A program made the translations under genes and the position numbers. Shown piece after piece: positions 1 to 64,000 of a stretch of DNA of 64,000 bases (its first letter is position 1; each line of letters opens with the position of its first letter). A model generated the notes under the pieces. It did not search any database. It was not told the DNA's origin and worked only from the letters and a program-made list of their open reading frames with translations. The DNA comes from Omphiscola glabra (taxonomy: Eukaryota; Mollusca; Gastropoda; Lymnaeidae), in the NCBI GenBank assembly GCA_964017045.1, contig OZ024808.1, forward strand, positions 30,421,949 through 30,485,948. Reading direction: 5' to 3'.

Positions 1-398
1 CAGAGCTTTACAACTAGATTAGCTTTTGGCTATGGGTGGTGATTTATTGCGGAGATACGAATTATATGTCTAGTCGCATACACGTCTGTTAAAAACATGA
101 CACAAAACGTGAATTTCAAATTACAATGGTCAGTACCAATCAGGTATACAATATAATATCATAGTCAATGCTACTCAATCAGGCAATGCAATCTCATAGT
201 GAATATTATTCAATCAAGCAATACAATAGTATAGTCGAGTCCACTCATTTAAGACACGCTAATTATCTCAGACAAGGCTTTAATTCAAATATATCCCCAT
301 ATTAGCATATATCCAACCATCAAAATCTTGACCACAGATTGTGTAACCAAAGGCGGCAATTTCAGATTGACGATTGTAGTGTTACTGTAAGAGCAAAC

Positions 399-3300
399 AT
401 GGAGCAAGTTGAATTGCTTACCTGTCCGAATGGCAGCCATGTTGCTATGGACGCGGGTTTTGACCTGATTGCGTTGTCCAGTCTGTTAAGAATTTCTCTG
501 ACAGGAAACGGTCGTTCCAGAGAAACGATATCGGACGCAGAAGCCAGTGGTGGCGTGGTTGAAATAGATATTGGCACTCAGATGTCTGTCTTAGAATCTT
601 TGCCACCAGGACAGACCATCACAGGCGCCGTTGTCGATGGAAGTTTATGTTCAGGGCCAACCATAAGAGATGCTGGAGTCGTTGGAAGTTTTGATTTGCA
701 CACAGAGACCAAGCTACCCGGGACAGAGCCAGGATGTGTCCACACGATAGTAGCAGCTGCGCGTGAAGCAGTCAGAAACGGTCGGACCAATGTGGTAGCG
801 AGGCTGCTTCCGTTAGTCAAGCAAGGCATCGGAACAAACGACTCTGTCACTGGGGTTAGAGACTATTTGGATGTGCTAGTTGCCGAGGCCATTGACCGGA
901 GGCAGTGCGCGGTTCTCAGGCTATTGGTGAGTATCATCTCATATATGAAAAGATGGAATTTGCGCAAAGGGAGAAAAGGGGCGGTGGTATAAAAGACAGA
1001 AGCAAGTTGTAACGAAGTCTTTTATAATATTTGAGACTTCTGGCATTTCAATGCTAGCAAATAAAATCTCTGTATATAAATATTAAGCCTAAACAAAAAT
1101 GTATGCTAAGAATCACAAATTAGATATTATTTGTTAGCACTGTAATGTACTTTATATGTCCACTAATGACTCTAGCTGAAACATGTCATTTTTATGCTCA
1201 GAGTATTTGTTGCCAAAGTTAATATAATGTTTGCATTTTTCAAATGATTTGAAGAGATTCGCTTTGTGAGAGGAAAATAGTGAACCAGGGGCGTTGACTG
1301 CCCTATGTGGGCTGGGGACACATTCCTCTTTGTGAAGTTACCAGATAATGTATTCTTAGCTTCGTTCGCACCACAACGCTTAGTGGCGTATCCATGTTGA
1401 GATTCTGTGACTCCACATATCTCCCCCGGAGGTTAGCGGCGTATCCATGTTGAGATTCTATGATTCCACATATCTCCCCCGGAGGTTAGTGGCGTATCCA
1501 TGTTGAGATTCTGTGACTCCACATATCTCCCCCGGAGGTTAGCGGCGTATCCATGTTGAGATTCTATGATTCCACATATCTCCCCCGGAGGTTAGCGGCG
1601 TATCCATGTTGAGATTCTATGACTCCACATATCTCCCCCGGAGGTTAGTGGCGTATCCATGTTGAGATTCTATGATTCCACATATCTCCCCCGGAGGTTA
1701 GTGGCGTATCCATATTGAGATTCTGTGACTCCACATATCTCCCCCGGAGATTAGCGGCGTATCCATGTTGAGATTCTATGATTCCACATATCTCCCCCGG
1801 AGGTTAGTGGCGTATCCATGTTGAGATTCTGTGACTCCACATATCTCCCCCGGAGATTAGCGGCGTATCCATGTTGAGATTCTATGATTCCACATATCTC
1901 CCCCGGAGGTTAGTGGCGTATCCATGTTGAGATTCTGTGACTCCACATATCTCCCCCGGAGATTAGCGGCGTATCCATGTTTAGATTCTATGATTCCACA
2001 TATCTCCCCTGGAGGTTAGTGGCGTATCCATGTTGAGATTCTGTGACTCCACATATCTCCCCCGGAGGTTAGTGGCATACCCATGTTGAGATTCTATGAC
2101 TCCACATATCTCCCCCGGAGGTTAGTGGCATACCCATGTTGAGATTCTATGACTCCACATATCTCCCCCGGAGGTTAGTGGCATACCCATGTTGAGATTA
2201 TATGACTCCACATATCTCCCCCGGAGGTTAGTGGCGTACCCATGTTGAGATTCCAGGGCCCCCATATACATCCCACGTACAACAAGAAAAACAAATGAAA
2301 TGATGAATGAGCCATTTAAATGAATTCATTAATTTTATGAAAGATGACCATGGAGGATTTTGTACAGTAGTCCTACTGTAACACACCAAATTTTTACTCA
2401 AAATTTATTAACATACTGTATGATGATTTTTTGCTTTCTTTCTTTTAATACTTGTACATAATATTTCATTCTATGACTAAGACAAATATTCACAACGTCA
2501 GTGGTCTCTGTCATGCATCTCATTTGCGAAAAGAAAACTAACAAAAATTTCTTGCACGAAACTGTGTACTTAGTAGTTCCAATGATACTGTGTTTGGTTG
2601 ATCCACACATGCGCACATTTCAAAGGGAGAAAGTGGGCCTACAGCAGAGGGACGCACTGTCGCTCACGCAGTTCCAATCTTTATGCTTTGCCTCAGTCCT
2701 GTCTCTGGTGTATGATTCTTACAGCGGATGAATGCGATAAACTGTAGTTGATAATCGTAGTGTTCTATCTAAATACACATACTGACACATATACACATAC
2801 TGACACATATACACATACTGACACATATACACATACTGACACATATACACATACTGACACATATATATTCATACTTTCACACATATATTCATACTGACAC
2901 ATATATATTCATACTGACCCATATATATTCATGCTGACACATATATTCATACTGACACATATATTCATACTTACACGTATATTCATACTTTCACATATAT
3001 ATTCATACTGACACATATATTCATACTTTCACATATATATTCATACTGACACATATATTCATACTGACACATATATTCATACTGACACATATATTCATAC
3101 TTTCACATATATATTCATACTGACACATATATATTCATACTGACACATATATTCATACTTACACATATATTCATACTTACACATATATTCATACTTACAC
3201 ATATATTCATACTTACACATATATTCATACTTACTCATATATTCATACTTACACATATATTCATTCTTACACATATATTCATACTTACACATATACACAT

Positions 3301-5695
3301 ACTTACACATATATTCATACTACACATATATTCATACTTACACATATATTCATACTTACACATATATTCATACTTACACATATACACATACTTACACATA
3401 TATTCATACTACACATATATTCATACTTACACATATATTCATACTTACACATATATTCATACTACACATATATTCATACTTACACATATATTCATACTTA
3501 CACATATATTCATACTTACACATATATTCATACTTACACATATATTCATACTTACACATATATTCATACTTACACATGCATAATATATTTGTTAAGTCTT
3601 TTATCGTGATATATACGGTTTATTTCTTTGTGTCTATGTATTCCGTTTTGCACAATATTAAAATAATAACTAAACATTTTATGAAGAATCCAACCCACTA
3701 TAATTTTAATCACGCTCCGCCACTTAAAGATGGGTTGCTTCTAAACTGTCTGATCTATCAGTAATACAAATTCCAGATTTATGTTACTCTATTATAAGTC
3801 AATATTTGATGTGCACTGAAAACTTTTCCTCAAATAATTTACAGATTTTTTAGCTCATGTTGCTAAATCTTCCCTTCGGCAAACACATTTCCACTACAAA
3901 CCATGTTTCCACCAGAAATCATATTTCCACTACAAACCATGTTTCCACCAGAAATCATATTTCCACTACAAACCATGTTTCCACCAATATCCTATTATCA
4001 CCGAGATTTCGCCCCGACCACCTTATTTCCTTTGGATGCCAATTTTTTTCTCTAAAAATGTTCATTTCTGGCTCGACTTACCCAAAAGAGATGATAAGCA
4101 AGGATAACCCTGGTAGCCACTTTTTGCACAAAAGGGACACAGTCATTATCAAGACCACACAAATCAAACGAAGATGTGTTTGTAATGTTTCTTTTCAAAG
4201 AACTCAATTCTGGTCTTAGGTTTAAAAAAAAATGCAGCACATTAATTTCTTCCCTCCTAAGAATTTTAATGATTTTTAATGATAAATTATTTACATAAAC
4301 ATTAAAAATCAAAAGTAAGTTGTATACTTACTGAGAATAAATATTTATGAAATTGTTTTAAATAGATCAGGTTGGGTTGCTGTGGAAAATAAACTGTATG
4401 TATTTTAAGAAATCGTCGATATATTTTGCCAAAAAATTGTTAATAAAGGACGACTAAATAAATTTTGCAGCTTGCATTAATTTATTTCCCAGGGAATATT
4501 ATAAATAGAAAATAAAAAAAATTCTTAATAAATATACATTTTAAAAAAAAATAAATACATTGAATTATTATGGTTTAATAATATCCGGATTCATCTACAA
4601 AGAATCTTATGTATGAAAACTTACTTTTTAAACAAATTAAAAATGTCTTAAAAACAGACCTAAAAGTCGAGGCACTGAAAGAGTTTTTGTTTCAGTTGGT
4701 CTGTGTAATTAATTGAATCCTAAAGTTAGCACTTAAATGACGCGTGTGCTACATTTCGTCTGGTTAAGTCATTCTATTCTGCATCTACATGATTTCATTT
4801 TCAATATTGTCAAATTTTGCAGTTGAACAACGGCGCCAACCCTGGCGGTACCTACCGAAACAAGTCCCACTTAACAAGAGCAGTCACCGCAGACGACCCT
4901 GACCTCACAAAGGACCTCTTGCATTTTGGCGCCGATGTCAACGCCCGTGAGCTCAACGGCAAGACCGCTCTGCATGTGGCGTCAGCACATTCTACCCGCG
5001 ACGTCATTGAACTACTCGTCGATCGAGGATGCCACCTAGAGGCAAGAGACACGATTCAAGGGAGTACGCCCCTGCACGTGGCGTGCACCTACTGTAATCG
5101 GGGCGCAGTGCTGATGTTAGTGGAGAAAGGGGCGGAGCTTAACGCCGTTAGCGATTTCGGGGACACGCCTCTAGCAAAGCTACTAGGACCCGTCACGAAA
5201 ACTGAAGACTACCATAACGAGGCTAGACTCTGTCTAGCTGAAGAGCTGGTCAGGCTGGGATTCGTGTTACCGCCAAGATCTAGATCTAGTTCTAAACGGA
5301 TTAGCTCAGATCGACCGGTGAAGAATCGAAAAAATGGAAGGACGAAAAAAATATGTAGTAGTAGAGAAGGAAGGACACATGAAAAATATAGAACTCCCAA
5401 CGATTCTCATCCTCAGGTACCTGAACCTCTTCAGAATTCAGATACAGATAAAATTGTAGGTAGTTGTTCCTATCCCCCCAAAGGTGAGCACATGCACCGT
5501 ATCTTTGACCGGTTATTCAAAAGCCTATCCGGATCTCTGTCGCTGAAGGAACTCTGCCGTTTAAAGATAGTCCATGCTCTGTATCACGTGCCTCTGAAAT
5601 CTAGCGTTTCCACGCTCGGCCTTCCAAAAATAGTTCAGAGTTACATCATAACCTGGGGAAAAGCAGTAAAGGCCAGAAGTTTCATTGAAGCTTAA
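399..5695 (+). CDS. Ankyrin-repeat and SOCS-box (ASB-like) protein, two coding exons
   Basis: Exons 399-926 and 4823-5695 join in phase 0 (TTG|GTGAGT ... TTTTGCAG|TTG) to encode 466 aa. The start at 399 has a purine at -3 and is the first ATG in a frame open from 306. A CAG at 335-337 could be an acceptor for an earlier exon, so more N-terminal sequence is possible. Ankyrin-like repeats run from about residue 120 to 325: the best are GKTALHVA (about 223) and GSTPLHVAC (about 256), and one repeat is split by the intron, whose removal restores RLLLNNGAN. A basic linker follows, then a SOCS box at about 414-452 with SLKELCRLKI and a later LPKIVQSYI. In this family ankyrin repeats bind substrate while the SOCS box recruits Elongin B/C and Cullin 5 for ubiquitination. 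The first 110 residues are unrecognised. The intron (3.9 kb) is rich in minisatellites. Which ASB subfamily is unresolved. Confidence 0.82.
1374..2255. repeat. 53-bp minisatellite, about 16 copies, with alternating dimer structure
   Basis: It lies in the intron of the ASB-like gene. Units carry GGCGTATCCATGTTGAGATT and CATATCTCCCCCGGAG. For most of the array two unit types alternate: GTTAGTGGCG with CTGTGACTCC, and TTAGCGGCG with CTATGATTCC, giving a 106-bp higher-order repeat. The last few units drift to GGCATACCC. Confidence 0.95.
2776..3580. repeat. 18-bp AT-rich minisatellite, about 45 copies
   Basis: The unit is built on ACATATATTCATACTTAC. The left end uses a related variant, ACACATACTGACACATAT. 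It lies in the ASB intron. A 71-aa minus-strand open frame over it is a product of the 18-bp period. Confidence 0.95.
3581..4822 (+). other. AT-rich remainder of the ASB intron
   Basis: This holds no array apart from four alternating copies of a CATNTTTCCAC-type unit at 3885-3985. It ends in the acceptor TTTTGCAG at 4815-4822. I see no other gene here. Confidence 0.6.
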
Positions 5696-5716
5696 TTACA
5701 AAATCATTGTTGGCAC

Positions 5717-6895
5717 ACATAGCATGTCAAGTTAATGTCACGTGACACGTGTTGGTGTCACTCTATTTGGACACTAGTTGATTTAATGTCACGGGACACG
5801 TGTTGGTGTCACTCTACTGGACACCAGTTGATTTAATGTCACGTGACACGTGTTGGTGTCACTCTAGTGGACACCAGTTGATTTAATGTCACGTGACACG
5901 TGTTGGTGTCACTCTACTGGACACCAGTTGATTTAATGTCACGTGACCCGTGTTGGTGTTATTCTAGTGAACACTAGTTGATTTAATGTCACGTGACACG
6001 TGTTGGTGTCACTCTACTGGACACTAGTTGATTTAATGTCACGTGACACATGTTGGTGTCACTCTATTTGGACACTAGTTGATTTAATGTCACGTGACAC
6101 ATGTTGGTGTCACTCTATTTGGACACTAGTTGATTTAATGTCACGTGACACGTGTTGGTGTCACTCTATTTGGACACTAGTTGCTTTAATGTCACGTGAC
6201 ACATGTTGGTGTCACTCTATTTGGACACTAGTTGATTTAATGTCACGGGACACGTGTTGGTGTCACTCTAGTGGACACCAGTTGATTTAATGTCACGTGA
6301 CACGTGTTGGTGTCATTCTAGTGAACACTAGTTGATTTAATGTCATGTGACACATGTTGGTGTCATTCTATTTGGACACTAGTTGATTTAATGTCACGTG
6401 AAACATGTTGGTGTCATTCTAGTGGATACTAGTTGATTTAATGTCACGTGACACGTGTTGGTGTCACTCTACTGGATACTAGTTGATTTAATGTCACGTG
6501 ACACATGTTGGTGTCACTCTATTTGGACACTAGTTGATTTAATGTCACGGGACACGTGTTGGTGTCACTCTATTTGGACACTAGTTGATTTAATGTCACG
6601 TGACACATGTTGGTGTCACTCTATTTGGACACTAGTTGATTTAATGTCACGGGACACGTGTTGGTGTCACTCTATTTGGACACTAGTTGATTTAATGTCA
6701 CGGGACACGTGTTGGTGTCACTCTACTGGACACTAGTTGATTTAATGTCACGTGACACATGTTGGTGTCACTCTATTTGGACACTAGTTGATTTAATGTC
6801 ACGTGACACATGTTGGTGTCACTCTATTTGGACACTAGTTGATTTAATGTCACGTGACACGTGTTGGTGTTACTCTACTGGACACTAGTTGAGTT
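5717..6895. repeat. 49-51-bp minisatellite, about 23 copies, each with one or two E-boxes
   Basis: The array starts about 22 bp after the ASB stop codon, so it lies in or just beyond the 3' UTR. The full unit carries GTCACGTGACACGTGTTGG, meaning two CACGTG E-boxes 1 bp apart. The first is the perfect 10-bp palindrome GTCACGTGAC. Many units have lost one of the two boxes (CACGGG or CACATG). The rest of the unit is GGTGTCACTCTA...GACACTAGTTGATTTAAT. Two frames of about 95 aa on the plus strand are repeat artefacts. Confidence 0.95.
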
Positions 6896-6896
6896 C

Positions 6897-7160
6897 ACGT
6901 CACGGTTCACTGGCTCTCTGGATGATACGGTTCACTGGCTCTCTGGATGATACGGTTCACAGGCTCTCTGGATGATACGGTTCACTGCCTCTCTGGATCA
7001 TACGGTTCACTGGCTCTCTGCATGATACGGTTCACTGGCTCTCTGGATGATACGGTTCACTAGCTCTCTGGATCACACGGTTCACTGGATCTCTGGATCA
7101 TACGGTTCACTGGCTCTCTGGATCATATGGTTCACTGGCTCTCTGGATGATACAGTTAAC
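6897..7160. repeat. 25-bp minisatellite, about 10 copies
   Basis: The unit is GGTTCACTGGCTCTCTGGAT plus GATAC. It directly abuts the E-box array and is moderately degenerate (GATCATAC, GATCACAC variants). Confidence 0.93.
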
Positions 7161-7199
7161 TGAACATAAAACAAACGAAACAATCACGGTTCTGTTTTA

Positions 7200-7805
7200 A
7201 GTCATTTTAGTCACAACCACAAACACACAACCACACATACACTCACACATACAACCACACACACACAACCACACACACACAACCCATACACACAACAACA
7301 AACACACAACCACAAACACACAACCACAAACACACAACCACAAACAACCACATACACACTCACGCACAATCACACACACACACACTCACATACAAACACA
7401 CACAAACACACACACACATAACCACACACACACAACCAAACAAACACACAACAACACACACACAACCACAAACACACAACCACACACAACCACACACACA
7501 CAAACACAAACACACAACCACAAACACACAACCACAAACACACACAACCACACACACAACCGCATACACACACAACCACATACACACAACCACACTCACA
7601 CACAACTACACACACACAAACACAAACACACACATACTCACACAAAAAACACACACTCACACACACTCACACACACAACCACACACACACACAACCTCAA
7701 ACACACACAACCACAAACACACACAACCACACACACACAACCACACACACACCCACACTCACATACACCACCACCCACAACCACACACACACTCACGCAC
7801 ACATA
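7200..7805. repeat. CA-rich low-complexity tract
   Basis: Irregular mixture of ACACACAC and ACAACCACAC steps over about 600 bp. All open frames here (Cys/Val-rich on the minus strand) are artefacts of composition. Confidence 0.95.
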
Positions 7806-8861
7806 AGGAATCGAGTAAGTCTAATTATTCAATATTTAACAACTTTTTCGTTGTCCCCCTTTAAATCAACATAGTGTGCCTTTAAAAATTATGAAATACA
7901 ACCCATTTTGTGTTAGGCTTTTATTAACATACAAGATTTTCTTTTTATTTACATTAGATCTTTCACCCATGAAAACAATTATACTGATGTAAATGAGTGT
8001 GTTTTTATTATTTATTTTAATTTTTTTTAAATTTTATATTAATATTTTCTCTTATTTATTATATCCGGTCTTCATTTCAAACTTATAATCGAAACTTAAC
8101 ATTGGTTCTAGAACATGTTAAAAAAATAATTAATTTTAGTGATCTGATACATTTATAAATATGCTATCTCAATCAATCTAATTTTCTTGTTGTCTTTTTT
8201 TTATTTTAAAAGTTATGTCTCCTCATTTTCATTTACTTATTTGGTGAAATGTTAACTTCAACAACTAACAAACACAACATTACATTCATCATTTCCTTTT
8301 TTTAATGTTGAAACCTCTAAAATGTTCCATTACTTTAAGAAAACATTTTTCTGCGGACAAAATAAATCACCAAAGATTGATGGCTTTAAACCTGATTAAC
8401 ATTGCATGGAATAGCAAAAGTTATTAATACATATTTTTTACAGTAAATCAAGTGAAATAAATATGATTATTAATACTTACTTTTTACATTTAATCAAGTG
8501 AAATATATATAATTATTAATACATACTTTTTGCAGTAAATCATGTTAAATAAATATTAATATTAATATTTATACTTTTTACAATAAATCTAGTGAAATAA
8601 ATATAATTATAATTATGCACCCATTGATCCCTGGTGTAATTATGTCAGAAAATTAAGTATAAATAAATAAATTAAAAATTAATTTAACATTCACCACATC
8701 CTAGTTTCACATTAGGTTCATTGCTTTGGAAAGACTCACTTAGGTGATTCACTATTCACTCCAAGGAGTTTTAAGTAGATGACAAAGTCAATCGAGTTGA
8801 CATAAAGAATAATTTAAATTTATTAAATTGCATCTTCTGGTGGACGATTCGTTTCGAACCC
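7806..8861. other. AT-rich gap between convergent gene ends
   Basis: No gene or array was seen between the CA-rich tract and the SKI2 3' array. It contains a few loose repeats of TAAATCAAGTGAAATAAATAT at about 8440-8610. On the minus strand an AATAAA hexamer at 8824-8819 lies just beyond the 34-bp array and is the nearest candidate poly(A) signal for SKI2 copy 1. Confidence 0.5.
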
Positions 8862-9412
8862 GGTGTCACTGCAGGTAGAGACTTGTAGCAAACACGATGT
8901 CACTGCAGGTATAGACTTGTAGCAAACACAATGTCACTGCAGGTAGAGACTTGTAGCAAACACGATGTCACTGCAGGTAGAGACTTGTGGCAAACACAAT
9001 GTCACTGCAGGTAGAGACTTGTAGCAAACACGGTGTCACTGCAGGTAGAGACTTGTAGCAAACACGATGTCACTGCAGGTAGAGACTTGTAGCAAACACG
9101 ATGTCACTGCAGGTAGAGACTTGTAGCAAACACGATGTCACTGCAGGTAGAGACTTGTAGCAAACACGATGTCACTGCAGGTAGAGACTTGTAGCAAACA
9201 CGATGTCACTGCAGGTAGAGACTTGTAGCAAACACGGTGTCACTGCAGGTAGAGACTTGTAGCAAATACGGTGTCACTGCAGGTAGAGACTTGTAGCAAA
9301 CACGATGTCACTGCAGGTAGAGACTTGTAGCAAACACGATGTCACTGCAGGTAGAGACTTGTAGCAAACACGGTGTCACTGCAGGTAGAGACTTGTAGCA
9401 AACACAATGTCA
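8862..9412 (-). repeat. 34-bp minisatellite, 16 copies, made of the SKI2 copy 1 stop-codon region
   Basis: GTCACTGCAGG recurs every 34 bp from 8865 to 9375, which is 16 copies. Read on the minus strand, each unit holds GTTTGCTACAAGTCTCTACC then TGCAGTGA. This is the coding end of the helicase (VFATSLYLQ then TGA). The right-most copy is the native end of exon 23, and the other 15 follow the stop codon as 3' UTR. The equivalent place in copy 2 (44437) is not expanded. Confidence 0.95.
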
Positions 9413-12400
9413 CGTCTGATGGATGTCATGGCGACCTGACATTTCTCCACCAGGGTCTGGTTCCCAATCAGTTCACCGGCAGCCTTGACCCTGGCCAACA
9501 CGTCATGTAGCGTTTGTATGCATTTAACAATAACGCCTTCCTGGACGTCTGTCAGTTGGGCGACCTCAGAGAAGGCCTGGAAGTGTAGTTTTGACGCGAT
9601 ATAAGACATCATTCCATTGACCCACCAAATGGCATTTCACAAAACACTAGAAGTATAATCTAGAAACTTCTCTTGAATTTGTATTAGGGTTATACTAAAA
9701 AGAAGTCTGATTATTTAAAACAAATTGTCTAAATTAGAGATCAAAATTGCACATGACTTATTATTCTTTATGTACAAATTAACATATAACAAGCTTATGT
9801 TTATTACTGGAATCTCCATCGGGAAAACTAAATGATATCATTAATCTCTGTTCTGACCATCAAGCCCACAGTGGAAAGAATATAAAAGGCACACAGAAAA
9901 GAACTCTACCTTTCCTAGGGCCCATTCATGCACCACTTGGGTCAAGCCAAAATGCATTTGTTTTTTCAAAAAGTCCACAGGAATCTTCATGCCAGCTTCT
10001 ACCTGGGAGGATCCAACCTTTTCAACAATTTCAAGGATGCGTTGTTTTCCCTGGAGAGTAGTGCACAAAAACACATTCTAATATCGTAGCTCTATTTTTG
10101 CCATGCCATTTTAAGAAGATTTCCTGCAATTCAACACCGAGTTTAAACTGCACCAAAAGACTTACTGCCCCACGTATGTTGCTTAGCAAAAGTCTAGACG
10201 GGCTTAGGGCTTAGCGAATGAAGTTTTGACAGCAGTACAGTACTCACGAAGCGTAGGGCGCCTTTCAAAGCTGGCTGCCTGCATCTGTTCGTCTCCAGCA
10301 CGAAGCAGCTGAGCAGGGCGGCGACTTCGGAAGGTTCAAGGTCAGTGAGCACGTTCTCCATGATGACCTCTGTCATGAGGACCTCGTGCTGCATCATAAG
10401 ACAGGCAAGGCGGCCCTTGAGTTGGACCATGTCGTCTTCGCTGATGTAATTGAGCCCTTTTAATACCTTTTAATAGATTGTTAAATTATGTATTGGATTT
10501 TAATTCGTTCTAAATAAGATAATTTTTCGTACAATTTCAATCCAACACACCCAACCAATTGACAGCCCCCATTGCCACTGTAACGCTGGAATGTGTTTTC
10601 TTTGGGTTAAAACGTGTATCTCTTTATATAGGACTATCCATGGTTCATCTCTTTATATAGGACTATCCATGGTTCATCTCTATATATAGGACTATCCATG
10701 GTTCATCTCTTTATATGGGACTATCCATGGTTCATCTCTTTATATAGGACTATCCATGGTTCATCTCTTTATATAGGACTATCCATGGTTCATCTCTATA
10801 TATAGGACTATCCATGGTTCATCTTTTTATATAGGACTATCCATGGTTCTTCTCTTTACATAGGACTACCTGTGGTTCATCTATTTATATAGGACTATCC
10901 ATGGTTCATCTCTTTATATAGGACTATCCAAGGTTCATCTCTTTATATAGGACTATCCATGGTTCACGAAGTGTTCTAAAGTTGGAATACTGCACACAAT
11001 TTTGTCTAAAATTTGATTTAATCTATTAAACATTGATGGCCCCTTGATTGGCTTTCTAGCGCATCAATAACGTGCCATCAGAAGTAAACCGTTACAATTT
11101 TAACTTCTCCCACTCGTATGTAAGATATACTTGATGTGTATTTAATGGAGGATGCAAGAAGAATGTAAGGAGCCTGAGATGTAAGCAGAAATTTCTGGTA
11201 TTTACACATTCAACGTATTACATTTGATTAGACGGTACACTTATAATTGTGTCAATTACCAAAATAACAGAACATGGGATTGTAGAGCGCTGACCCATGG
11301 TAAAAATCATACAAAAATTATTTTTAAAAGTCTCTACAATCAAAAAAGTTGGGGAACACTGGCGTATTACATGATTCAATAAAATGTACAAATGAAATGT
11401 GTGTTCAATTGAGTGTTGTACATTCTTGAGGTGACATAAAGTTCGAGATGGTACTTACCTGAACTCTCTGGTGGTACTCTGGAAGAAGTGCAAGGTAATC
11501 ATCGGAGGCGAGGTACTGGAGGTCCTTGTGTCGTTGGCGGATGCTTATGTTTCTGTCGTGTACGGTGAACTAAAGAGATCAGAAGATCATTGAGAGATCT
11601 TAGACTATTTGTTCAAAAATATTTAGTTTGATAGAGATTAAAGACTATTAATCTTGGTCTAAACATGTTTGGTTTTATAGAAAAAAATTCTTTGCTAGAG
11701 ATTCAATTGAACTGAAACTCACAACTCTAAGGACACGACCGACTCCACCCACTCCTACCACTCCACCCACTCCTACCACTCCACCGACTCCACCAGCTCC
11801 ATCCACTCCAAAACGATTACATAAATAATAGAAAGGAGATAAATGTGGGTAGATTTATCGTATAGGTGTTCTCTAGAGTCAGGAAGTTAAGAAATGTGGG
11901 TAGATATATCACATACGTGTTCTGGAGGGTCAGAAAATTATACGATGTAGGTAGATATATCACATACGTGTTCTCGAAAGTCAGGGCATCGCCGGCAGTC
12001 ATAGCTGTTAGTTAAACTGTCGAAGAGAAAGTTGACGGCTCGCCACTTCTCGATCACATCTGGGTCGCGTAGGTTCAGATCTTTGATGGGGTCGTACCCA
12101 CTGAGCCCCGTTGGGTGCTTCCGGCTGAGTAAGTGCAGATCTTTAATTAGGTTGTCAACAACATCACGAACTTTTCTGAAATAATAGAAATGAATGTATA
12201 GATACATTAAACAAATACACACACGCATTCAACATGTGCTGCAACCGATGTTTCAAACCTTTACCATTGCCACCGACAACTGAATTTTCCTCAGTTTAGA
12301 CCCCCCCACCCAAAAACAAAAAAACAAAAAACAAACATTTGTATAGGTACTAATGTTTAACATGTTTTATCGAATAAGCTGAAAATGTTTCTAAAACTTC

Positions 12401-15400
12401 TCAAACAAATTGTTGGAGCCATTGTACAACAAACTCCATGTTTATTTACACCTATCCTATCACAAACAAAAACTACCGAAAAATAGCCGTAACGCTAGTA
12501 ACTTGTTGGCCATGGGAGGGATGGGAGGGATGGGGAGGGGAAGAAGGGTGCTGTCATAGTTAAATCTACATGAATAAAGCTGTCAGTGTTAAAGCTGTCA
12601 GTGTTAAAGCTGTCAGTGTTAAAGATGTCAGTGTTAAAGATGTCAGTGTTGAAGGTGAAAGTGTTTAAGCTGTCAGTGTTAAAGATGTCAGTGTTAAACC
12701 TGCCTGTCATATCTAATTAGTCTGGCATGTCGGAGGGGTAGCAAAATGAATTCTCAAAGATGTCCAAAAAGTCAGAAAAGACTAAGATGATAAATGATAT
12801 TTATCATGATCTATAAATTGTTTATACTGCAAAGCATAACTTAATCAAAATTATTTATGTCAAGTCTGTCTACGAAGTATCTGTCTTTAAGATACTTAAC
12901 AATCTTTGGGATCCACAATACATTGTTGTCTCGAAGGGAAATTGTTCCTTTCACTTGATGAAATATTGATTTATCGAAGAGAAGGTATGTTATGAAAGTC
13001 TCCCGGGTAGAGATGCGTGTTTTAACACTACCCGACTAATATTATAACAGCTCCAACTGGCAGGTGTAATGTAGACGATAAACTAAATCTTGAAGTCTCA
13101 GCTGGCAAGTAAAGCTGGATAAACAGATTCGATTGAAATATTATCAGACATATCAACAACGAAAAGAAAGCTTTCACGACGTGCAAGGATAATCTGTCCC
13201 ACGAACTTTTTATCTCTGGGTTTTCCACCCAAGCCTTCCAGCAATAACGTTGCGTCAACATTGTGCACAATATGTGATATTCCGAGAATATATTTGGTTG
13301 AAAGGTCGACCACATCAAACCATGGCCGCGTTGGAGCTAACAGGTGGATCTGCTCCACCGGGTAAACACCTGGAACATTCAGAAAAAAAACAATATTTGG
13401 GGAAATGTTTTCCCTAATTACATTTAAAACATGCAGAAATAAGTATATGATATTAAAAAATAAGTATATGATATTAACAAATAAGCATATGATATTATCG
13501 TACTTCATATTTTATATGATTGAAATATTTTGTTTACTAATTCATTATTTTAGCGGCATTGCTGTAATGATGATTACTGGACATTACACTTTTATATGCC
13601 CTGGTGTAGTAGACAACTCTTTCAGGTACGTCTCTCCCTTTTTTAAATATCAGTTATTTCCCTTTTTCTTGTCGTTTTTGGCGCAGCTAACAGAGCGCAG
13701 CGAGTCGTGTCACAAGATGGGTGACTTTAAACTACACCTCCTTTGCCTATATAAGTTTAACTCACTGAATTTATTATCACGAATGCGCAAATTATTTCAT
13801 TGTTTGGGGTCAGACAATAATACATTTCGCCCCATCATAGATAATATCGGTTTTTAGAACGTTATTTCATTGTTGCCTTTCTAATCTCGACATGCTCCAG
13901 GAACACTTCGTAGCTTCCTCAGAAAGGATCGCGTGAGACGAAAAACTGGCGAGATTGACCTAGTGAGTGATGAACCATCTGTTTCAATTGCTTTACTAGC
14001 ATACAATTATTACTATTGCTTTAAAGTATATGGCTTTACATTATATTGCTTTAATAGTGTCGATCACTGATCAAAGTTGTAGAGATGAATTAATATGTAT
14101 CATCATTAGGGCACTTGTCACCACGAGAATGCCTTAATATGACTAGACATCAGAGCACTAGACATCAGAGCACTAGACATCAGAGCACTAGAAATCAGAG
14201 CACTAGACATCAGAGCACTAGACATCAGAGCACTAGAAATCAGAGCACTAGACATCAGAGCACTAGACTTCAGAGCACTATGCAGAGCACTAGACATCAG
14301 AGCACTACACAGAGCACTAGACATCAGAGCACTAGACATCGGAGCACTAGACATCAGATCACTACACAGAGCACTAGCCATCAGAGCACTAGACATCGGA
14401 GCACTAGACATCAGATCACTACACAGAGCACTAGACATCAGAGCACTAGACATCAGAGCACTAGACATCAGAGCACTAGACATCAAAGCACTAGACATCA
14501 AAGCACTAGACATCAGAGCATTAGACATCAGAGCACTAGACATCAAGTTTTCATGACATGACACTGACATACAATTCATATGTCTTATTTACCCGCCTCT
14601 CCTGAATCTGACTGTTGAAGTCGATCCGTCAAGACAAACGTTTGAAACATTTTCTCGTTTTGATCTAACACAGATGTTGACAGGAGGACACCAAGGGACA
14701 CTTGATTCTGTGGTCTCCTGACCATGATGATGCGACCAGGATGCATGTTTTCTACGCCCCGCGGGTGATTCAATATCACGGACTGTCGATACAATTATGA
14801 AAACAAACTATATGTAATAGATACATAAAAAATAAAAGTTATGATGAAATAGTCTTGACCACTGAGCCTCCGCCCCTCCCCAACTAGTTAACAAAAGAAT
14901 GAGTTATTATCTTTCGGTGTATGTATGATCTATGTATATATGATCTATGGTGAATGTATGATCTATGGTGTATGTATGATCTATGGTGAATGTATGATCT
15001 ATGTATATATGATCTATGGTGAATGTATGATCTATGGTGTATATATGATCTATGGTGAATGTATGATCTATGGTGTATGTATGATCTATGTATCTATGAT
15101 CTATGGTGTATGTATGATATATGGTGTATGTATGATATATGGTGTATGTATGATCTATTGTGTATGTATGATCTATGGTGTATGTATGATATATTGTGTA
15201 TGTATGATCTATGGTGTATGTATGATCTATGTATATATGATCTATGGTGAATGTATGATCTATGGTGTATGTATGATCTATGTATATATGATCTATGGTG
15301 AATGTATGATCTATGGTGTATGTATGATCTATGTATCTATGATCTATGGTGTATGTATGATCTATGGTGTATGTATGATCTATGGTCTTTGTATAATCTG

Positions 15401-16636
15401 TGCTTTATGTATTATCTGTGGTGTATGTATGATCAATGGTGTATGTATGATCTCTGGTGTATGTTTGATTTATGGTGTATATATGACCTATGGTGCATGT
15501 ATGATCTATGGTGCATGTATGATCTATGGTGCATGTATGATCTATGGTGCATGTATGATCTATGGTGCATGTATGATCTATGGTGCATGTATGATCTATG
15601 GTGCATGTATGATCTATGGTGCATGTATGACCTATGGTGCATGTATGATCTATGGTGCATGTATGATCTATGGTGCATGTATGATCTATGGTGCATGTAT
15701 GATCTATGGTGCATATATGATCTATGGTGCATGTATGATCTATGGTGCATGTATGATCTATGGTGCATGTATGATCTATGGTGCATATATGATCTATGGT
15801 GCATGTATGATCTATGGTGCATGTATGATCTATGGTGCATATATGACCTATGGTGCATGTATGATCTATGGTGCATGTATGATCTATGGTGCATGTATGA
15901 TCTATGGTGCATATATGATCTATGGTGTATGTTTGATCTATGGTGCATGTATGATCTATGGTGCATGTATGATCTATAGAATTATTGTTGAACCGTAACA
16001 CAAATAACTTAATTTATCTACTTGAGAGCACCAAAAGTTATCTATATCAATTTTACTGATCACAATCGATTAGTTATTACTCATTTCCTTAAATGTTTTT
16101 ATCTATAGTTACGACACAGTAAAGCAGTGGCGTGGCCAAGGTGGCTCTTTTTTTCTTAATATGCAGGGGCCGCTTTTTCGGATAATTTCGTAAGCTGTTT
16201 TCTTGGAAAGGGGCGTGGAAAATATTGTCCCGCCCCTGGTGGCACAAACCCTTGCTACGCCACTGCTGAATATAGAAGTGTTGATTTGAAGGCGCCAATG
16301 CTTAAATCTAAAGAGTACCAATGTTTACGCATAGAAACTAGATCACTACTATTCAAACAGTCAAACGACCTGCATGTACTCCTGCAGTCTGTAATACTCG
16401 ACACAGTCGGAGTGGTACTGGGCCAGGTCGATGCCACACAGGAAGCAGTGAATCTCTCTGATGTCCTCCAGCTGTGTCTTCACGTGATCCAGACTCTCGG
16501 CTACCGCCTTCTTGGTGTGGAACTCTGAGAAGCTCCTCTTCATCATGTCGTGCACTTTCAGCTGCTCCACCCTCAGCAGGTGGAGGATCATGGAGTACGT
16601 CAGCCGGAACCTGGATTCCAGGGGCGTTGGCTTACC
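9376..16636 (-). CDS. SKIC2 (SKIV2L): SKI2 copy 1, ratchet/arch and DSHCT C-terminal region (exons 16-23)
   Basis: Exon 16 has [15 protein letters not shown] and MMKRSFSEF, family hallmarks following the RecA core. Exons 17-19 cover the arch/insertion domain ([11 protein letters not shown], then [15 protein letters not shown]) and are the least conserved against copy 2. Exons 20-23 form the DSHCT region: [55 protein letters not shown]. Exon 16 ends at an unusual CAG|GTCGTTTG donor and exon 18 at a weak AAA|GTTCGT donor. Both are positionally matched in copy 2, and the phases require them. Confidence 0.92.
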
Positions 16637-19600
16637 CTGTTTAAAAAAAGTTGAGAGTATGCAAAACCGAGGCAAATTCTTCAATATTTTTTTGCAAATA
16701 AACGATTTTAAGTCATGTAAGATGCTTTTTTGCAATGCCATAAATGCTATGTTGTTACAAGGAAAAAATAGGTTTCATGATGGCTGCGGTTGTGTGGTTT
16801 AAACAAATGAGTGGGGATTTGGTAAATATCAAGTAACAATACAAGACATCCTAGTCGTAAAACATAAAGGTGTTTTTTAAAACAGAAATGTCACACCTGC
16901 TCCTTTTGTTACCCTATTGATACGCTCTGTCATACATGTCAATGGGTTCATACTCCCAGTTGAGTGCTACTCTGTCATACATGTCAATGGGTTCATACTC
17001 CCAGTTCAGTGCTACTCTGTCATACATGTCAATGGTAGCATACTCCCAGTTGAGTGTTACTCTGTCATACATGTCAATGGTAGCATACTTCCAGTTGAGT
17101 GCTACTCTGTCATACATGTCAATTGGTTCATTCTCCCAGTTGAGTGCTACTCTGTCATACATGTCAATGGGTTCATACTCCCAGTTGAGTGCTACTCTGT
17201 CATGCATGTCAATGGTAGCATACTCCCAGCTGAGTGCTACTCTGTCATACATGTCAATGGATGCATACTTCCAGTTGAGTGCTACTCTGTCATGCATGTC
17301 AATGGGTTCATACTCCCAGTTGAGTGCTACTCTGTCATGCATGTCAATGGTAGCATACTCCCAGTTGAGTGCTACTCTGCCATACATGTCAATGGGTTCA
17401 TACTCCCAGTTGAGTGCTACTCTGTCATACATGCCAATGGATTCATACTCCCAGTTGAGTGCTACTCTGTCATACATGTCAATGGGTTCATACTCCCAGT
17501 TGAGTGCTACTCTGTCATACATGTCAATGGTAGCATACTCCCAGCTGAGTGCTACTCTGCCATACATGTCAATGGGTTCATACTCCAAGTTGAGTGCTAC
17601 TCTGTCATACATGTCAATGGGTTCATACTCCCAGCTGAGTGCTACTCTGTCATACATGTCAATGGGTTCATACTCCCAGTTGAGTTCTACTCTGTCATAC
17701 ATGTCAATGGGTTCATACTCCCAGTTGAGTGCTACTCTGTCATACATGTCAATGGTAGCATACTCCCAGCTTAGTGCTACTCTGTCATAATGTCAATGCA
17801 TTCATACTCCCAGCTGAGTACAAATCTCTGTCATACATGTCAATGGATGCATACTTCCAGCTGAATGTTACTCTGTCATAATGTCAATGCATTCATACTC
17901 CCAGCTGAGTACAAATCTCTGTCATAATGTCAATGGTAGCATACTTCCAGTTGAGTGCTACTCTGTCATACATGTCAATGGGTTTATACTCCCAGTTGAG
18001 TGCTACTCTTTCATACATGTCATTGGTAGCAAACTCCTAGCTGAGTGCTACTTTGCCCTTCATGTCAATGGGTTCATACTCCCAGTTGAGTGCTACTCTG
18101 TCATACATGTCAATGGGTTCATACTCCCAGCTGAGTGCTACTCTGCCATACATGTCAATGGGTTCATACTACCAGTTGAGTGCTACTCTGTCATACATGC
18201 CAATGGGTTCATACTCCCAGTTGAGTGCTACTCTGTCATACATGTCAATGGGTTCATACTCCCAGTTGAGTGCTACTCTGTCCTACATGTCAATGGTAGC
18301 ATACTCCCAACTGAGTGCTACTCTGTCATACATGTCAATGGTATCATACTCCCAGTTGAGTGCTACTCTATCATACATGTCAATGGTAGCATACTCCCAG
18401 CTGTGTGCTACTCTGCATTAACATGTCAATGGGTTCATACTCCAAGCTGAGTGCTACTCTGGGCACAAAATGTGTGCAATTGCAGAGAGGTGTTTTTTTT
18501 TTTTAAATGGGATCATCGATAATGAAATTAAATATTGTCACAGCTGGACGCTTAATGTAGAGAAATGACATAACAAATAAGTGTTCAATAAGTTACGTTT
18601 ATAAGTGCTACAACACGTAAATGCTAGGCGTAGAGAATGTTAAACCGATATTTGGTGGGGGGGGGGGGGGTTTTTCAAAAGAATTGAACCGTTTTTTATT
18701 CAGGTGGGGAAAATTAAATTTGTTTCGTATTATTAAAGTAATGTCATGAAGACAATTCCATGACAGTTACGTCATACAAGCTAATAATGATTGGATTTAC
18801 TATTTACCAGTGCCATCCTGTGTAGGTGACCCATGTCGGGCAACTCCCCGTTGCACAGCACGATGACGGTGCCCGTGGTGTCATGCCCTCGCCGCCCGGC
18901 TCGCCCCGCCATCTGAGTGTACTCCCCTGAGTGGACAGGACGGAATGACTTGCCATCGTGCTTGATGACGCTGTCAAACACCACCGTCTTGGCCGGCATG
19001 TTGACGCCCATGGCAAACGTCTCGGTGGCCAAAAGAACCTACATTTATAAAGGTGCCATTACAATGTTCATAAATAAGATTCCAGTCTTTACCTTCTGAA
19101 TTTTTTATAAAAATTCAAATTGAAGCAGACTCATAACATTGACAGTACTACATCAACTAGTGCTACATGATCTAGTACTACATCAACTAGTACTAAATGG
19201 TCTAGTACTACATCAACTAGTGCTACATGATCTAGTACTACATCAACTAGTGCTACATGATCTAGTACTACATCAACTAGTGCTACATGATCTAGTACTA
19301 CATCAACTAGTGCTACATGATCTAGTACTACATCAACTAGTGCTACATGATCTATTACTACATCAACTAGTATTACATGATCTAGTACTTCATCAAATAA
19401 TTCTACATCATCTTGTGCTACATCAACTAGTACTACATAAACTACTGCTACATCAACTAATGCTACATGATCTAGTACTACATCAACTAGTGCTACATGA
19501 TAATAGTACTACATCAACTAGTACTAAATGATCTAGTACTACATCAACTAGTGCTACATGATCTAGTACTACATCAACTAGTACTACATGATCTAGTACT

Positions 19601-22600
19601 TCATCAACTAATTCTACATCATCTTGTGCTACATCAACTAGTGCTACATGAACTAATACTACATGAAGTAGCCCCGCACCTTAATCAAACCTTTCTGAAA
19701 CAGTATCTCAATCATCTCTTTAAAGATGGGCAGTATGCCAGAATGGTGGACACCAAAGCCTCGTTGTAACAGACCTGTCAGCTTGTGCACCTGGGCAGAA
19801 AAAAATTAATACATATCTATTTGATAGAGAAAAAGACGAAGACATTTTACAAGGTGTCTAGTGAAAAATAAACTTTCCAGACATTTTCCGATAAAGGTGA
19901 TATGCCTCACTTTACTTTGCATGTTTAAAAAAAAAAGATGTATGGACTAGCGTAAGTGACAGATAGGCACTGGAAGGCATTCTCGTGACAAGTGTAGAGA
20001 CTGGACAGTTAGCAGCGAAATTGATGCTCGTTACAAGAGAAGAGACTAGACAATAATCAGAGAAAGACATTCACATGAGCAGAGCACAGACTAAACAGTA
20101 AGCAGAGAAAGTGATACACACGACAAGAGCGGACACAATACAGTAGGCACAGAAGGGAATGCTTAATTTAAACTGTTATTGTGTGTAGTCTTGTGATAGT
20201 CAGCCTCTGAGAAATTTCATCCCAACTTCAAGGAAGGATAACGTGTGATACCTGCGGGAGTTCCCGATCCCTGGCTTGTATCTTAGACACACACTTGTCA
20301 ACAAACATCTGTATTTGGTGTTGCTCGGCCTGCGACGTCAGACAGAGATCTTTGCCGTACTTACAGATGACGTCAATTTTTTTCTTGGAAAAGATGAAGG
20401 CCACAGCTGGAAGTCTGTTTTCTTTCTGCATCATCTTGATGACAGATATCCATATTTTTCTGTCCTGTTTTGAGAATTATTAAATGAACAATACCATTTA
20501 CAACACCATACCCAATACCTTATATAATACCCATTAAAATACCGTATAAAATACCGTATAAAATACCCTATTTAATACCCAAAACAAGACACTGTTGAAA
20601 TATATTGAGAAAGTGTGACACAGAACATAGTTTTGAGATTAGTTTTTTCAGACCAGCTTCTCGAACAAATATGAAATGATTGAATTGTTGAATGCGCCAG
20701 GATTGAGGTTATAAGTTCAAACGTTTTATTGCGAGTTTCAAAACTTTCTTAAAATTGGGATCCTTTTTAAGAATTTCGATTTATTCATTTTTTCACATTT
20801 GGGCATCTCTTTAAAAAAAGGTTAGATGAATTTGTAAAGTAAATGCTTTATTATTTGGTTACCTGGGTTGCATAATTTGCAGCTTCTCTTCCTTCCAAAG
20901 TATCCCTGGCCTTGCTGTACCTTAAGAGAGAAAGGAAAGGTGAAGGTTGTGTAAGAGTGACAAGACACAAGTACAAGTGTAAACTTCTTATAACTGATAG
21001 GAAACAGTTGTGCAAGAATGACCAGATAAGAGTACAATTGTATAATTATTATAACAGACCACCAACCCTGGTACAAGGGTTTGTGATTTCAACAATAGAA
21101 TCCAAACAAAGGTTTAACACTAGTAACATTTAAAATATTGACGGTTTTGAAGGATACAAATGTCATCTCTAACATAACAGCTTAGCAGAACTTTTGCCTC
21201 TTCTGATATAGTAATGACAGAGTCAAATTTATTCCTGTCTTTTTAGACCGTGACAATCCATAAAGGAAGCACTCATTTCCTTATTCACGAAAAACTTAAA
21301 CATGCCACCAAAAAAAGAGGTCTATCATTATTTAGAAGTTCAAAACCATTTATTCACAACTTGTATGTTTCACTTCCTTTGAGCTGAACTCTCAACCAAA
21401 CTACATTGAACGGTCGTTATAACCAGACGTGTCATGTATTCATTAAAAAATGTATTGAAACACAACTAGTCAAGTATGTATAGTATACGTGCGTAAGGGA
21501 GTGCTGCTTCTATAACTGTATTAACATTACAGTGACTCACCCTTGTTCAAGAAACATGCTCTGTTCGTCTATGAACAAAAACAGTCCGTTGGGTACTCTG
21601 TCTGTTGTGACACCCGTGTACAGGAAGTGCTGAAGTGGTACAGGTCGTTCTGGAGTCGTTATCACAAAAATCTGTTTCCTTTTGATCCGCCTGTCAACAA
21701 GTATTTTTACTGGATATTGGCTGTGATTTATTTGTCTTTATAGTGTCTTGTTTAAAAATATTAAGGGCTGCAATAATTTATAATAGGTCTTAAGTGGTGC
21801 AGTAGTTTTTTGTACACTGGATCATAGTATTTTGAGAAAATGCCCTGTTGGGCAAGTGTTACGCACAAAAAACGAGTTAGCTTCTCATTTTCTCTAATAT
21901 GCAATGAATTCTACTGCCTTATGTCGTAGTGAGAGTGTACTGCCCTATGTCGTAGTGAGAGTGTACTGTCCTATGTCGTAGTGAGAGTGTACTGTCCTAT
22001 GTCGTAGTGAGAGTGTACTGCCCTATGTCGTAGTGAGAGTGTACTGCCCTATGTCGTAGTGAGAGTGTACTGCCCTATGTCGTAGTGAGAGTGCAATGCA
22101 TTCGTCAACCGTTTTTGTCAAGAAATAACCCACTGATAGGAACAGGAATTTGCCGGAGCCGGTAATAGAGATGACGTTGTACAAAAACACCTCGTCAGAG
22201 AAGTTATTGGCGTTGATTTAAAACAACGACTTACGAAACAACAGTCGCAGTTGCAATACCTTCCTGTACAAGGCAAACACTCACAGGTGCACACATGCCC
22301 GAAGTGAAAGGACCGCCCATGGCCCAGTTATAAGTGGTGTGCGGCCCCATTGCCCAGTTATAAGTGGTGTGCGGCCCCATGGCCCAGTTATAAGTGGTGT
22401 GCGGCCCCATGGCCCAGTTATAAGTGGTGTGCGGCCCCATGGCCCAGTTATAAGTGGTGTGCGGCCCCATGGCCCAGTTATAAGTGGTGTGCGGTCCCAT
22501 GGCCCAGTTATGTGTGGTGTGCGGCCCCATGGCCCAGTTATGTGTGGTGTGCGGCCCCATGGCCCATTTATGTGTGGTGTGCGGCCCCATGGTCCAGTTA

Positions 22601-25600
22601 TAAAAGGTGTGCGGCCCCATGGCCCAGTTATGTGTGGTGTGCGGCCCCATGGCCCAGTTATAAGTGGTGTGCGGCCCCATGGCCCAGTTATGTGTGGTGT
22701 GCGGTCCCATGGCCCAGTTATAAGTGGTGTGCGGCCCCATCGCCCAGTTATGTGTGGTGTGCGGCCCCATGGCCCAGTTATAAGTGGTGTGCGGCCCCAT
22801 GGCCCAGTTATAAGTGGTGTGCGGCCCCATGGCCCCGTTATGTGTGGTGGGCGACCCCATGGCCCAGTTATAAGTGATGTGCGGCCCCATGGCCCAGTTA
22901 TAAGTGGTGTGCGGCCAGTTATGTGTGGTGTGCGGCCCCATGGCCCAGTTATAAGTGGTGTGCGGCCCCATGGCCCAGTTATGTGTGGTGTGCGGCCCCA
23001 TGGCCCAGTTAAGTGTGGTGTGCGGCCACATGGCCCAGTTATAAGTGGTGTGCGGCCCCATGGCCCAGTTATAAGTGGTGTGCGGCCCATGGCCCAGTTA
23101 TAAGTGGTGTGCGGCCCCATGGCCCAGTTGTAAGTGGTGTACTGCCCCATGGCCCAGTTATAAGTGGTGTGCGGCCCCATGGCCCAGTTATAAGTGGTGT
23201 GCGGCCCATGGCCCAGTTATGTGTGGTGTGCGGCCCCATTACCTAGTTATAAGTGGTGTGCGGTCCCATGGCCCAGTTATGTGTGGTGTGCGGCCCCATG
23301 GCCCAGTTATAAGTGTTGTGCGGCCCCATGGCCCAGTTATGTGTGGTGTGCGGCCCCGTGGCCCAGTTATGTGTGGTGTGCGGCCCCATGGCCCAGTTAT
23401 AAGTGGTGTGTGGCCCCATGGCCCAGTTATGTGTGGTGTGCGGCCCCATTGCCCAGTTATAAGTGGTGTGCGGCCCCATGGCCCAGTTATAAGTGGTGTG
23501 CGGCCCCATGGCCCAGTTATGTGTGGTGAGCGGCCCCATGGCCCAGTTATAAGTGGTGTGCGGCCCCATGGCCCAGTTATAAGTGGTGTGCGGCCCCATG
23601 GCCCAGTTATGTGTGGTGTGCGGCCCCATGGCCCAGTTATGTGTGGTGTGCGGCCCCATGGTCCAGTTATAAGTGGTGTGCGGCCCCATGGTCCAGTTAT
23701 AAGTGGTGTGCGGCCCCATGGTCCAGTTATAAGTGGTGTGCGGCCCCATGGTCCAGTTATAAGTGTTGTGCGGCCCCATGGCCAAGTTATAAGTGGTGTT
23801 CGGCCCCAGAACAAAGATGTGACAAAAACAGTGACGGTAAAAAAATGAATACTTTTCTAAAGAAAAAAATTCAACCTATTTATCGGATGTAAACCCATCC
23901 ACCTTACCCACCCACTCCGCTCTACCACACCCATCCACCTTACCCCCCACTCCGCTCTACCACACCCATCCACCTTACCCCACCCACTCCGCTCTACCAC
24001 ACCCATCCACCTTACCCCACCCACTCCGCTCTACCACACCCATCCACCTTACCCCACCCACTCCGCTCTACCACACCCATCCACCTTACCCCACCCACTC
24101 CGCTTTACCACACCCATCCACCTTACCCCACCCACTCCGCTCTACCACACCCATCCACCTTACCCCACCCACTCCGCTCTACCCCACCCACTCCACCTTA
24201 CCCCACACCCATCCACCTTACCCCACCCACTCCGCCAGCTCCATCGTATTGGGCACTGTGGCACTCAGCATCACGATCTTGACGTAGTCGGGGAGCATGA
24301 TGAGCACCTCCTCCCAGACGACGCCCCTGTCAGTGTCATTGATGTAGTGCACCTCGTCTATGATGACCCACTCCAGTTCACGTAGCGTGTCAGAACCTTC
24401 ATAAAGCATGGTCCTGGCGCAAAACACCAAAACACGAATATGCACCATTATTAGGTCAGGCTCAGCTCAATCTTTTACAATGGGTCTAACTACATTGCAT
24501 CTATAACATAATAAAATTGCATCTATAACATTATAACTAAAACCCTGCAGAGTATTTCAAATAACCTCAATTTTTTTAATTGTGTAACGAAACGTTTTAT
24601 TGGTTTTCCCAATCTCTTGGTAATTTTTTTTGATGTTACATATGTTCTGATGTTTCATTTGTTGTGATGTTACATATGTTCTGATGTTTCATTTGTTGTG
24701 ATGTTACATATGTTCTGATGTTTCATTTGTTGTGATGTTACATATGTTCTGATGTTTCATTTGTTGTGATGTTACATATGTTCTGATGTTTCATTTGTTG
24801 TGATGTTACATATGTTCTGATGTTTCATTTGTTGTGATGTTACATATGTTCTGATGTTTCATTTGTTGTGATGTTACATATGTTCTGATGTTTCATTTGT
24901 TGTGATGTTACATATGTTCTGATGTTTCATTTGTTGTGATGTTACATATGTTCTGATGTTTCATTTGTTGTGATGTTACATATGTTCTGATGTTTCATTT
25001 GTTGTGATGTTACATGTATTGGTAATGATTTTTACTAAATATAGACAAAGAAGAATTGTCACTTTGATACCTTTATTAGCATATACGTATTTATATGCTT
25101 TTAAAATATCATACAATAGCCAGTAATTGAACAAAAGTCATTAGTGGACCAATAGCCAGTAGCTGAACAGAAGTCACTAGATGACAGCAGACAGCAGTAA
25201 AGAAATAGTTTTCAACTGACCTAATCGAACATGATATTGTGTAGAGCTCTAGTGTCCCCCACTCACCTGAGAATTTCCGTGGTCACTATGAGGCACGACG
25301 CCGTCTCGTTGATCTGAATGTCACCTGTCATCAACCCAACGTCATCAAATGTCATCTTCAACTCTCTGTACTTCTGGTTGGACAAGGCCTTCACGGGAGA
25401 TGTGTACATCGTCCTGTACAAATAAACATCACTAAAATATCTAACCTAACACAAGTTCAGTGTATGATGTCTCGTCTAGCTAACCTATCACAAGTTCAGT
25501 GTATGATGTCTCGTCTAGCTAACCTAACACAAGTTCAGTGTATGATGTCTCGTCTAGCTAACCTAACACAAGTTCAGTGTATGATGTCTCGTCTAGCTAA

Positions 25601-28600
25601 TCTAACACAAGTTCAGTGTATGATGTCTCGTCTAGCTAACCTAACACAAGTTCAGTGTATGATGTCTCGTCTAGCTAACCTAACACAAGTTTAGTGTATG
25701 ATGTCTCGTCTAGCTAACCTAACACAAGTTCAGTGTATGATGTCTCGTCTAGCTAACCTAACACAAGTTCAGTGTATGATGTCTCGTCTAGCTAACCTAA
25801 CACAAGTTTAGTGTATGATGTCTCGTCTAGCTAACCTAACGCAGTTTCAATTTATGATGTCTTGTCTTTTCGTCTGTTTGACTATGATGATTTTTGGTTA
25901 AGTTTTTAGGACCAAAGCGTGAACCAGATTCTATTAATTTATTTGTAGTCATCTGAGATTTATTTTTTCGGATGTAAGGGACAGTTTCCTTTGATGTAAT
26001 AATTATCTGCCATATCTATTACGCCATAATTCCAATCAATAAAACTTAACCCAATGTGAAAAGCGTGCGTATTAGGTAGTCGTCTGAATGCTCATCTTAA
26101 TAAAAGAAAATATAACAATATGTTACCGTCTCTTGGACCAACATGAGCTTTTTATTAAAGTTTGGTTATGACATATCCTTAAAAAATATCTTAATTGTTC
26201 AGTTATAACATATCATTTTGCTGTTACATCTTGTGCACCAACATACCATGTATGTAGTATGGCATATAAACATTAAGCACTAAAATTTATTTTCATTCCA
26301 TGGCGCCCACAGGCAATGCTTTTTCCTATTTCGGAAGATCGTTGATGGCACCCTAAACACATGGCGCCCGGGGCAACTGCCCGAGTTGCGGTACCTTGAG
26401 CCGACCCTGGCTACACCAAAACATTGTGACTGACAATGAAGTCAAAATACTACGTTAGTATCAAATACGGAACCGATTCTCGCCTGTCCAATAGTGGTAA
26501 GGACTGACCCTGACCTTGTCATGTGACGCATGGATAGGGCGATGGCGTACTCCGCTATGACAGTCTTCCCAGCTGAAGTGTGGGCGGCCACAAAAACGCT
26601 CTCGTTGTTCTCCAGCCTGAGGATGGCCTGCTTCTGGAACGTGTCCAGCTCAAATGGCCACTGGAAGTTGGGAAAGAATGTAACATGACCAAAGCTAGAT
26701 TAAGCTTACAGATAAATGGTAAAAGAGTTCTATATTTCTTTAATGGAAGCTTAAATAAAGGAACATGATATTTAAACAGTTGAGGGAGATCAATATTAAA
26801 AGATGAAGACCATGATTATAGGGGAAAGAAACAGACAAGGGAAACAGACAAGAGAAACAGACAAGAGAAACAGACAAGAGAAACAGACAAGAGAAACAGA
26901 CAAGAGAAACAGACAAGAGAAACAGACAAGAGAAACAGACAAGAGAAACAGTCAAGAGAAACAGACAAGAGAAACAGACAAGAGAAACAGACAAGGGAAA
27001 CAGACAAGGGAAACAGACAAGAGAAACAGACAAGAGAAACAGTCAAGAGAAACAGACAAGAGAAAAAGACAAGGGAAACAGACAAGGGAAACAGACAAGG
27101 GAAACAGACAAGAGAAACAGACAAGAGAAACAGACAAGAGAAACAGACAAGGGAAACAGACAAGGGAAACAGTCAAGGGAAACAGACAAGGGAAACAGAC
27201 AAGAGAAACAGACAAGAGAAACAGACAAGAGAAACAGACAAGAGAAACAGACAAGAGAAACAGACAAGAGAAACAGACAAGAGAAACAGACAAGAGACAC
27301 AGACAAGAGACAAAAGCTGAAATATGTTCACATGGGAAGTTAAATGTACAGCATAAACAATCTTCAAAACTGTTTAAATTTTAAAAAGAAAAATCTTAAA
27401 AGATTACTGTTATAAAAATTAAGCTAAGATTAGTTTTATAATAGAACTTTGACAAATTATCTCCCATTTGAACAGAGTTGTGGGACGTAGTTTGGCTTTA
27501 TAAAATCAAGAAAGAGAGCAAGGGCAGTAACTCATGGTTATCATTATCCCTATGATATCTACCTTAAAAGCCATTTCTGGGATTCTTTCATGAAAATCAT
27601 GCATCGACTCACTGACATCCACCGAAAAAGCCCATTGTTCAGGTCGGGATGGAAGTCGCTCCACTGTTCTTCCACCGGACCCCTGGGTCGTGTTTGCCGT
27701 CTCATCTTGGGTCCCCTGCTCATCGGGGGTCATGGAAGGATCAGGGTAGGGGTCATCTGCTTGTTCCCAACCGTCCTCCTGTGGTTATGATGCCAATGTT
27801 AATTCCTTCCTTAATTTGATCCATTTTATTTTTATAAACAAGTTTCTATCAGGGATCAATTTCAATTGCTTCATTTTCTGGCACTCTTAATGAGTTATTG
27901 TTTTTAATCATGTATATTATTTTTTGCTTATGTTCGTCTGTTACTGGCTGGCTGGAAAAGTCTTCTTACGGCTTATTTAACTACTTCCCGTCAATTTATC
28001 GAGATGAAACTGGGCACATAGACTAGTTGTTGGTAACGAAATATTCTTTCAAGTTTTCAGCCCAATCCCCAAAACGGACCACCTAAAATCAGTTTTTCCG
28101 GTTTTTCAATGGGAAGTAGAAGGAAATATGATGCCACATTTTGACGATATACGAATTCCCGATAACTGCACTAAACGATTTTCTGAAATTGTTGGTTGAA
28201 CAAATGTAAAGTGTAACAATGGGCGGGACATTAAAATATTATTATAAAATAAAATGATAAAACATCCATGGAAAAAATTTGTTTTTACGTGTTCGTTAAT
28301 GTAAATATTACTTCTTCTGTAACCTGACTGATAAAATAAAATAATTTAAAAAAAAAAGAAAGTATTGGTTTTAGTGAAGCTCTATGGAAGCTAATAATTG
28401 AATTTTGTTACATTGAGTTATTACTTTCTTCTTAAAGAAAGATCAAATGCTTCCGATGGATGTTAATTGAAATAAAAGAAGAGTATGTTGCAAGGGGAAA
28501 TAAACTCGTCTTCCACGGGAGACAACCAATATTGGAGAGGAGGTAAATCAAAGTAAGTCTGAAGGTAGCAGAAGAATATTCACGGTTTTAATAATTGTCT

Positions 28601-31600
28601 GTTTCATTAAAAAAAAAACATTATTACTTAATTTATTTAAAGAAATGATTACCCGAAGCAGCTCGTCCAGGTCACCTTCCCCGGTCAACATTTGTGTTGA
28701 CCAAATCTGAAACGTGTATTTACGTTATGTAGCACAATGTTTTATTTATGTTATAATACACGATGTTTTATTTATGTTATAATACACGATGTTTTATTTA
28801 TGTTATAATACACGATGTTTTATTTATGTTATAATACACGATGTTTTATTTATGTTATAATACACGATGTTTTATTTATGTTATAATACACGATGTTTTA
28901 TTTATGTTATAATACACGATGTTTTATTTATGTTATAATACACGATGTTTTATTTATGTTATAATACACGATGTTTTATTTACGTTATAATACAAGATGT
29001 TTTATTTATGTTATAATACACGATGTTTTATTTATGTTATAATACACGATGTTTTATTTTCCTTATAATACACGATGTTTTATTTATGTTATAATACACG
29101 ATGTTTTATTTATATTATAATACACGATGTTTTATTTTCGTTATAATACACGATGTTTTATTTATGTTATAATACACGATGTTTTATTTATGTTATAATA
29201 CACGATGTTTTATTTATGTTATAATACACGATGTTTTATTTATGTTATAATACCCACTCTTTTATTTATGTTATAATATTGAATGTTTTCTTTGTATGAC
29301 TCGCATATTTTGGGATTTTTCGGTATTTCCTAATCTATAACAACCTTGGACATCTATAACAACCTAGGACATCTATAACAACCTAGGACATCTATAACAA
29401 CCTAGGACATCTATAACAACCTAGGACTTCAATTATAATTTAGGATATCAATAAAAATTTGGATATCAATAACAAACGTGGACATCACTAGCAAAGTTAG
29501 CATTTCAATGATAACTTAGGACATCTATAACAGTTAGGACATCAGTAACATCTTAGGACATCCGTAACATCTTAGGACATCAGTAATATCTTAGAACATC
29601 AATAACAATTTAGGACCTCAATAACAATTTAAGACATCAATAACAATTTAGTACATTGATAACAATTTAGGACATCAATAACAATTTAGGACATATATAA
29701 GAACTCACTCTTGTCTCCAGATCTCCGCGCTGAGATGGGGGGCAACTCTCCCATTGTGTTGTAAAATGGCTAAAATCCTTTGATATAATTGATAGCTCTG
29801 GAACGTCCATCTGTGAATCTATTTCTAAATCATCCTCAACATCAACTAATTGTAAACCGTGGTCAAACCCTGGAGGTAGGAATAGATACTCAGAACCCAG
29901 TGATAGAGACGGTTTTAAAGTATTTACTTTAGCTGGATTTGAAAATATTATCTCTAGAGACTCTTTGGAAATTTAATTTAATATTTTAAATAATATTATT
30001 TTTAAATCTACATAATTCCAGGAGCGTTTACCTGGCACAAATACTGATGAGGTTCCTGTTTGATGTGGACGCTTACCTGGCACAAATACTGATGAGGTTC
30101 CTGTTTGATGTGGACGCTTACCTGGTACAAATACTGATGAGGTTCCTGTTTGATGCGGACCACCAGAGTTTAAAAGTAACGCCTCCTGATGAAATTTAAA
30201 TGAAAACAAGTCTGATAACTCACAAACAATTAATAACAACCATATTTTATGAGATATTATGGAAATAAAGAGAATATTAAGTGTTCGATAACAGTAAAGA
30301 TAGTCTGTTAAATTGCTGAATGTATTTACCTACTTTTCAATAATTATATTACTTGTTGTTCAATGTATTATTTCGTGTTTGTTTGACTTTTCCAGATTGA
30401 AACTGTGTTGAACGTGTGCTGAACGTGTGCTGAACGTGTGTTGAACGTGTTCATGTTGCAGTAGTTGCTTTGGAACACATACTTTAATTTAAGTGTAGGT
30501 AATAGTCCAAAATAACAGTAGAACTCCTTTGTCGTGGCATTCACCACATACAGGCTAAAGGAATTCTATATGGAGGACTTCCTTCAAGCCCCCTTAAGTA
30601 AATAAATAGTAGGACAAGATATGTTTAGGCTGGTAATAAACAGACATCAATAAATGGACTTTTCGGCTAAATGCCTCCGTCAGCGGCAATAATTTGTTTT
30701 GCATGTTTTGTATTGTCTTCTGAAGAAGGTGTTTCTCCGAGACGACATCTTAATTGCTCTGTCTATTTCTAAATATATGTTGAGAAAATATTAATAAAAT
30801 AGATACAAATTATTTTTTTTATTTTTTTAATCGTTTATAGAATTGATTTTTTTTTAAAAAAACACTGTACCCCACTTGTTTCGGTGCTAGCAAAAAATGT
30901 GTTTCGGTGCTAACAAAAAATGTGTTTCGGTGCTAACAAAAAATGTGTTTCGGTGCTAACAAAAAATGTCTTTCGGTACTAGCAAAAAATGTGTTTCGGT
31001 GCTAGCAAAAAATGTGTTTCGGTGCTAGTAAACAATTTGTTTAAGTGCTAGAAAACAAGTCGTTGAAGTTCTGGAAGCTAAAGAAGTAATGTTTCTTTAA
31101 GTATGCCATATGTATTTACATAGATTGTTGGATCTGTCTCTGACGAAAACATTTAACTGTAGCAATCTCTTACTTCTACAAAGTCCAACACCTCTCTACT
31201 GATGGGGTGTCTTCTTGCGTTTAGTGTTGTGTGGGGCAGACACGGCTCGAGGTGCAAGAGTCTTTTGAATGACATCTGTCTCGGAAACAAGCTGCAATTA
31301 AATTTCATGAGTTCCAAAGTGACTTACAGAGGCGGATCAATGTCAAAAGGATATTAAACCAAGAGCGTAGGAAGGGGTTGAACTGCGGCTCTATTTTCTT
31401 TATATTCAGGGGCGGCATTTTCGGTGAACTGCGAGTGTTTTTTTCCTTGGAGGGCAGAGTTAAAATCTTGGCACACCCCGGGCGATAGTAACACTAGCTG
31501 CGCCATGGGCGTACACACATAGTGTAACGAATGAAAAAATTAATGACACTAAACTTCTATTCAAAATCTAATTTATTTTATATGAAATAAGGACCCACAT

Positions 31601-33021
31601 TTGTTTTTAAAGTTACCCTTAGGGGCATCTATCCCGCCAGTCCCCCTTTGTAGACGCCCCTGGTTACACTTAGCTAATATTTTTTTAAGAGTTCACCGGT
31701 TTGATTGTGTATGGTTAATATTTAACCTCCGGGCCAACAATATTTTAACATCAATATATTAACATCAATGTTTTAACATCAATATCTTAACATCAATATA
31801 TTAACATCAATGTTTTAACATCGGGAATTTAAAATGCACAGCTGAGACAATGACCACATCCATTCGTATGACCTTGACCGGATCTACACATTAAGTATAT
31901 TAAATGTGAGGTTATCCTTCTAAATCACAAGTAGGAACAGTTGATCATGTAGAGATCTATCATTCTTCCGCTATCTCTAAATATTTCTTGGGCCTTGTTG
32001 ATAATTATAATAACTTAAGATTATCTGATGACCTCTCAACACGTATCTCCAATTGTACTCTCGAGGGTTCAAAGGTTTTCTTCATATGAAGAAAAGATCA
32101 CGAGGTCAACCATCTTTGATTGGTGAAGAATAAATACAACGACCTCCCGCCCTAATTGTTATAAGATATTCATAATAAAAACGAGAAACACGAAATAAAC
32201 AACAAAAAAGTGCATTTAAAAAAAGGGTTATTTTTAGCGACAAAAGACAGTGTTAGATTAAAAAGGTGAATAAAGGACTAAAGTGCCATAAAAACGTCAT
32301 TATTCATGAGGGAAAAAAAAGTATATACATTCTTCGGATCGTGCGCAAAAATGTAGTCTTGGTTCTAGGCTCAGTTTTTCCTTGGTACGCCCCTGAAGAT
32401 GCTTTTTCAAGAATCTCATTGTTAGAACTATAGAACCTTTAAAAATGTAACATTTTTATTAAAAAGTATATATAGATATTTAATAACAGTTTATTATTTT
32501 AAAAACAACATGCTACTCGAGTGATTCTTACCTGAAAGTGCTCGCAACGTGGATTGGAAGTCTACTGGGGTCATCTATGTGGCCTTGAACTTGCTCTCGT
32601 AATGACGTCAGGACGGGCGGGATGTCCACAGGCAACTGATGACGTCAGATGGAGAATTAAATATATAACATTTATATTTTACAAATACTAATCAAAACGT
32701 GGGGGTGGGGTCTTAATCCCTCTATATGGCGTCGGAAAGCTCACCAGTCCAGCTGAGACGAACAACACATTTGTTCAATAGAGCCATGAAACATATATGT
32801 CCAACTGAGCCATATAAATTAATGTAACACTGGGGAAAGTCCCAATATTCATGAGAATCCTTGACTTACTGTAACACTGGGGAAAGCCCAAATATTCATG
32901 AGAATCCTTGACTTACAGTAACACTGGGGAAAGCCCAGTTTTGGTTACGAGAATTCACTCGCTCTGTCACTTCCAAATGTTCCTTACATCCTGTCTCCAG
33001 GAGGTCAAACATCAAGTCCAT
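9376..33021 (-). CDS. SKIC2 (SKIV2L): SKI2-type DExH RNA helicase, copy 1, complete (23 coding exons, 1,220 aa)
   Basis: Minus-strand exons: 33021-32917, 32635-32532, 31291-31174, 30185-30122, 29962-29709, 28706-28653, 27778-27563, 26660-26515, 25413-25267, 24413-24222, 21690-21541, 20920-20863, 20464-20252, 19790-19680, 19038-18808, 16636-16370, 14782-14593, 13369-13207, 12175-11968, 11569-11459, 10466-10248, 10050-9910, 9576-9376. They total 3,663 nt with all phases consistent. The start ATG at 33021 follows in-frame stops, and the product ends SLYLQ like vertebrate SKI2 (SLYTQ). Helicase motifs: AHTSAGKT (about 331-338), DEVH (422-425), SAT (453-455), [13 protein letters not shown] (648-660), [10 protein letters not shown] (686-695). 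SKI2 unwinds and threads mRNA into the cytoplasmic exosome within the SKI complex. [16 protein letters not shown] and the C-terminal DSHCT region favour SKI2 over MTR4. The acceptor of exon 5 is ambiguous (three phase-compatible AGs). Most introns contain minisatellites. Confidence 0.96.
10610..10975. repeat. 29-bp minisatellite, about 12 copies
   Basis: The unit is GGTTCATCTCTTTATATAGG plus ACTATCCAT. It lies in intron 20 of SKI2 copy 1, with little divergence between copies. Confidence 0.95.
11735..11815. repeat. Short CACTCC/CCACC-rich repeat
   Basis: Degenerate copies of CCACTCCTACCACTCCACC lie in intron 19 of copy 1. Confidence 0.7.
11825..11990 (-). repeat. 51-bp repeat, 3 copies, carrying the exon 19 splice donor of SKI2 copy 1
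   Basis: On the minus strand the native junction is GAGAACAC|GTATGTGATA (exon end 11968). A second copy, AGAACAC|GTATGTG, lies 51 bp downstream (junction 11917). A third is decayed to CACCTATACG at about 11866. Use of the second donor would add VCDISTYIV and then a stop. Confidence 0.85.
12570..12710. repeat. 15-bp minisatellite, about 9 copies
   Basis: The unit is GCTGTCAGTGTTAAA (GAT variant), in intron 18 of SKI2 copy 1. Confidence 0.9.
14130..14548. repeat. 15-bp minisatellite, about 27 copies
   Basis: The unit is AGCACTAGACATCAG. It lies in intron 17, ending about 45 bp from exon 17. Because 15 is a multiple of 3, open frames run through it on both strands (about 150 aa each); they are not genes. 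Confidence 0.95.
14920..15980. repeat. 18-bp minisatellite, about 58 copies
   Basis: The unit is GTGCATGTATGATCTATG in the right half and GTGTATGTATGATCTATG in the left half, a clear change of variant at about 15,490. It lies in intron 16 of copy 1. It supports a 357-aa open frame and others on both strands, all artefacts of the 18-bp period. Confidence 0.95.
16123..16267. mobile_element. Short non-autonomous DNA transposon (MITE), 'CAGTGGCGTAGC' type
   Basis: Left end AGCAGTGGCGTGGCCAAG is the inverted complement of the right end CTTGCTACGCCACTGCT with one or two mismatches. It is about 145 bp, in intron 16 of SKI2 copy 1. Flanking 8-mers do not match well, so it is old or the ends are misjudged by a few bases. 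Its interior resembles 31362-31510. Confidence 0.7.
16917..18455. repeat. 45-bp minisatellite, about 34 copies
   Basis: Core GTCATACATGTCAATGGGTT followed by CATACTCCCAGTTGAGTGCT, in intron 15 of copy 1. Units vary at GGGTTCATAC/GGTAGCATAC and TTGAG/CTGAG. The 45-bp period leaves long open frames in several registers on both strands (up to 285 aa). They lie between exons whose phases already close without them. Confidence 0.96.
18456..18807. other. Intron 15 remainder with poly-G run
   Basis: No gene was seen. A run of about 14 G at 18656-18670 is followed by T's. Exon 15 begins immediately to the right. Confidence 0.5.
18808..21690 (-). CDS. SKIC2 (SKIV2L): SKI2 copy 1, second RecA domain (exons 11-15)
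   Basis: Exon 11 (21690-21541) holds the linker with [12 protein letters not shown]. Exon 12 (20920-20863, 58 nt) is short and divergent. Exon 13 (20464-20252) has [11 protein letters not shown] (motif IV). Exon 14 (19790-19680) has [11 protein letters not shown]. Exon 15 (19038-18808) has [13 protein letters not shown] and [10 protein letters not shown] (motifs V and VI, including the arginine finger). The frame is uninterrupted through all five. Confidence 0.95.
19139..19672. repeat. 30-bp minisatellite, about 17 copies
   Basis: The unit is CTAGTACTACATCAACTAGT plus GCTACATGAT, in intron 14 of copy 1. The ACTAGT and CTAGTAC steps make each unit partly self-complementary. Confidence 0.95.
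19791..20251. other. SKI2 copy 1 intron 13, no array
   Basis: This is one of the few array-free introns. It holds loosely repeated AGAG/GACA-rich text (ACAGTAAGCAGAGAAA-like, about 19950-20150), too degenerate to call a tandem array. In copy 2 the same intron carries the 58-bp donor array. Confidence 0.5.
21910..22100. repeat. 26-bp minisatellite, 7 copies
   Basis: The unit is GTACTGCCCTATGTCGTAGT plus GAGAGT, in intron 10 of copy 1, nearly identical between copies. Confidence 0.95.
22311..23815. repeat. 30-bp GC-rich minisatellite, about 50 copies
   Basis: The unit is GGCCCCATGGCCCAGTTATA plus AGTGGTGTGC, in intron 10 of copy 1. Two unit types alternate irregularly (TTATAAGTGG or TTATGTGTGG). 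Its high GC against an AT-rich surround and its 30-bp period produce open frames to 299 aa on both strands, none of which shows non-repeat sequence. Confidence 0.96.
23895..24235 (-). repeat. 37-bp minisatellite, about 9 copies, carrying the exon 10 splice donor of SKI2 copy 1
   Basis: On the minus strand the native exon 10 end is GCGGAGTGGGTGGG|GTAAGG (junction 24222). The same 20-nt context, GCGGAGTGGGTGGGGTAAGG, recurs every 37 bp for most units of the array. Spacer text is TGGATGGGTGTGGTAGA. A 37-bp shift breaks frame, so only the first donor gives the conserved protein. Confidence 0.93.
24222..26660 (-). CDS. SKIC2 (SKIV2L): SKI2 copy 1, first RecA domain (exons 8-10)
   Basis: Exon 8 (26660-26515) carries the Q-motif-like FQKQAI and Walker A motif AHTSAGKT. 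Exon 9 (25413-25267) carries [11 protein letters not shown] (motif Ia) and TGD. Exon 10 (24413-24222) carries [10 protein letters not shown] (motif II) and MLSATVPN (motif III). All catalytic residues of an active DExH ATPase are present. Exon 10 ends in ...AEWVG at a donor that is repeated nine times downstream. Confidence 0.95.
24640..25018. repeat. 34-bp minisatellite, about 11 near-identical copies
   Basis: The unit is TGATGTTACATATGTTCTGA plus TGTTTCATTTGTTG, in intron 9 of copy 1. I see essentially no difference between internal copies, which suggests recent amplification. Confidence 0.96.
25447..25850. repeat. 39-bp minisatellite, about 10 copies
   Basis: The unit is TGTATGATGTCTCGTCTAGC plus TAACCTAACACAAGTTCAG. 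It begins about 30 bp upstream of the exon 9 acceptor (intron 8 of copy 1) but does not include the acceptor. Confidence 0.95.
25851..26514. other. Intron 8 remainder with a decayed transposon end
   Basis: No gene was seen. The stretch 26300-26412 (CATGGCGCCCGGGGCAACTG, then CTGGCTACACC) resembles the GCGCCCGGGGCA end of the MITE at 46825-47010, but no paired terminus was found. Confidence 0.35.
26830..27312. repeat. 13-bp purine-rich minisatellite, about 37 copies
   Basis: The unit is GAAACAGACAAGA, in intron 7 of copy 1. The strand is almost pure purine plus C (a pyrimidine-rich mirror on the other strand). The 13-bp period rotates through all frames, so several stop-free frames occur. Confidence 0.96.
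27563..33021 (-). CDS. SKIC2 (SKIV2L): SKI2 copy 1, N-terminal exons 1-7 (residues 1-305)
   Basis: These exons encode the variable N-terminal region that in yeast and human SKI2 contacts SKI3/SKI8. Anchors to the vertebrate protein are [11 protein letters not shown] in exon 1, [12 protein letters not shown] and RLPIHVAS in exon 2, LNARRHPIS in exon 3, EALLLN in exon 4, FLPPGFDHG in exon 5, GDLDELL in exon 6 and [10 protein letters not shown] in exon 7. Exon 1 and exon 4 both end in donors duplicated by short tandem repeats (see separate entries). The three acceptors possible for exon 5 (starting 29962, 29954 or 29940) would change the product only by small in-frame amounts. Confidence 0.85.
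28722..29285. repeat. 26-bp AT-rich minisatellite, about 21 copies
   Basis: The unit is ACGATGTTTTATTTATGTTA plus TAATAC, in intron 5 of copy 1, upstream of the exon 6 acceptor, which it does not include. Confidence 0.95.
29333..29706. repeat. 19-20-bp degenerate minisatellite
   Basis: Units of the form ATCTATAACAACCTAGGAC grade into ATCAATAACAATTTAGGAC next to exon 5 (intron 5 of copy 1). It ends 3 bp from the exon 5 donor without copying it. Confidence 0.85.
30016..30160 (-). repeat. 45-bp repeat, 3 copies, carrying the exon 4 splice donor of SKI2 copy 1, in frame
   Basis: On the minus strand the exon 4 end GTACCAG|GTAAGCG (junction 30122) recurs at junctions 30077 and 30032 as GTGCCAG|GTAAGCG. 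The unit is 45 bp with no stop, so each later donor would add 15 residues (unit [15 protein letters not shown]) without shifting the frame. Confidence 0.93.
30868..31050. repeat. 23-bp minisatellite, about 7 copies
   Basis: The unit is GTTTCGGTGCTAACAAAAAA plus TGT, in intron 3 of copy 1, with GCTAGC/GCTAAC variants. Confidence 0.93.
31362..31510. mobile_element. Second, more decayed copy of the 16.1 kb MITE
   Basis: The interior (ATATTCAGGGGCGGCATTTT, then CTTGGAGGGCAG, GGCACACCCCGG, GCTGCGCCATGG) parallels 16140-16267 (ATATGCAGGGGCCGCTTTTT, CTTGGAAAGGGGC, GCTACGCCACTG). Terminal repeats are worn. It lies in intron 2 of copy 1. Confidence 0.5.
31737..31830. repeat. Short AT-rich repeat
   Basis: About six copies of a TTAACATCAATAT-like unit lie in intron 2 of copy 1. 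Confidence 0.85.
32820..32940 (-). repeat. 47-bp repeat, about 3 copies, carrying the exon 1 splice donor of SKI2 copy 1
   Basis: On the minus strand the native exon 1 end is CCCCAGTGTTACT|GTAAGTC (junction 32917). A second copy, CCCCAGTGTTACA|GTAAGTC, has its junction at 32870. A third has lost the donor (TTACATTAAT). 47 bp is not a multiple of 3, so only the first donor keeps the frame into exon 2. Confidence 0.9.
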
Positions 33022-33079
33022 TAATTTTTTTTAGTTTCACCTGAAAAATGAACACTGTATTATACTGGTTAATACACTT

Positions 33080-33170
33080 AGCCTGCAATGTACACAGATA
33101 ACACTCAAACCTTCAATGTACACAGATAACACTCAAACCCTCAATGTACACAGATAAGACTCAAAGAAAT
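33080..33170. repeat. 28-bp repeat, 3 copies
   Basis: Copies of CACAGATAACACTCAAACC plus TTCAATGTA lie just upstream of SKI2 copy 1. Confidence 0.85.
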
Positions 33171-33484
33171 TTGATATCAACGTACATTTGTCACATGCTC
33201 AAAATGTTTTCCTGAGTTCTGTTTCTTATCACTCAAGCTCTATATCTGTCACGTGACAAGGACACGCTATAAAAAATATCAATCACCTATAAATAATCAT
33301 AAAACACGGCATCTATAAATATGCATAAACATGACATATATAAATACGGTTAAACATGAACTCTATAAATATTCATAAACTGGAAATATTTAAATTTGCA
33401 TAAACATAACATCCATTAAGAAACGACATAGGCCGGGCATACATACGTTGTAAAAGAATTTTCTTTTTTTCTTTGTTCCTTACC

Positions 33485-33690
33485 TGTACTACTTCATTTC
33501 CTGAATATTTTATGACATAGCTTTGTTGTCTAGCTCCCTCAACACTTTTTGTGTCTGTCAAGCTACGTCTTAGAATAATCTGACAAATATCCAATAATAA
33601 ATAGCGCACATTAGCCGGAAGACTGAAAAAAGCTTGCAGTTTCAATTTGGAGCTCAAGAGAAAAGTAGGCCAAGGGATGACTGTCAACAA
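33485..33690 (-). other. Possible 5' untranslated exon of SKI2 copy 1
   Basis: On the minus strand a strong donor CAG|GTAAGG lies at 33484. The first coding exon is preceded by TTTTTCAG|GTG with the acceptor at 33041. Splicing between them would give a leader exon ending at 33485; its upstream limit is not defined. The open frame through it cannot be joined to the helicase frame because stops lie just before the ATG, so it would be non-coding. This is inference from splice signals only. Confidence 0.3.
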
Positions 33691-34260
33691 TGTATGCTAC
33701 AACAATTAATGCTATAACAATGAATGCTACAACAATGAATGCTACAACAATGAATGATACAACAATGAAAGATATAACATTGGATGATACAACAATGAAT
33801 GTTACAACAATGAATGATACAAACTTGGGAGTTGGACCAGATTCGATTAACTTAAAGATACATACAGTGGTCAGGACATATACATTGGTCAGGACATATA
33901 CAGTGGTCAGGACATATACAGTGGTCAGGACATATACAGTGGTCGGACATATACAGTGGTCAGGACATATACAGTGGTCAGGATATATACAGTGGTCAGG
34001 CCGTATACAGTGGTCGGACATATACAGTGGTCAGGATATATACAGTGGTCAGGACATATAAAGTGGTCAGGACATATACAGTGGTCAGGACATATACAGT
34101 GGTCAGGACATATACAGTGGTCAGGACATATACAGTGGTCAGGACATACACAGTGGTCAGGATACATACAGTGGTCAGGACACATACAATGATAAGGATA
34201 CATATTGTCGTCAAGATATATAAAGTGGTCAGGATACATGCAGTGGCCATCATAAAAAAA
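33690..34260. repeat. Two adjoining minisatellites (15-bp and 18-bp)
   Basis: 33690-33830 repeats GCTACAACAATGAAT about nine times. 33862-34250 repeats CATATACAGTGGTCAGGA about 21 times. Several overlapping open frames here are artefacts. They lie in the intergenic gap between the two SKI2 genes. Confidence 0.94.
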
Positions 34261-34715
34261 TGGCCAGCCTACTTGCATTGGCTTGGATACCTACTGCGGC
34301 CATCATAAAAAATGGCCAGCCTACCTGCATTGGCTTGGATACCTACTGTGGCCAGCATAGATATAATATATAATATAATATCTAGTGGAGCGCAATCAAT
34401 ACCAGATATTGGGAACGCAATCAGGACCAAATATTGGGAGCGCAATCAATACCAGATATTGGGAGCGCAATCAATACCAGATATTGGGAGCGCAATCAAT
34501 ACCAGATATTGGGAGCGCAATCAATACCAGATATTGGGAGCGCAATCAATACCAGATATTGGGAGCGCAATCAATACCAGATATTAGGAGCGCAATCAAT
34601 ACCAGATATTGGGAGCGCAATCAATACCAGATATTGGGAGCGCAATCAATACCAGATATTGGGAGCGCAATCAATACCAGATATTGGGAGCGAAATTAAT
34701 ACCAGATCAAAGGGA
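34255..34715. repeat. Two-copy long unit followed by a 25-bp minisatellite (about 13 copies)
   Basis: 34258-34355 holds two copies of a unit containing TGGCCAGCCTACNTGCATTG. 34385-34710 repeats CGCAATCAATACCAGATATT plus GGGAG. Confidence 0.93.
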
Positions 34716-35139
34716 CTACTTTCAGGACCCGATTTTATGGAGCGCAAACAAAACTGTTTTGGGGAGTGCCATTAGGATGAGGTCTTGGAGAACGCGGACA
34801 GGCAAGTGCCTAAAGTGGTTAATGTTGGGGAGGGGTCAAGACTGGCATAATTAGTTAATGGGCCGTGGATGATAACGACGTAACTTGACCAAAGCAGTAC
34901 ATCTTATCGTGATGTTCAAGTATTATAGTAGATATGCCATTGTGATTTTCCTTAAAGTCATGGAAACTCAATTCTAAGACATAGATCGGATACAACAATC
35001 ACCGAAATGTGGTGGAGGTGAATGTGTTTATGTCATGGCCACATTTCATAGGGGTGTTCAAATTGAGATTTGGCTATAACAAAATTCGCTCACATATTAT
35101 AACTCTAAGGTGAAAGATTATCTCCCAGGATTGAGGGAA

Positions 35140-35460
35140 AAACCACAATAAAACAATAGAACAACAATAGAACAGAAATAGAGCAAAATATTACAATATA
35201 ACAAGAACAGAACAACAATAGAGCAACAAAGAAACAATAGAACAACAGAGCGACAATAGACCAACAATGGAACAATAGAACAGAGCGACAATATAACAAC
35301 CATAGAACAACAAAGACAAATGAACAATAGAACACCAGAATGGCAATAGAACAACGAAAGAACAATAGAACAACAGAACGACAATAGAACAACAATAGAA
35401 CAACAGAACGACATTAGAACAACAATAGAACAACAATAGAACAATACACCACACCCAGAC
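35140..35460. repeat. Degenerate AACAATAGAAC repeat
   Basis: Irregular 11-22-bp steps of AACAATAGAACAACAGAACG. The minus-strand open frames (Cys/Ser/Val-rich) are artefacts. Confidence 0.85.
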
Positions 35461-35930
35461 GACGTTAAATCGAAACTACAGTTCCGGGAACCAAAAAAAA
35501 ATGATAAAAAGTTACATGGGATTTGGGAAATCCCCAAACATGACCTCATAGTAACTTGACTATGCTAAGAATGACACGGTAGGAAGTGCGGTTAGGGTGG
35601 GGTGGTTGGGGGGGGGGGGGGAGTCCTCCAACATTCAAGTGGCCAAGATCACCCACTTCGTGGTATCGTAGCTATTGTATACTTTAAGTTGTAAACCTGC
35701 GTGCCAAGTGGTGCGTAGATAAGTTGAAACGCCAAGTAGAATCGATGCAATGTGTATGACAGGTCGGCTAGAAGCGCTGCGGACCAGAAATGAAAATGCT
35801 GTGCTTGCGGGCCAAGTCCATGGCGGTATGATAAGAGAAACATGAAACAACGATCAATATTTAACCGGAGGAAAGTAAAGCTGGGGTTACAGAAAGCATG
35901 TAGGCCTAAGATGATAGTAAAGCTATCTGA
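35461..35930. other. Non-repetitive intergenic stretch with poly-G run
   Basis: A G run lies at about 35609-35622. A 97-aa minus-strand open frame (35942-35649) has no features I recognise, no clear splice context and no partner, so it is not called as a gene. Confidence 0.4.
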
Positions 35931-36570
35931 AACAGCCGACACACATCCATCTTAAACAGCAGACACACATCCATCTAAAACAGCAGACACACATCCATCT
36001 AAAACAGCAGACACACATCCATCTAAAACAGCAGACGCAATGTAGGGTGGCATTAAAAAGGGAATTTTTCTCATGTTCTTCTTCTCACCCATAAAATGTG
36101 TTCATATTGTGAAAAAAATGTTTGCAATATAATATTAGAAACATATTGAATACATTATGAATATCCCAAAAAGTAAGACCTGTCCTGTAGATGTTAACAA
36201 TTACTTCACATGTAAACAATTTAGCACAAAGTCAATTTAACTCTAACCGTAAAGGAAAATATCTTAATGTCCATTATATATCTATGGATGTGAATGTTGC
36301 TGTCTATGTGAATGTTGATGCCGATGTAAATGTTGCTGCCGATGTAAATGTTGCTGTCTATGTAAATGTTGCTGTCCATGTAAATGTTGCTGCCGATGTA
36401 AATGTTGCTGCCGATGTAAATGTTGCTGCCGATGTAAATGTTGCTGCCTATGTAAATGTTGCTGCCGATGTAAATGTTGCTGCCGATGTTAATGTTGCTG
36501 CCTATGTAAATGTTGCTGCCTATGTAAATGTTGCTGCCTATGTAAATGTTGCTGCAGCGGCAGATGAAAT
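35930..36570. repeat. 22-bp (5 copies) and 18-bp (about 15 copies) minisatellites
   Basis: 35935-36030 repeats ACAGCAGACACACATCCATC plus TA. 36288-36560 repeats GTAAATGTTGCTGCCGAT. The region between is unremarkable. Confidence 0.92.
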
Positions 36571-37139
36571 GACTGTAGTAAAGGCCTAGTGTGTGTATCC
36601 CCACTCCACTGTGTAAGACGCCCCTGGTAAAGGCTGAAGTGTTAGGGTATGGAAAGTCATTGAGGGGCATCTTTACGCCTTTGGACTTATTTTCCCCCCG
36701 ACAAATCTCATGATTATAATGATTGAGAAATGATTTAAAGTCATCAAATTTGTTGCAATCATGAATGACAGGTTTATGCGCAAACTACTTAGCAATCTTT
36801 GAGCTAAACAAGAAAAGTAATACTTACTATCAATGTCATTTGACACTGGCATGGGGACAACACAATTGACAGACTCTTACCTTAGTGCCATTAGATCTCA
36901 GAACAAGCCATCGTTCATTTGACTAGAGAGCATAAGATATTTTGAGACTATAGATTACACTCTATATTTCCATGTTTAAAAGATTGCATTCGACAGCACA
37001 CACATTCCAAGAATGCTATGTTTGGTCTGGTTGATATAAAACCGGGGTTTCCCGGAAGCTACCCCTAGTGGGACACTTCTAGTCAAGATAGATAACATTC
37101 TGTAGTACTAGTGTTGGGACTATAGTTAAAGTCGGTCCT

Positions 37140-39235
37140 GTTGTGTGTTCGGCCAGGTACTTTAAACATGTACTACACATGTGTCACGCGTGCTGCACTC
37201 AATACATGCACTACACATGTGTCAGGAGTGCTGCACTCAAAATATACACTACACATGTGTTACGAGTGCTGCACTCAAAACATGCACTACACATGTGTCA
37301 GGAGCTTTGCTGGGACTTACGTTTCCTAATGAAATGCTATCGATTTTGCTGTGTTGACCATCGGAGGTGGGGGGGGGAGCCTTTATAAAACCATCTCCTC
37401 CCCCCTCCCCCGACCCATTCCAGCCTTTAAAAAATTAAACTAATAATTGATAAATCAATTGGTTCGCATCTCACTGTTGGACATTTGAATATATATTTAC
37501 TTTTGCGAAACTAGAGAATTCCTGTTTCAAAATAAATGAAGTCATTTTGTTGGTTCTAGGATATAACTGGAATAGTCATATATATAATACGGTTGTTTAA
37601 AAAGTGGATTCACTCACTTTTAACAGAGTCAAGTTAACTTATGAAACTCTCTACTCAAATTGCCGTTCAATTACGTCCTTCCGTTTCCCTTCACAATATG
37701 ACCATGTGACCCGGCAGGATAAGATAAGTTAAAAATAATCCGCTTATATCGATTATTTGAACATATTTATATCCAAGGGATATCTAAACAACACCTAAAA
37801 GTCTTTCGTGTATTTCCTTTTCATTAATGTAACTGTATGTGGTCTATCATTTATGTAATTGTACCTGGTCTATCATTTGTGTAATTGTACCTGGTCTATC
37901 ATTTATGTAATTGTACCTGGTCTATCATTTATATACCTGGTCTATCATTTATGTAATTGTACCTGGTCTATCCTTTATATAATTGTACCTGGTTTATCCT
38001 TTATGTAATTGTACCTGGTCTATCCTTTATGTAATTGTACCTGGTCTATCCTTTATGTAATTGTACCTGGTCTATCCTTTATGTAATTGTTTATCTTAAC
38101 GAGTTTCGACGATTTGTGTAAACAAAAATGACATATGACGCACGAGGCCCAAGCCGTCTGCCGCACTGAGCAATTTCTATCCAGTGGTTTCTTTCCTTTA
38201 TCATAAATGAAAATTTGTCCAATGCTTCGTTATCATTTTTAGTGTACGGAAAGATCAAAGAATTGACTGAGGCAGGACCGCAATGATTATTGTTTTTTTT
38301 ATCTTATCTGCCGCCGTGCCAATAGCGGAGGGGTACCACGAATCTAGATTAGAGAAACAATAATTATCAGATTGTAAAGGCTTCTTTGATAAACACAACA
38401 TTGAAAGGAAATGTTTTAAATTTGATGTGACCTTCATTGAATTGGTACACGTGGTAATTAGTGAACACTTACCATTGTATTGGTACACGTGGTAATTAGT
38501 GAACACTTACCCAATTGTTTTACCACTAGGAATAAAAATAGTGAAACTTGAATATCGACCGCAATAATTGTGCTTCAGTATCACACACTGTGCCATTCTT
38601 TGGTGTTAGGAGTGCTGCACTAAAAACATGCACTACACGTTTGTCAGGAGTGCTGCAGAGAGAACATGCACTACACATGTGCCAGGAGTGCTGCACTGAA
38701 AACATGCACTACACGTTTGTCAGGAGTGCTGCAGTGAGAACATGCACTACACATGTGCCAGGAGTGCTGCACTGAAAACATACACCACACAAGTGTCAAG
38801 AGTGCTGCAGTGAGAACATGCACTACACATGTGCCAGGAGTGCTGCACTGAAAACATGCACCACACAAGTGTCAAGAGTGCTGCAGTGAGAACATGCACT
38901 ACACATGTGCCAGGAGTGCTGCACTGAAAACATGCACCACACAAGTGTCAAGAGTGCTTCAGTGAGAACATGCACTACACATGTGTCAAGAGTGCTGCAC
39001 TGAAAACATGCACCACAAAGGTGTCAAGAGTGCTGCACTGAAAACATGCACCACACAAGGGTCAAGAGTGCTGCACTGAAAACATGCACCACACAAGTGT
39101 CAAGAGTGCTGCACTGAAAACATGCACCACACAAGTGTCAAGAGTGCTGCCCTGGAAACATGCACCACACAAGTGTCAAGAGTGCTGCACTGAAAACATG
39201 CACCACACAAGTGTCAAGAGTGCTCAAAATTCTAA
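37140..39235. repeat. 38-bp minisatellite family at two sites, with a 26-bp array between
   Basis: 37190-37300 (3 copies) and 38600-39230 (about 16 copies) share GAGTGCTGCACTGAAAACAT plus GCAC(T/C)ACACA. Between them, 37835-38090 repeats CTGGTCTATCATTTATGTAA plus TTGTAC about 10 times, and 38435-38515 is a 38-bp duplication with two AACACTTACC motifs. Confidence 0.93.
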
Positions 39236-39564
39236 GTTAGAAAAAAGTGTTTTGTTCTTTTCATTCAGTTCCCTCGATTAAGAATGGCGGCAAAAGCTTC
39301 CTCTTGTGCATCCCATAATTTTACAATGTAAAGGAAGCTTGTTTTTGTGTGGCTTGTTATCAGCACCCAAGTAAAATAAACTTTTGGAATTCTTAAAACA
39401 CGTATGCTGAAAACGAGAAACGATAACTGGAGATAACACTTTACAAACAGAGTTGTATACCGTCTTTATTATATTTTTTTTTTTTTTTGTAAACATTTTT
39501 ATTTTTAAATGTATCACAGCGCAGCAAGGGGTTGTAGTAAATATTTTTTTTAAAATAATATCCA

Positions 39565-39940
39565 TGGAATGATATGTATAATTGAAAATGATATGTATTA
39601 TTGAAAATGATATGTATAATTGAAAATGATATGTATTATTGAAAATGATATGTATAATTGAAAATGATATGTATTATTGAAAATGATATGTATAATTGAA
39701 AATGATATGTATAATTGAAAATGATATGTATTATTGAAAATGATATGTATTATTGAAAATTATATGTATAATTGAAAATGATATGTATAATTGAAAATGA
39801 TATGTATAATTGAAAATGATATGTATTATTGAAAATGATATGTATAATTGAAAATGATATGTATAATGGAAAATGATATGTATAATTGAAAATGATATGT
39901 ATAATTGAAAATGATATGAATAATTGAAAATATGATAATA
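39565..39940. repeat. 19-bp AT-rich minisatellite, about 19 copies
   Basis: The unit is ATGATATGTATAATTGAAA with a TATTATTG variant. Confidence 0.95.
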
Positions 39941-40179
39941 AACACACGAGTATAGCAATGTTAACTACTTTTAAACTGTTAAAACGGTAACTCTTGAGTA
40001 GTCTCTAGATTTGCTTTAGATTGAACCATTTAAATATTCGCTAATCATTAGCAGATTGGACAACTCAAGTATGTGTTAGTTAGTGACGAGGTAAACACAT
40101 TTTACACAAATTTAGATGCCTAATTTAAATCAAAGGATTTTTTAATTTTGATAACTTTTAATGAAGAGTATGTTTTAAC

Positions 40180-43100
40180 TTGTGTTCATCACACACCAAG
40201 CTCATCACACACCAAGTTCATTACACACCAAGTTCATTACACACCAAGCTCATCACACACCAAGTTCATCACACACCAAGTTCATCACACACCAAGTTCA
40301 TTACACACCAAGTTCATCACACACCAAGTTCATCACACACCAAGTTCATCACACACCAAGTTCATCACACACCATGTTCATTACACACCAAGTTCATCAA
40401 ACACCAAGTTCATTACACACCATGTTCATTACACACCAAGTTCATCAAACACCAAATTCATTACACACCAAGTTCATTACACACCAAGTTCATCATACAC
40501 CAAGTTCATCACACACCAAATTCATCACACACCAAATTCATCACACGCCAAATTCATTACACGCCAAGTTCATCACACACCAAGTTCATTACACACTAAG
40601 TTCATCACACACCAAGTTCATCACACACCAAGTTCATCACACACCAAGTTCGTCACACACCAAGTTCATCATACACCAAGTTCATCACACACCAAGTTCA
40701 TCACACACCATGTTCATCACACACCAAGTTCATCATACAGCAAGTTCATCACACACCAAGTTCATCACACACCAAGTTCATCACACACCAAATTCACCAC
40801 ACACCAAGTTCATCACACACCAAGTTCATCACACACCAAATTAATCACACACCAAATTCATCACACACCAAATTCATCACACACCAAGTTCATCACACAC
40901 CAAGTTCATCACACACCAAATTCATCACACACCAAGATCATCACACACCAAATTCATCACACACCAAGTTCATCACACACCAAGTTCATCACACACCAAG
41001 TTCATCACACACCAAATTCATCACACACCAAATTCATCACACACCAAGTTCATCACACACCAAGTTCATCACACACCAAATTCATCACACACCAAATTCA
41101 TCACACACCAAGTTCATCACACACCAAGTTCATCACACACCAAATTCATCACACACCAAGTTCATCACACACCAAATTCATCACACACCAAATTCATCAC
41201 ACACCAAATTCATCACACACCAAATTCATCACACACCAAATTCATCACACACCAAGTTCATCACACACCAAGTTCATCACACACCACGTTCATCAAACAC
41301 CAAATTCATCACACACCAAGTTCATCACACACCAAATTCATCACACACCAAATTCATCACACACCAAGTTCATCACACACCAAGTTCATCACACACCAAA
41401 TTCATCACACACCAAATTCATCACACACCAAATTCATCACACACCAAATTCATCACACACCAAGTTCATCACACACCAAATTCATCACACACCAAATTCA
41501 TCACACACTAAATTCTTCACACACCAAATTCATCACACACCAAATTCATCACACACCAAATTCATCACATACCAAGTTCATCAAACACCAAGTTCATCAC
41601 ACACCAAATTCATCACACACCAAGTTCATCACACACCAAATTCATCACACACCAAGTTCATCACACACCAAGTTCATCACACACCAAATTCATCACACAC
41701 CAAATTCATCACACACCAAATTCATCACACACCAAATTCATCACACACCAAATTCATCACACACCAAATTCATCACACACCAAGTTCATCACACACCAAG
41801 TTCATCACACACCAAATTCATCACACACCAAGTTCATCACACACCAAATTCATCACACACCAAGTTCATCACACACCAAGTTCATCACACACCAAGTTCA
41901 TCACACACCAAATTCATCACACACCAAATTCATCACACACTAAGTTCATCACACACCAAGTTCATCACACACCAAATTAATCACACACCAAATTCATCAC
42001 ACACCAAGTTCATCATACACCAAGTTCATCACACACCAAGTTCATCACACACCAAATTCATCACACACCAAGTTCATCACACACCAAATTCATCACACAC
42101 CAAATTCATCACACACCAAGTTCATCACACAGCAAGTTCATCACACACCAAATTCATCACACACCAAATTCATCACACACCAAGTTCATCACACACCAAG
42201 TTCATCACACACCAAATTCATCACACACCAAATTCATCACACACCAAGTTCATCACACACCAAGTTCATCACACACCAAATTCATCACACACCAAGTTCA
42301 TCACACACCAAATTCATCACACACCAAATTCATCACACACCAAATTCATCACACACCAAATTCATCACACACCAAATTCATCACACACCAAATTCATCAC
42401 ACACCAAATTCATCACACACCAAGTTCATTACACACCAAGTTCATCACACACCACGTTCATCACACACCAAATTCATCACACACCAAGTTCATCACACAC
42501 CAAATTCATCACACACCAAATTCATCACACACCAAGTTCATCACACACCAAGTTCATCACACACCAAATTCATCACACACCAAATTCATCACACACCAAA
42601 TTCATCACACACCAAATTCATCACACACCAAGTTCATCACACACCAAATTCATCACACACCAAATTCATCACACACCAAATTCATCACACACCAAATTCA
42701 TCACACACCAAATTCATTACACACCAATTTCATCACACACCAAGTTCATCAAACACCAAGTTCATCACACACCAAATTCATCACACACCAAGTTCATCAC
42801 ACACCAAATTCATCACACACCAAGTTCATCACACACCAAGTTCATCACACACCAAATTCATCACACACCAAGTTCATCACACACCAAATTCATCACACAC
42901 CAAATTCATCACACACCAAATTCATCACACACCAAGTTCATCACACACCAAATTCATCACACACCAAGTTCATCACACACCAAATTCATCACACACCAAG
43001 TTCATCACACACCAAATTCATCACACACCAAGTTCATCACACACCAAATTCATCACACACCAAATTCATCACACACCAAGTTCATTACACACTAAGTTCA

Positions 43101-43880
43101 TCACACACCAAATTCATCACACACCAAGTTTATCACAGACCAAATTCATCACACACCAAGTTCATCACACACCAAGTTCATCACACACCAAGTTCATCAC
43201 ACACCAAATTCATCACACACCAAATTCATCACACACCAAGTTCATCACACACCAAGTACATCACACACCAAGTTCATCACACACCAAATTCATCACACAC
43301 CAAGTTCATCACACACCAAATTCATCACAAACCAAATTCATCACACACCAAATTCATCACACACCAAATTCATCACACACCAAGCTCATCACACACCAAA
43401 TTCATCACACACCAAGTTCATCACACACCAAGTTCATCACACACCAAGTTCATCACACACCAAGTTCATCACACACCAAGTTCATCACACACCAAATTCA
43501 TCACACACCAAGTTCATCACACACCAAATTCATCACACACCAAATTCATCACACACCAAGTTCATCACACACCAAGTTCATCACACACCAAATTCATCAC
43601 ACACCAAGTTCATCACACACCAAGTTCATCACACACCAAGTTCATCACACACCAAGTTCATCACACACCAAGTTCATCACACACCAAGTTCATCACACAC
43701 CAAGTTCATCACACACCAAGTTCATCACACACCAAATTCATCACACACCAAGTTCATCACACACCAAATTCATCACAAACCAAATTCATCACACACCAAG
43801 TTTATCACACACCAAGTTCATCACACACCAAGTTCATCACACACCAAGTTCATCACACACCAAATTCATCACACTCTAGT
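40180..43880. repeat. Large 16-bp tandem array, about 230 copies (3.7 kb)
   Basis: The unit is TTCATCACACACCAAG with a major A variant at the last base (CAAATTC against CAAGTTC). The left 500 bp has extra variants (TTCATTACAC, CCATGTTC). The unit has no stop in any of the three plus-strand frames, so a 610-aa open frame with a 16-residue period appears. It ends abruptly at CACACTCTAG. It lies between the 5' end of copy 1 and the 3' end of copy 2. Confidence 0.97.
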
Positions 43881-44225
43881 TTTTCTTGTTTTTTTTTGTT
43901 TATTTAACTACTTCAATGATGAATAGAACATAATTAAATATGGTCATTAATTTTAATGAAAATAGTAAAATTGATAAATTTATGTAGATATTTAAATTGA
44001 AGCCATCGTCAAGAAATGTTTAATAATAATATAACTAATACATATATATATATATAAAGAGAGAGAGAGAGAAATGCGTGAAATAATTTCTTAATTAAAA
44101 TATATATAACACAACTAATTCATATATAAATCGAATATATAAAGAATACAGATCTTATATTATGCAAAGACCTGTAGTTAATTCTTTTGTAATGCAACTT
44201 ACACTGATTTTAACTTTCAAAACTA
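43881..44225. other. AT-rich spacer with microsatellite
   Basis: No gene. A short (TA)n(GA)n tract lies at 44040-44072. Confidence 0.6.
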
Positions 44226-44375
44226 AATTCTAACTTGCTGCCAACTCTCACTTGCTGCAAACTCTCACCTGCTGCCAACTCTCACCTGCTGCCAACTCTC
44301 ACCTGCTGCCAACTCTCACTTGCTGCCAACTCTCACTTGCTGCAAACTCTCACATGCTGCCAACGCTCCCAAAAT
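44225..44375. repeat. 17-bp minisatellite, about 9 copies
   Basis: The unit is CTGCCAACTCTCACCTG, about 60 bp beyond the stop codon of SKI2 copy 2. Confidence 0.93.
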
Positions 44376-44436
44376 GTCACAGCGTGTGAGAGAAGTTTAA
44401 ACCAAAACAAATATCACTGCCTAAAAAATTCTTACA

Positions 44437-47400
44437 TTAAACACAGGGTCCCTGCAGGTAGAGACTGGCCGCAAACACAATGTCGCGTCTGATAGCTGTC
44501 ATGGCGGCCTGGCATTTCTCAGAAAGGGTTTGGTTTCCGATTAGCTCACCAGCTGCCTTGACCCTGGCCAACAAGTCGTGGAGGCTCTGGATGCAGCTGG
44601 TGATGACTCCCTCATCGGCGTCAGTCTGAGTCATCAGATCAGAGAACGCCTGTCAAAAACATTGTCATCAATCAGAAAATGCAAAACAATAACAATTCCT
44701 TTTTTTCTCACTGAAAATGAAAACTTAAATTGTAAACAAAGACATTGATAAAATCTAAAACAATTACAACATGCTCTAATCATGTGACAACACACTCTAA
44801 TCATGTGACAACACACTCTAATCATGTGACAACACACTCTAATCATGTGACAACACACTCTAATCGTGTGACAACACACTCTAATCGTGTGACAACACAC
44901 TCTAATCATGTGACAACACACTCTAATCATGTGACAACACACTCTAATCATGTGACAACACACTCTAATCATGTGACAACACACTCTAATCATGTGACAA
45001 CACACTCTAATCGTGTGACAACACACTCTAATCGTGTGACAACACACTCTAATCATGTGACAACACACTCTAATCATGTGACAACACACTCTAATCATGT
45101 GACAACACACTCTAATCATGTGACAACACACTCTAATCGTGTGACAACACACTCTAATCATGTGACAACACACTCTAATCATGTGACAACACACTCTAAT
45201 CATGTGACAACACACTCTAATCATGTGACAACACACTCTAATCATGTGACAACACACTCTAATCGTGTGACAACACACTCTAATCGTGTGACAACACACT
45301 CTAATCATGTGACAACACACTCTAATCATGTGACAACACACTCTAATCATGTGACAACACACTCTAATCATGTGACAACACACTCTAATCATGTGACAAC
45401 ACACTCTAATCATGTGACAACACACTCTAATCATGTGACAACACACTCTAATCATGTGACAACACACTCTAATCATGTGACAACACACTCTAATCATGTG
45501 ACAACACACTCTAATCATGTGACAACACACTCTAATCGTGTGACAACACACTCTAATCGTGTGACAACACACTCTAATCATGTGACAACACACTCTAATC
45601 ATGTGACAACACACTCTAATCATGTGACAACACACTCTAATCATGTGACAACACACTCTAATCATGTGACAACACACTCTAATCATGTGACAACACACTC
45701 TAATCATGTGACAACACACTCTAATCATGTGACAACACACTCTAATCATGTGACAACACACTCTAATCATGTGACAACACACTCTAATCATGTGCATGTT
45801 GATCCAATCAGATCTATTGTCTTGTTTGCTTCACAATCTTATACAGCATGCTTGTGGTGAGTTGTTGCAATATGATGCAGGCAGTTTGGATGCTAGAACT
45901 ACATGTATTAGCAACTTCATATTAACCTTTCTTAATGCTATACACTAGTGAAAATAAAATTTGAATATTTAAACAAGCTTTCGTAAAATCACACAGAACA
46001 AGATGTTGTAAAAGGAAACAATCTGTTGTAGAGTGAAACACGCTGTTGTAAAGGAAAACGAGCTATTGTAAAAGGGAAATAAGATTTTGTAGAGGGAAAC
46101 AAGCTGTTGTAAATGGAATCAAGATATGTTAAAAGGAAACAAACTGTTGTAAAGGCGAATAAGCTAATGTAAAGGGAAACAATCTGTTGTAGTGGGACAC
46201 CTGCAGACGTTGTTATTGGTTACCTTTCCATTTGCCCAGTCATGCACCACTTGGGTCAAGCCAAAATGAAGTTCATTTTTTAAGAACTCAACTGGAATCT
46301 TCATGCCGGTCTCAACCTGCAACATTCCAACCTGCTCAACAAGTTGAAGAATGCGCTGTTGGCCCTTTAATGAAATATTACAGAAAAACAAAAAAATTGT
46401 GGAATTCATGTATATGAAAGTTGACTTTATAAATGTAATTAAGTACATAAAATAATTAAAGGTGAGCGGGGAAAATGCAATATAATTGAGTTCAATCAAA
46501 TCGGGATTCCCGGCATTCAAAGAAAGATACTATCGGATAATGTGTGGAAGACAGAGGCGTAGTTAAGGGCGGGAAGAGTGACAGATGTGCCCGGGCGCCA
46601 GACTATTTAGGGGCGGCAAAATGTGCTTTGATATTATTTTTGTATCAAAATAATGGGTTCGAGAGTTGAAAAAAGAAAAGGAGGCTCTTTAAAATGAATC
46701 TTGTCCCCGGGCACCAAACAGTCTAGCTACGCCTCTGGTGTGATATCAGTGTACTGCTTTTCGATGTTATTTTTTTCTGAGCTGCCATGCCGGGTCCCGC
46801 CGAGTCACGACGATGATGTTGAAACAGTGGCGTAGCGATCTTAACTCGCGCCCGGGGCACAATACCTTTTTAGCGCCCCCCAATACCTTTTTAGCGCCAC
46901 CCCCCTATTCGAAACCATACAATATTATAGTAAAATATACCATTTGGCGCCCTTTGTGAGTAGCGCCCGGGGCATGATGCCCCCCTTGCCACACCCTCAC
47001 TACGCCACTGTGTTGAAACTAGAACAAGAACTCACCTTTTCCAAAGCTCCTCTCAAAGATGGCTGCCTGTTCGTGTCTCTCTGCAGCACAAAGCAACTGA
47101 GCAAGGCGGCGATTTCTGTAGGTTCAAGGTCAGTGAGCACGTTCTCCATGATGACCTCGGTGATTACCACCTCGTGCTTTATAAAACAGCAGGCGACCCT
47201 CGCCTTGATCAAGGTCACGTCCCTTTCACTGATGTACTGAAGTTTTCTCAAAACCTGAACATGTTGAATGTAAGCATTTATGTGACAATGATTTTGTTTG
47301 ATTTATTTGTGCTTGACAAATGTATCGGACATTTTTCTGAAATATTTTTCTATTTCCAATTTTTTTTTAAATAACAATTTATTCTGTTCTTTTTTTGCAT

Positions 47401-49609
47401 GATATTTTCCCCCGCAAATTATTTTAAGATAAGGAAACTAATTCGCTTAAAATTGATTGTACATGTATAAAGACTTCTTTTAACAATTCAAAAACAAAGA
47501 GATTGTTTTCATGAACTTGTTTCAGTATTTTATATGTTCAAATTAGCTCCCTTGTGGCATTAGTAAATGTAAGTGTCTTTAAAATGTAACTAGGCATAAA
47601 CTTTAAAATGTAACTAGGCATAAACTTTAAAATCTAACTAGGCATAAACTTTAAAATGTAACTAGGCATAAACTTTAAAATGTAACTAGGCATAAACTTT
47701 AAAATGTAACTAGGCATAAACTTTAAAATGTAACTAGGCATAAACTTTAAAATGTAACTAGGCATAAACTTTAAAATGTAACTAAACATAAACGCTGTCA
47801 CGTGCAATTAAATAAAGATAAAGTCTTCAACGTTACATTCGCATCATCAGGAAGTTACGCGTGCATGAGTTAACCTAGTGGTCGGCAAACCGCGGCTCGC
47901 GAGTCATATGCGGCTCTTTAGCGATCTGAGTGCGGCTAGGCCAGCCGGCCACAAATCGGGTTTGACTCTGAAAAACATGGTTCTTGTCAGTTTCGTGAAA
48001 GGAAATTTGGCTCACAAAAATTTTAATCCATTGTTGGCTTCCATCATTCAGGAAAATAAAAAAAGGGGGGGGGGATAAACGTTTTGTATAAGGGCAATTC
48101 TTTGACGAGACTTTTAGAAAAAAAAAGTTAACAAATGTTAAGTTGCACATGAATTACCTGTACTCTCTGGTGGTACTCTGGGAGTAAACACATGACTTAC
48201 CTGTACTCTCTGGTGGTACTCTGGGAGTAAACTGAGGTATTCTTCAGAGGCGCGCTTCTGGAAGTCGGTGTGCTTTTCTCTGAGGCTCGTGTTCCGATCA
48301 TGTACATAGAACTTGAGAAATGACGTAAGAGAAGTAGAAGGTAGCAGAGACGAACAATGAGGCAGCTTATAGTGGACTAAATAAAAATAATGATATCTAA
48401 AAATAGAATATACATTATTAGGGATGTAAAGGTATCAACAATCCAGTCATGTGACTGAGTATCATTAACTCGTTGTGTTACAGTATGTATCATGTATCTT
48501 GACCTTAAGTAGCAGCCTACATTTTTTTAAACAGATGTTAACTTTGTTCAGGGATTTGTCGCTTGGCTCTGACATAATCATCCTCTGATTGAGCCCAAAA
48601 TAAACACAAAACGTCGATAAAATGTCAAAGTTAGGATAGACAAAATTTAATCAATTCTAACATGATACTAGAGCTCTTGGCAGTGATATGATAGAAAGAA
48701 TTCCTACATACATGTTCACGGAATTGAGGACAACGCCTGCAGTTATAGTTGTGTGTCAGTAACTTCCTCCACAAGGAGCAGATGGCTCCCCATTGGCTGG
48801 CAAGTTCGATGCCTTGTTTCTCCAGATCGCTGAAGGTCAGGTGTGAACTTAGCCCGTAGCAGAAGTGGCAACTAAGCTGATGCAACGTCAGAATAAGGTT
48901 GTGAATGATATCTGGCAGGTATCTATGTTTAAATGAAATCATGAAATATTATAATGAGCTTCCCTATGAATTATTATTGTTCATTGTTCAATAAAATGAT
49001 GCATTACGACAATGCCTGCAACAAAACCTGCTGAAACACATTGAACAAACCTCTGATTCGTTGTGATCTGTATCTGTTCCAAACATCTAAGGACACTGTT
49101 TGTTTTCAGTGAGTCCATCACCAGACCTGTCACACCAAATATGTCCTTAGTGGACAGCTCCACCACCTCGTACCAGGGGCTCTGTGCTATGTACATCGTA
49201 CACATCTCGACAGGGTGGACACCTGGAAGTCGAGACACTTTTCAGGTTTAAAACAATATTTGAAGATTTACAAGTCATGTTTATCTTTAGATGAAAACAA
49301 CTTTTAGCATTTCAAACTCAATGTTTAATGAGAAGAAACGTTAAACGAATATAATGCTATGACATGTGTTTGTTTCTGTGATTGTTTGTTGTATGATTTT
49401 TTTCTTCAATTCCACTTACCGACGTCGTTGTGAGATTGCTGTATAAAATAATCTCTCAAGATGAACGTTTTAAACTTTGTTTCATATTTCTCCGTCACGT
49501 AGGTTGCCAGGAGGACACCAAAAACAATTTTATTGGTAGGCTTTCTGACCATCAAGACACGCCTGGGGGTCATGGCTTTGGCCACCCTTGGAAGATTCAC
49601 GAATTGTGC
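44437..49609 (-). CDS. SKI2 copy 2, arch and DSHCT region (exons 17-23)
   Basis: Exon 17 begins AQFVNLPR against SVILNHPR in copy 1, then RRVLMVRKP. Exon 18 has [13 protein letters not shown]. Exon 19 has [13 protein letters not shown]. Exon 20 has [10 protein letters not shown]. Exon 21 has [20 protein letters not shown]. Exon 22 has [12 protein letters not shown]. Exon 23 has [13 protein letters not shown], then GPCV and TAA. The divergence concentrates in the arch, the part that in SKI2/MTR4 helicases contacts RNA and partner proteins. Confidence 0.92.
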
Positions 49610-52600
49610 CTGTGGGTGTCGTATGATGGAAAGTACGATGAATAAAAAAAAGTCATCCTTATTTAAACTGGGCTTCCCCAACTCCCCCCACACCAATTTG
49701 CGTTCTGATAAATGCATTTTTAAAATTGTTAAAATATGTTTAATTTCTTATTATGTTTTTTAACGTAATAAAATTTTAACATGTACGTTTCTACTTGGAT
49801 AAAGAAGCGCGGTAAATTAACAAGGAATATGTTAACGTTTCAATCAATTCAAAGAAAGTTCTCATTTCATCATATTTTTAAACAACTTATTATATCTATG
49901 TTGTTAAGGACTACAATGTATATTGTGATTGCCTGTTGTTTAGAGATTATATGTGTTGTTTTATCTATTTGCTTAGTGATTGCCTGTTGTTTAGAGATTA
50001 TATGTGTTGTTTTATCTATTATGCTTAGTGATTGCCTGTTGTTTAGAGATTATATGTGTTGTTTTATCTATTTGCTTAGTGATTGCCTGTTGTTTAGAGA
50101 TTATATGTGTTGCTTTATCTATTATGTTTAGTGATTGCCTGTTGTTTAGAGATTATATGTGTTGCTTTATCTATTATGCTTAGTATTTTGTGACGTGTTT
50201 GTGGTTAAGGAAAATGACTTACCTGTTGTGTAAAGGTTTGTTGTGATCATGTCATGGCAGTTGACGATTTAGTTGTGTTAATAAAGATACTGTGTTCTAA
50301 TAATCAATGGTTTGTGAATTTAATATAATTAACCCCTAGACTTAAATTTTCAAACGACCTGCAATTGTTCATGAAGTCTGTAGAACTCCACACACTCTGC
50401 ATGATACTGAGACAGGTCCTTTGAGCACGGGTAACAGCGGATTTCCTTGAGGTCTCCCACCTGTGTCTTGACGTGCTGCAGCTCTCTGAAGGACTCCCTC
50501 TTTGTGTGGAACTCTGAGAAACTTCGCTTCATCATGTCGTGAACTTTGACCATCTCTACCCTCATCAGGTGGAGGATCATGGAGTACGTCAGACGGAACT
50601 TTGACTCAAGGGGGGGTGGGATGCCCTGTTTGAGTCATTTGTTGTTGTGGTGGGAGGGTGGGGTGGGTGGAGATTGAACAATGGTATAGTTTTATGCACG
50701 TTTAAAATGTATCATTAAACTTTGGATGTTTGTATACTTGTGTATATGTCAAACTTAACTCTTTTGTTGTCAACTTCACAATGTCATTGAGTATCCTTTA
50801 TACCTTGATTAACCCATTAATTTTACTCAACTTAGTTTTACATTTTCGAATGTAAAACTTCATATTTTTTTCGGGCAACATACTTTCAAGTCGGTTATCC
50901 AAATAGTTGGAATAAAACTAAAAACTTATTGAAGACTTTACGAATCTGTTACATTTACCAGCGCAATTTTTTGTAGATTTTCCAAATTCGGCACCTCCCC
51001 ATTGCACAGCACTATGACGGTGCCCGTGGTGTCATGGCCTCGGCGCCCTGCTCGTCCAGACATCTGAGTGTACTCGCTTGACAGCACGGGCCGGAGCGCC
51101 TTCCCGTCAAACTTCATCACACTCTCAAACAGAACTGTTCTGGCCGGCATGTTGACGCCCATGGCGAAAGTTTCCGTAGCTAAGAGAACCTAGGACAAAA
51201 AAAAAAGATTACTTAAAAAAACTTAACCAACGTACGGAGGTGTATCTTTATTTCGTAATAACCAACAAACATTAGATATGTTAGGATAGCAGGGTAAGCG
51301 TTATCTCAAGGTGCCCAAACGACGTTAGAAAGAGCCCCTTACACTTTGTAAATTAATATATTTGTGTAGTGTTATTCGTTACAAAGAAAGACAACCCACT
51401 TTCTAGAATATTCAAGAAAATGTAGGTTGCTCACCTTAACCAAGCCCTTCTGAAACAGAATCTCAATCATCTCTCTAAACATGGTGAGTATCCCGGAGTG
51501 GTGCACGCCAAATCCTCTTTGGAGGAGATCAGTTAGCATTTTTACCTACAGAAACAAATATAAAACCAATTTGGGTCGGAGAGTAAAAATATATAGAGCT
51601 GCATTCTTACAAGTCAACACAATAGTTTAAATGTCAAGTTAATGGGATAAGTCAACTTATTGGATAAGTCAACTTAATTAATAAGCCAATTTAATGATTA
51701 AGTCAACTTCATGGTAAAGTCCAAGAGTAGCAATAAAAGAAAGAATCAAGTAACATATACAGTTCAAATCATTATTTCTTGTCCAAGAGTCCGGCTAAGT
51801 CGGTCAACTTCAAAACATTGATGACTGATCAAACTCCAGACATATGTTGTGACCCCCTGCAGTTGGTCAGAGGGGTCAAGGTAACGGTGGGACATGCCGG
51901 TCGATGAAATGGATGGACATAAGGGTCAAGGTAATGGTTCGACATACCAGTCGATGTAATTTTTGGACATAGGGGTCAATGTAATGGTTGGACATAGGGG
52001 TCAAGGTAATGGTTTGACAAGGAGTCAATGCAATGATTGGACATAGGGGTCAAGGTAATGGTGGGACATGCCGGTCTATGAAATGGTTGGACATAAGGTC
52101 AAGGTAATGGTTGGACATAGGGGTCAATGTAATGATTGGACATACCGGTCGATGTAATGGTTGAACATAGGGGTCAGTATAATGGTTGGACATAGGGGTC
52201 AGTGTAATGATTGGACATACCGGTCGATGTAATTGTTGAACATAGGGGTCAGTATAATGGTTGGACATAGAGGTCAATGTAATGATTGGACATACCGGTC
52301 GATGTAATGGTTGATATAGGGGTCAGTATAATGGTTGGACATAGGGGTCAATGTAATGATTGGACATACCGGTCGATGTAATGGTTGACATAGGGGTCAG
52401 TATAATGGTTGGACAAAGGGGTCAATGTAATTATTTGAGTTGAGGTAATGGCCAACAGCAAGCGAGATGGCTTTGGGTAATTGTGTCACAGGATACGGTT
52501 CTTCCCAGCAGTGACACAATTTGATGTGTACCAGGGAAACTCATTGTGATTTCTCCGCTTCCCGGTAGCATTTTATGTTCTGCCGTGCAAGCAACATGAT

Positions 52601-55600
52601 CAATCAACGTGATCCATCAACGTGATCCATCAACGTGATCCATCAACGTGATCCATCAACGTGATCCATCATCGTGATCCATCAGTGTGATCCATCAACG
52701 TGATCCATCAGCGTGATCCATCAACGTGATCCATCAACGTGATCCATCAACGTGATCCATCAGCGTGATCCATCAGCGTGATCCATCAGCGTGATCCATC
52801 AGCGTGATCCATCAGCGTGATCCATCAGCGTGATCCATCAGCGTGATCCATCAGCGTGATCCATCAGCGTGATCCATCAACGTGATCCATCAGCGTGATC
52901 CATATTCCAAAGCCATTATTTAGATAAGTGCTGCTCCAGAATTCTACTCCTATCGAATCGTGCAAGGATCAGATCAATAAAACTCCATCCCAAACATCCA
53001 GGCGAAGCACTGGTTCTGCTGGTACATAGCATCTGAAACTTCAATACTTACCTGTGGCAGCTTGTGGTCCCTGGGCTCTAGCCTGGTCAGACACTTGTCA
53101 ACATACTACCTGTGGCAGATTGTGGTCCCTGGACTCTAGCCTGGTCAGACACCTGTCAACAACTTACCTGTGGCAGCTTGTGTTCCCTGGGCTCTAGCCT
53201 GGTCAGACACATGTCAACAACTTACCTGTGGCAGCTTGTGGTCCCTGGGCTCTAGCCCGGTCAGACACATGTCAACATACTACCTGTGGCAGCTTGTGGT
53301 CCCTGGGCTCTAGCCCGGTCAGACACATGTCAACAACTTACCTGTGGCAGCTTGTGGTCCATAGGCTCTAGCCTGGTCAGACACATGTCAACAACTTACC
53401 TGTGGCAGCTTGTGGTCCCTGGGCTCTAGCCTGGTCAGACTCTTGTCAACAACTTACCTGTGGCAGCTTGTGGTCCCTGGGCTCTAGCCTGATCAGACAC
53501 TTGTCAACAACTTACCTGTGGCAGCTTGTGGTCCCTGGGCTCTAGCCCGGTCAGACACATGTCAACATACTACCTGTGGCAGCTTGTGGTCCCTAGGCTC
53601 TAGCCTGGTCAGACACTTGTCAACAACTTACCTGTGGCAGCTTGTGGTCCCTGGGCTCTAGCCTGGTCAGACTCTTGTCAACAACTTACCTGTGGCAGCT
53701 TGTGGTCCCTGGGCTCTAGCCTGGACAGACACTTGTCAACAACTTACCTGTGGCAGCTTGTGGTCCCTGGGCTCTTGCCCGGTCAGACACATGTCAACAT
53801 ACTACCTGTGGCAGCTTGTGGTCCCTAGGCTCTAGCCTGGTCAGACACCTGTCAACAACTTACCTGTGGTAGCTTGTGGTCCCTGGGCTCTAGCTTGGTC
53901 AGACACTTGTCAACAACTTACCTGTGGCACCTTGTGGTCCCTGGGCTCTAGCTTGGTCAGACACTTGTCAACAACTTACCTGTGGCACCTTGTGGTCCCT
54001 GGGCTGTAGCTTGGTCAGACACCTGTCAACAACTTACCTGTGGCAGTTTGTGGTCCCTGGGCTCTAGCTTGGTCAGACACTTGTCAACAACTTACCTGTG
54101 GTAGCTTGTGGTCCCTAGGCTCTAGCCTTGTCAGACACCTGTCAACAACTTACCTGTGGTAGCTTGTGGTCCCTAGGCTCTAGCCTGGTCAGACACCTGT
54201 CAACAACTTACCTGTGGTAGCTTGTGGTCCCTGGGCTCTAGCCTGGTCAGACACTTGTCAACAACTTACCTGTGGCAGATTGTGGTCGCTAGGCTCCAGC
54301 CTGGTCAGACACTTGTCAACAACTTACCTTTGACAGATTGTGGTCCCTAGGCTCTAGCCTGGTCAGACACTTGTCAACAACTTACCTGTGGTAGCTTGTG
54401 GTCCCTAGGCTCTAGCCTGGTCAGACACTTGTCAACAACTTACCTGTGGCAGATTGTGGTCGCTAGGCTCTAGCCTGGTCAGACACTTGTCAACAACTTA
54501 CCTTTGACAGATTGTGGTCCCTAGGCTCTAGCCTGGTCAGACACTTGTCAACAACTTACCTGTGGCAGCTTGTGGTCCCTAGGCTCTAGCTTGGTCAGAC
54601 ACTTGTCAACAAACGAGCTGATTTCCTCCCGCTCGGACTGTGACGTCAGACTAAATTGAGTTGTGTAACTTGTTATATCGTTGATCTTCTTCTTGGAGAA
54701 ATAGAAGATCACGGCAGGGAGAGTCTTGTTCTTGCGTATCATATTGATGACCGACTTCCAAAACTGTTTTTCCTGTGGTGGAATTTTAAAGCATTATATT
54801 TATATGCCAATATTTCAATACATTTCTCTATCTCTCTCTCTTTTTATCTCGCTCTACAGTTTGCAATGATGAACTAATAGTTTAGAGCAGTGATTCCCAA
54901 AGTGGTCTATATCGACCCCCAGGGGTCTACGACAACTTGCAAGAGGTCTATGTTAGCGGAAAAAAAATTGGGGGTCCATGAAATGAAAATGGGGGTCCAT
55001 GAAATGAAAATGAGGGTCTAAATTAGTGGATCTCATGTAAACCGGTAGTGATTTCTATTTTGGCATTCCATGAATGGAATAATCCACATACACAGATAGT
55101 ACCTTTTTAATTCCATAATACTATCTTACAATATAAAGACATATATCTTCCTACATAAATTATAAAAGTACATATAAAAGTAAAAATGTTAAATATCATG
55201 TTAGTTTCTTTGCTATTTCTCGGTTAATCTTTTTAAGAGCTATTTTTTTTTAAACTTTCATGGAAGAGCGGTACAACATTGCTTATAAGCGAAACCAACT
55301 TTGTTTGAGAGTGCCGGAGAAAGGTAAGAGCATTATATTTTTTATTTTTTTAGTTTTGTGCTCGTTGTTAGCAAAGATAGATAAGTTACGCCAATCAGCA
55401 ATTCTGGCTTCAAAAAGACATACATGTTTCTTATCCCGTATTATCGCAAGAAAGTATTTAATTGCTTTTCCATCCTCATACCTAGTGGAAAGGGGTTTCA
55501 GCGCAGTTACCAATCCCCTAACAACAACAAAAAAGAAACAAACTGGACATCATTAACCGAGGAGATTTGAGATTAAACCTAACTAAACTGATGCCAAGGA

Positions 55601-58600
55601 GATTTGAGATTAAACCTAACTAAACTGATGCCAAGGAGATTTGAGATTAAACCTAACTAAACTGATGCCAAGGAGATTTGAGATTAAACCTAACTAAACT
55701 GATGCCAAGGAGATTTGAGATTAAACCTAACTAAACTGATGCCAAGGAGATTTGAGATTAAACCTAACTAAACTGATGACAAATGTTGAAACTTTATTAT
55801 TAAAGCATCAGGTTCATCCCTCACACTAGAAGCATATCAGGTTCATCCCTCACACTAGAAGCATATCAGGTTCATCCCTCACACTAGAAGCATATCAGGT
55901 TCATCCCTCACACTAGAAGCATATCAGGTTCATCCCTCACACTAAAAGCATATAGCTTTTGTTTTGTTATTTTATGTAGCACAAATTAAATTTTAATTTG
56001 GTTCGTTTTAATTTAAATTTAATTAATAAATGTATAAAACTTAACCTGTTTTTAAAAAAAATTTTCACACTACACTTCACTACCGTTAAAAATTTAAATG
56101 TTTCCAAGTGAGTAGCACTCTACCGGCTGTCAAAAATACATTTGGAGTTAATGAATTGGCAAAAAATCAATATCAGGTAAGCAGGGGGTCTACCCAAAAC
56201 CGAAAAACATGGCAAAGGGTCTACGAGACAAAAAAGTTTGGGAACCTCTGGTTTAGTGTGAGGGCATCACTTCATTATTTTAAGAACCGTAAAGGTATCA
56301 TTTTATTTCAATCTATCTTATATTGATCTTGGTGTTTGTTGATTGTATTATAAAACAATATAGTGCGTTATAAATCAGCCATTTTTTGTATCAAAATCAA
56401 AAACATTTTTGGATTCCCACAGGAAGGGCACAGCTTGAAATGGCTGGACAAAAATTGTGTAGATAGTTTATTTATATATAAATGTATATTAAATTTATAA
56501 TGTTGATTAAGTGCTCACTTGTTCTACAGGGTTAACAATGTTTTTTCTTTGAATGGAACTCATTGCCATGTAGTAACTGTTGAAAGAAAGAAGCACAACT
56601 AGCATGCAATTCGATATGCTGTAAGCTAAAAGACAGGCTTAGATAAGATCAAAAACAAGTTGAAAAACACTCAAGAATCACGGAAAATATCATCTTGAAC
56701 AGTTGGTGTTAGGTTGAGCGGTTACGGGTTGTTGGGGTTGTTCAAAATGATATTTCACTCTAAATAAAAATGATGATATGATCCCAAAAGCTAGGTGCAC
56801 AAACGTAATATTTTCGACACAATCATCTTTGTCAGTAGACGGACTCTATATTAACATTAGTTAATCATCCGTGTCAGTAGAAGGACTCTATATTAACATT
56901 AGTTAATCATCCGTGTCAGTAGACCGACTCTATATTAACATTTGTTAATCATCCGTGTCAGTAGACCGACTTTATATTAACATTTGTTAATCATCCGTGT
57001 CAGTAGACCGACTCTATATTAACATTAGTTAATCATCCGTGTCAGTAGACCGATTCTTTATTAACATTAGTTAATCATCCGTGTCAGTAGACCGACTCTT
57101 TATTAACATTAGTTAATGTGTTTCAATCCCGTACAACATGATCAACTTCGATGGTTGAGGATTAGTCGAACAGGGTCTTCCTTGAGAAAAAATGAGACTA
57201 GGGGCTGGCGGGGTGATTCCATTCGACCATTTAGCTTGTGACTGTCACAGGCTGGGAGAAATAGGAGTCTGCTCATTCTTGGTGGTGAGATAGGCATGTC
57301 TACTACAGAGTTTCTTGGTGGTGCGGTAGGCATGTTTACTACAGAGTTTCTTGGTGGTGAGATAGGCATGTCTACTACAGAGTTTCTTGGTGGTGAGGTA
57401 GGCATGTCTACTACAGAGTTTCTTGGTGGCGAGGTAGGCATGTCTACTACAGAGTTTCTTGGTGGTGAGGTAGGCATGTCTACTACAGAGTTTCTTGGGG
57501 GTGAGGTAGGCATGTCTACTACAGAGTTTCTTGGTGGCGAGGTAGGCATGTCTACTACAGAGTTTCTTGGTGGTGAGGTAGGCATGTCTACTACAGAGTT
57601 TCTTGGTGGTGAGATAGGCATGTCTACTACAGAGTTTCTTGGTGGCGAGGTAGGCATGTCTACTACAGAGTTTCTTGGTGGCGAGGTAGGCATGTCTACT
57701 ACAGAGTTTCTTGGTGGCGAGGTAGGCATTTCTACTACAGAGTTTGTCATTCCTGCGACCGTTAAATGTCACTTCGCATTACGTAATGTTACTATTTTCA
57801 GGCAACAGTTTTGTAAAACATGACAGGTAACATGGTTGGTACAAGGGTTGGGGGGGGGGGGGAAACCCACAGTAGGAGGACTGACCAACTATCACGCGTA
57901 TCAGATTGTAACCGAACGATGGAAGCACGAATTTGACGGTGGAACTAGTATAATTCCAGGCATTAGAATGCAAAGGTGAGTGGCTAGTTGATGTCCATTT
58001 AGATGGAGGGAAGGGTTGTGTTAATTTTAGTACCAGAGAAGTAGAAATAGATAACCACTTGCAAAGCGAGTCTCTAGAGACGCCACGACCCTTTCGTGGA
58101 CATAAGGGGATCGTTAGATGGGACAGGTAGAGATTAGCCGGACTGGAAAGAGGACAGTCGGGAGGGAGAACTCCCCTGGACAGGAGTAGAGGACAGTCGA
58201 GAGAAGATAATAATGTAAGAGAGAGACGAAGCGGGACAGTCGGAACTGAGTGCGTGAGAGAGAGATTAAGTAAATTCGATGTAGCAGATAAATAAAATAT
58301 CAACGCCTGCATCCCTCGTCATACAGTCATAGCACAGCAACGGTGCTCTACTATATATATATGAGTAACAAGCTTTTTATAAAATATTTAGTAAAATAGA
58401 GTTGTAAACACGTTTTCGCCTAGTTTAAGACCCACTATTATTATAACAAAAATACACGGTTTAAACATGGTTAGAACATTGTTGACGATTAGATCATGAC
58501 TGCGTATTGATAAAAAGTGATTACGACTTTGCTAATAATAGCTCAAATAACTGTTCCATTCTTTTCTTGATATTTCAATTGTCAAATCAAGTGCTGCCAG

Positions 58601-60717
58601 AAAGGTGTCATTTCCTACCTGGTTGAACAAATCCAAGCATAACACTTGCTGCCAGAAAGGTGTCATTTCCGACCTGGTTGAACAAATCCAAGCATAACCC
58701 TTGCTGCCAGAAAGGTGTCATTTCCGAATTGGTTGAACAAATCCAAGCATAACCCTTGCTGATTTCCGACCTAGTTGAACAAATCCAAGCATAACCCTTG
58801 CTGCAAGAAAGGTGTCATTTCCGAGCTGGTTGAACAAATCCAAGCATAACCCTTGCTGCCAGAAAGGTGTCATTTCCGAATTGGTTGAAAAAATCCAAGC
58901 ATAACCCTTGCTGCCAGAAAGGTGTCATTTCCGACCTGTTTGAACAAATCGAAGCATAACCCTTGCTGCCATAAAGGTGTCATTTCCTACCTGGTTGAAC
59001 AAATCCAAGCTTAACCCTTAACGCCAGAAAGGTGTCATTTTCGACCTGGTTGAACAAATCCAAGCATAACCCTTGCTGTTAGAAAGATGTCATTCCCAAC
59101 CTGGTTGAACAAATCCAAGCATAACCCTTGCTGCCAGAAAGGTGTCATTCCCAACCTGGTTGAACAAATCCAAGCATAACCCTTGCTGCCAGAAAGGTGT
59201 CATTTCCGAATTGGTTGAACAAATCCAAGCATAACCCTTGCTGCCAGAAAGGTGTCATTTCCTACCTGGTTGAACAAATCCAAGCATAACCCTTGCTGTT
59301 AGAAAGATGTCATTCCCAACCTGGTTGAACAAATCCAAGCATAACCCTTGCTGCCAGAAAGGTGTCATTCCCAACCTGGTTGAACAAATCCAAGCATAAC
59401 CCTTGCTGCCAGAAAGGTGTCATTTCCGAATTGGTTGAACAAATCCAAGCATAACCCTTGCAGCCAGAAAGGTGTCATTTCCTACCTGGTTGAACAAATC
59501 CAAGCATAATCCTTGCTGTTAGAAAGGTGTCATGTCCGACCTGGTTGAACAAATCCAAGTATAACCCTTGCTGCAAGAAAGGTGTCATTTCCGAATTGGT
59601 TGAACAAATACAAGCATAACCCTTGCTGCCAGAAAGGTGTCATTTCCGAATTGGTTGAACAAATCCAAGCATAACCCTTGCTGCCAGAAAGGTGTCATTT
59701 CCGAATTGGTTGAACAAATCCAAGCATAACCCTTGCTGCCAGAAAGGTGTCATTTCCGAATTGGTTGAACAAATCCAAGCATAACCCTTGCTGCCAGAAA
59801 GGTGTCATTTCCGAATTGGTTGAACAAATCCAAGCATAACCCTTGCTGCCAGAAAGGTGTCATTTCCGAATTGGTTGAACAAATCCAAGCATAACCCTTG
59901 CTGCCAGAAAGGTGTCATTTCCGACCTGATTGAAAAAATCCAAGCATAACCCTTGCTGCAAGAAAGGTGTCATTTCCTACCTGGTTGAACAAATCCAAGC
60001 ATAACCCTTGAACAGCAGCTACACAAAGCGTGGAGCGGGATTCTATCCCCCGTTAACTTGGATTTGTTGCAAATGCTACCCCCTATCCTTTGTACAGACA
60101 CCCCTGATATAAACAAATTATTATGTAAATGTTGAAATTTATTTTTAAAAGCTCTGTAATGTTTTTATGTATACTTTGTTTATTAGTTCCACATAATCAC
60201 CTAAGAGGATACATTGCTATGGACTAAACGATTTATTCTTTTTAAATTAATTTATTTGGCATCCTAAAAGTGATTTTTAACACATACCCCCTCCCAAACA
60301 AACAGGTCTCCTCCTATAATAATTTGTATATCTTTGCAAAGAAAAAAGGCTGGCAGCGAATAGTCCAGGCGGTGAAATGGCTGGGGGTGCAATGGTCGCG
60401 GCGGCAAAATTTCCCGATCCCCTTGCTGACAGAGAGCAGATGTGTGGCTTATTGCGTCCACGGTCTCGCGTCATTTGAAAGAGCCTCCGTGCACCAGATC
60501 ATTCTCAGATACGGGTCTGAAGTCTTTCTGGTCCACGTAACAGTAAATAAACACGGGACTAACTCACCCGTGTTCGACGAACCTTCCCTGCTCGTCTATA
60601 AACATAAACAGACCATTCGGTGCGCAAGGCGTTATTGCACCCGTGTACAAGAAATGTTGGAGGGGCACGGGGCGAATCTTTGTAGTGATCACGTGAACTT
60701 GTTTGCGCTTGATCCGT
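44437..60717 (-). CDS. SKI2-type RNA helicase, copy 2, 3' part (exons 11 and 13-23 equivalents)
   Basis: Minus-strand exons: 60717-60568, 54772-54560, 51545-51435, 51189-50959, 50625-50359, 49609-49420, 49222-49051, 48922-48712, 48311-48201, 47254-47036, 46364-46224, 44649-44437. Nine of the twelve have exactly the length of the copy 1 counterpart. The others differ by 9 (172 vs 163), 3 (211 vs 208) and 12 nt (the last exon, which ends SLYLQGPCV, four residues longer). Intron phases are the same. Motifs: [48 protein letters not shown]. Identity to copy 1 is about three quarters in exon 15 and much lower in exons 18-19. Exons 1-10 must lie right of the window. The 58-nt exon 12 was not found. 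Without it exon 11 (phase 2) cannot join exon 13 (phase 0), so it is either diverged or lost. Intact frames elsewhere argue for a functional paralogue. Confidence 0.9.
44765..45800. repeat. 21-bp minisatellite, about 49 copies
   Basis: The unit is CTAATCATGTGACAACACAC plus T, in intron 22 of copy 2. It is almost invariant except for one site (CATGTG or CGTGTG). The CGTGTG variant mostly occurs in adjacent pairs separated by runs of four to eleven CATGTG units, a sign of block amplification. Open frames of 371 and 387 aa on the two strands are artefacts of the 21-bp period. Confidence 0.97.
46000..46205. repeat. Degenerate 20-bp repeat, about 9 copies
   Basis: Units resemble GGGAAACAAGCTGTTGTAAA, in intron 22 next to exon 22 of copy 2. 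Confidence 0.8.
46552..46737. mobile_element. MITE with CAGAGGCGTAG termini
   Basis: Left end CAGAGGCGTAGTTA and right end TAGCTACGCCTCTG are imperfect inverted repeats. The interior has GCCCGGGCGCCAGA and CCCCGGGCACCA mirror segments. It is 186 bp, in intron 21 of SKI2 copy 2. Flanking 8-mers match at about five positions. Confidence 0.75.
46825..47010. mobile_element. hAT-type MITE with a perfect 8-bp target-site duplication
   Basis: CAGTGGCGTAGC at the left and CTACGCCACTG at the right form terminal inverted repeats. TGTTGAAA directly flanks both ends (46817-46824 and 47011-47018). The interior holds GCGCCCGGGGCA and its mirror GCCCGGGGCATGATGCCCC. It is 186 bp and ends 26 bp from the exon 21 donor of SKI2 copy 2. 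Confidence 0.88.
47575..47800. repeat. 24-bp minisatellite, about 9 copies
   Basis: The unit is ACTTTAAAATGTAACTAGGC plus ATAA, in intron 20 of copy 2, nearly identical between copies. Confidence 0.95.
47874..48130. mobile_element. Fragment of an hAT-like DNA transposon
   Basis: AGTGGTCGGCAAACCGCGGC, then TCGCGAGTCATATGCGGCTC, resembles the terminus of a widespread animal hAT family whose ends read 'cagtggtcggcaaa...gcggctc'. Only one end is seen. It lies in intron 20 of copy 2. The assignment is from memory of the family consensus. Confidence 0.45.
48150..48245 (-). repeat. 43-bp duplication carrying the exon 20 splice donor of SKI2 copy 2
   Basis: On the minus strand TTTACTCCCAGAGTACCACC, then AGAGAGTACAG|GTAA, occurs twice. 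The native junction is 48201 (GTAAGT) and the copy is at 48158 (GTAATT). 43 bp breaks the frame, so only the first gives [10 protein letters not shown] and then exon 21. Confidence 0.93.
49915..50190. repeat. About 52-bp minisatellite, 5 copies
   Basis: The unit contains GTGATTGCCTGTTGTTTAGA and GATTATATGTGTTG, in intron 16 of copy 2. Confidence 0.93.
50359..54772 (-). CDS. SKI2 copy 2, second RecA domain and ratchet start (exons 13-16)
   Basis: Exon 13 (54772-54560) has [11 protein letters not shown] (motif IV) and ends KLPQ. Exon 14 (51545-51435) has [10 protein letters not shown]. Exon 15 (51189-50959) has motifs V and VI with both arginines kept. Exon 16 (50625-50359) has [13 protein letters not shown]. 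Exon 16 ends at the same odd donor as copy 1 (CAG|GTCGTTTGA). Confidence 0.92.
51850..52445. repeat. Degenerate 24-27-bp minisatellite
   Basis: Units combine GGTCAANGTAATGGTTGGAC with ATAGG or ATACC, in intron 13 of copy 2. Confidence 0.88.
52595..52910. repeat. 13-bp minisatellite, about 24 copies
   Basis: The unit is GTGATCCATCAAC in the left part and GTGATCCATCAGC in the right part, in intron 13 of copy 2. Confidence 0.95.
53040..54610 (-). repeat. 58-bp minisatellite, about 27 copies, carrying the exon 13 splice donor of SKI2 copy 2
   Basis: On the minus strand each unit contains the last coding bases of exon 13, which translate as [16 protein letters not shown], followed by the donor CAG|GTAAGTTG. 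The native junction is 54560 and further copies extend down to about 53050. Most keep GTAAG; some read GTAGT. The 58-bp step breaks frame. The same exon end in copy 1 (20252) is single copy. Confidence 0.95.
55440..55600 (+). pseudogene. Remnant of hAT transposase C-terminal dimerisation domain
   Basis: The plus strand reads [16 protein letters not shown], the conserved hATC motif of animal hAT (ZBED-like) transposases. After an A-rich frameshift near 55530 a second frame gives [14 protein letters not shown]. The rest of the transposase is missing or unrecognisable, so the copy is inactive. Confidence 0.8.
55555..55950. repeat. 37-bp (6 copies) and 29-bp (5 copies) minisatellites inside the hAT element
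   Basis: 55555-55785 repeats AGGAGATTTGAGATTAAACC plus TAACTAAACTGATGCCA. This is the transposase text coding [13 protein letters not shown], duplicated in tandem. 55805-55950 repeats AGGTTCATCCCTCACACTAG plus AAGCATATC. Confidence 0.92.
56251..56820. other. Unique AT-rich intronic stretch
   Basis: No gene, array or mobile element was recognised. It was searched by eye for the missing exon 12 of SKI2 copy 2 without success. Confidence 0.5.
56820..57120. repeat. 42-bp minisatellite, about 7 copies
   Basis: The unit contains ATCCGTGTCAGTAGACCGAC and TATTAACATTAGTTA. Confidence 0.94.
57270..57748. repeat. 36-bp minisatellite, about 13 copies
   Basis: The unit is TCTTGGTGGTGAGGTAGGCA plus TGTCTACTACAGAGTT. 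The period is a multiple of 3, leaving open frames of 175-202 aa on both strands with 12-residue repeats (for example [12 protein letters not shown]). It sits inside the copy 2 exon 11-13 interval, so it is treated as non-coding. Confidence 0.94.
57820..58345. other. Higher-complexity block, possibly a solo LTR
   Basis: After a poly-G run (57849-57861) there is about 480 bp of non-repetitive, more GC-balanced sequence that ends AATAAAATATCAACGCCTGC, then CAACGGTGCTCTAC. A poly(A) signal near the right end and the change in composition resemble an LTR. No paired LTR, primer-binding site or target duplication was found. Confidence 0.2.
58585..60012. repeat. 55-bp minisatellite, about 26 copies
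   Basis: The unit is TTGCTGCCAGAAAGGTGTCA plus TTTCCGAATTGGTTGAACAA and ATCCAAGCATAACCC. On the minus strand some units read CAACCAG|GTAGGAAA, a donor-like string, others GTCGGAAA. It lies in the exon 11-13 interval of SKI2 copy 2. Confidence 0.95.
60013..60567. other. Unique intronic sequence next to SKI2 copy 2 exon 11
   Basis: No gene was recognised. CTACCCCCTATCCTTTGTAC, then AGACACCCCTGAT (60066-60110), resembles short CCCCTTTGTAGACGCCCCTGG-like strings at 31640 and 36600, perhaps ends of a worn mobile element. Long frames on both strands at 60264-60731 overlap the true exon 11 and are not genes. Confidence 0.4.
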
Positions 60718-60744
60718 CTGCACAAAAATGAAATAAAAATAGAA

Positions 60745-63700
60745 GATACAAATTCCTTAGTCACTGTGTAGCAGTGATCGTGTGGTCATTGTGTGGCAGT
60801 GATCGTGTGGTCATTGTGTGGCAGTGATCGTGTGTTCACTGTGTAGCAGTGATCGTGTGGTCATTGTGTGGCAGTGATAGTGTGGTCACTGTGTGGCAGT
60901 GATAGTGTGGTCATTGTGTGGCAGTGATCGTGTGGTCATTGTGTGGAATTGATAGTGTGGTCATTGTGTGGCTGTGATCGTGTGGTCATTGTGTGGCAGT
61001 GATAGTGTGGTCATTGTGTGGCAGTGATAGTGTGGTCACTGTGTAGCAGTGATAGTGTGGTCATTGTGTGGCAGTGATAGTGTGGTCACTGTGTGGCAGT
61101 GATAGTGTGGTCACTGTGTAGCAGTGATAGTGTGGTCACTGTGTGGCAGTGATAGTGTGGTCACTGTGTAGCAGTGATAGTGTGGTCACTGTGTAGCAGT
61201 GATAGTGTGGTCACTGTGTGGCAGTGATAGTGTGGTCACTGTGTAGCAGTGATAGTGTGGTCATTGTGTTACAGTGATAGTGTGGTCACTGTGTGGCAAT
61301 GATAGTGTGGTCATTGTGTGGCAGTGATAGTGTGGTCATTGTGTGGCAGTGTTAATATGGTCACTGTGTGGCAGTGATAGTGTGGTCATTGTGTGGCAGT
61401 GATAGTGTGGTCACTGTGTGGCAGTGATAGTGTGGTCACTGTGTGGCAGTGATAGTGTGGTCACTGTGTGGCAGTGATAGTGTGGTCATTGTGTGGCAGT
61501 GATAGTGTGGTCACTGTGTGGCAGTGATAGTGTGGTCATTGTGTGGCAGTGATAGTGTGGTCACTGTGTGGCAGTGATAGTGTGGTCACTGTGTGGCAGT
61601 GATAGTGTGGTCACTGTGTGGCAGTGATAGTGTGGTCATTGTGTGGCAGTGATAGTGTGGTCACTTTGTGGCAATGATAGTGTGGTCACTGTGTAGCAGT
61701 GATAGTGTGGTCACTGTGTAGCAGTGATAGTGTGGTCATTGTGTGGCAGTGATAGTGTGGTCACTGTGTGGCAGTGATAGTGTGGTCACTGTGTGGCAGT
61801 GATAGTGTGGTCATTGTGTGGCAGTGATAGTGTGGTCACTGTGTGGCAGTGATAGTGTGATCACTGTGTAGCAGTGATAGTGTGGTCATTGTGTGGCAGT
61901 GATAGTGTGGTCACTGTGTAGCAGTGATAGTGTGGTCACTGTGTAGCAGTGATAGTGTGGTCACTGTGTGGCAGTGATAGTGTGGTCATTGTGTGGCAGT
62001 GATAGTGTGGTCACTGTGTGGCAGTGATAGTGTGGTCATTGTGTGGCAGTGATAGTGTGGTCATTGTGTGGCAGTGATAGTGTGGTCATTGTGTGGCAGT
62101 GATAGTGTGGTCATTGTGTGGCAGTGATAGTGTGGTCATTGTGTGGCAGAGATAGTGTGGTCATTGTGTGGCAGTGATCGTGTGGTCATTGTGTAGCAGT
62201 GATCGTGTGGTCATTGTGTGGCAGTGATAGTGTGGTCACTGTGTGGCAGTGATAGTGTGGTCATTGTGTGGCAGTGATAGTGTGGTCATTGTGTGGCAGT
62301 GATAGTGTGGTCATTGTGTGGCAGTGATAGTGTGGTCATTGTGTGGCAGTGATAGTGTGGTCAGTGTGTGGCAGTGATCGTGTGGTCATTGTGTGGCAGT
62401 GATAGTGTGGTCACTGTGTGGCAGTGATAGTGTGGTCATTGTGTGGCAGTGATCGTGTGGTCATTGTGTGGCAGTGATAGTGTGGTCACTGTGTGGCAGT
62501 TATAGTGTGGTCATTGTGTGGCAGTGATCGTGTGGTCATTTTGTGGCAGTGATAGTGTGGTCATTGTGTGGCAGTGATAGTGTGGTCACTGTGTGGCAGT
62601 GATAGTGTGGTCACTGTGTGGCAGTGATAGTGTGGTCATTGTGTGGCAGTGATCGTGTGGTCATTTTGTGGCAGTGATAGTGTGGTCATTGTGTGGCAGT
62701 GATCGTGTGGTCATTTTGTGGCAGTGATAGTGTGGTCACTGTGTGGCAGTGATAGTGTGGTCATTGTGTGGCAGTGATCGTGTGGTCATTTTGTGGCAGT
62801 GATAGTGTGGTCACTGTGTGGCAGTGATAGTGTGGTCATTTTGTGGCAGTGATAGTGTGGTCACTGTGTGGCAGTGATCGTGTGGTCATTTTGTGGCAGT
62901 GATAGTGTGGTCACTGTGTGGCAGTGATCGTGTGGTCATTTTGTGGCAGTGATAGTGTGGTCACTGTGTGGCAGTGATAGTGTGGTCATTGTGTGGCAGT
63001 GATCGTGTGGTCACTGTGTGGCAGTGATAGTGTGGTCATTGTGTGGCAGTGATCGTGTGGTCACTGTGTGGCAGTGATAGTGTGGTCACTGTGTGGCAGT
63101 GATAGTGTGGTCACTGTGTGGCAGTGATAGTGTGGTCACTGTGTGGCAGTGATAGTGTGGTCACTGTGTGGCAGTGATAGTGTGGTCATGGTGTGGCAGT
63201 GATCGTGTGGTCATTTTGTGGCAGTGATAGTGTGGTCATTGTGTGGCAGTGATCGTGTGGTCATTTTGTGGCAGTGATAGTGTGGTCACTGTGTGGCAGT
63301 GATAGTGTGGTCATTGTGTGGCAGTGATCGTGTGGTCATTTTGTGGCAGTGATAGTGTGGTCATTGTGTGGCAGTGATAGTGTGGTCATTTTGTGGCAGT
63401 GATAGTGTGGTCACTGTGTGGCAGTGATCGTGTGGTTATTTTGTGGCAGTGATAGTGTGGTCACTGTGTGGCAGTGATAGTGTGGTCATTGTGTGGCAGT
63501 GATCGTGTGGTCACTGTGTGGCAGTGATAGTGTGGTCATTGTGTGGCAGTGATCGTGTGGTCACTGTGTGGCAGTGATATTGTGGTCACTGTGTGGCAGT
63601 GATAGTGTGGTCACTGTGTGGCAGTGATAGTGTGGTCACTGTGTGGCAGTGATAGTGTGGTCACTGTGTGGCAGTGATCGTGTGGTCATTGTGTGGCAGT

Positions 63701-64000
63701 GATCGTGTGGTCATTGTGTGGCAGTGATCGTGTGGTCATTGTGTGGCAGTGATCGTGTGGTCATTTTGTGGCAGTGATAGTGTGGTCATTGTGTGGCAGT
63801 GATCGTGTGGTCATTTTGTGGCAGTGATAGTGTGGTCACTGTGTGGCAGTGATAGTGTGGTCATTGTGTGGCAGTGATCGTGTGGTCATTTTGTGGCAGT
63901 GATAGTGTGGTCACTGTGTGGCAGTGATAGTGTGGTCATTTTGTGGCAGTGATAGTGTGGTCACTGTGTGGCAGTGATCGTGTGGTCATTTTGTGGCAGT
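60745..64000. repeat. 25-bp minisatellite, at least 130 copies, running off the window
   Basis: The unit is GATAGTGTGGTCACTGTGTG plus GCAGT. It varies at GATAG/GATCG, CACTG/CATTG and GTGTGG/TTGTGG. The CATTTTGTGG variant is absent near exon 11 and becomes frequent right of about 62,500, where it follows GATCG in a recurring multi-unit pattern. It occupies intron 10 of SKI2 copy 2. Confidence 0.97.

Follow-up and report, generated by a model that had tools for sequence, protein, structure and literature searches.

Tandem arrays fill 49% of the 64-kb window of snail DNA, and several of them repeat the end of a coding exon together with its splice donor. Why should minisatellites within one pair of genes take in the ends of exons at several donors and the beginnings of exons at no acceptor? 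The sequence-only reading of this locus offered two possible causes, a mutational process acting at exon-intron boundaries or selection among the duplications that arise there. In the current study, we rebuilt the genes, compared all resolved donors and acceptors by the same tests, and weighed these causes against chance and against a function of the arrays.

The helicase gene pair and its arrays

The window is animal DNA that carries two genes for SKI2-like helicases in tandem on the minus strand (Table 1), and the two are strongly diverged paralogs. We assembled gene models manually, relying on exon anchors, GT-AG signals and phase, and checked them against Lymnaea protein P0001. Reading is open with matching phases through exons 1-23 of copy 1 and exons 11-23 of copy 2, the 5′ part of which would fall outside the window. 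The best match of copy 1 was P0001 of Lymnaea stagnalis (83% across the entire query by BLAST), which makes a lymnaeid or a close relative the likely source of the window. When the two proteins were aligned globally, 1029 of 1195 aligned residues agreed; the corresponding figure for copy 2 is 459 of 753. A second Lymnaea SKI2 protein, P0008, is more distant from both copies (577/1194 and 341/751, respectively). Exon 18 of copy 1 has a weak donor, GTTCGT, yet its junction is ungapped against P0001, and the least certain acceptor is that of copy 1 exon 5, where P0001 shows a gap. Two SKI2-like proteins are listed for each of Lymnaea (P0001, P0008), Biomphalaria (P0002, P0006) and Physella (P0068, P0004), which suggests an expansion of the helicase in freshwater snails.

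Table 1. Helicase genes of the window and the arrays found at their donors and stop codon (e, exon; a slash marks the exon-intron boundary).
Feature	Positions	Strand	Unit (bp)	Copies	Content
Copy 1, SKI2-like helicase gene	9376..33021	(-)			23 coding exons, 1220 residues + stop; hand-built model
Copy 2, SKI2-like helicase paralog	44437..60717	(-)			Exons 11-23
Copy 1 e1 array	32819..32937	(-)	47	2.5	Final 21 exon bases + donor ACT/GTAAGT
Copy 1 e4 array	30028..30160	(-)	45	3.0	Final 39 exon bases + GTAAGC
Copy 1 e10 array	23893..24235	(-)	37	about 8.5	Final 14 exon bases + GTAAGG
Copy 1 e19 array	11841..11985	(-)	51	2.8	Final 17-18 exon bases + GTATGT
Copy 2 e13 array	53046..54612	(-)	58	27	Final 52-53 exon bases + GTAAGT
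Copy 2 e20 array	48146..48232	(-)	43	2.0	Final 32 exon bases + GTAAGT (copy two GTAATT)
Stop-codon array, copy 1 exon 23	8857..9413	(-)	34	16.4	Last codons + TGA (9376-9378)

Other parts of the window are repetitive as well. Between the two genes lies a 3.7-kb array (40184-43874) of about 230 copies of a 16-bp unit, which is open in reading frames of up to 1020 codons and can mislead gene predictors. Two separate arrays of 38-bp units (37164-37304 and 38603-39224) look alike by eye. On the plus strand, positions 399-5695 likely hold an ankyrin-repeat/SOCS-box gene, with Pfam matches in its second exon only; about half of its single intron consists of arrays, and an array begins 37 bp past its stop codon. 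Its one donor and one acceptor, read from the sequence, both lie outside arrays detected by Tandem Repeats Finder (TRF), and were left out of the counts of 34 donors and 35 acceptors given below.

Six arrays had been described as containing an exon tail with its GT donor and a seventh as containing a stop codon, and both descriptions proved accurate. In the six, the duplicated segment takes in 14-53 bases of exon together with the donor, and the surplus copies always lie on the intron side. The units of the e4 and e13 arrays reach only about six bases into the intron, ending just past GTAAGC and GTAAGT. Surplus GT donors with at most two mismatches from the first number 1, 2, 11, 1, 22 and 1 (e1, e4, e10, e19, copy 2 e13 and e20, in that order), the count of 11 for e10 being inflated by G/T-rich sequence; the e1 array has a single intact surplus donor. 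TRF places the e10 array at 23893-24206, and we extended it to the exon by sequence identity. In the seventh array, the stop codon of copy 1 begins 36 bases from the array edge, and the C-terminus that this array encodes is identical to that of the Lymnaea homolog. The earlier reading also called the six donors functional, a term that can be kept as an expectation from homology and not as one based on RNA.

A single spreading repeat family was rejected as the source of the seven arrays, in line with the earlier reading, given that the units differ in length and 19 of 21 unit pairs are no more alike than shuffled sequence. That the units are wholly unrelated needs a qualification: two pairs (copy 1 e19 with copy 2 e20, and copy 1 e4 with e1) share a short match, reached by 0 and 2 of 200 shuffles, respectively, that is not accompanied by unit-wide similarity. 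Assembly stutter is argued against by the differences of 0-6 bases from the consensus among the e13 units, and by there being no unit common to the seven arrays. Variants are shared between e13 units, suggesting turnover of copies within that array. Finally, an array at 58592-60010, the unit of which contains CCAG/GTAGG, was considered as a hidden exon 12 of copy 2 and rejected; exon 12 itself, which lies at 56519-56576, has the correct phases and is free of arrays.

Donors compared with acceptors

All 34 resolved donors and 35 acceptors of both gene copies were treated alike. When 40 bases centered on each boundary were slid over ±4 kb, a local duplicate (32-40 of 40 matches) was found at exactly six donors. 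The other 28 donors reached at most 23 matches, and none of the 35 acceptors was duplicated (at most 25 matches). A second, symmetric test compared exon tails with the downstream intron and exon heads with the upstream intron; the six array donors scored 26-96, the remaining 28 no more than 19, and the exon heads of all 35 acceptors no more than 23. Five of the six array donors lie within the coordinates that TRF itself gives. The TRF array at e10 begins 16 bp beyond the donor, which nevertheless lies inside a unit by sequence, as 26 of the 26 surrounding bases recur in the array. The earlier statement that no acceptor lies in an array holds for minisatellites (0/35) and fails for one short duplication. 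When the TRF threshold is relaxed to score 30, copy 1 exon 21 becomes the sole case of an acceptor with a duplication, a 2 x 10 bp repeat (TATTAAAAGG, 10456-10475, TRF score 40) that is far shorter than the minisatellites. Twelve donors are common to the two gene copies; an array is present in one copy at three of these and in both copies at none, suggesting that the arrays arose after the gene had duplicated and fitting independent origins.

The contrast between 6/34 donors and 0/35 acceptors is significant by Fisher's test (P = 0.011) and by a two-sided sign test of 6:0 (P = 0.031). It depends on how an array is defined: P rises to 0.025 if the five donors inside strict TRF edges are taken, and to 0.055 if the exon 21 duplication is counted (6 vs. 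1). Comparison with introns depends on the measure. The share of donors in arrays, 18% (6/34), is below that of intron bases, 48%, in plain base coverage. We therefore used a seeding null with one seed per array, in which the seeds of 42 intronic arrays may fall in a collapsed intron length of 19,172 bp or across any of 34 donors or 34 acceptors. It predicts 2.1 straddling seeds per boundary class, so that six donors are an enrichment of about 2.9-fold (P = 0.017 for at least six, P = 0.056 for at least five), and zero acceptors have P = 0.12. At TRF score 30, 2.3 are expected, with P = 0.026 for at least six donors and P = 0.09 for zero acceptors. The test is post hoc and covers one window with two related genes; read accordingly, it shows a modest signal that lies in the donor excess, and this single window does not justify a claim that acceptor arrays were lost. 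The refutation test proposed by the earlier reading thus comes out mixed inside the window, the donor excess being significant and the acceptor absence not, and both causes that it offered still stand.

Could the pattern be an unlucky draw, in which some of 42 intronic arrays straddle boundaries and six happen to do so at donors and none at acceptors? About two seeds per class are indeed expected by chance, the absence from acceptors is not surprising in itself, strict TRF edges bring the seeding probability to 0.056, and the pattern was picked for being striking. Against this, at least six donors, the donor-acceptor contrast and the sign test all fall below 0.05, and we consider chance an improbable explanation. 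The donor-only pattern is real and well-defined, and statistically modest.

No array lies wholly within the 5950 coding bp, whereas seeding as dense as in the introns would give about 13, and this absence fits strong purging of duplications in coding sequence. Copy number is three or fewer in 4/6 donor arrays vs. 10/36 of the others, a difference that is not significant (P = 0.16).

A mutational process that favors exon ends with strong donors as starting points of tandem duplication, selection not being involved, would account directly for six donor arrays where uniform seeding gives 2.1. Examples of such a bias would be a change in composition or pairing of the nascent RNA with its template. 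It draws further support from the donors themselves, five of the six array donors containing GTAAG vs. 4 of the 28 others (Fisher P = 0.0024, post hoc). However, other measures of donor strength separate the two groups poorly (U1 matches, P = 0.06; U1 duplex energy, P = 0.35), and the 36 intronic arrays away from boundaries show no sense/antisense bias in donor motif (means of 5.06 vs. 5.08 of 9 matches, P = 0.91). The same 36 arrays led us to reject donor-like motifs as a property of intronic arrays generally, none reaching 8/9 matches on either strand. Moreover, longer units are expected to straddle boundaries anyway, and they do so here, with a median unit of 46 bp in boundary-straddling arrays vs. 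25 bp in the others, as the random-seed model predicts. On this evidence, we regard a purely mutational bias as rather unlikely.

Consequences of using a downstream donor

Comparison with Lymnaea indicates which donor would form the exon end. P0001 joins without a gap at five of the six junctions (copy 1 e1, e10 and e19; copy 2 e13 and e20), and beside the sixth, copy 1 e4, the Lymnaea protein is gapped. The donor nearest the exon is the one implied by the Lymnaea protein and is predicted to be the one used, and intron positions appear unchanged relative to that protein. Use of a downstream donor would be costly in most arrays. Unit length is not a multiple of three in four of the six, and an in-frame stop at +1, +9, +18 or +27 precedes the next donor copy in four (e1, e10, e19 and e13); in copy 2 e20, the 43-bp unit would shift the frame. 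Since five arrays would thus yield stops or a frameshift, the first donor must carry most of the splicing if the gene works. Copy 1 e4 alone is open and in frame, and each unit retained through use of a downstream donor would lengthen the protein by a 15-residue peptide. At 30028-30185, the tail of exon 4 is present as in-frame repeats of this peptide. A short peptide repeat of different sequence (GGPQHSG/DPHHSG) occupies the corresponding place in the Lymnaea homolog, so that in both snails this exon end may be evolving through repeats.

In classical in vitro work, the intron-proximal of two equal donors was often favored. A minisatellite with multiple splice donors in the human gene IFI6 (6-16) was reportedly described by Turri et al. 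in 1995. According to a more recent account of that gene, downstream repeat units are used and give alternative mRNAs (PMC4526556). In Caenorhabditis elegans unc-73, a weak /G/UU donor doublet was duplicated by engineering 18 bases downstream, and the upstream original is reported to be used more (PMC8865678). The snail arrays resemble that of IFI6 in lying at an exon end and in having units that are splice donors, but differ in that all except copy 1 e4 would produce stops or frameshifts from downstream units.

By analogy with IFI6, it could be argued that the snail arrays are functional, their surplus donors giving alternative splice forms or extra binding of U1. The e4 array, being open and in frame, would yield 1, 2 or 3 copies of its peptide, and in the e13 array GT is kept in 27/27 units and GTAAGT in 23/27. 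Yet 35 of the 58 positions of the e13 unit are invariant, so that retention of GT does not demonstrate constraint, and we found no sign of constraint on the e13 surplus donors. The coding cost of downstream use in five of the six arrays, and the lack of any array retained in both gene copies at the 12 shared donors, argue further against a function, which we consider very unlikely.

Boundary minisatellites and a proposed selection filter

Canestro et al. are said to have introduced the name 'mirages' in 2002 for repeats in amphioxus Adh3. Mirages have been described as minisatellite-like tandem duplications that span exon-intron boundaries in Adh3, with units of 10-72 bp, and in the globins BflGb6 and BflGb9, where 5′ and 3′ boundaries are both affected and that of BflGb6 lies at an acceptor boundary (PMC3087553); similar repeats are reported from amphioxus PGBD5 (PMC3902484). 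At all six snail donors, the units of the array likewise span an exon-intron boundary and carry splice signals, an exonic part and the signal being repeated into the intron, and unit sizes overlap. By this comparison, the snail arrays belong to the known class of boundary-spanning minisatellites. They differ in affecting six donors and no acceptor, in occurring six times in one gene pair with up to 27 copies, and, likely, in their molluscan host. Restriction to donors is not a general rule for this class, given that amphioxus mirages are found at 5′ as well as 3′ boundaries. Internal tandem repeats at exon-intron boundaries, with possible novel introns, are also reported in human genes of segmental duplications (PMC2812944). 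These share with the snail genes the expansion of boundary minisatellites in duplicated genes, which are recent duplicates in the human case; there the repeat may become a new intron or stay in the exon, whereas the snail introns appear to have kept their positions. Among the titles and abstract beginnings listed by searches of the open-licence literature, and in passages of one paper on cone-snail introns, we found no report of boundary minisatellites in molluscs, and a literature search on co-transcriptional order likewise found nothing. The new points are the density of arrays in one gene pair, the donor-only distribution and, likely, the phylum.

We give an even chance to the explanation that the donor-only distribution reflects selection filtering a tandem duplication process active across the gene pair, leaving mirage-type minisatellites. 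Tandem duplication would seed arrays everywhere across the pair, and duplications inside coding sequence would be purged. Duplication of an acceptor would put an extra acceptor upstream of the original; being transcribed before it, the extra site would enlarge the exon, and such duplications would be lost. Duplication of a donor would place the surplus donor downstream of the original, where it would be left in the intron. The original donor, transcribed first, would be committed first and the mRNA would be unchanged. Donor arrays would thus survive, the first transcribed donor being the predicted winner and the extra donors remaining intronic; the copies could then expand within the intron by unequal exchange or slippage. 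A mild extra tendency for seeding at donors may contribute.

In favor of such a filter are the donor-acceptor contrast, the absence of coding arrays, the stops and frameshifts expected downstream, the ungapped Lymnaea junctions and the unc-73 precedent. Against it, pure filtering predicts the intron seeding rate at donors, and we observed six donor arrays vs. 2.1 expected at that rate. The acceptor absence is not significant alone, and the contrast weakens with the array definition. In addition, the acceptor mirage of amphioxus BflGb6 indicates that acceptor arrays can be tolerated, IFI6 uses donors in its repeat units, and the frequent preference for the intron-proximal donor in classical in vitro work points the other way. 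A stronger version of the filter is that, in a minisatellite-rich snail genome, the transcription order of splice sites is written in the DNA, donor arrays accumulating to as many as 27 near-perfect copies and acceptor arrays being purged, as the first donor wins; such a genome would amount to many natural competition experiments between tandem donors. We put this forward tentatively, as a somewhat unlikely proposal.

For gene prediction, these arrays are a warning that tens of perfect decoy donors may trail a real one. They would add a mollusc to the hosts of boundary minisatellites. Should the donor-only bias hold genome-wide, the snail would offer natural substrates for competition among tandem donors, with two to 27 near-identical donors per intron, and would let one ask how an exon end is picked among equals. 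Intron gain and exon shifts could then also draw on such arrays, as has been proposed for amphioxus.
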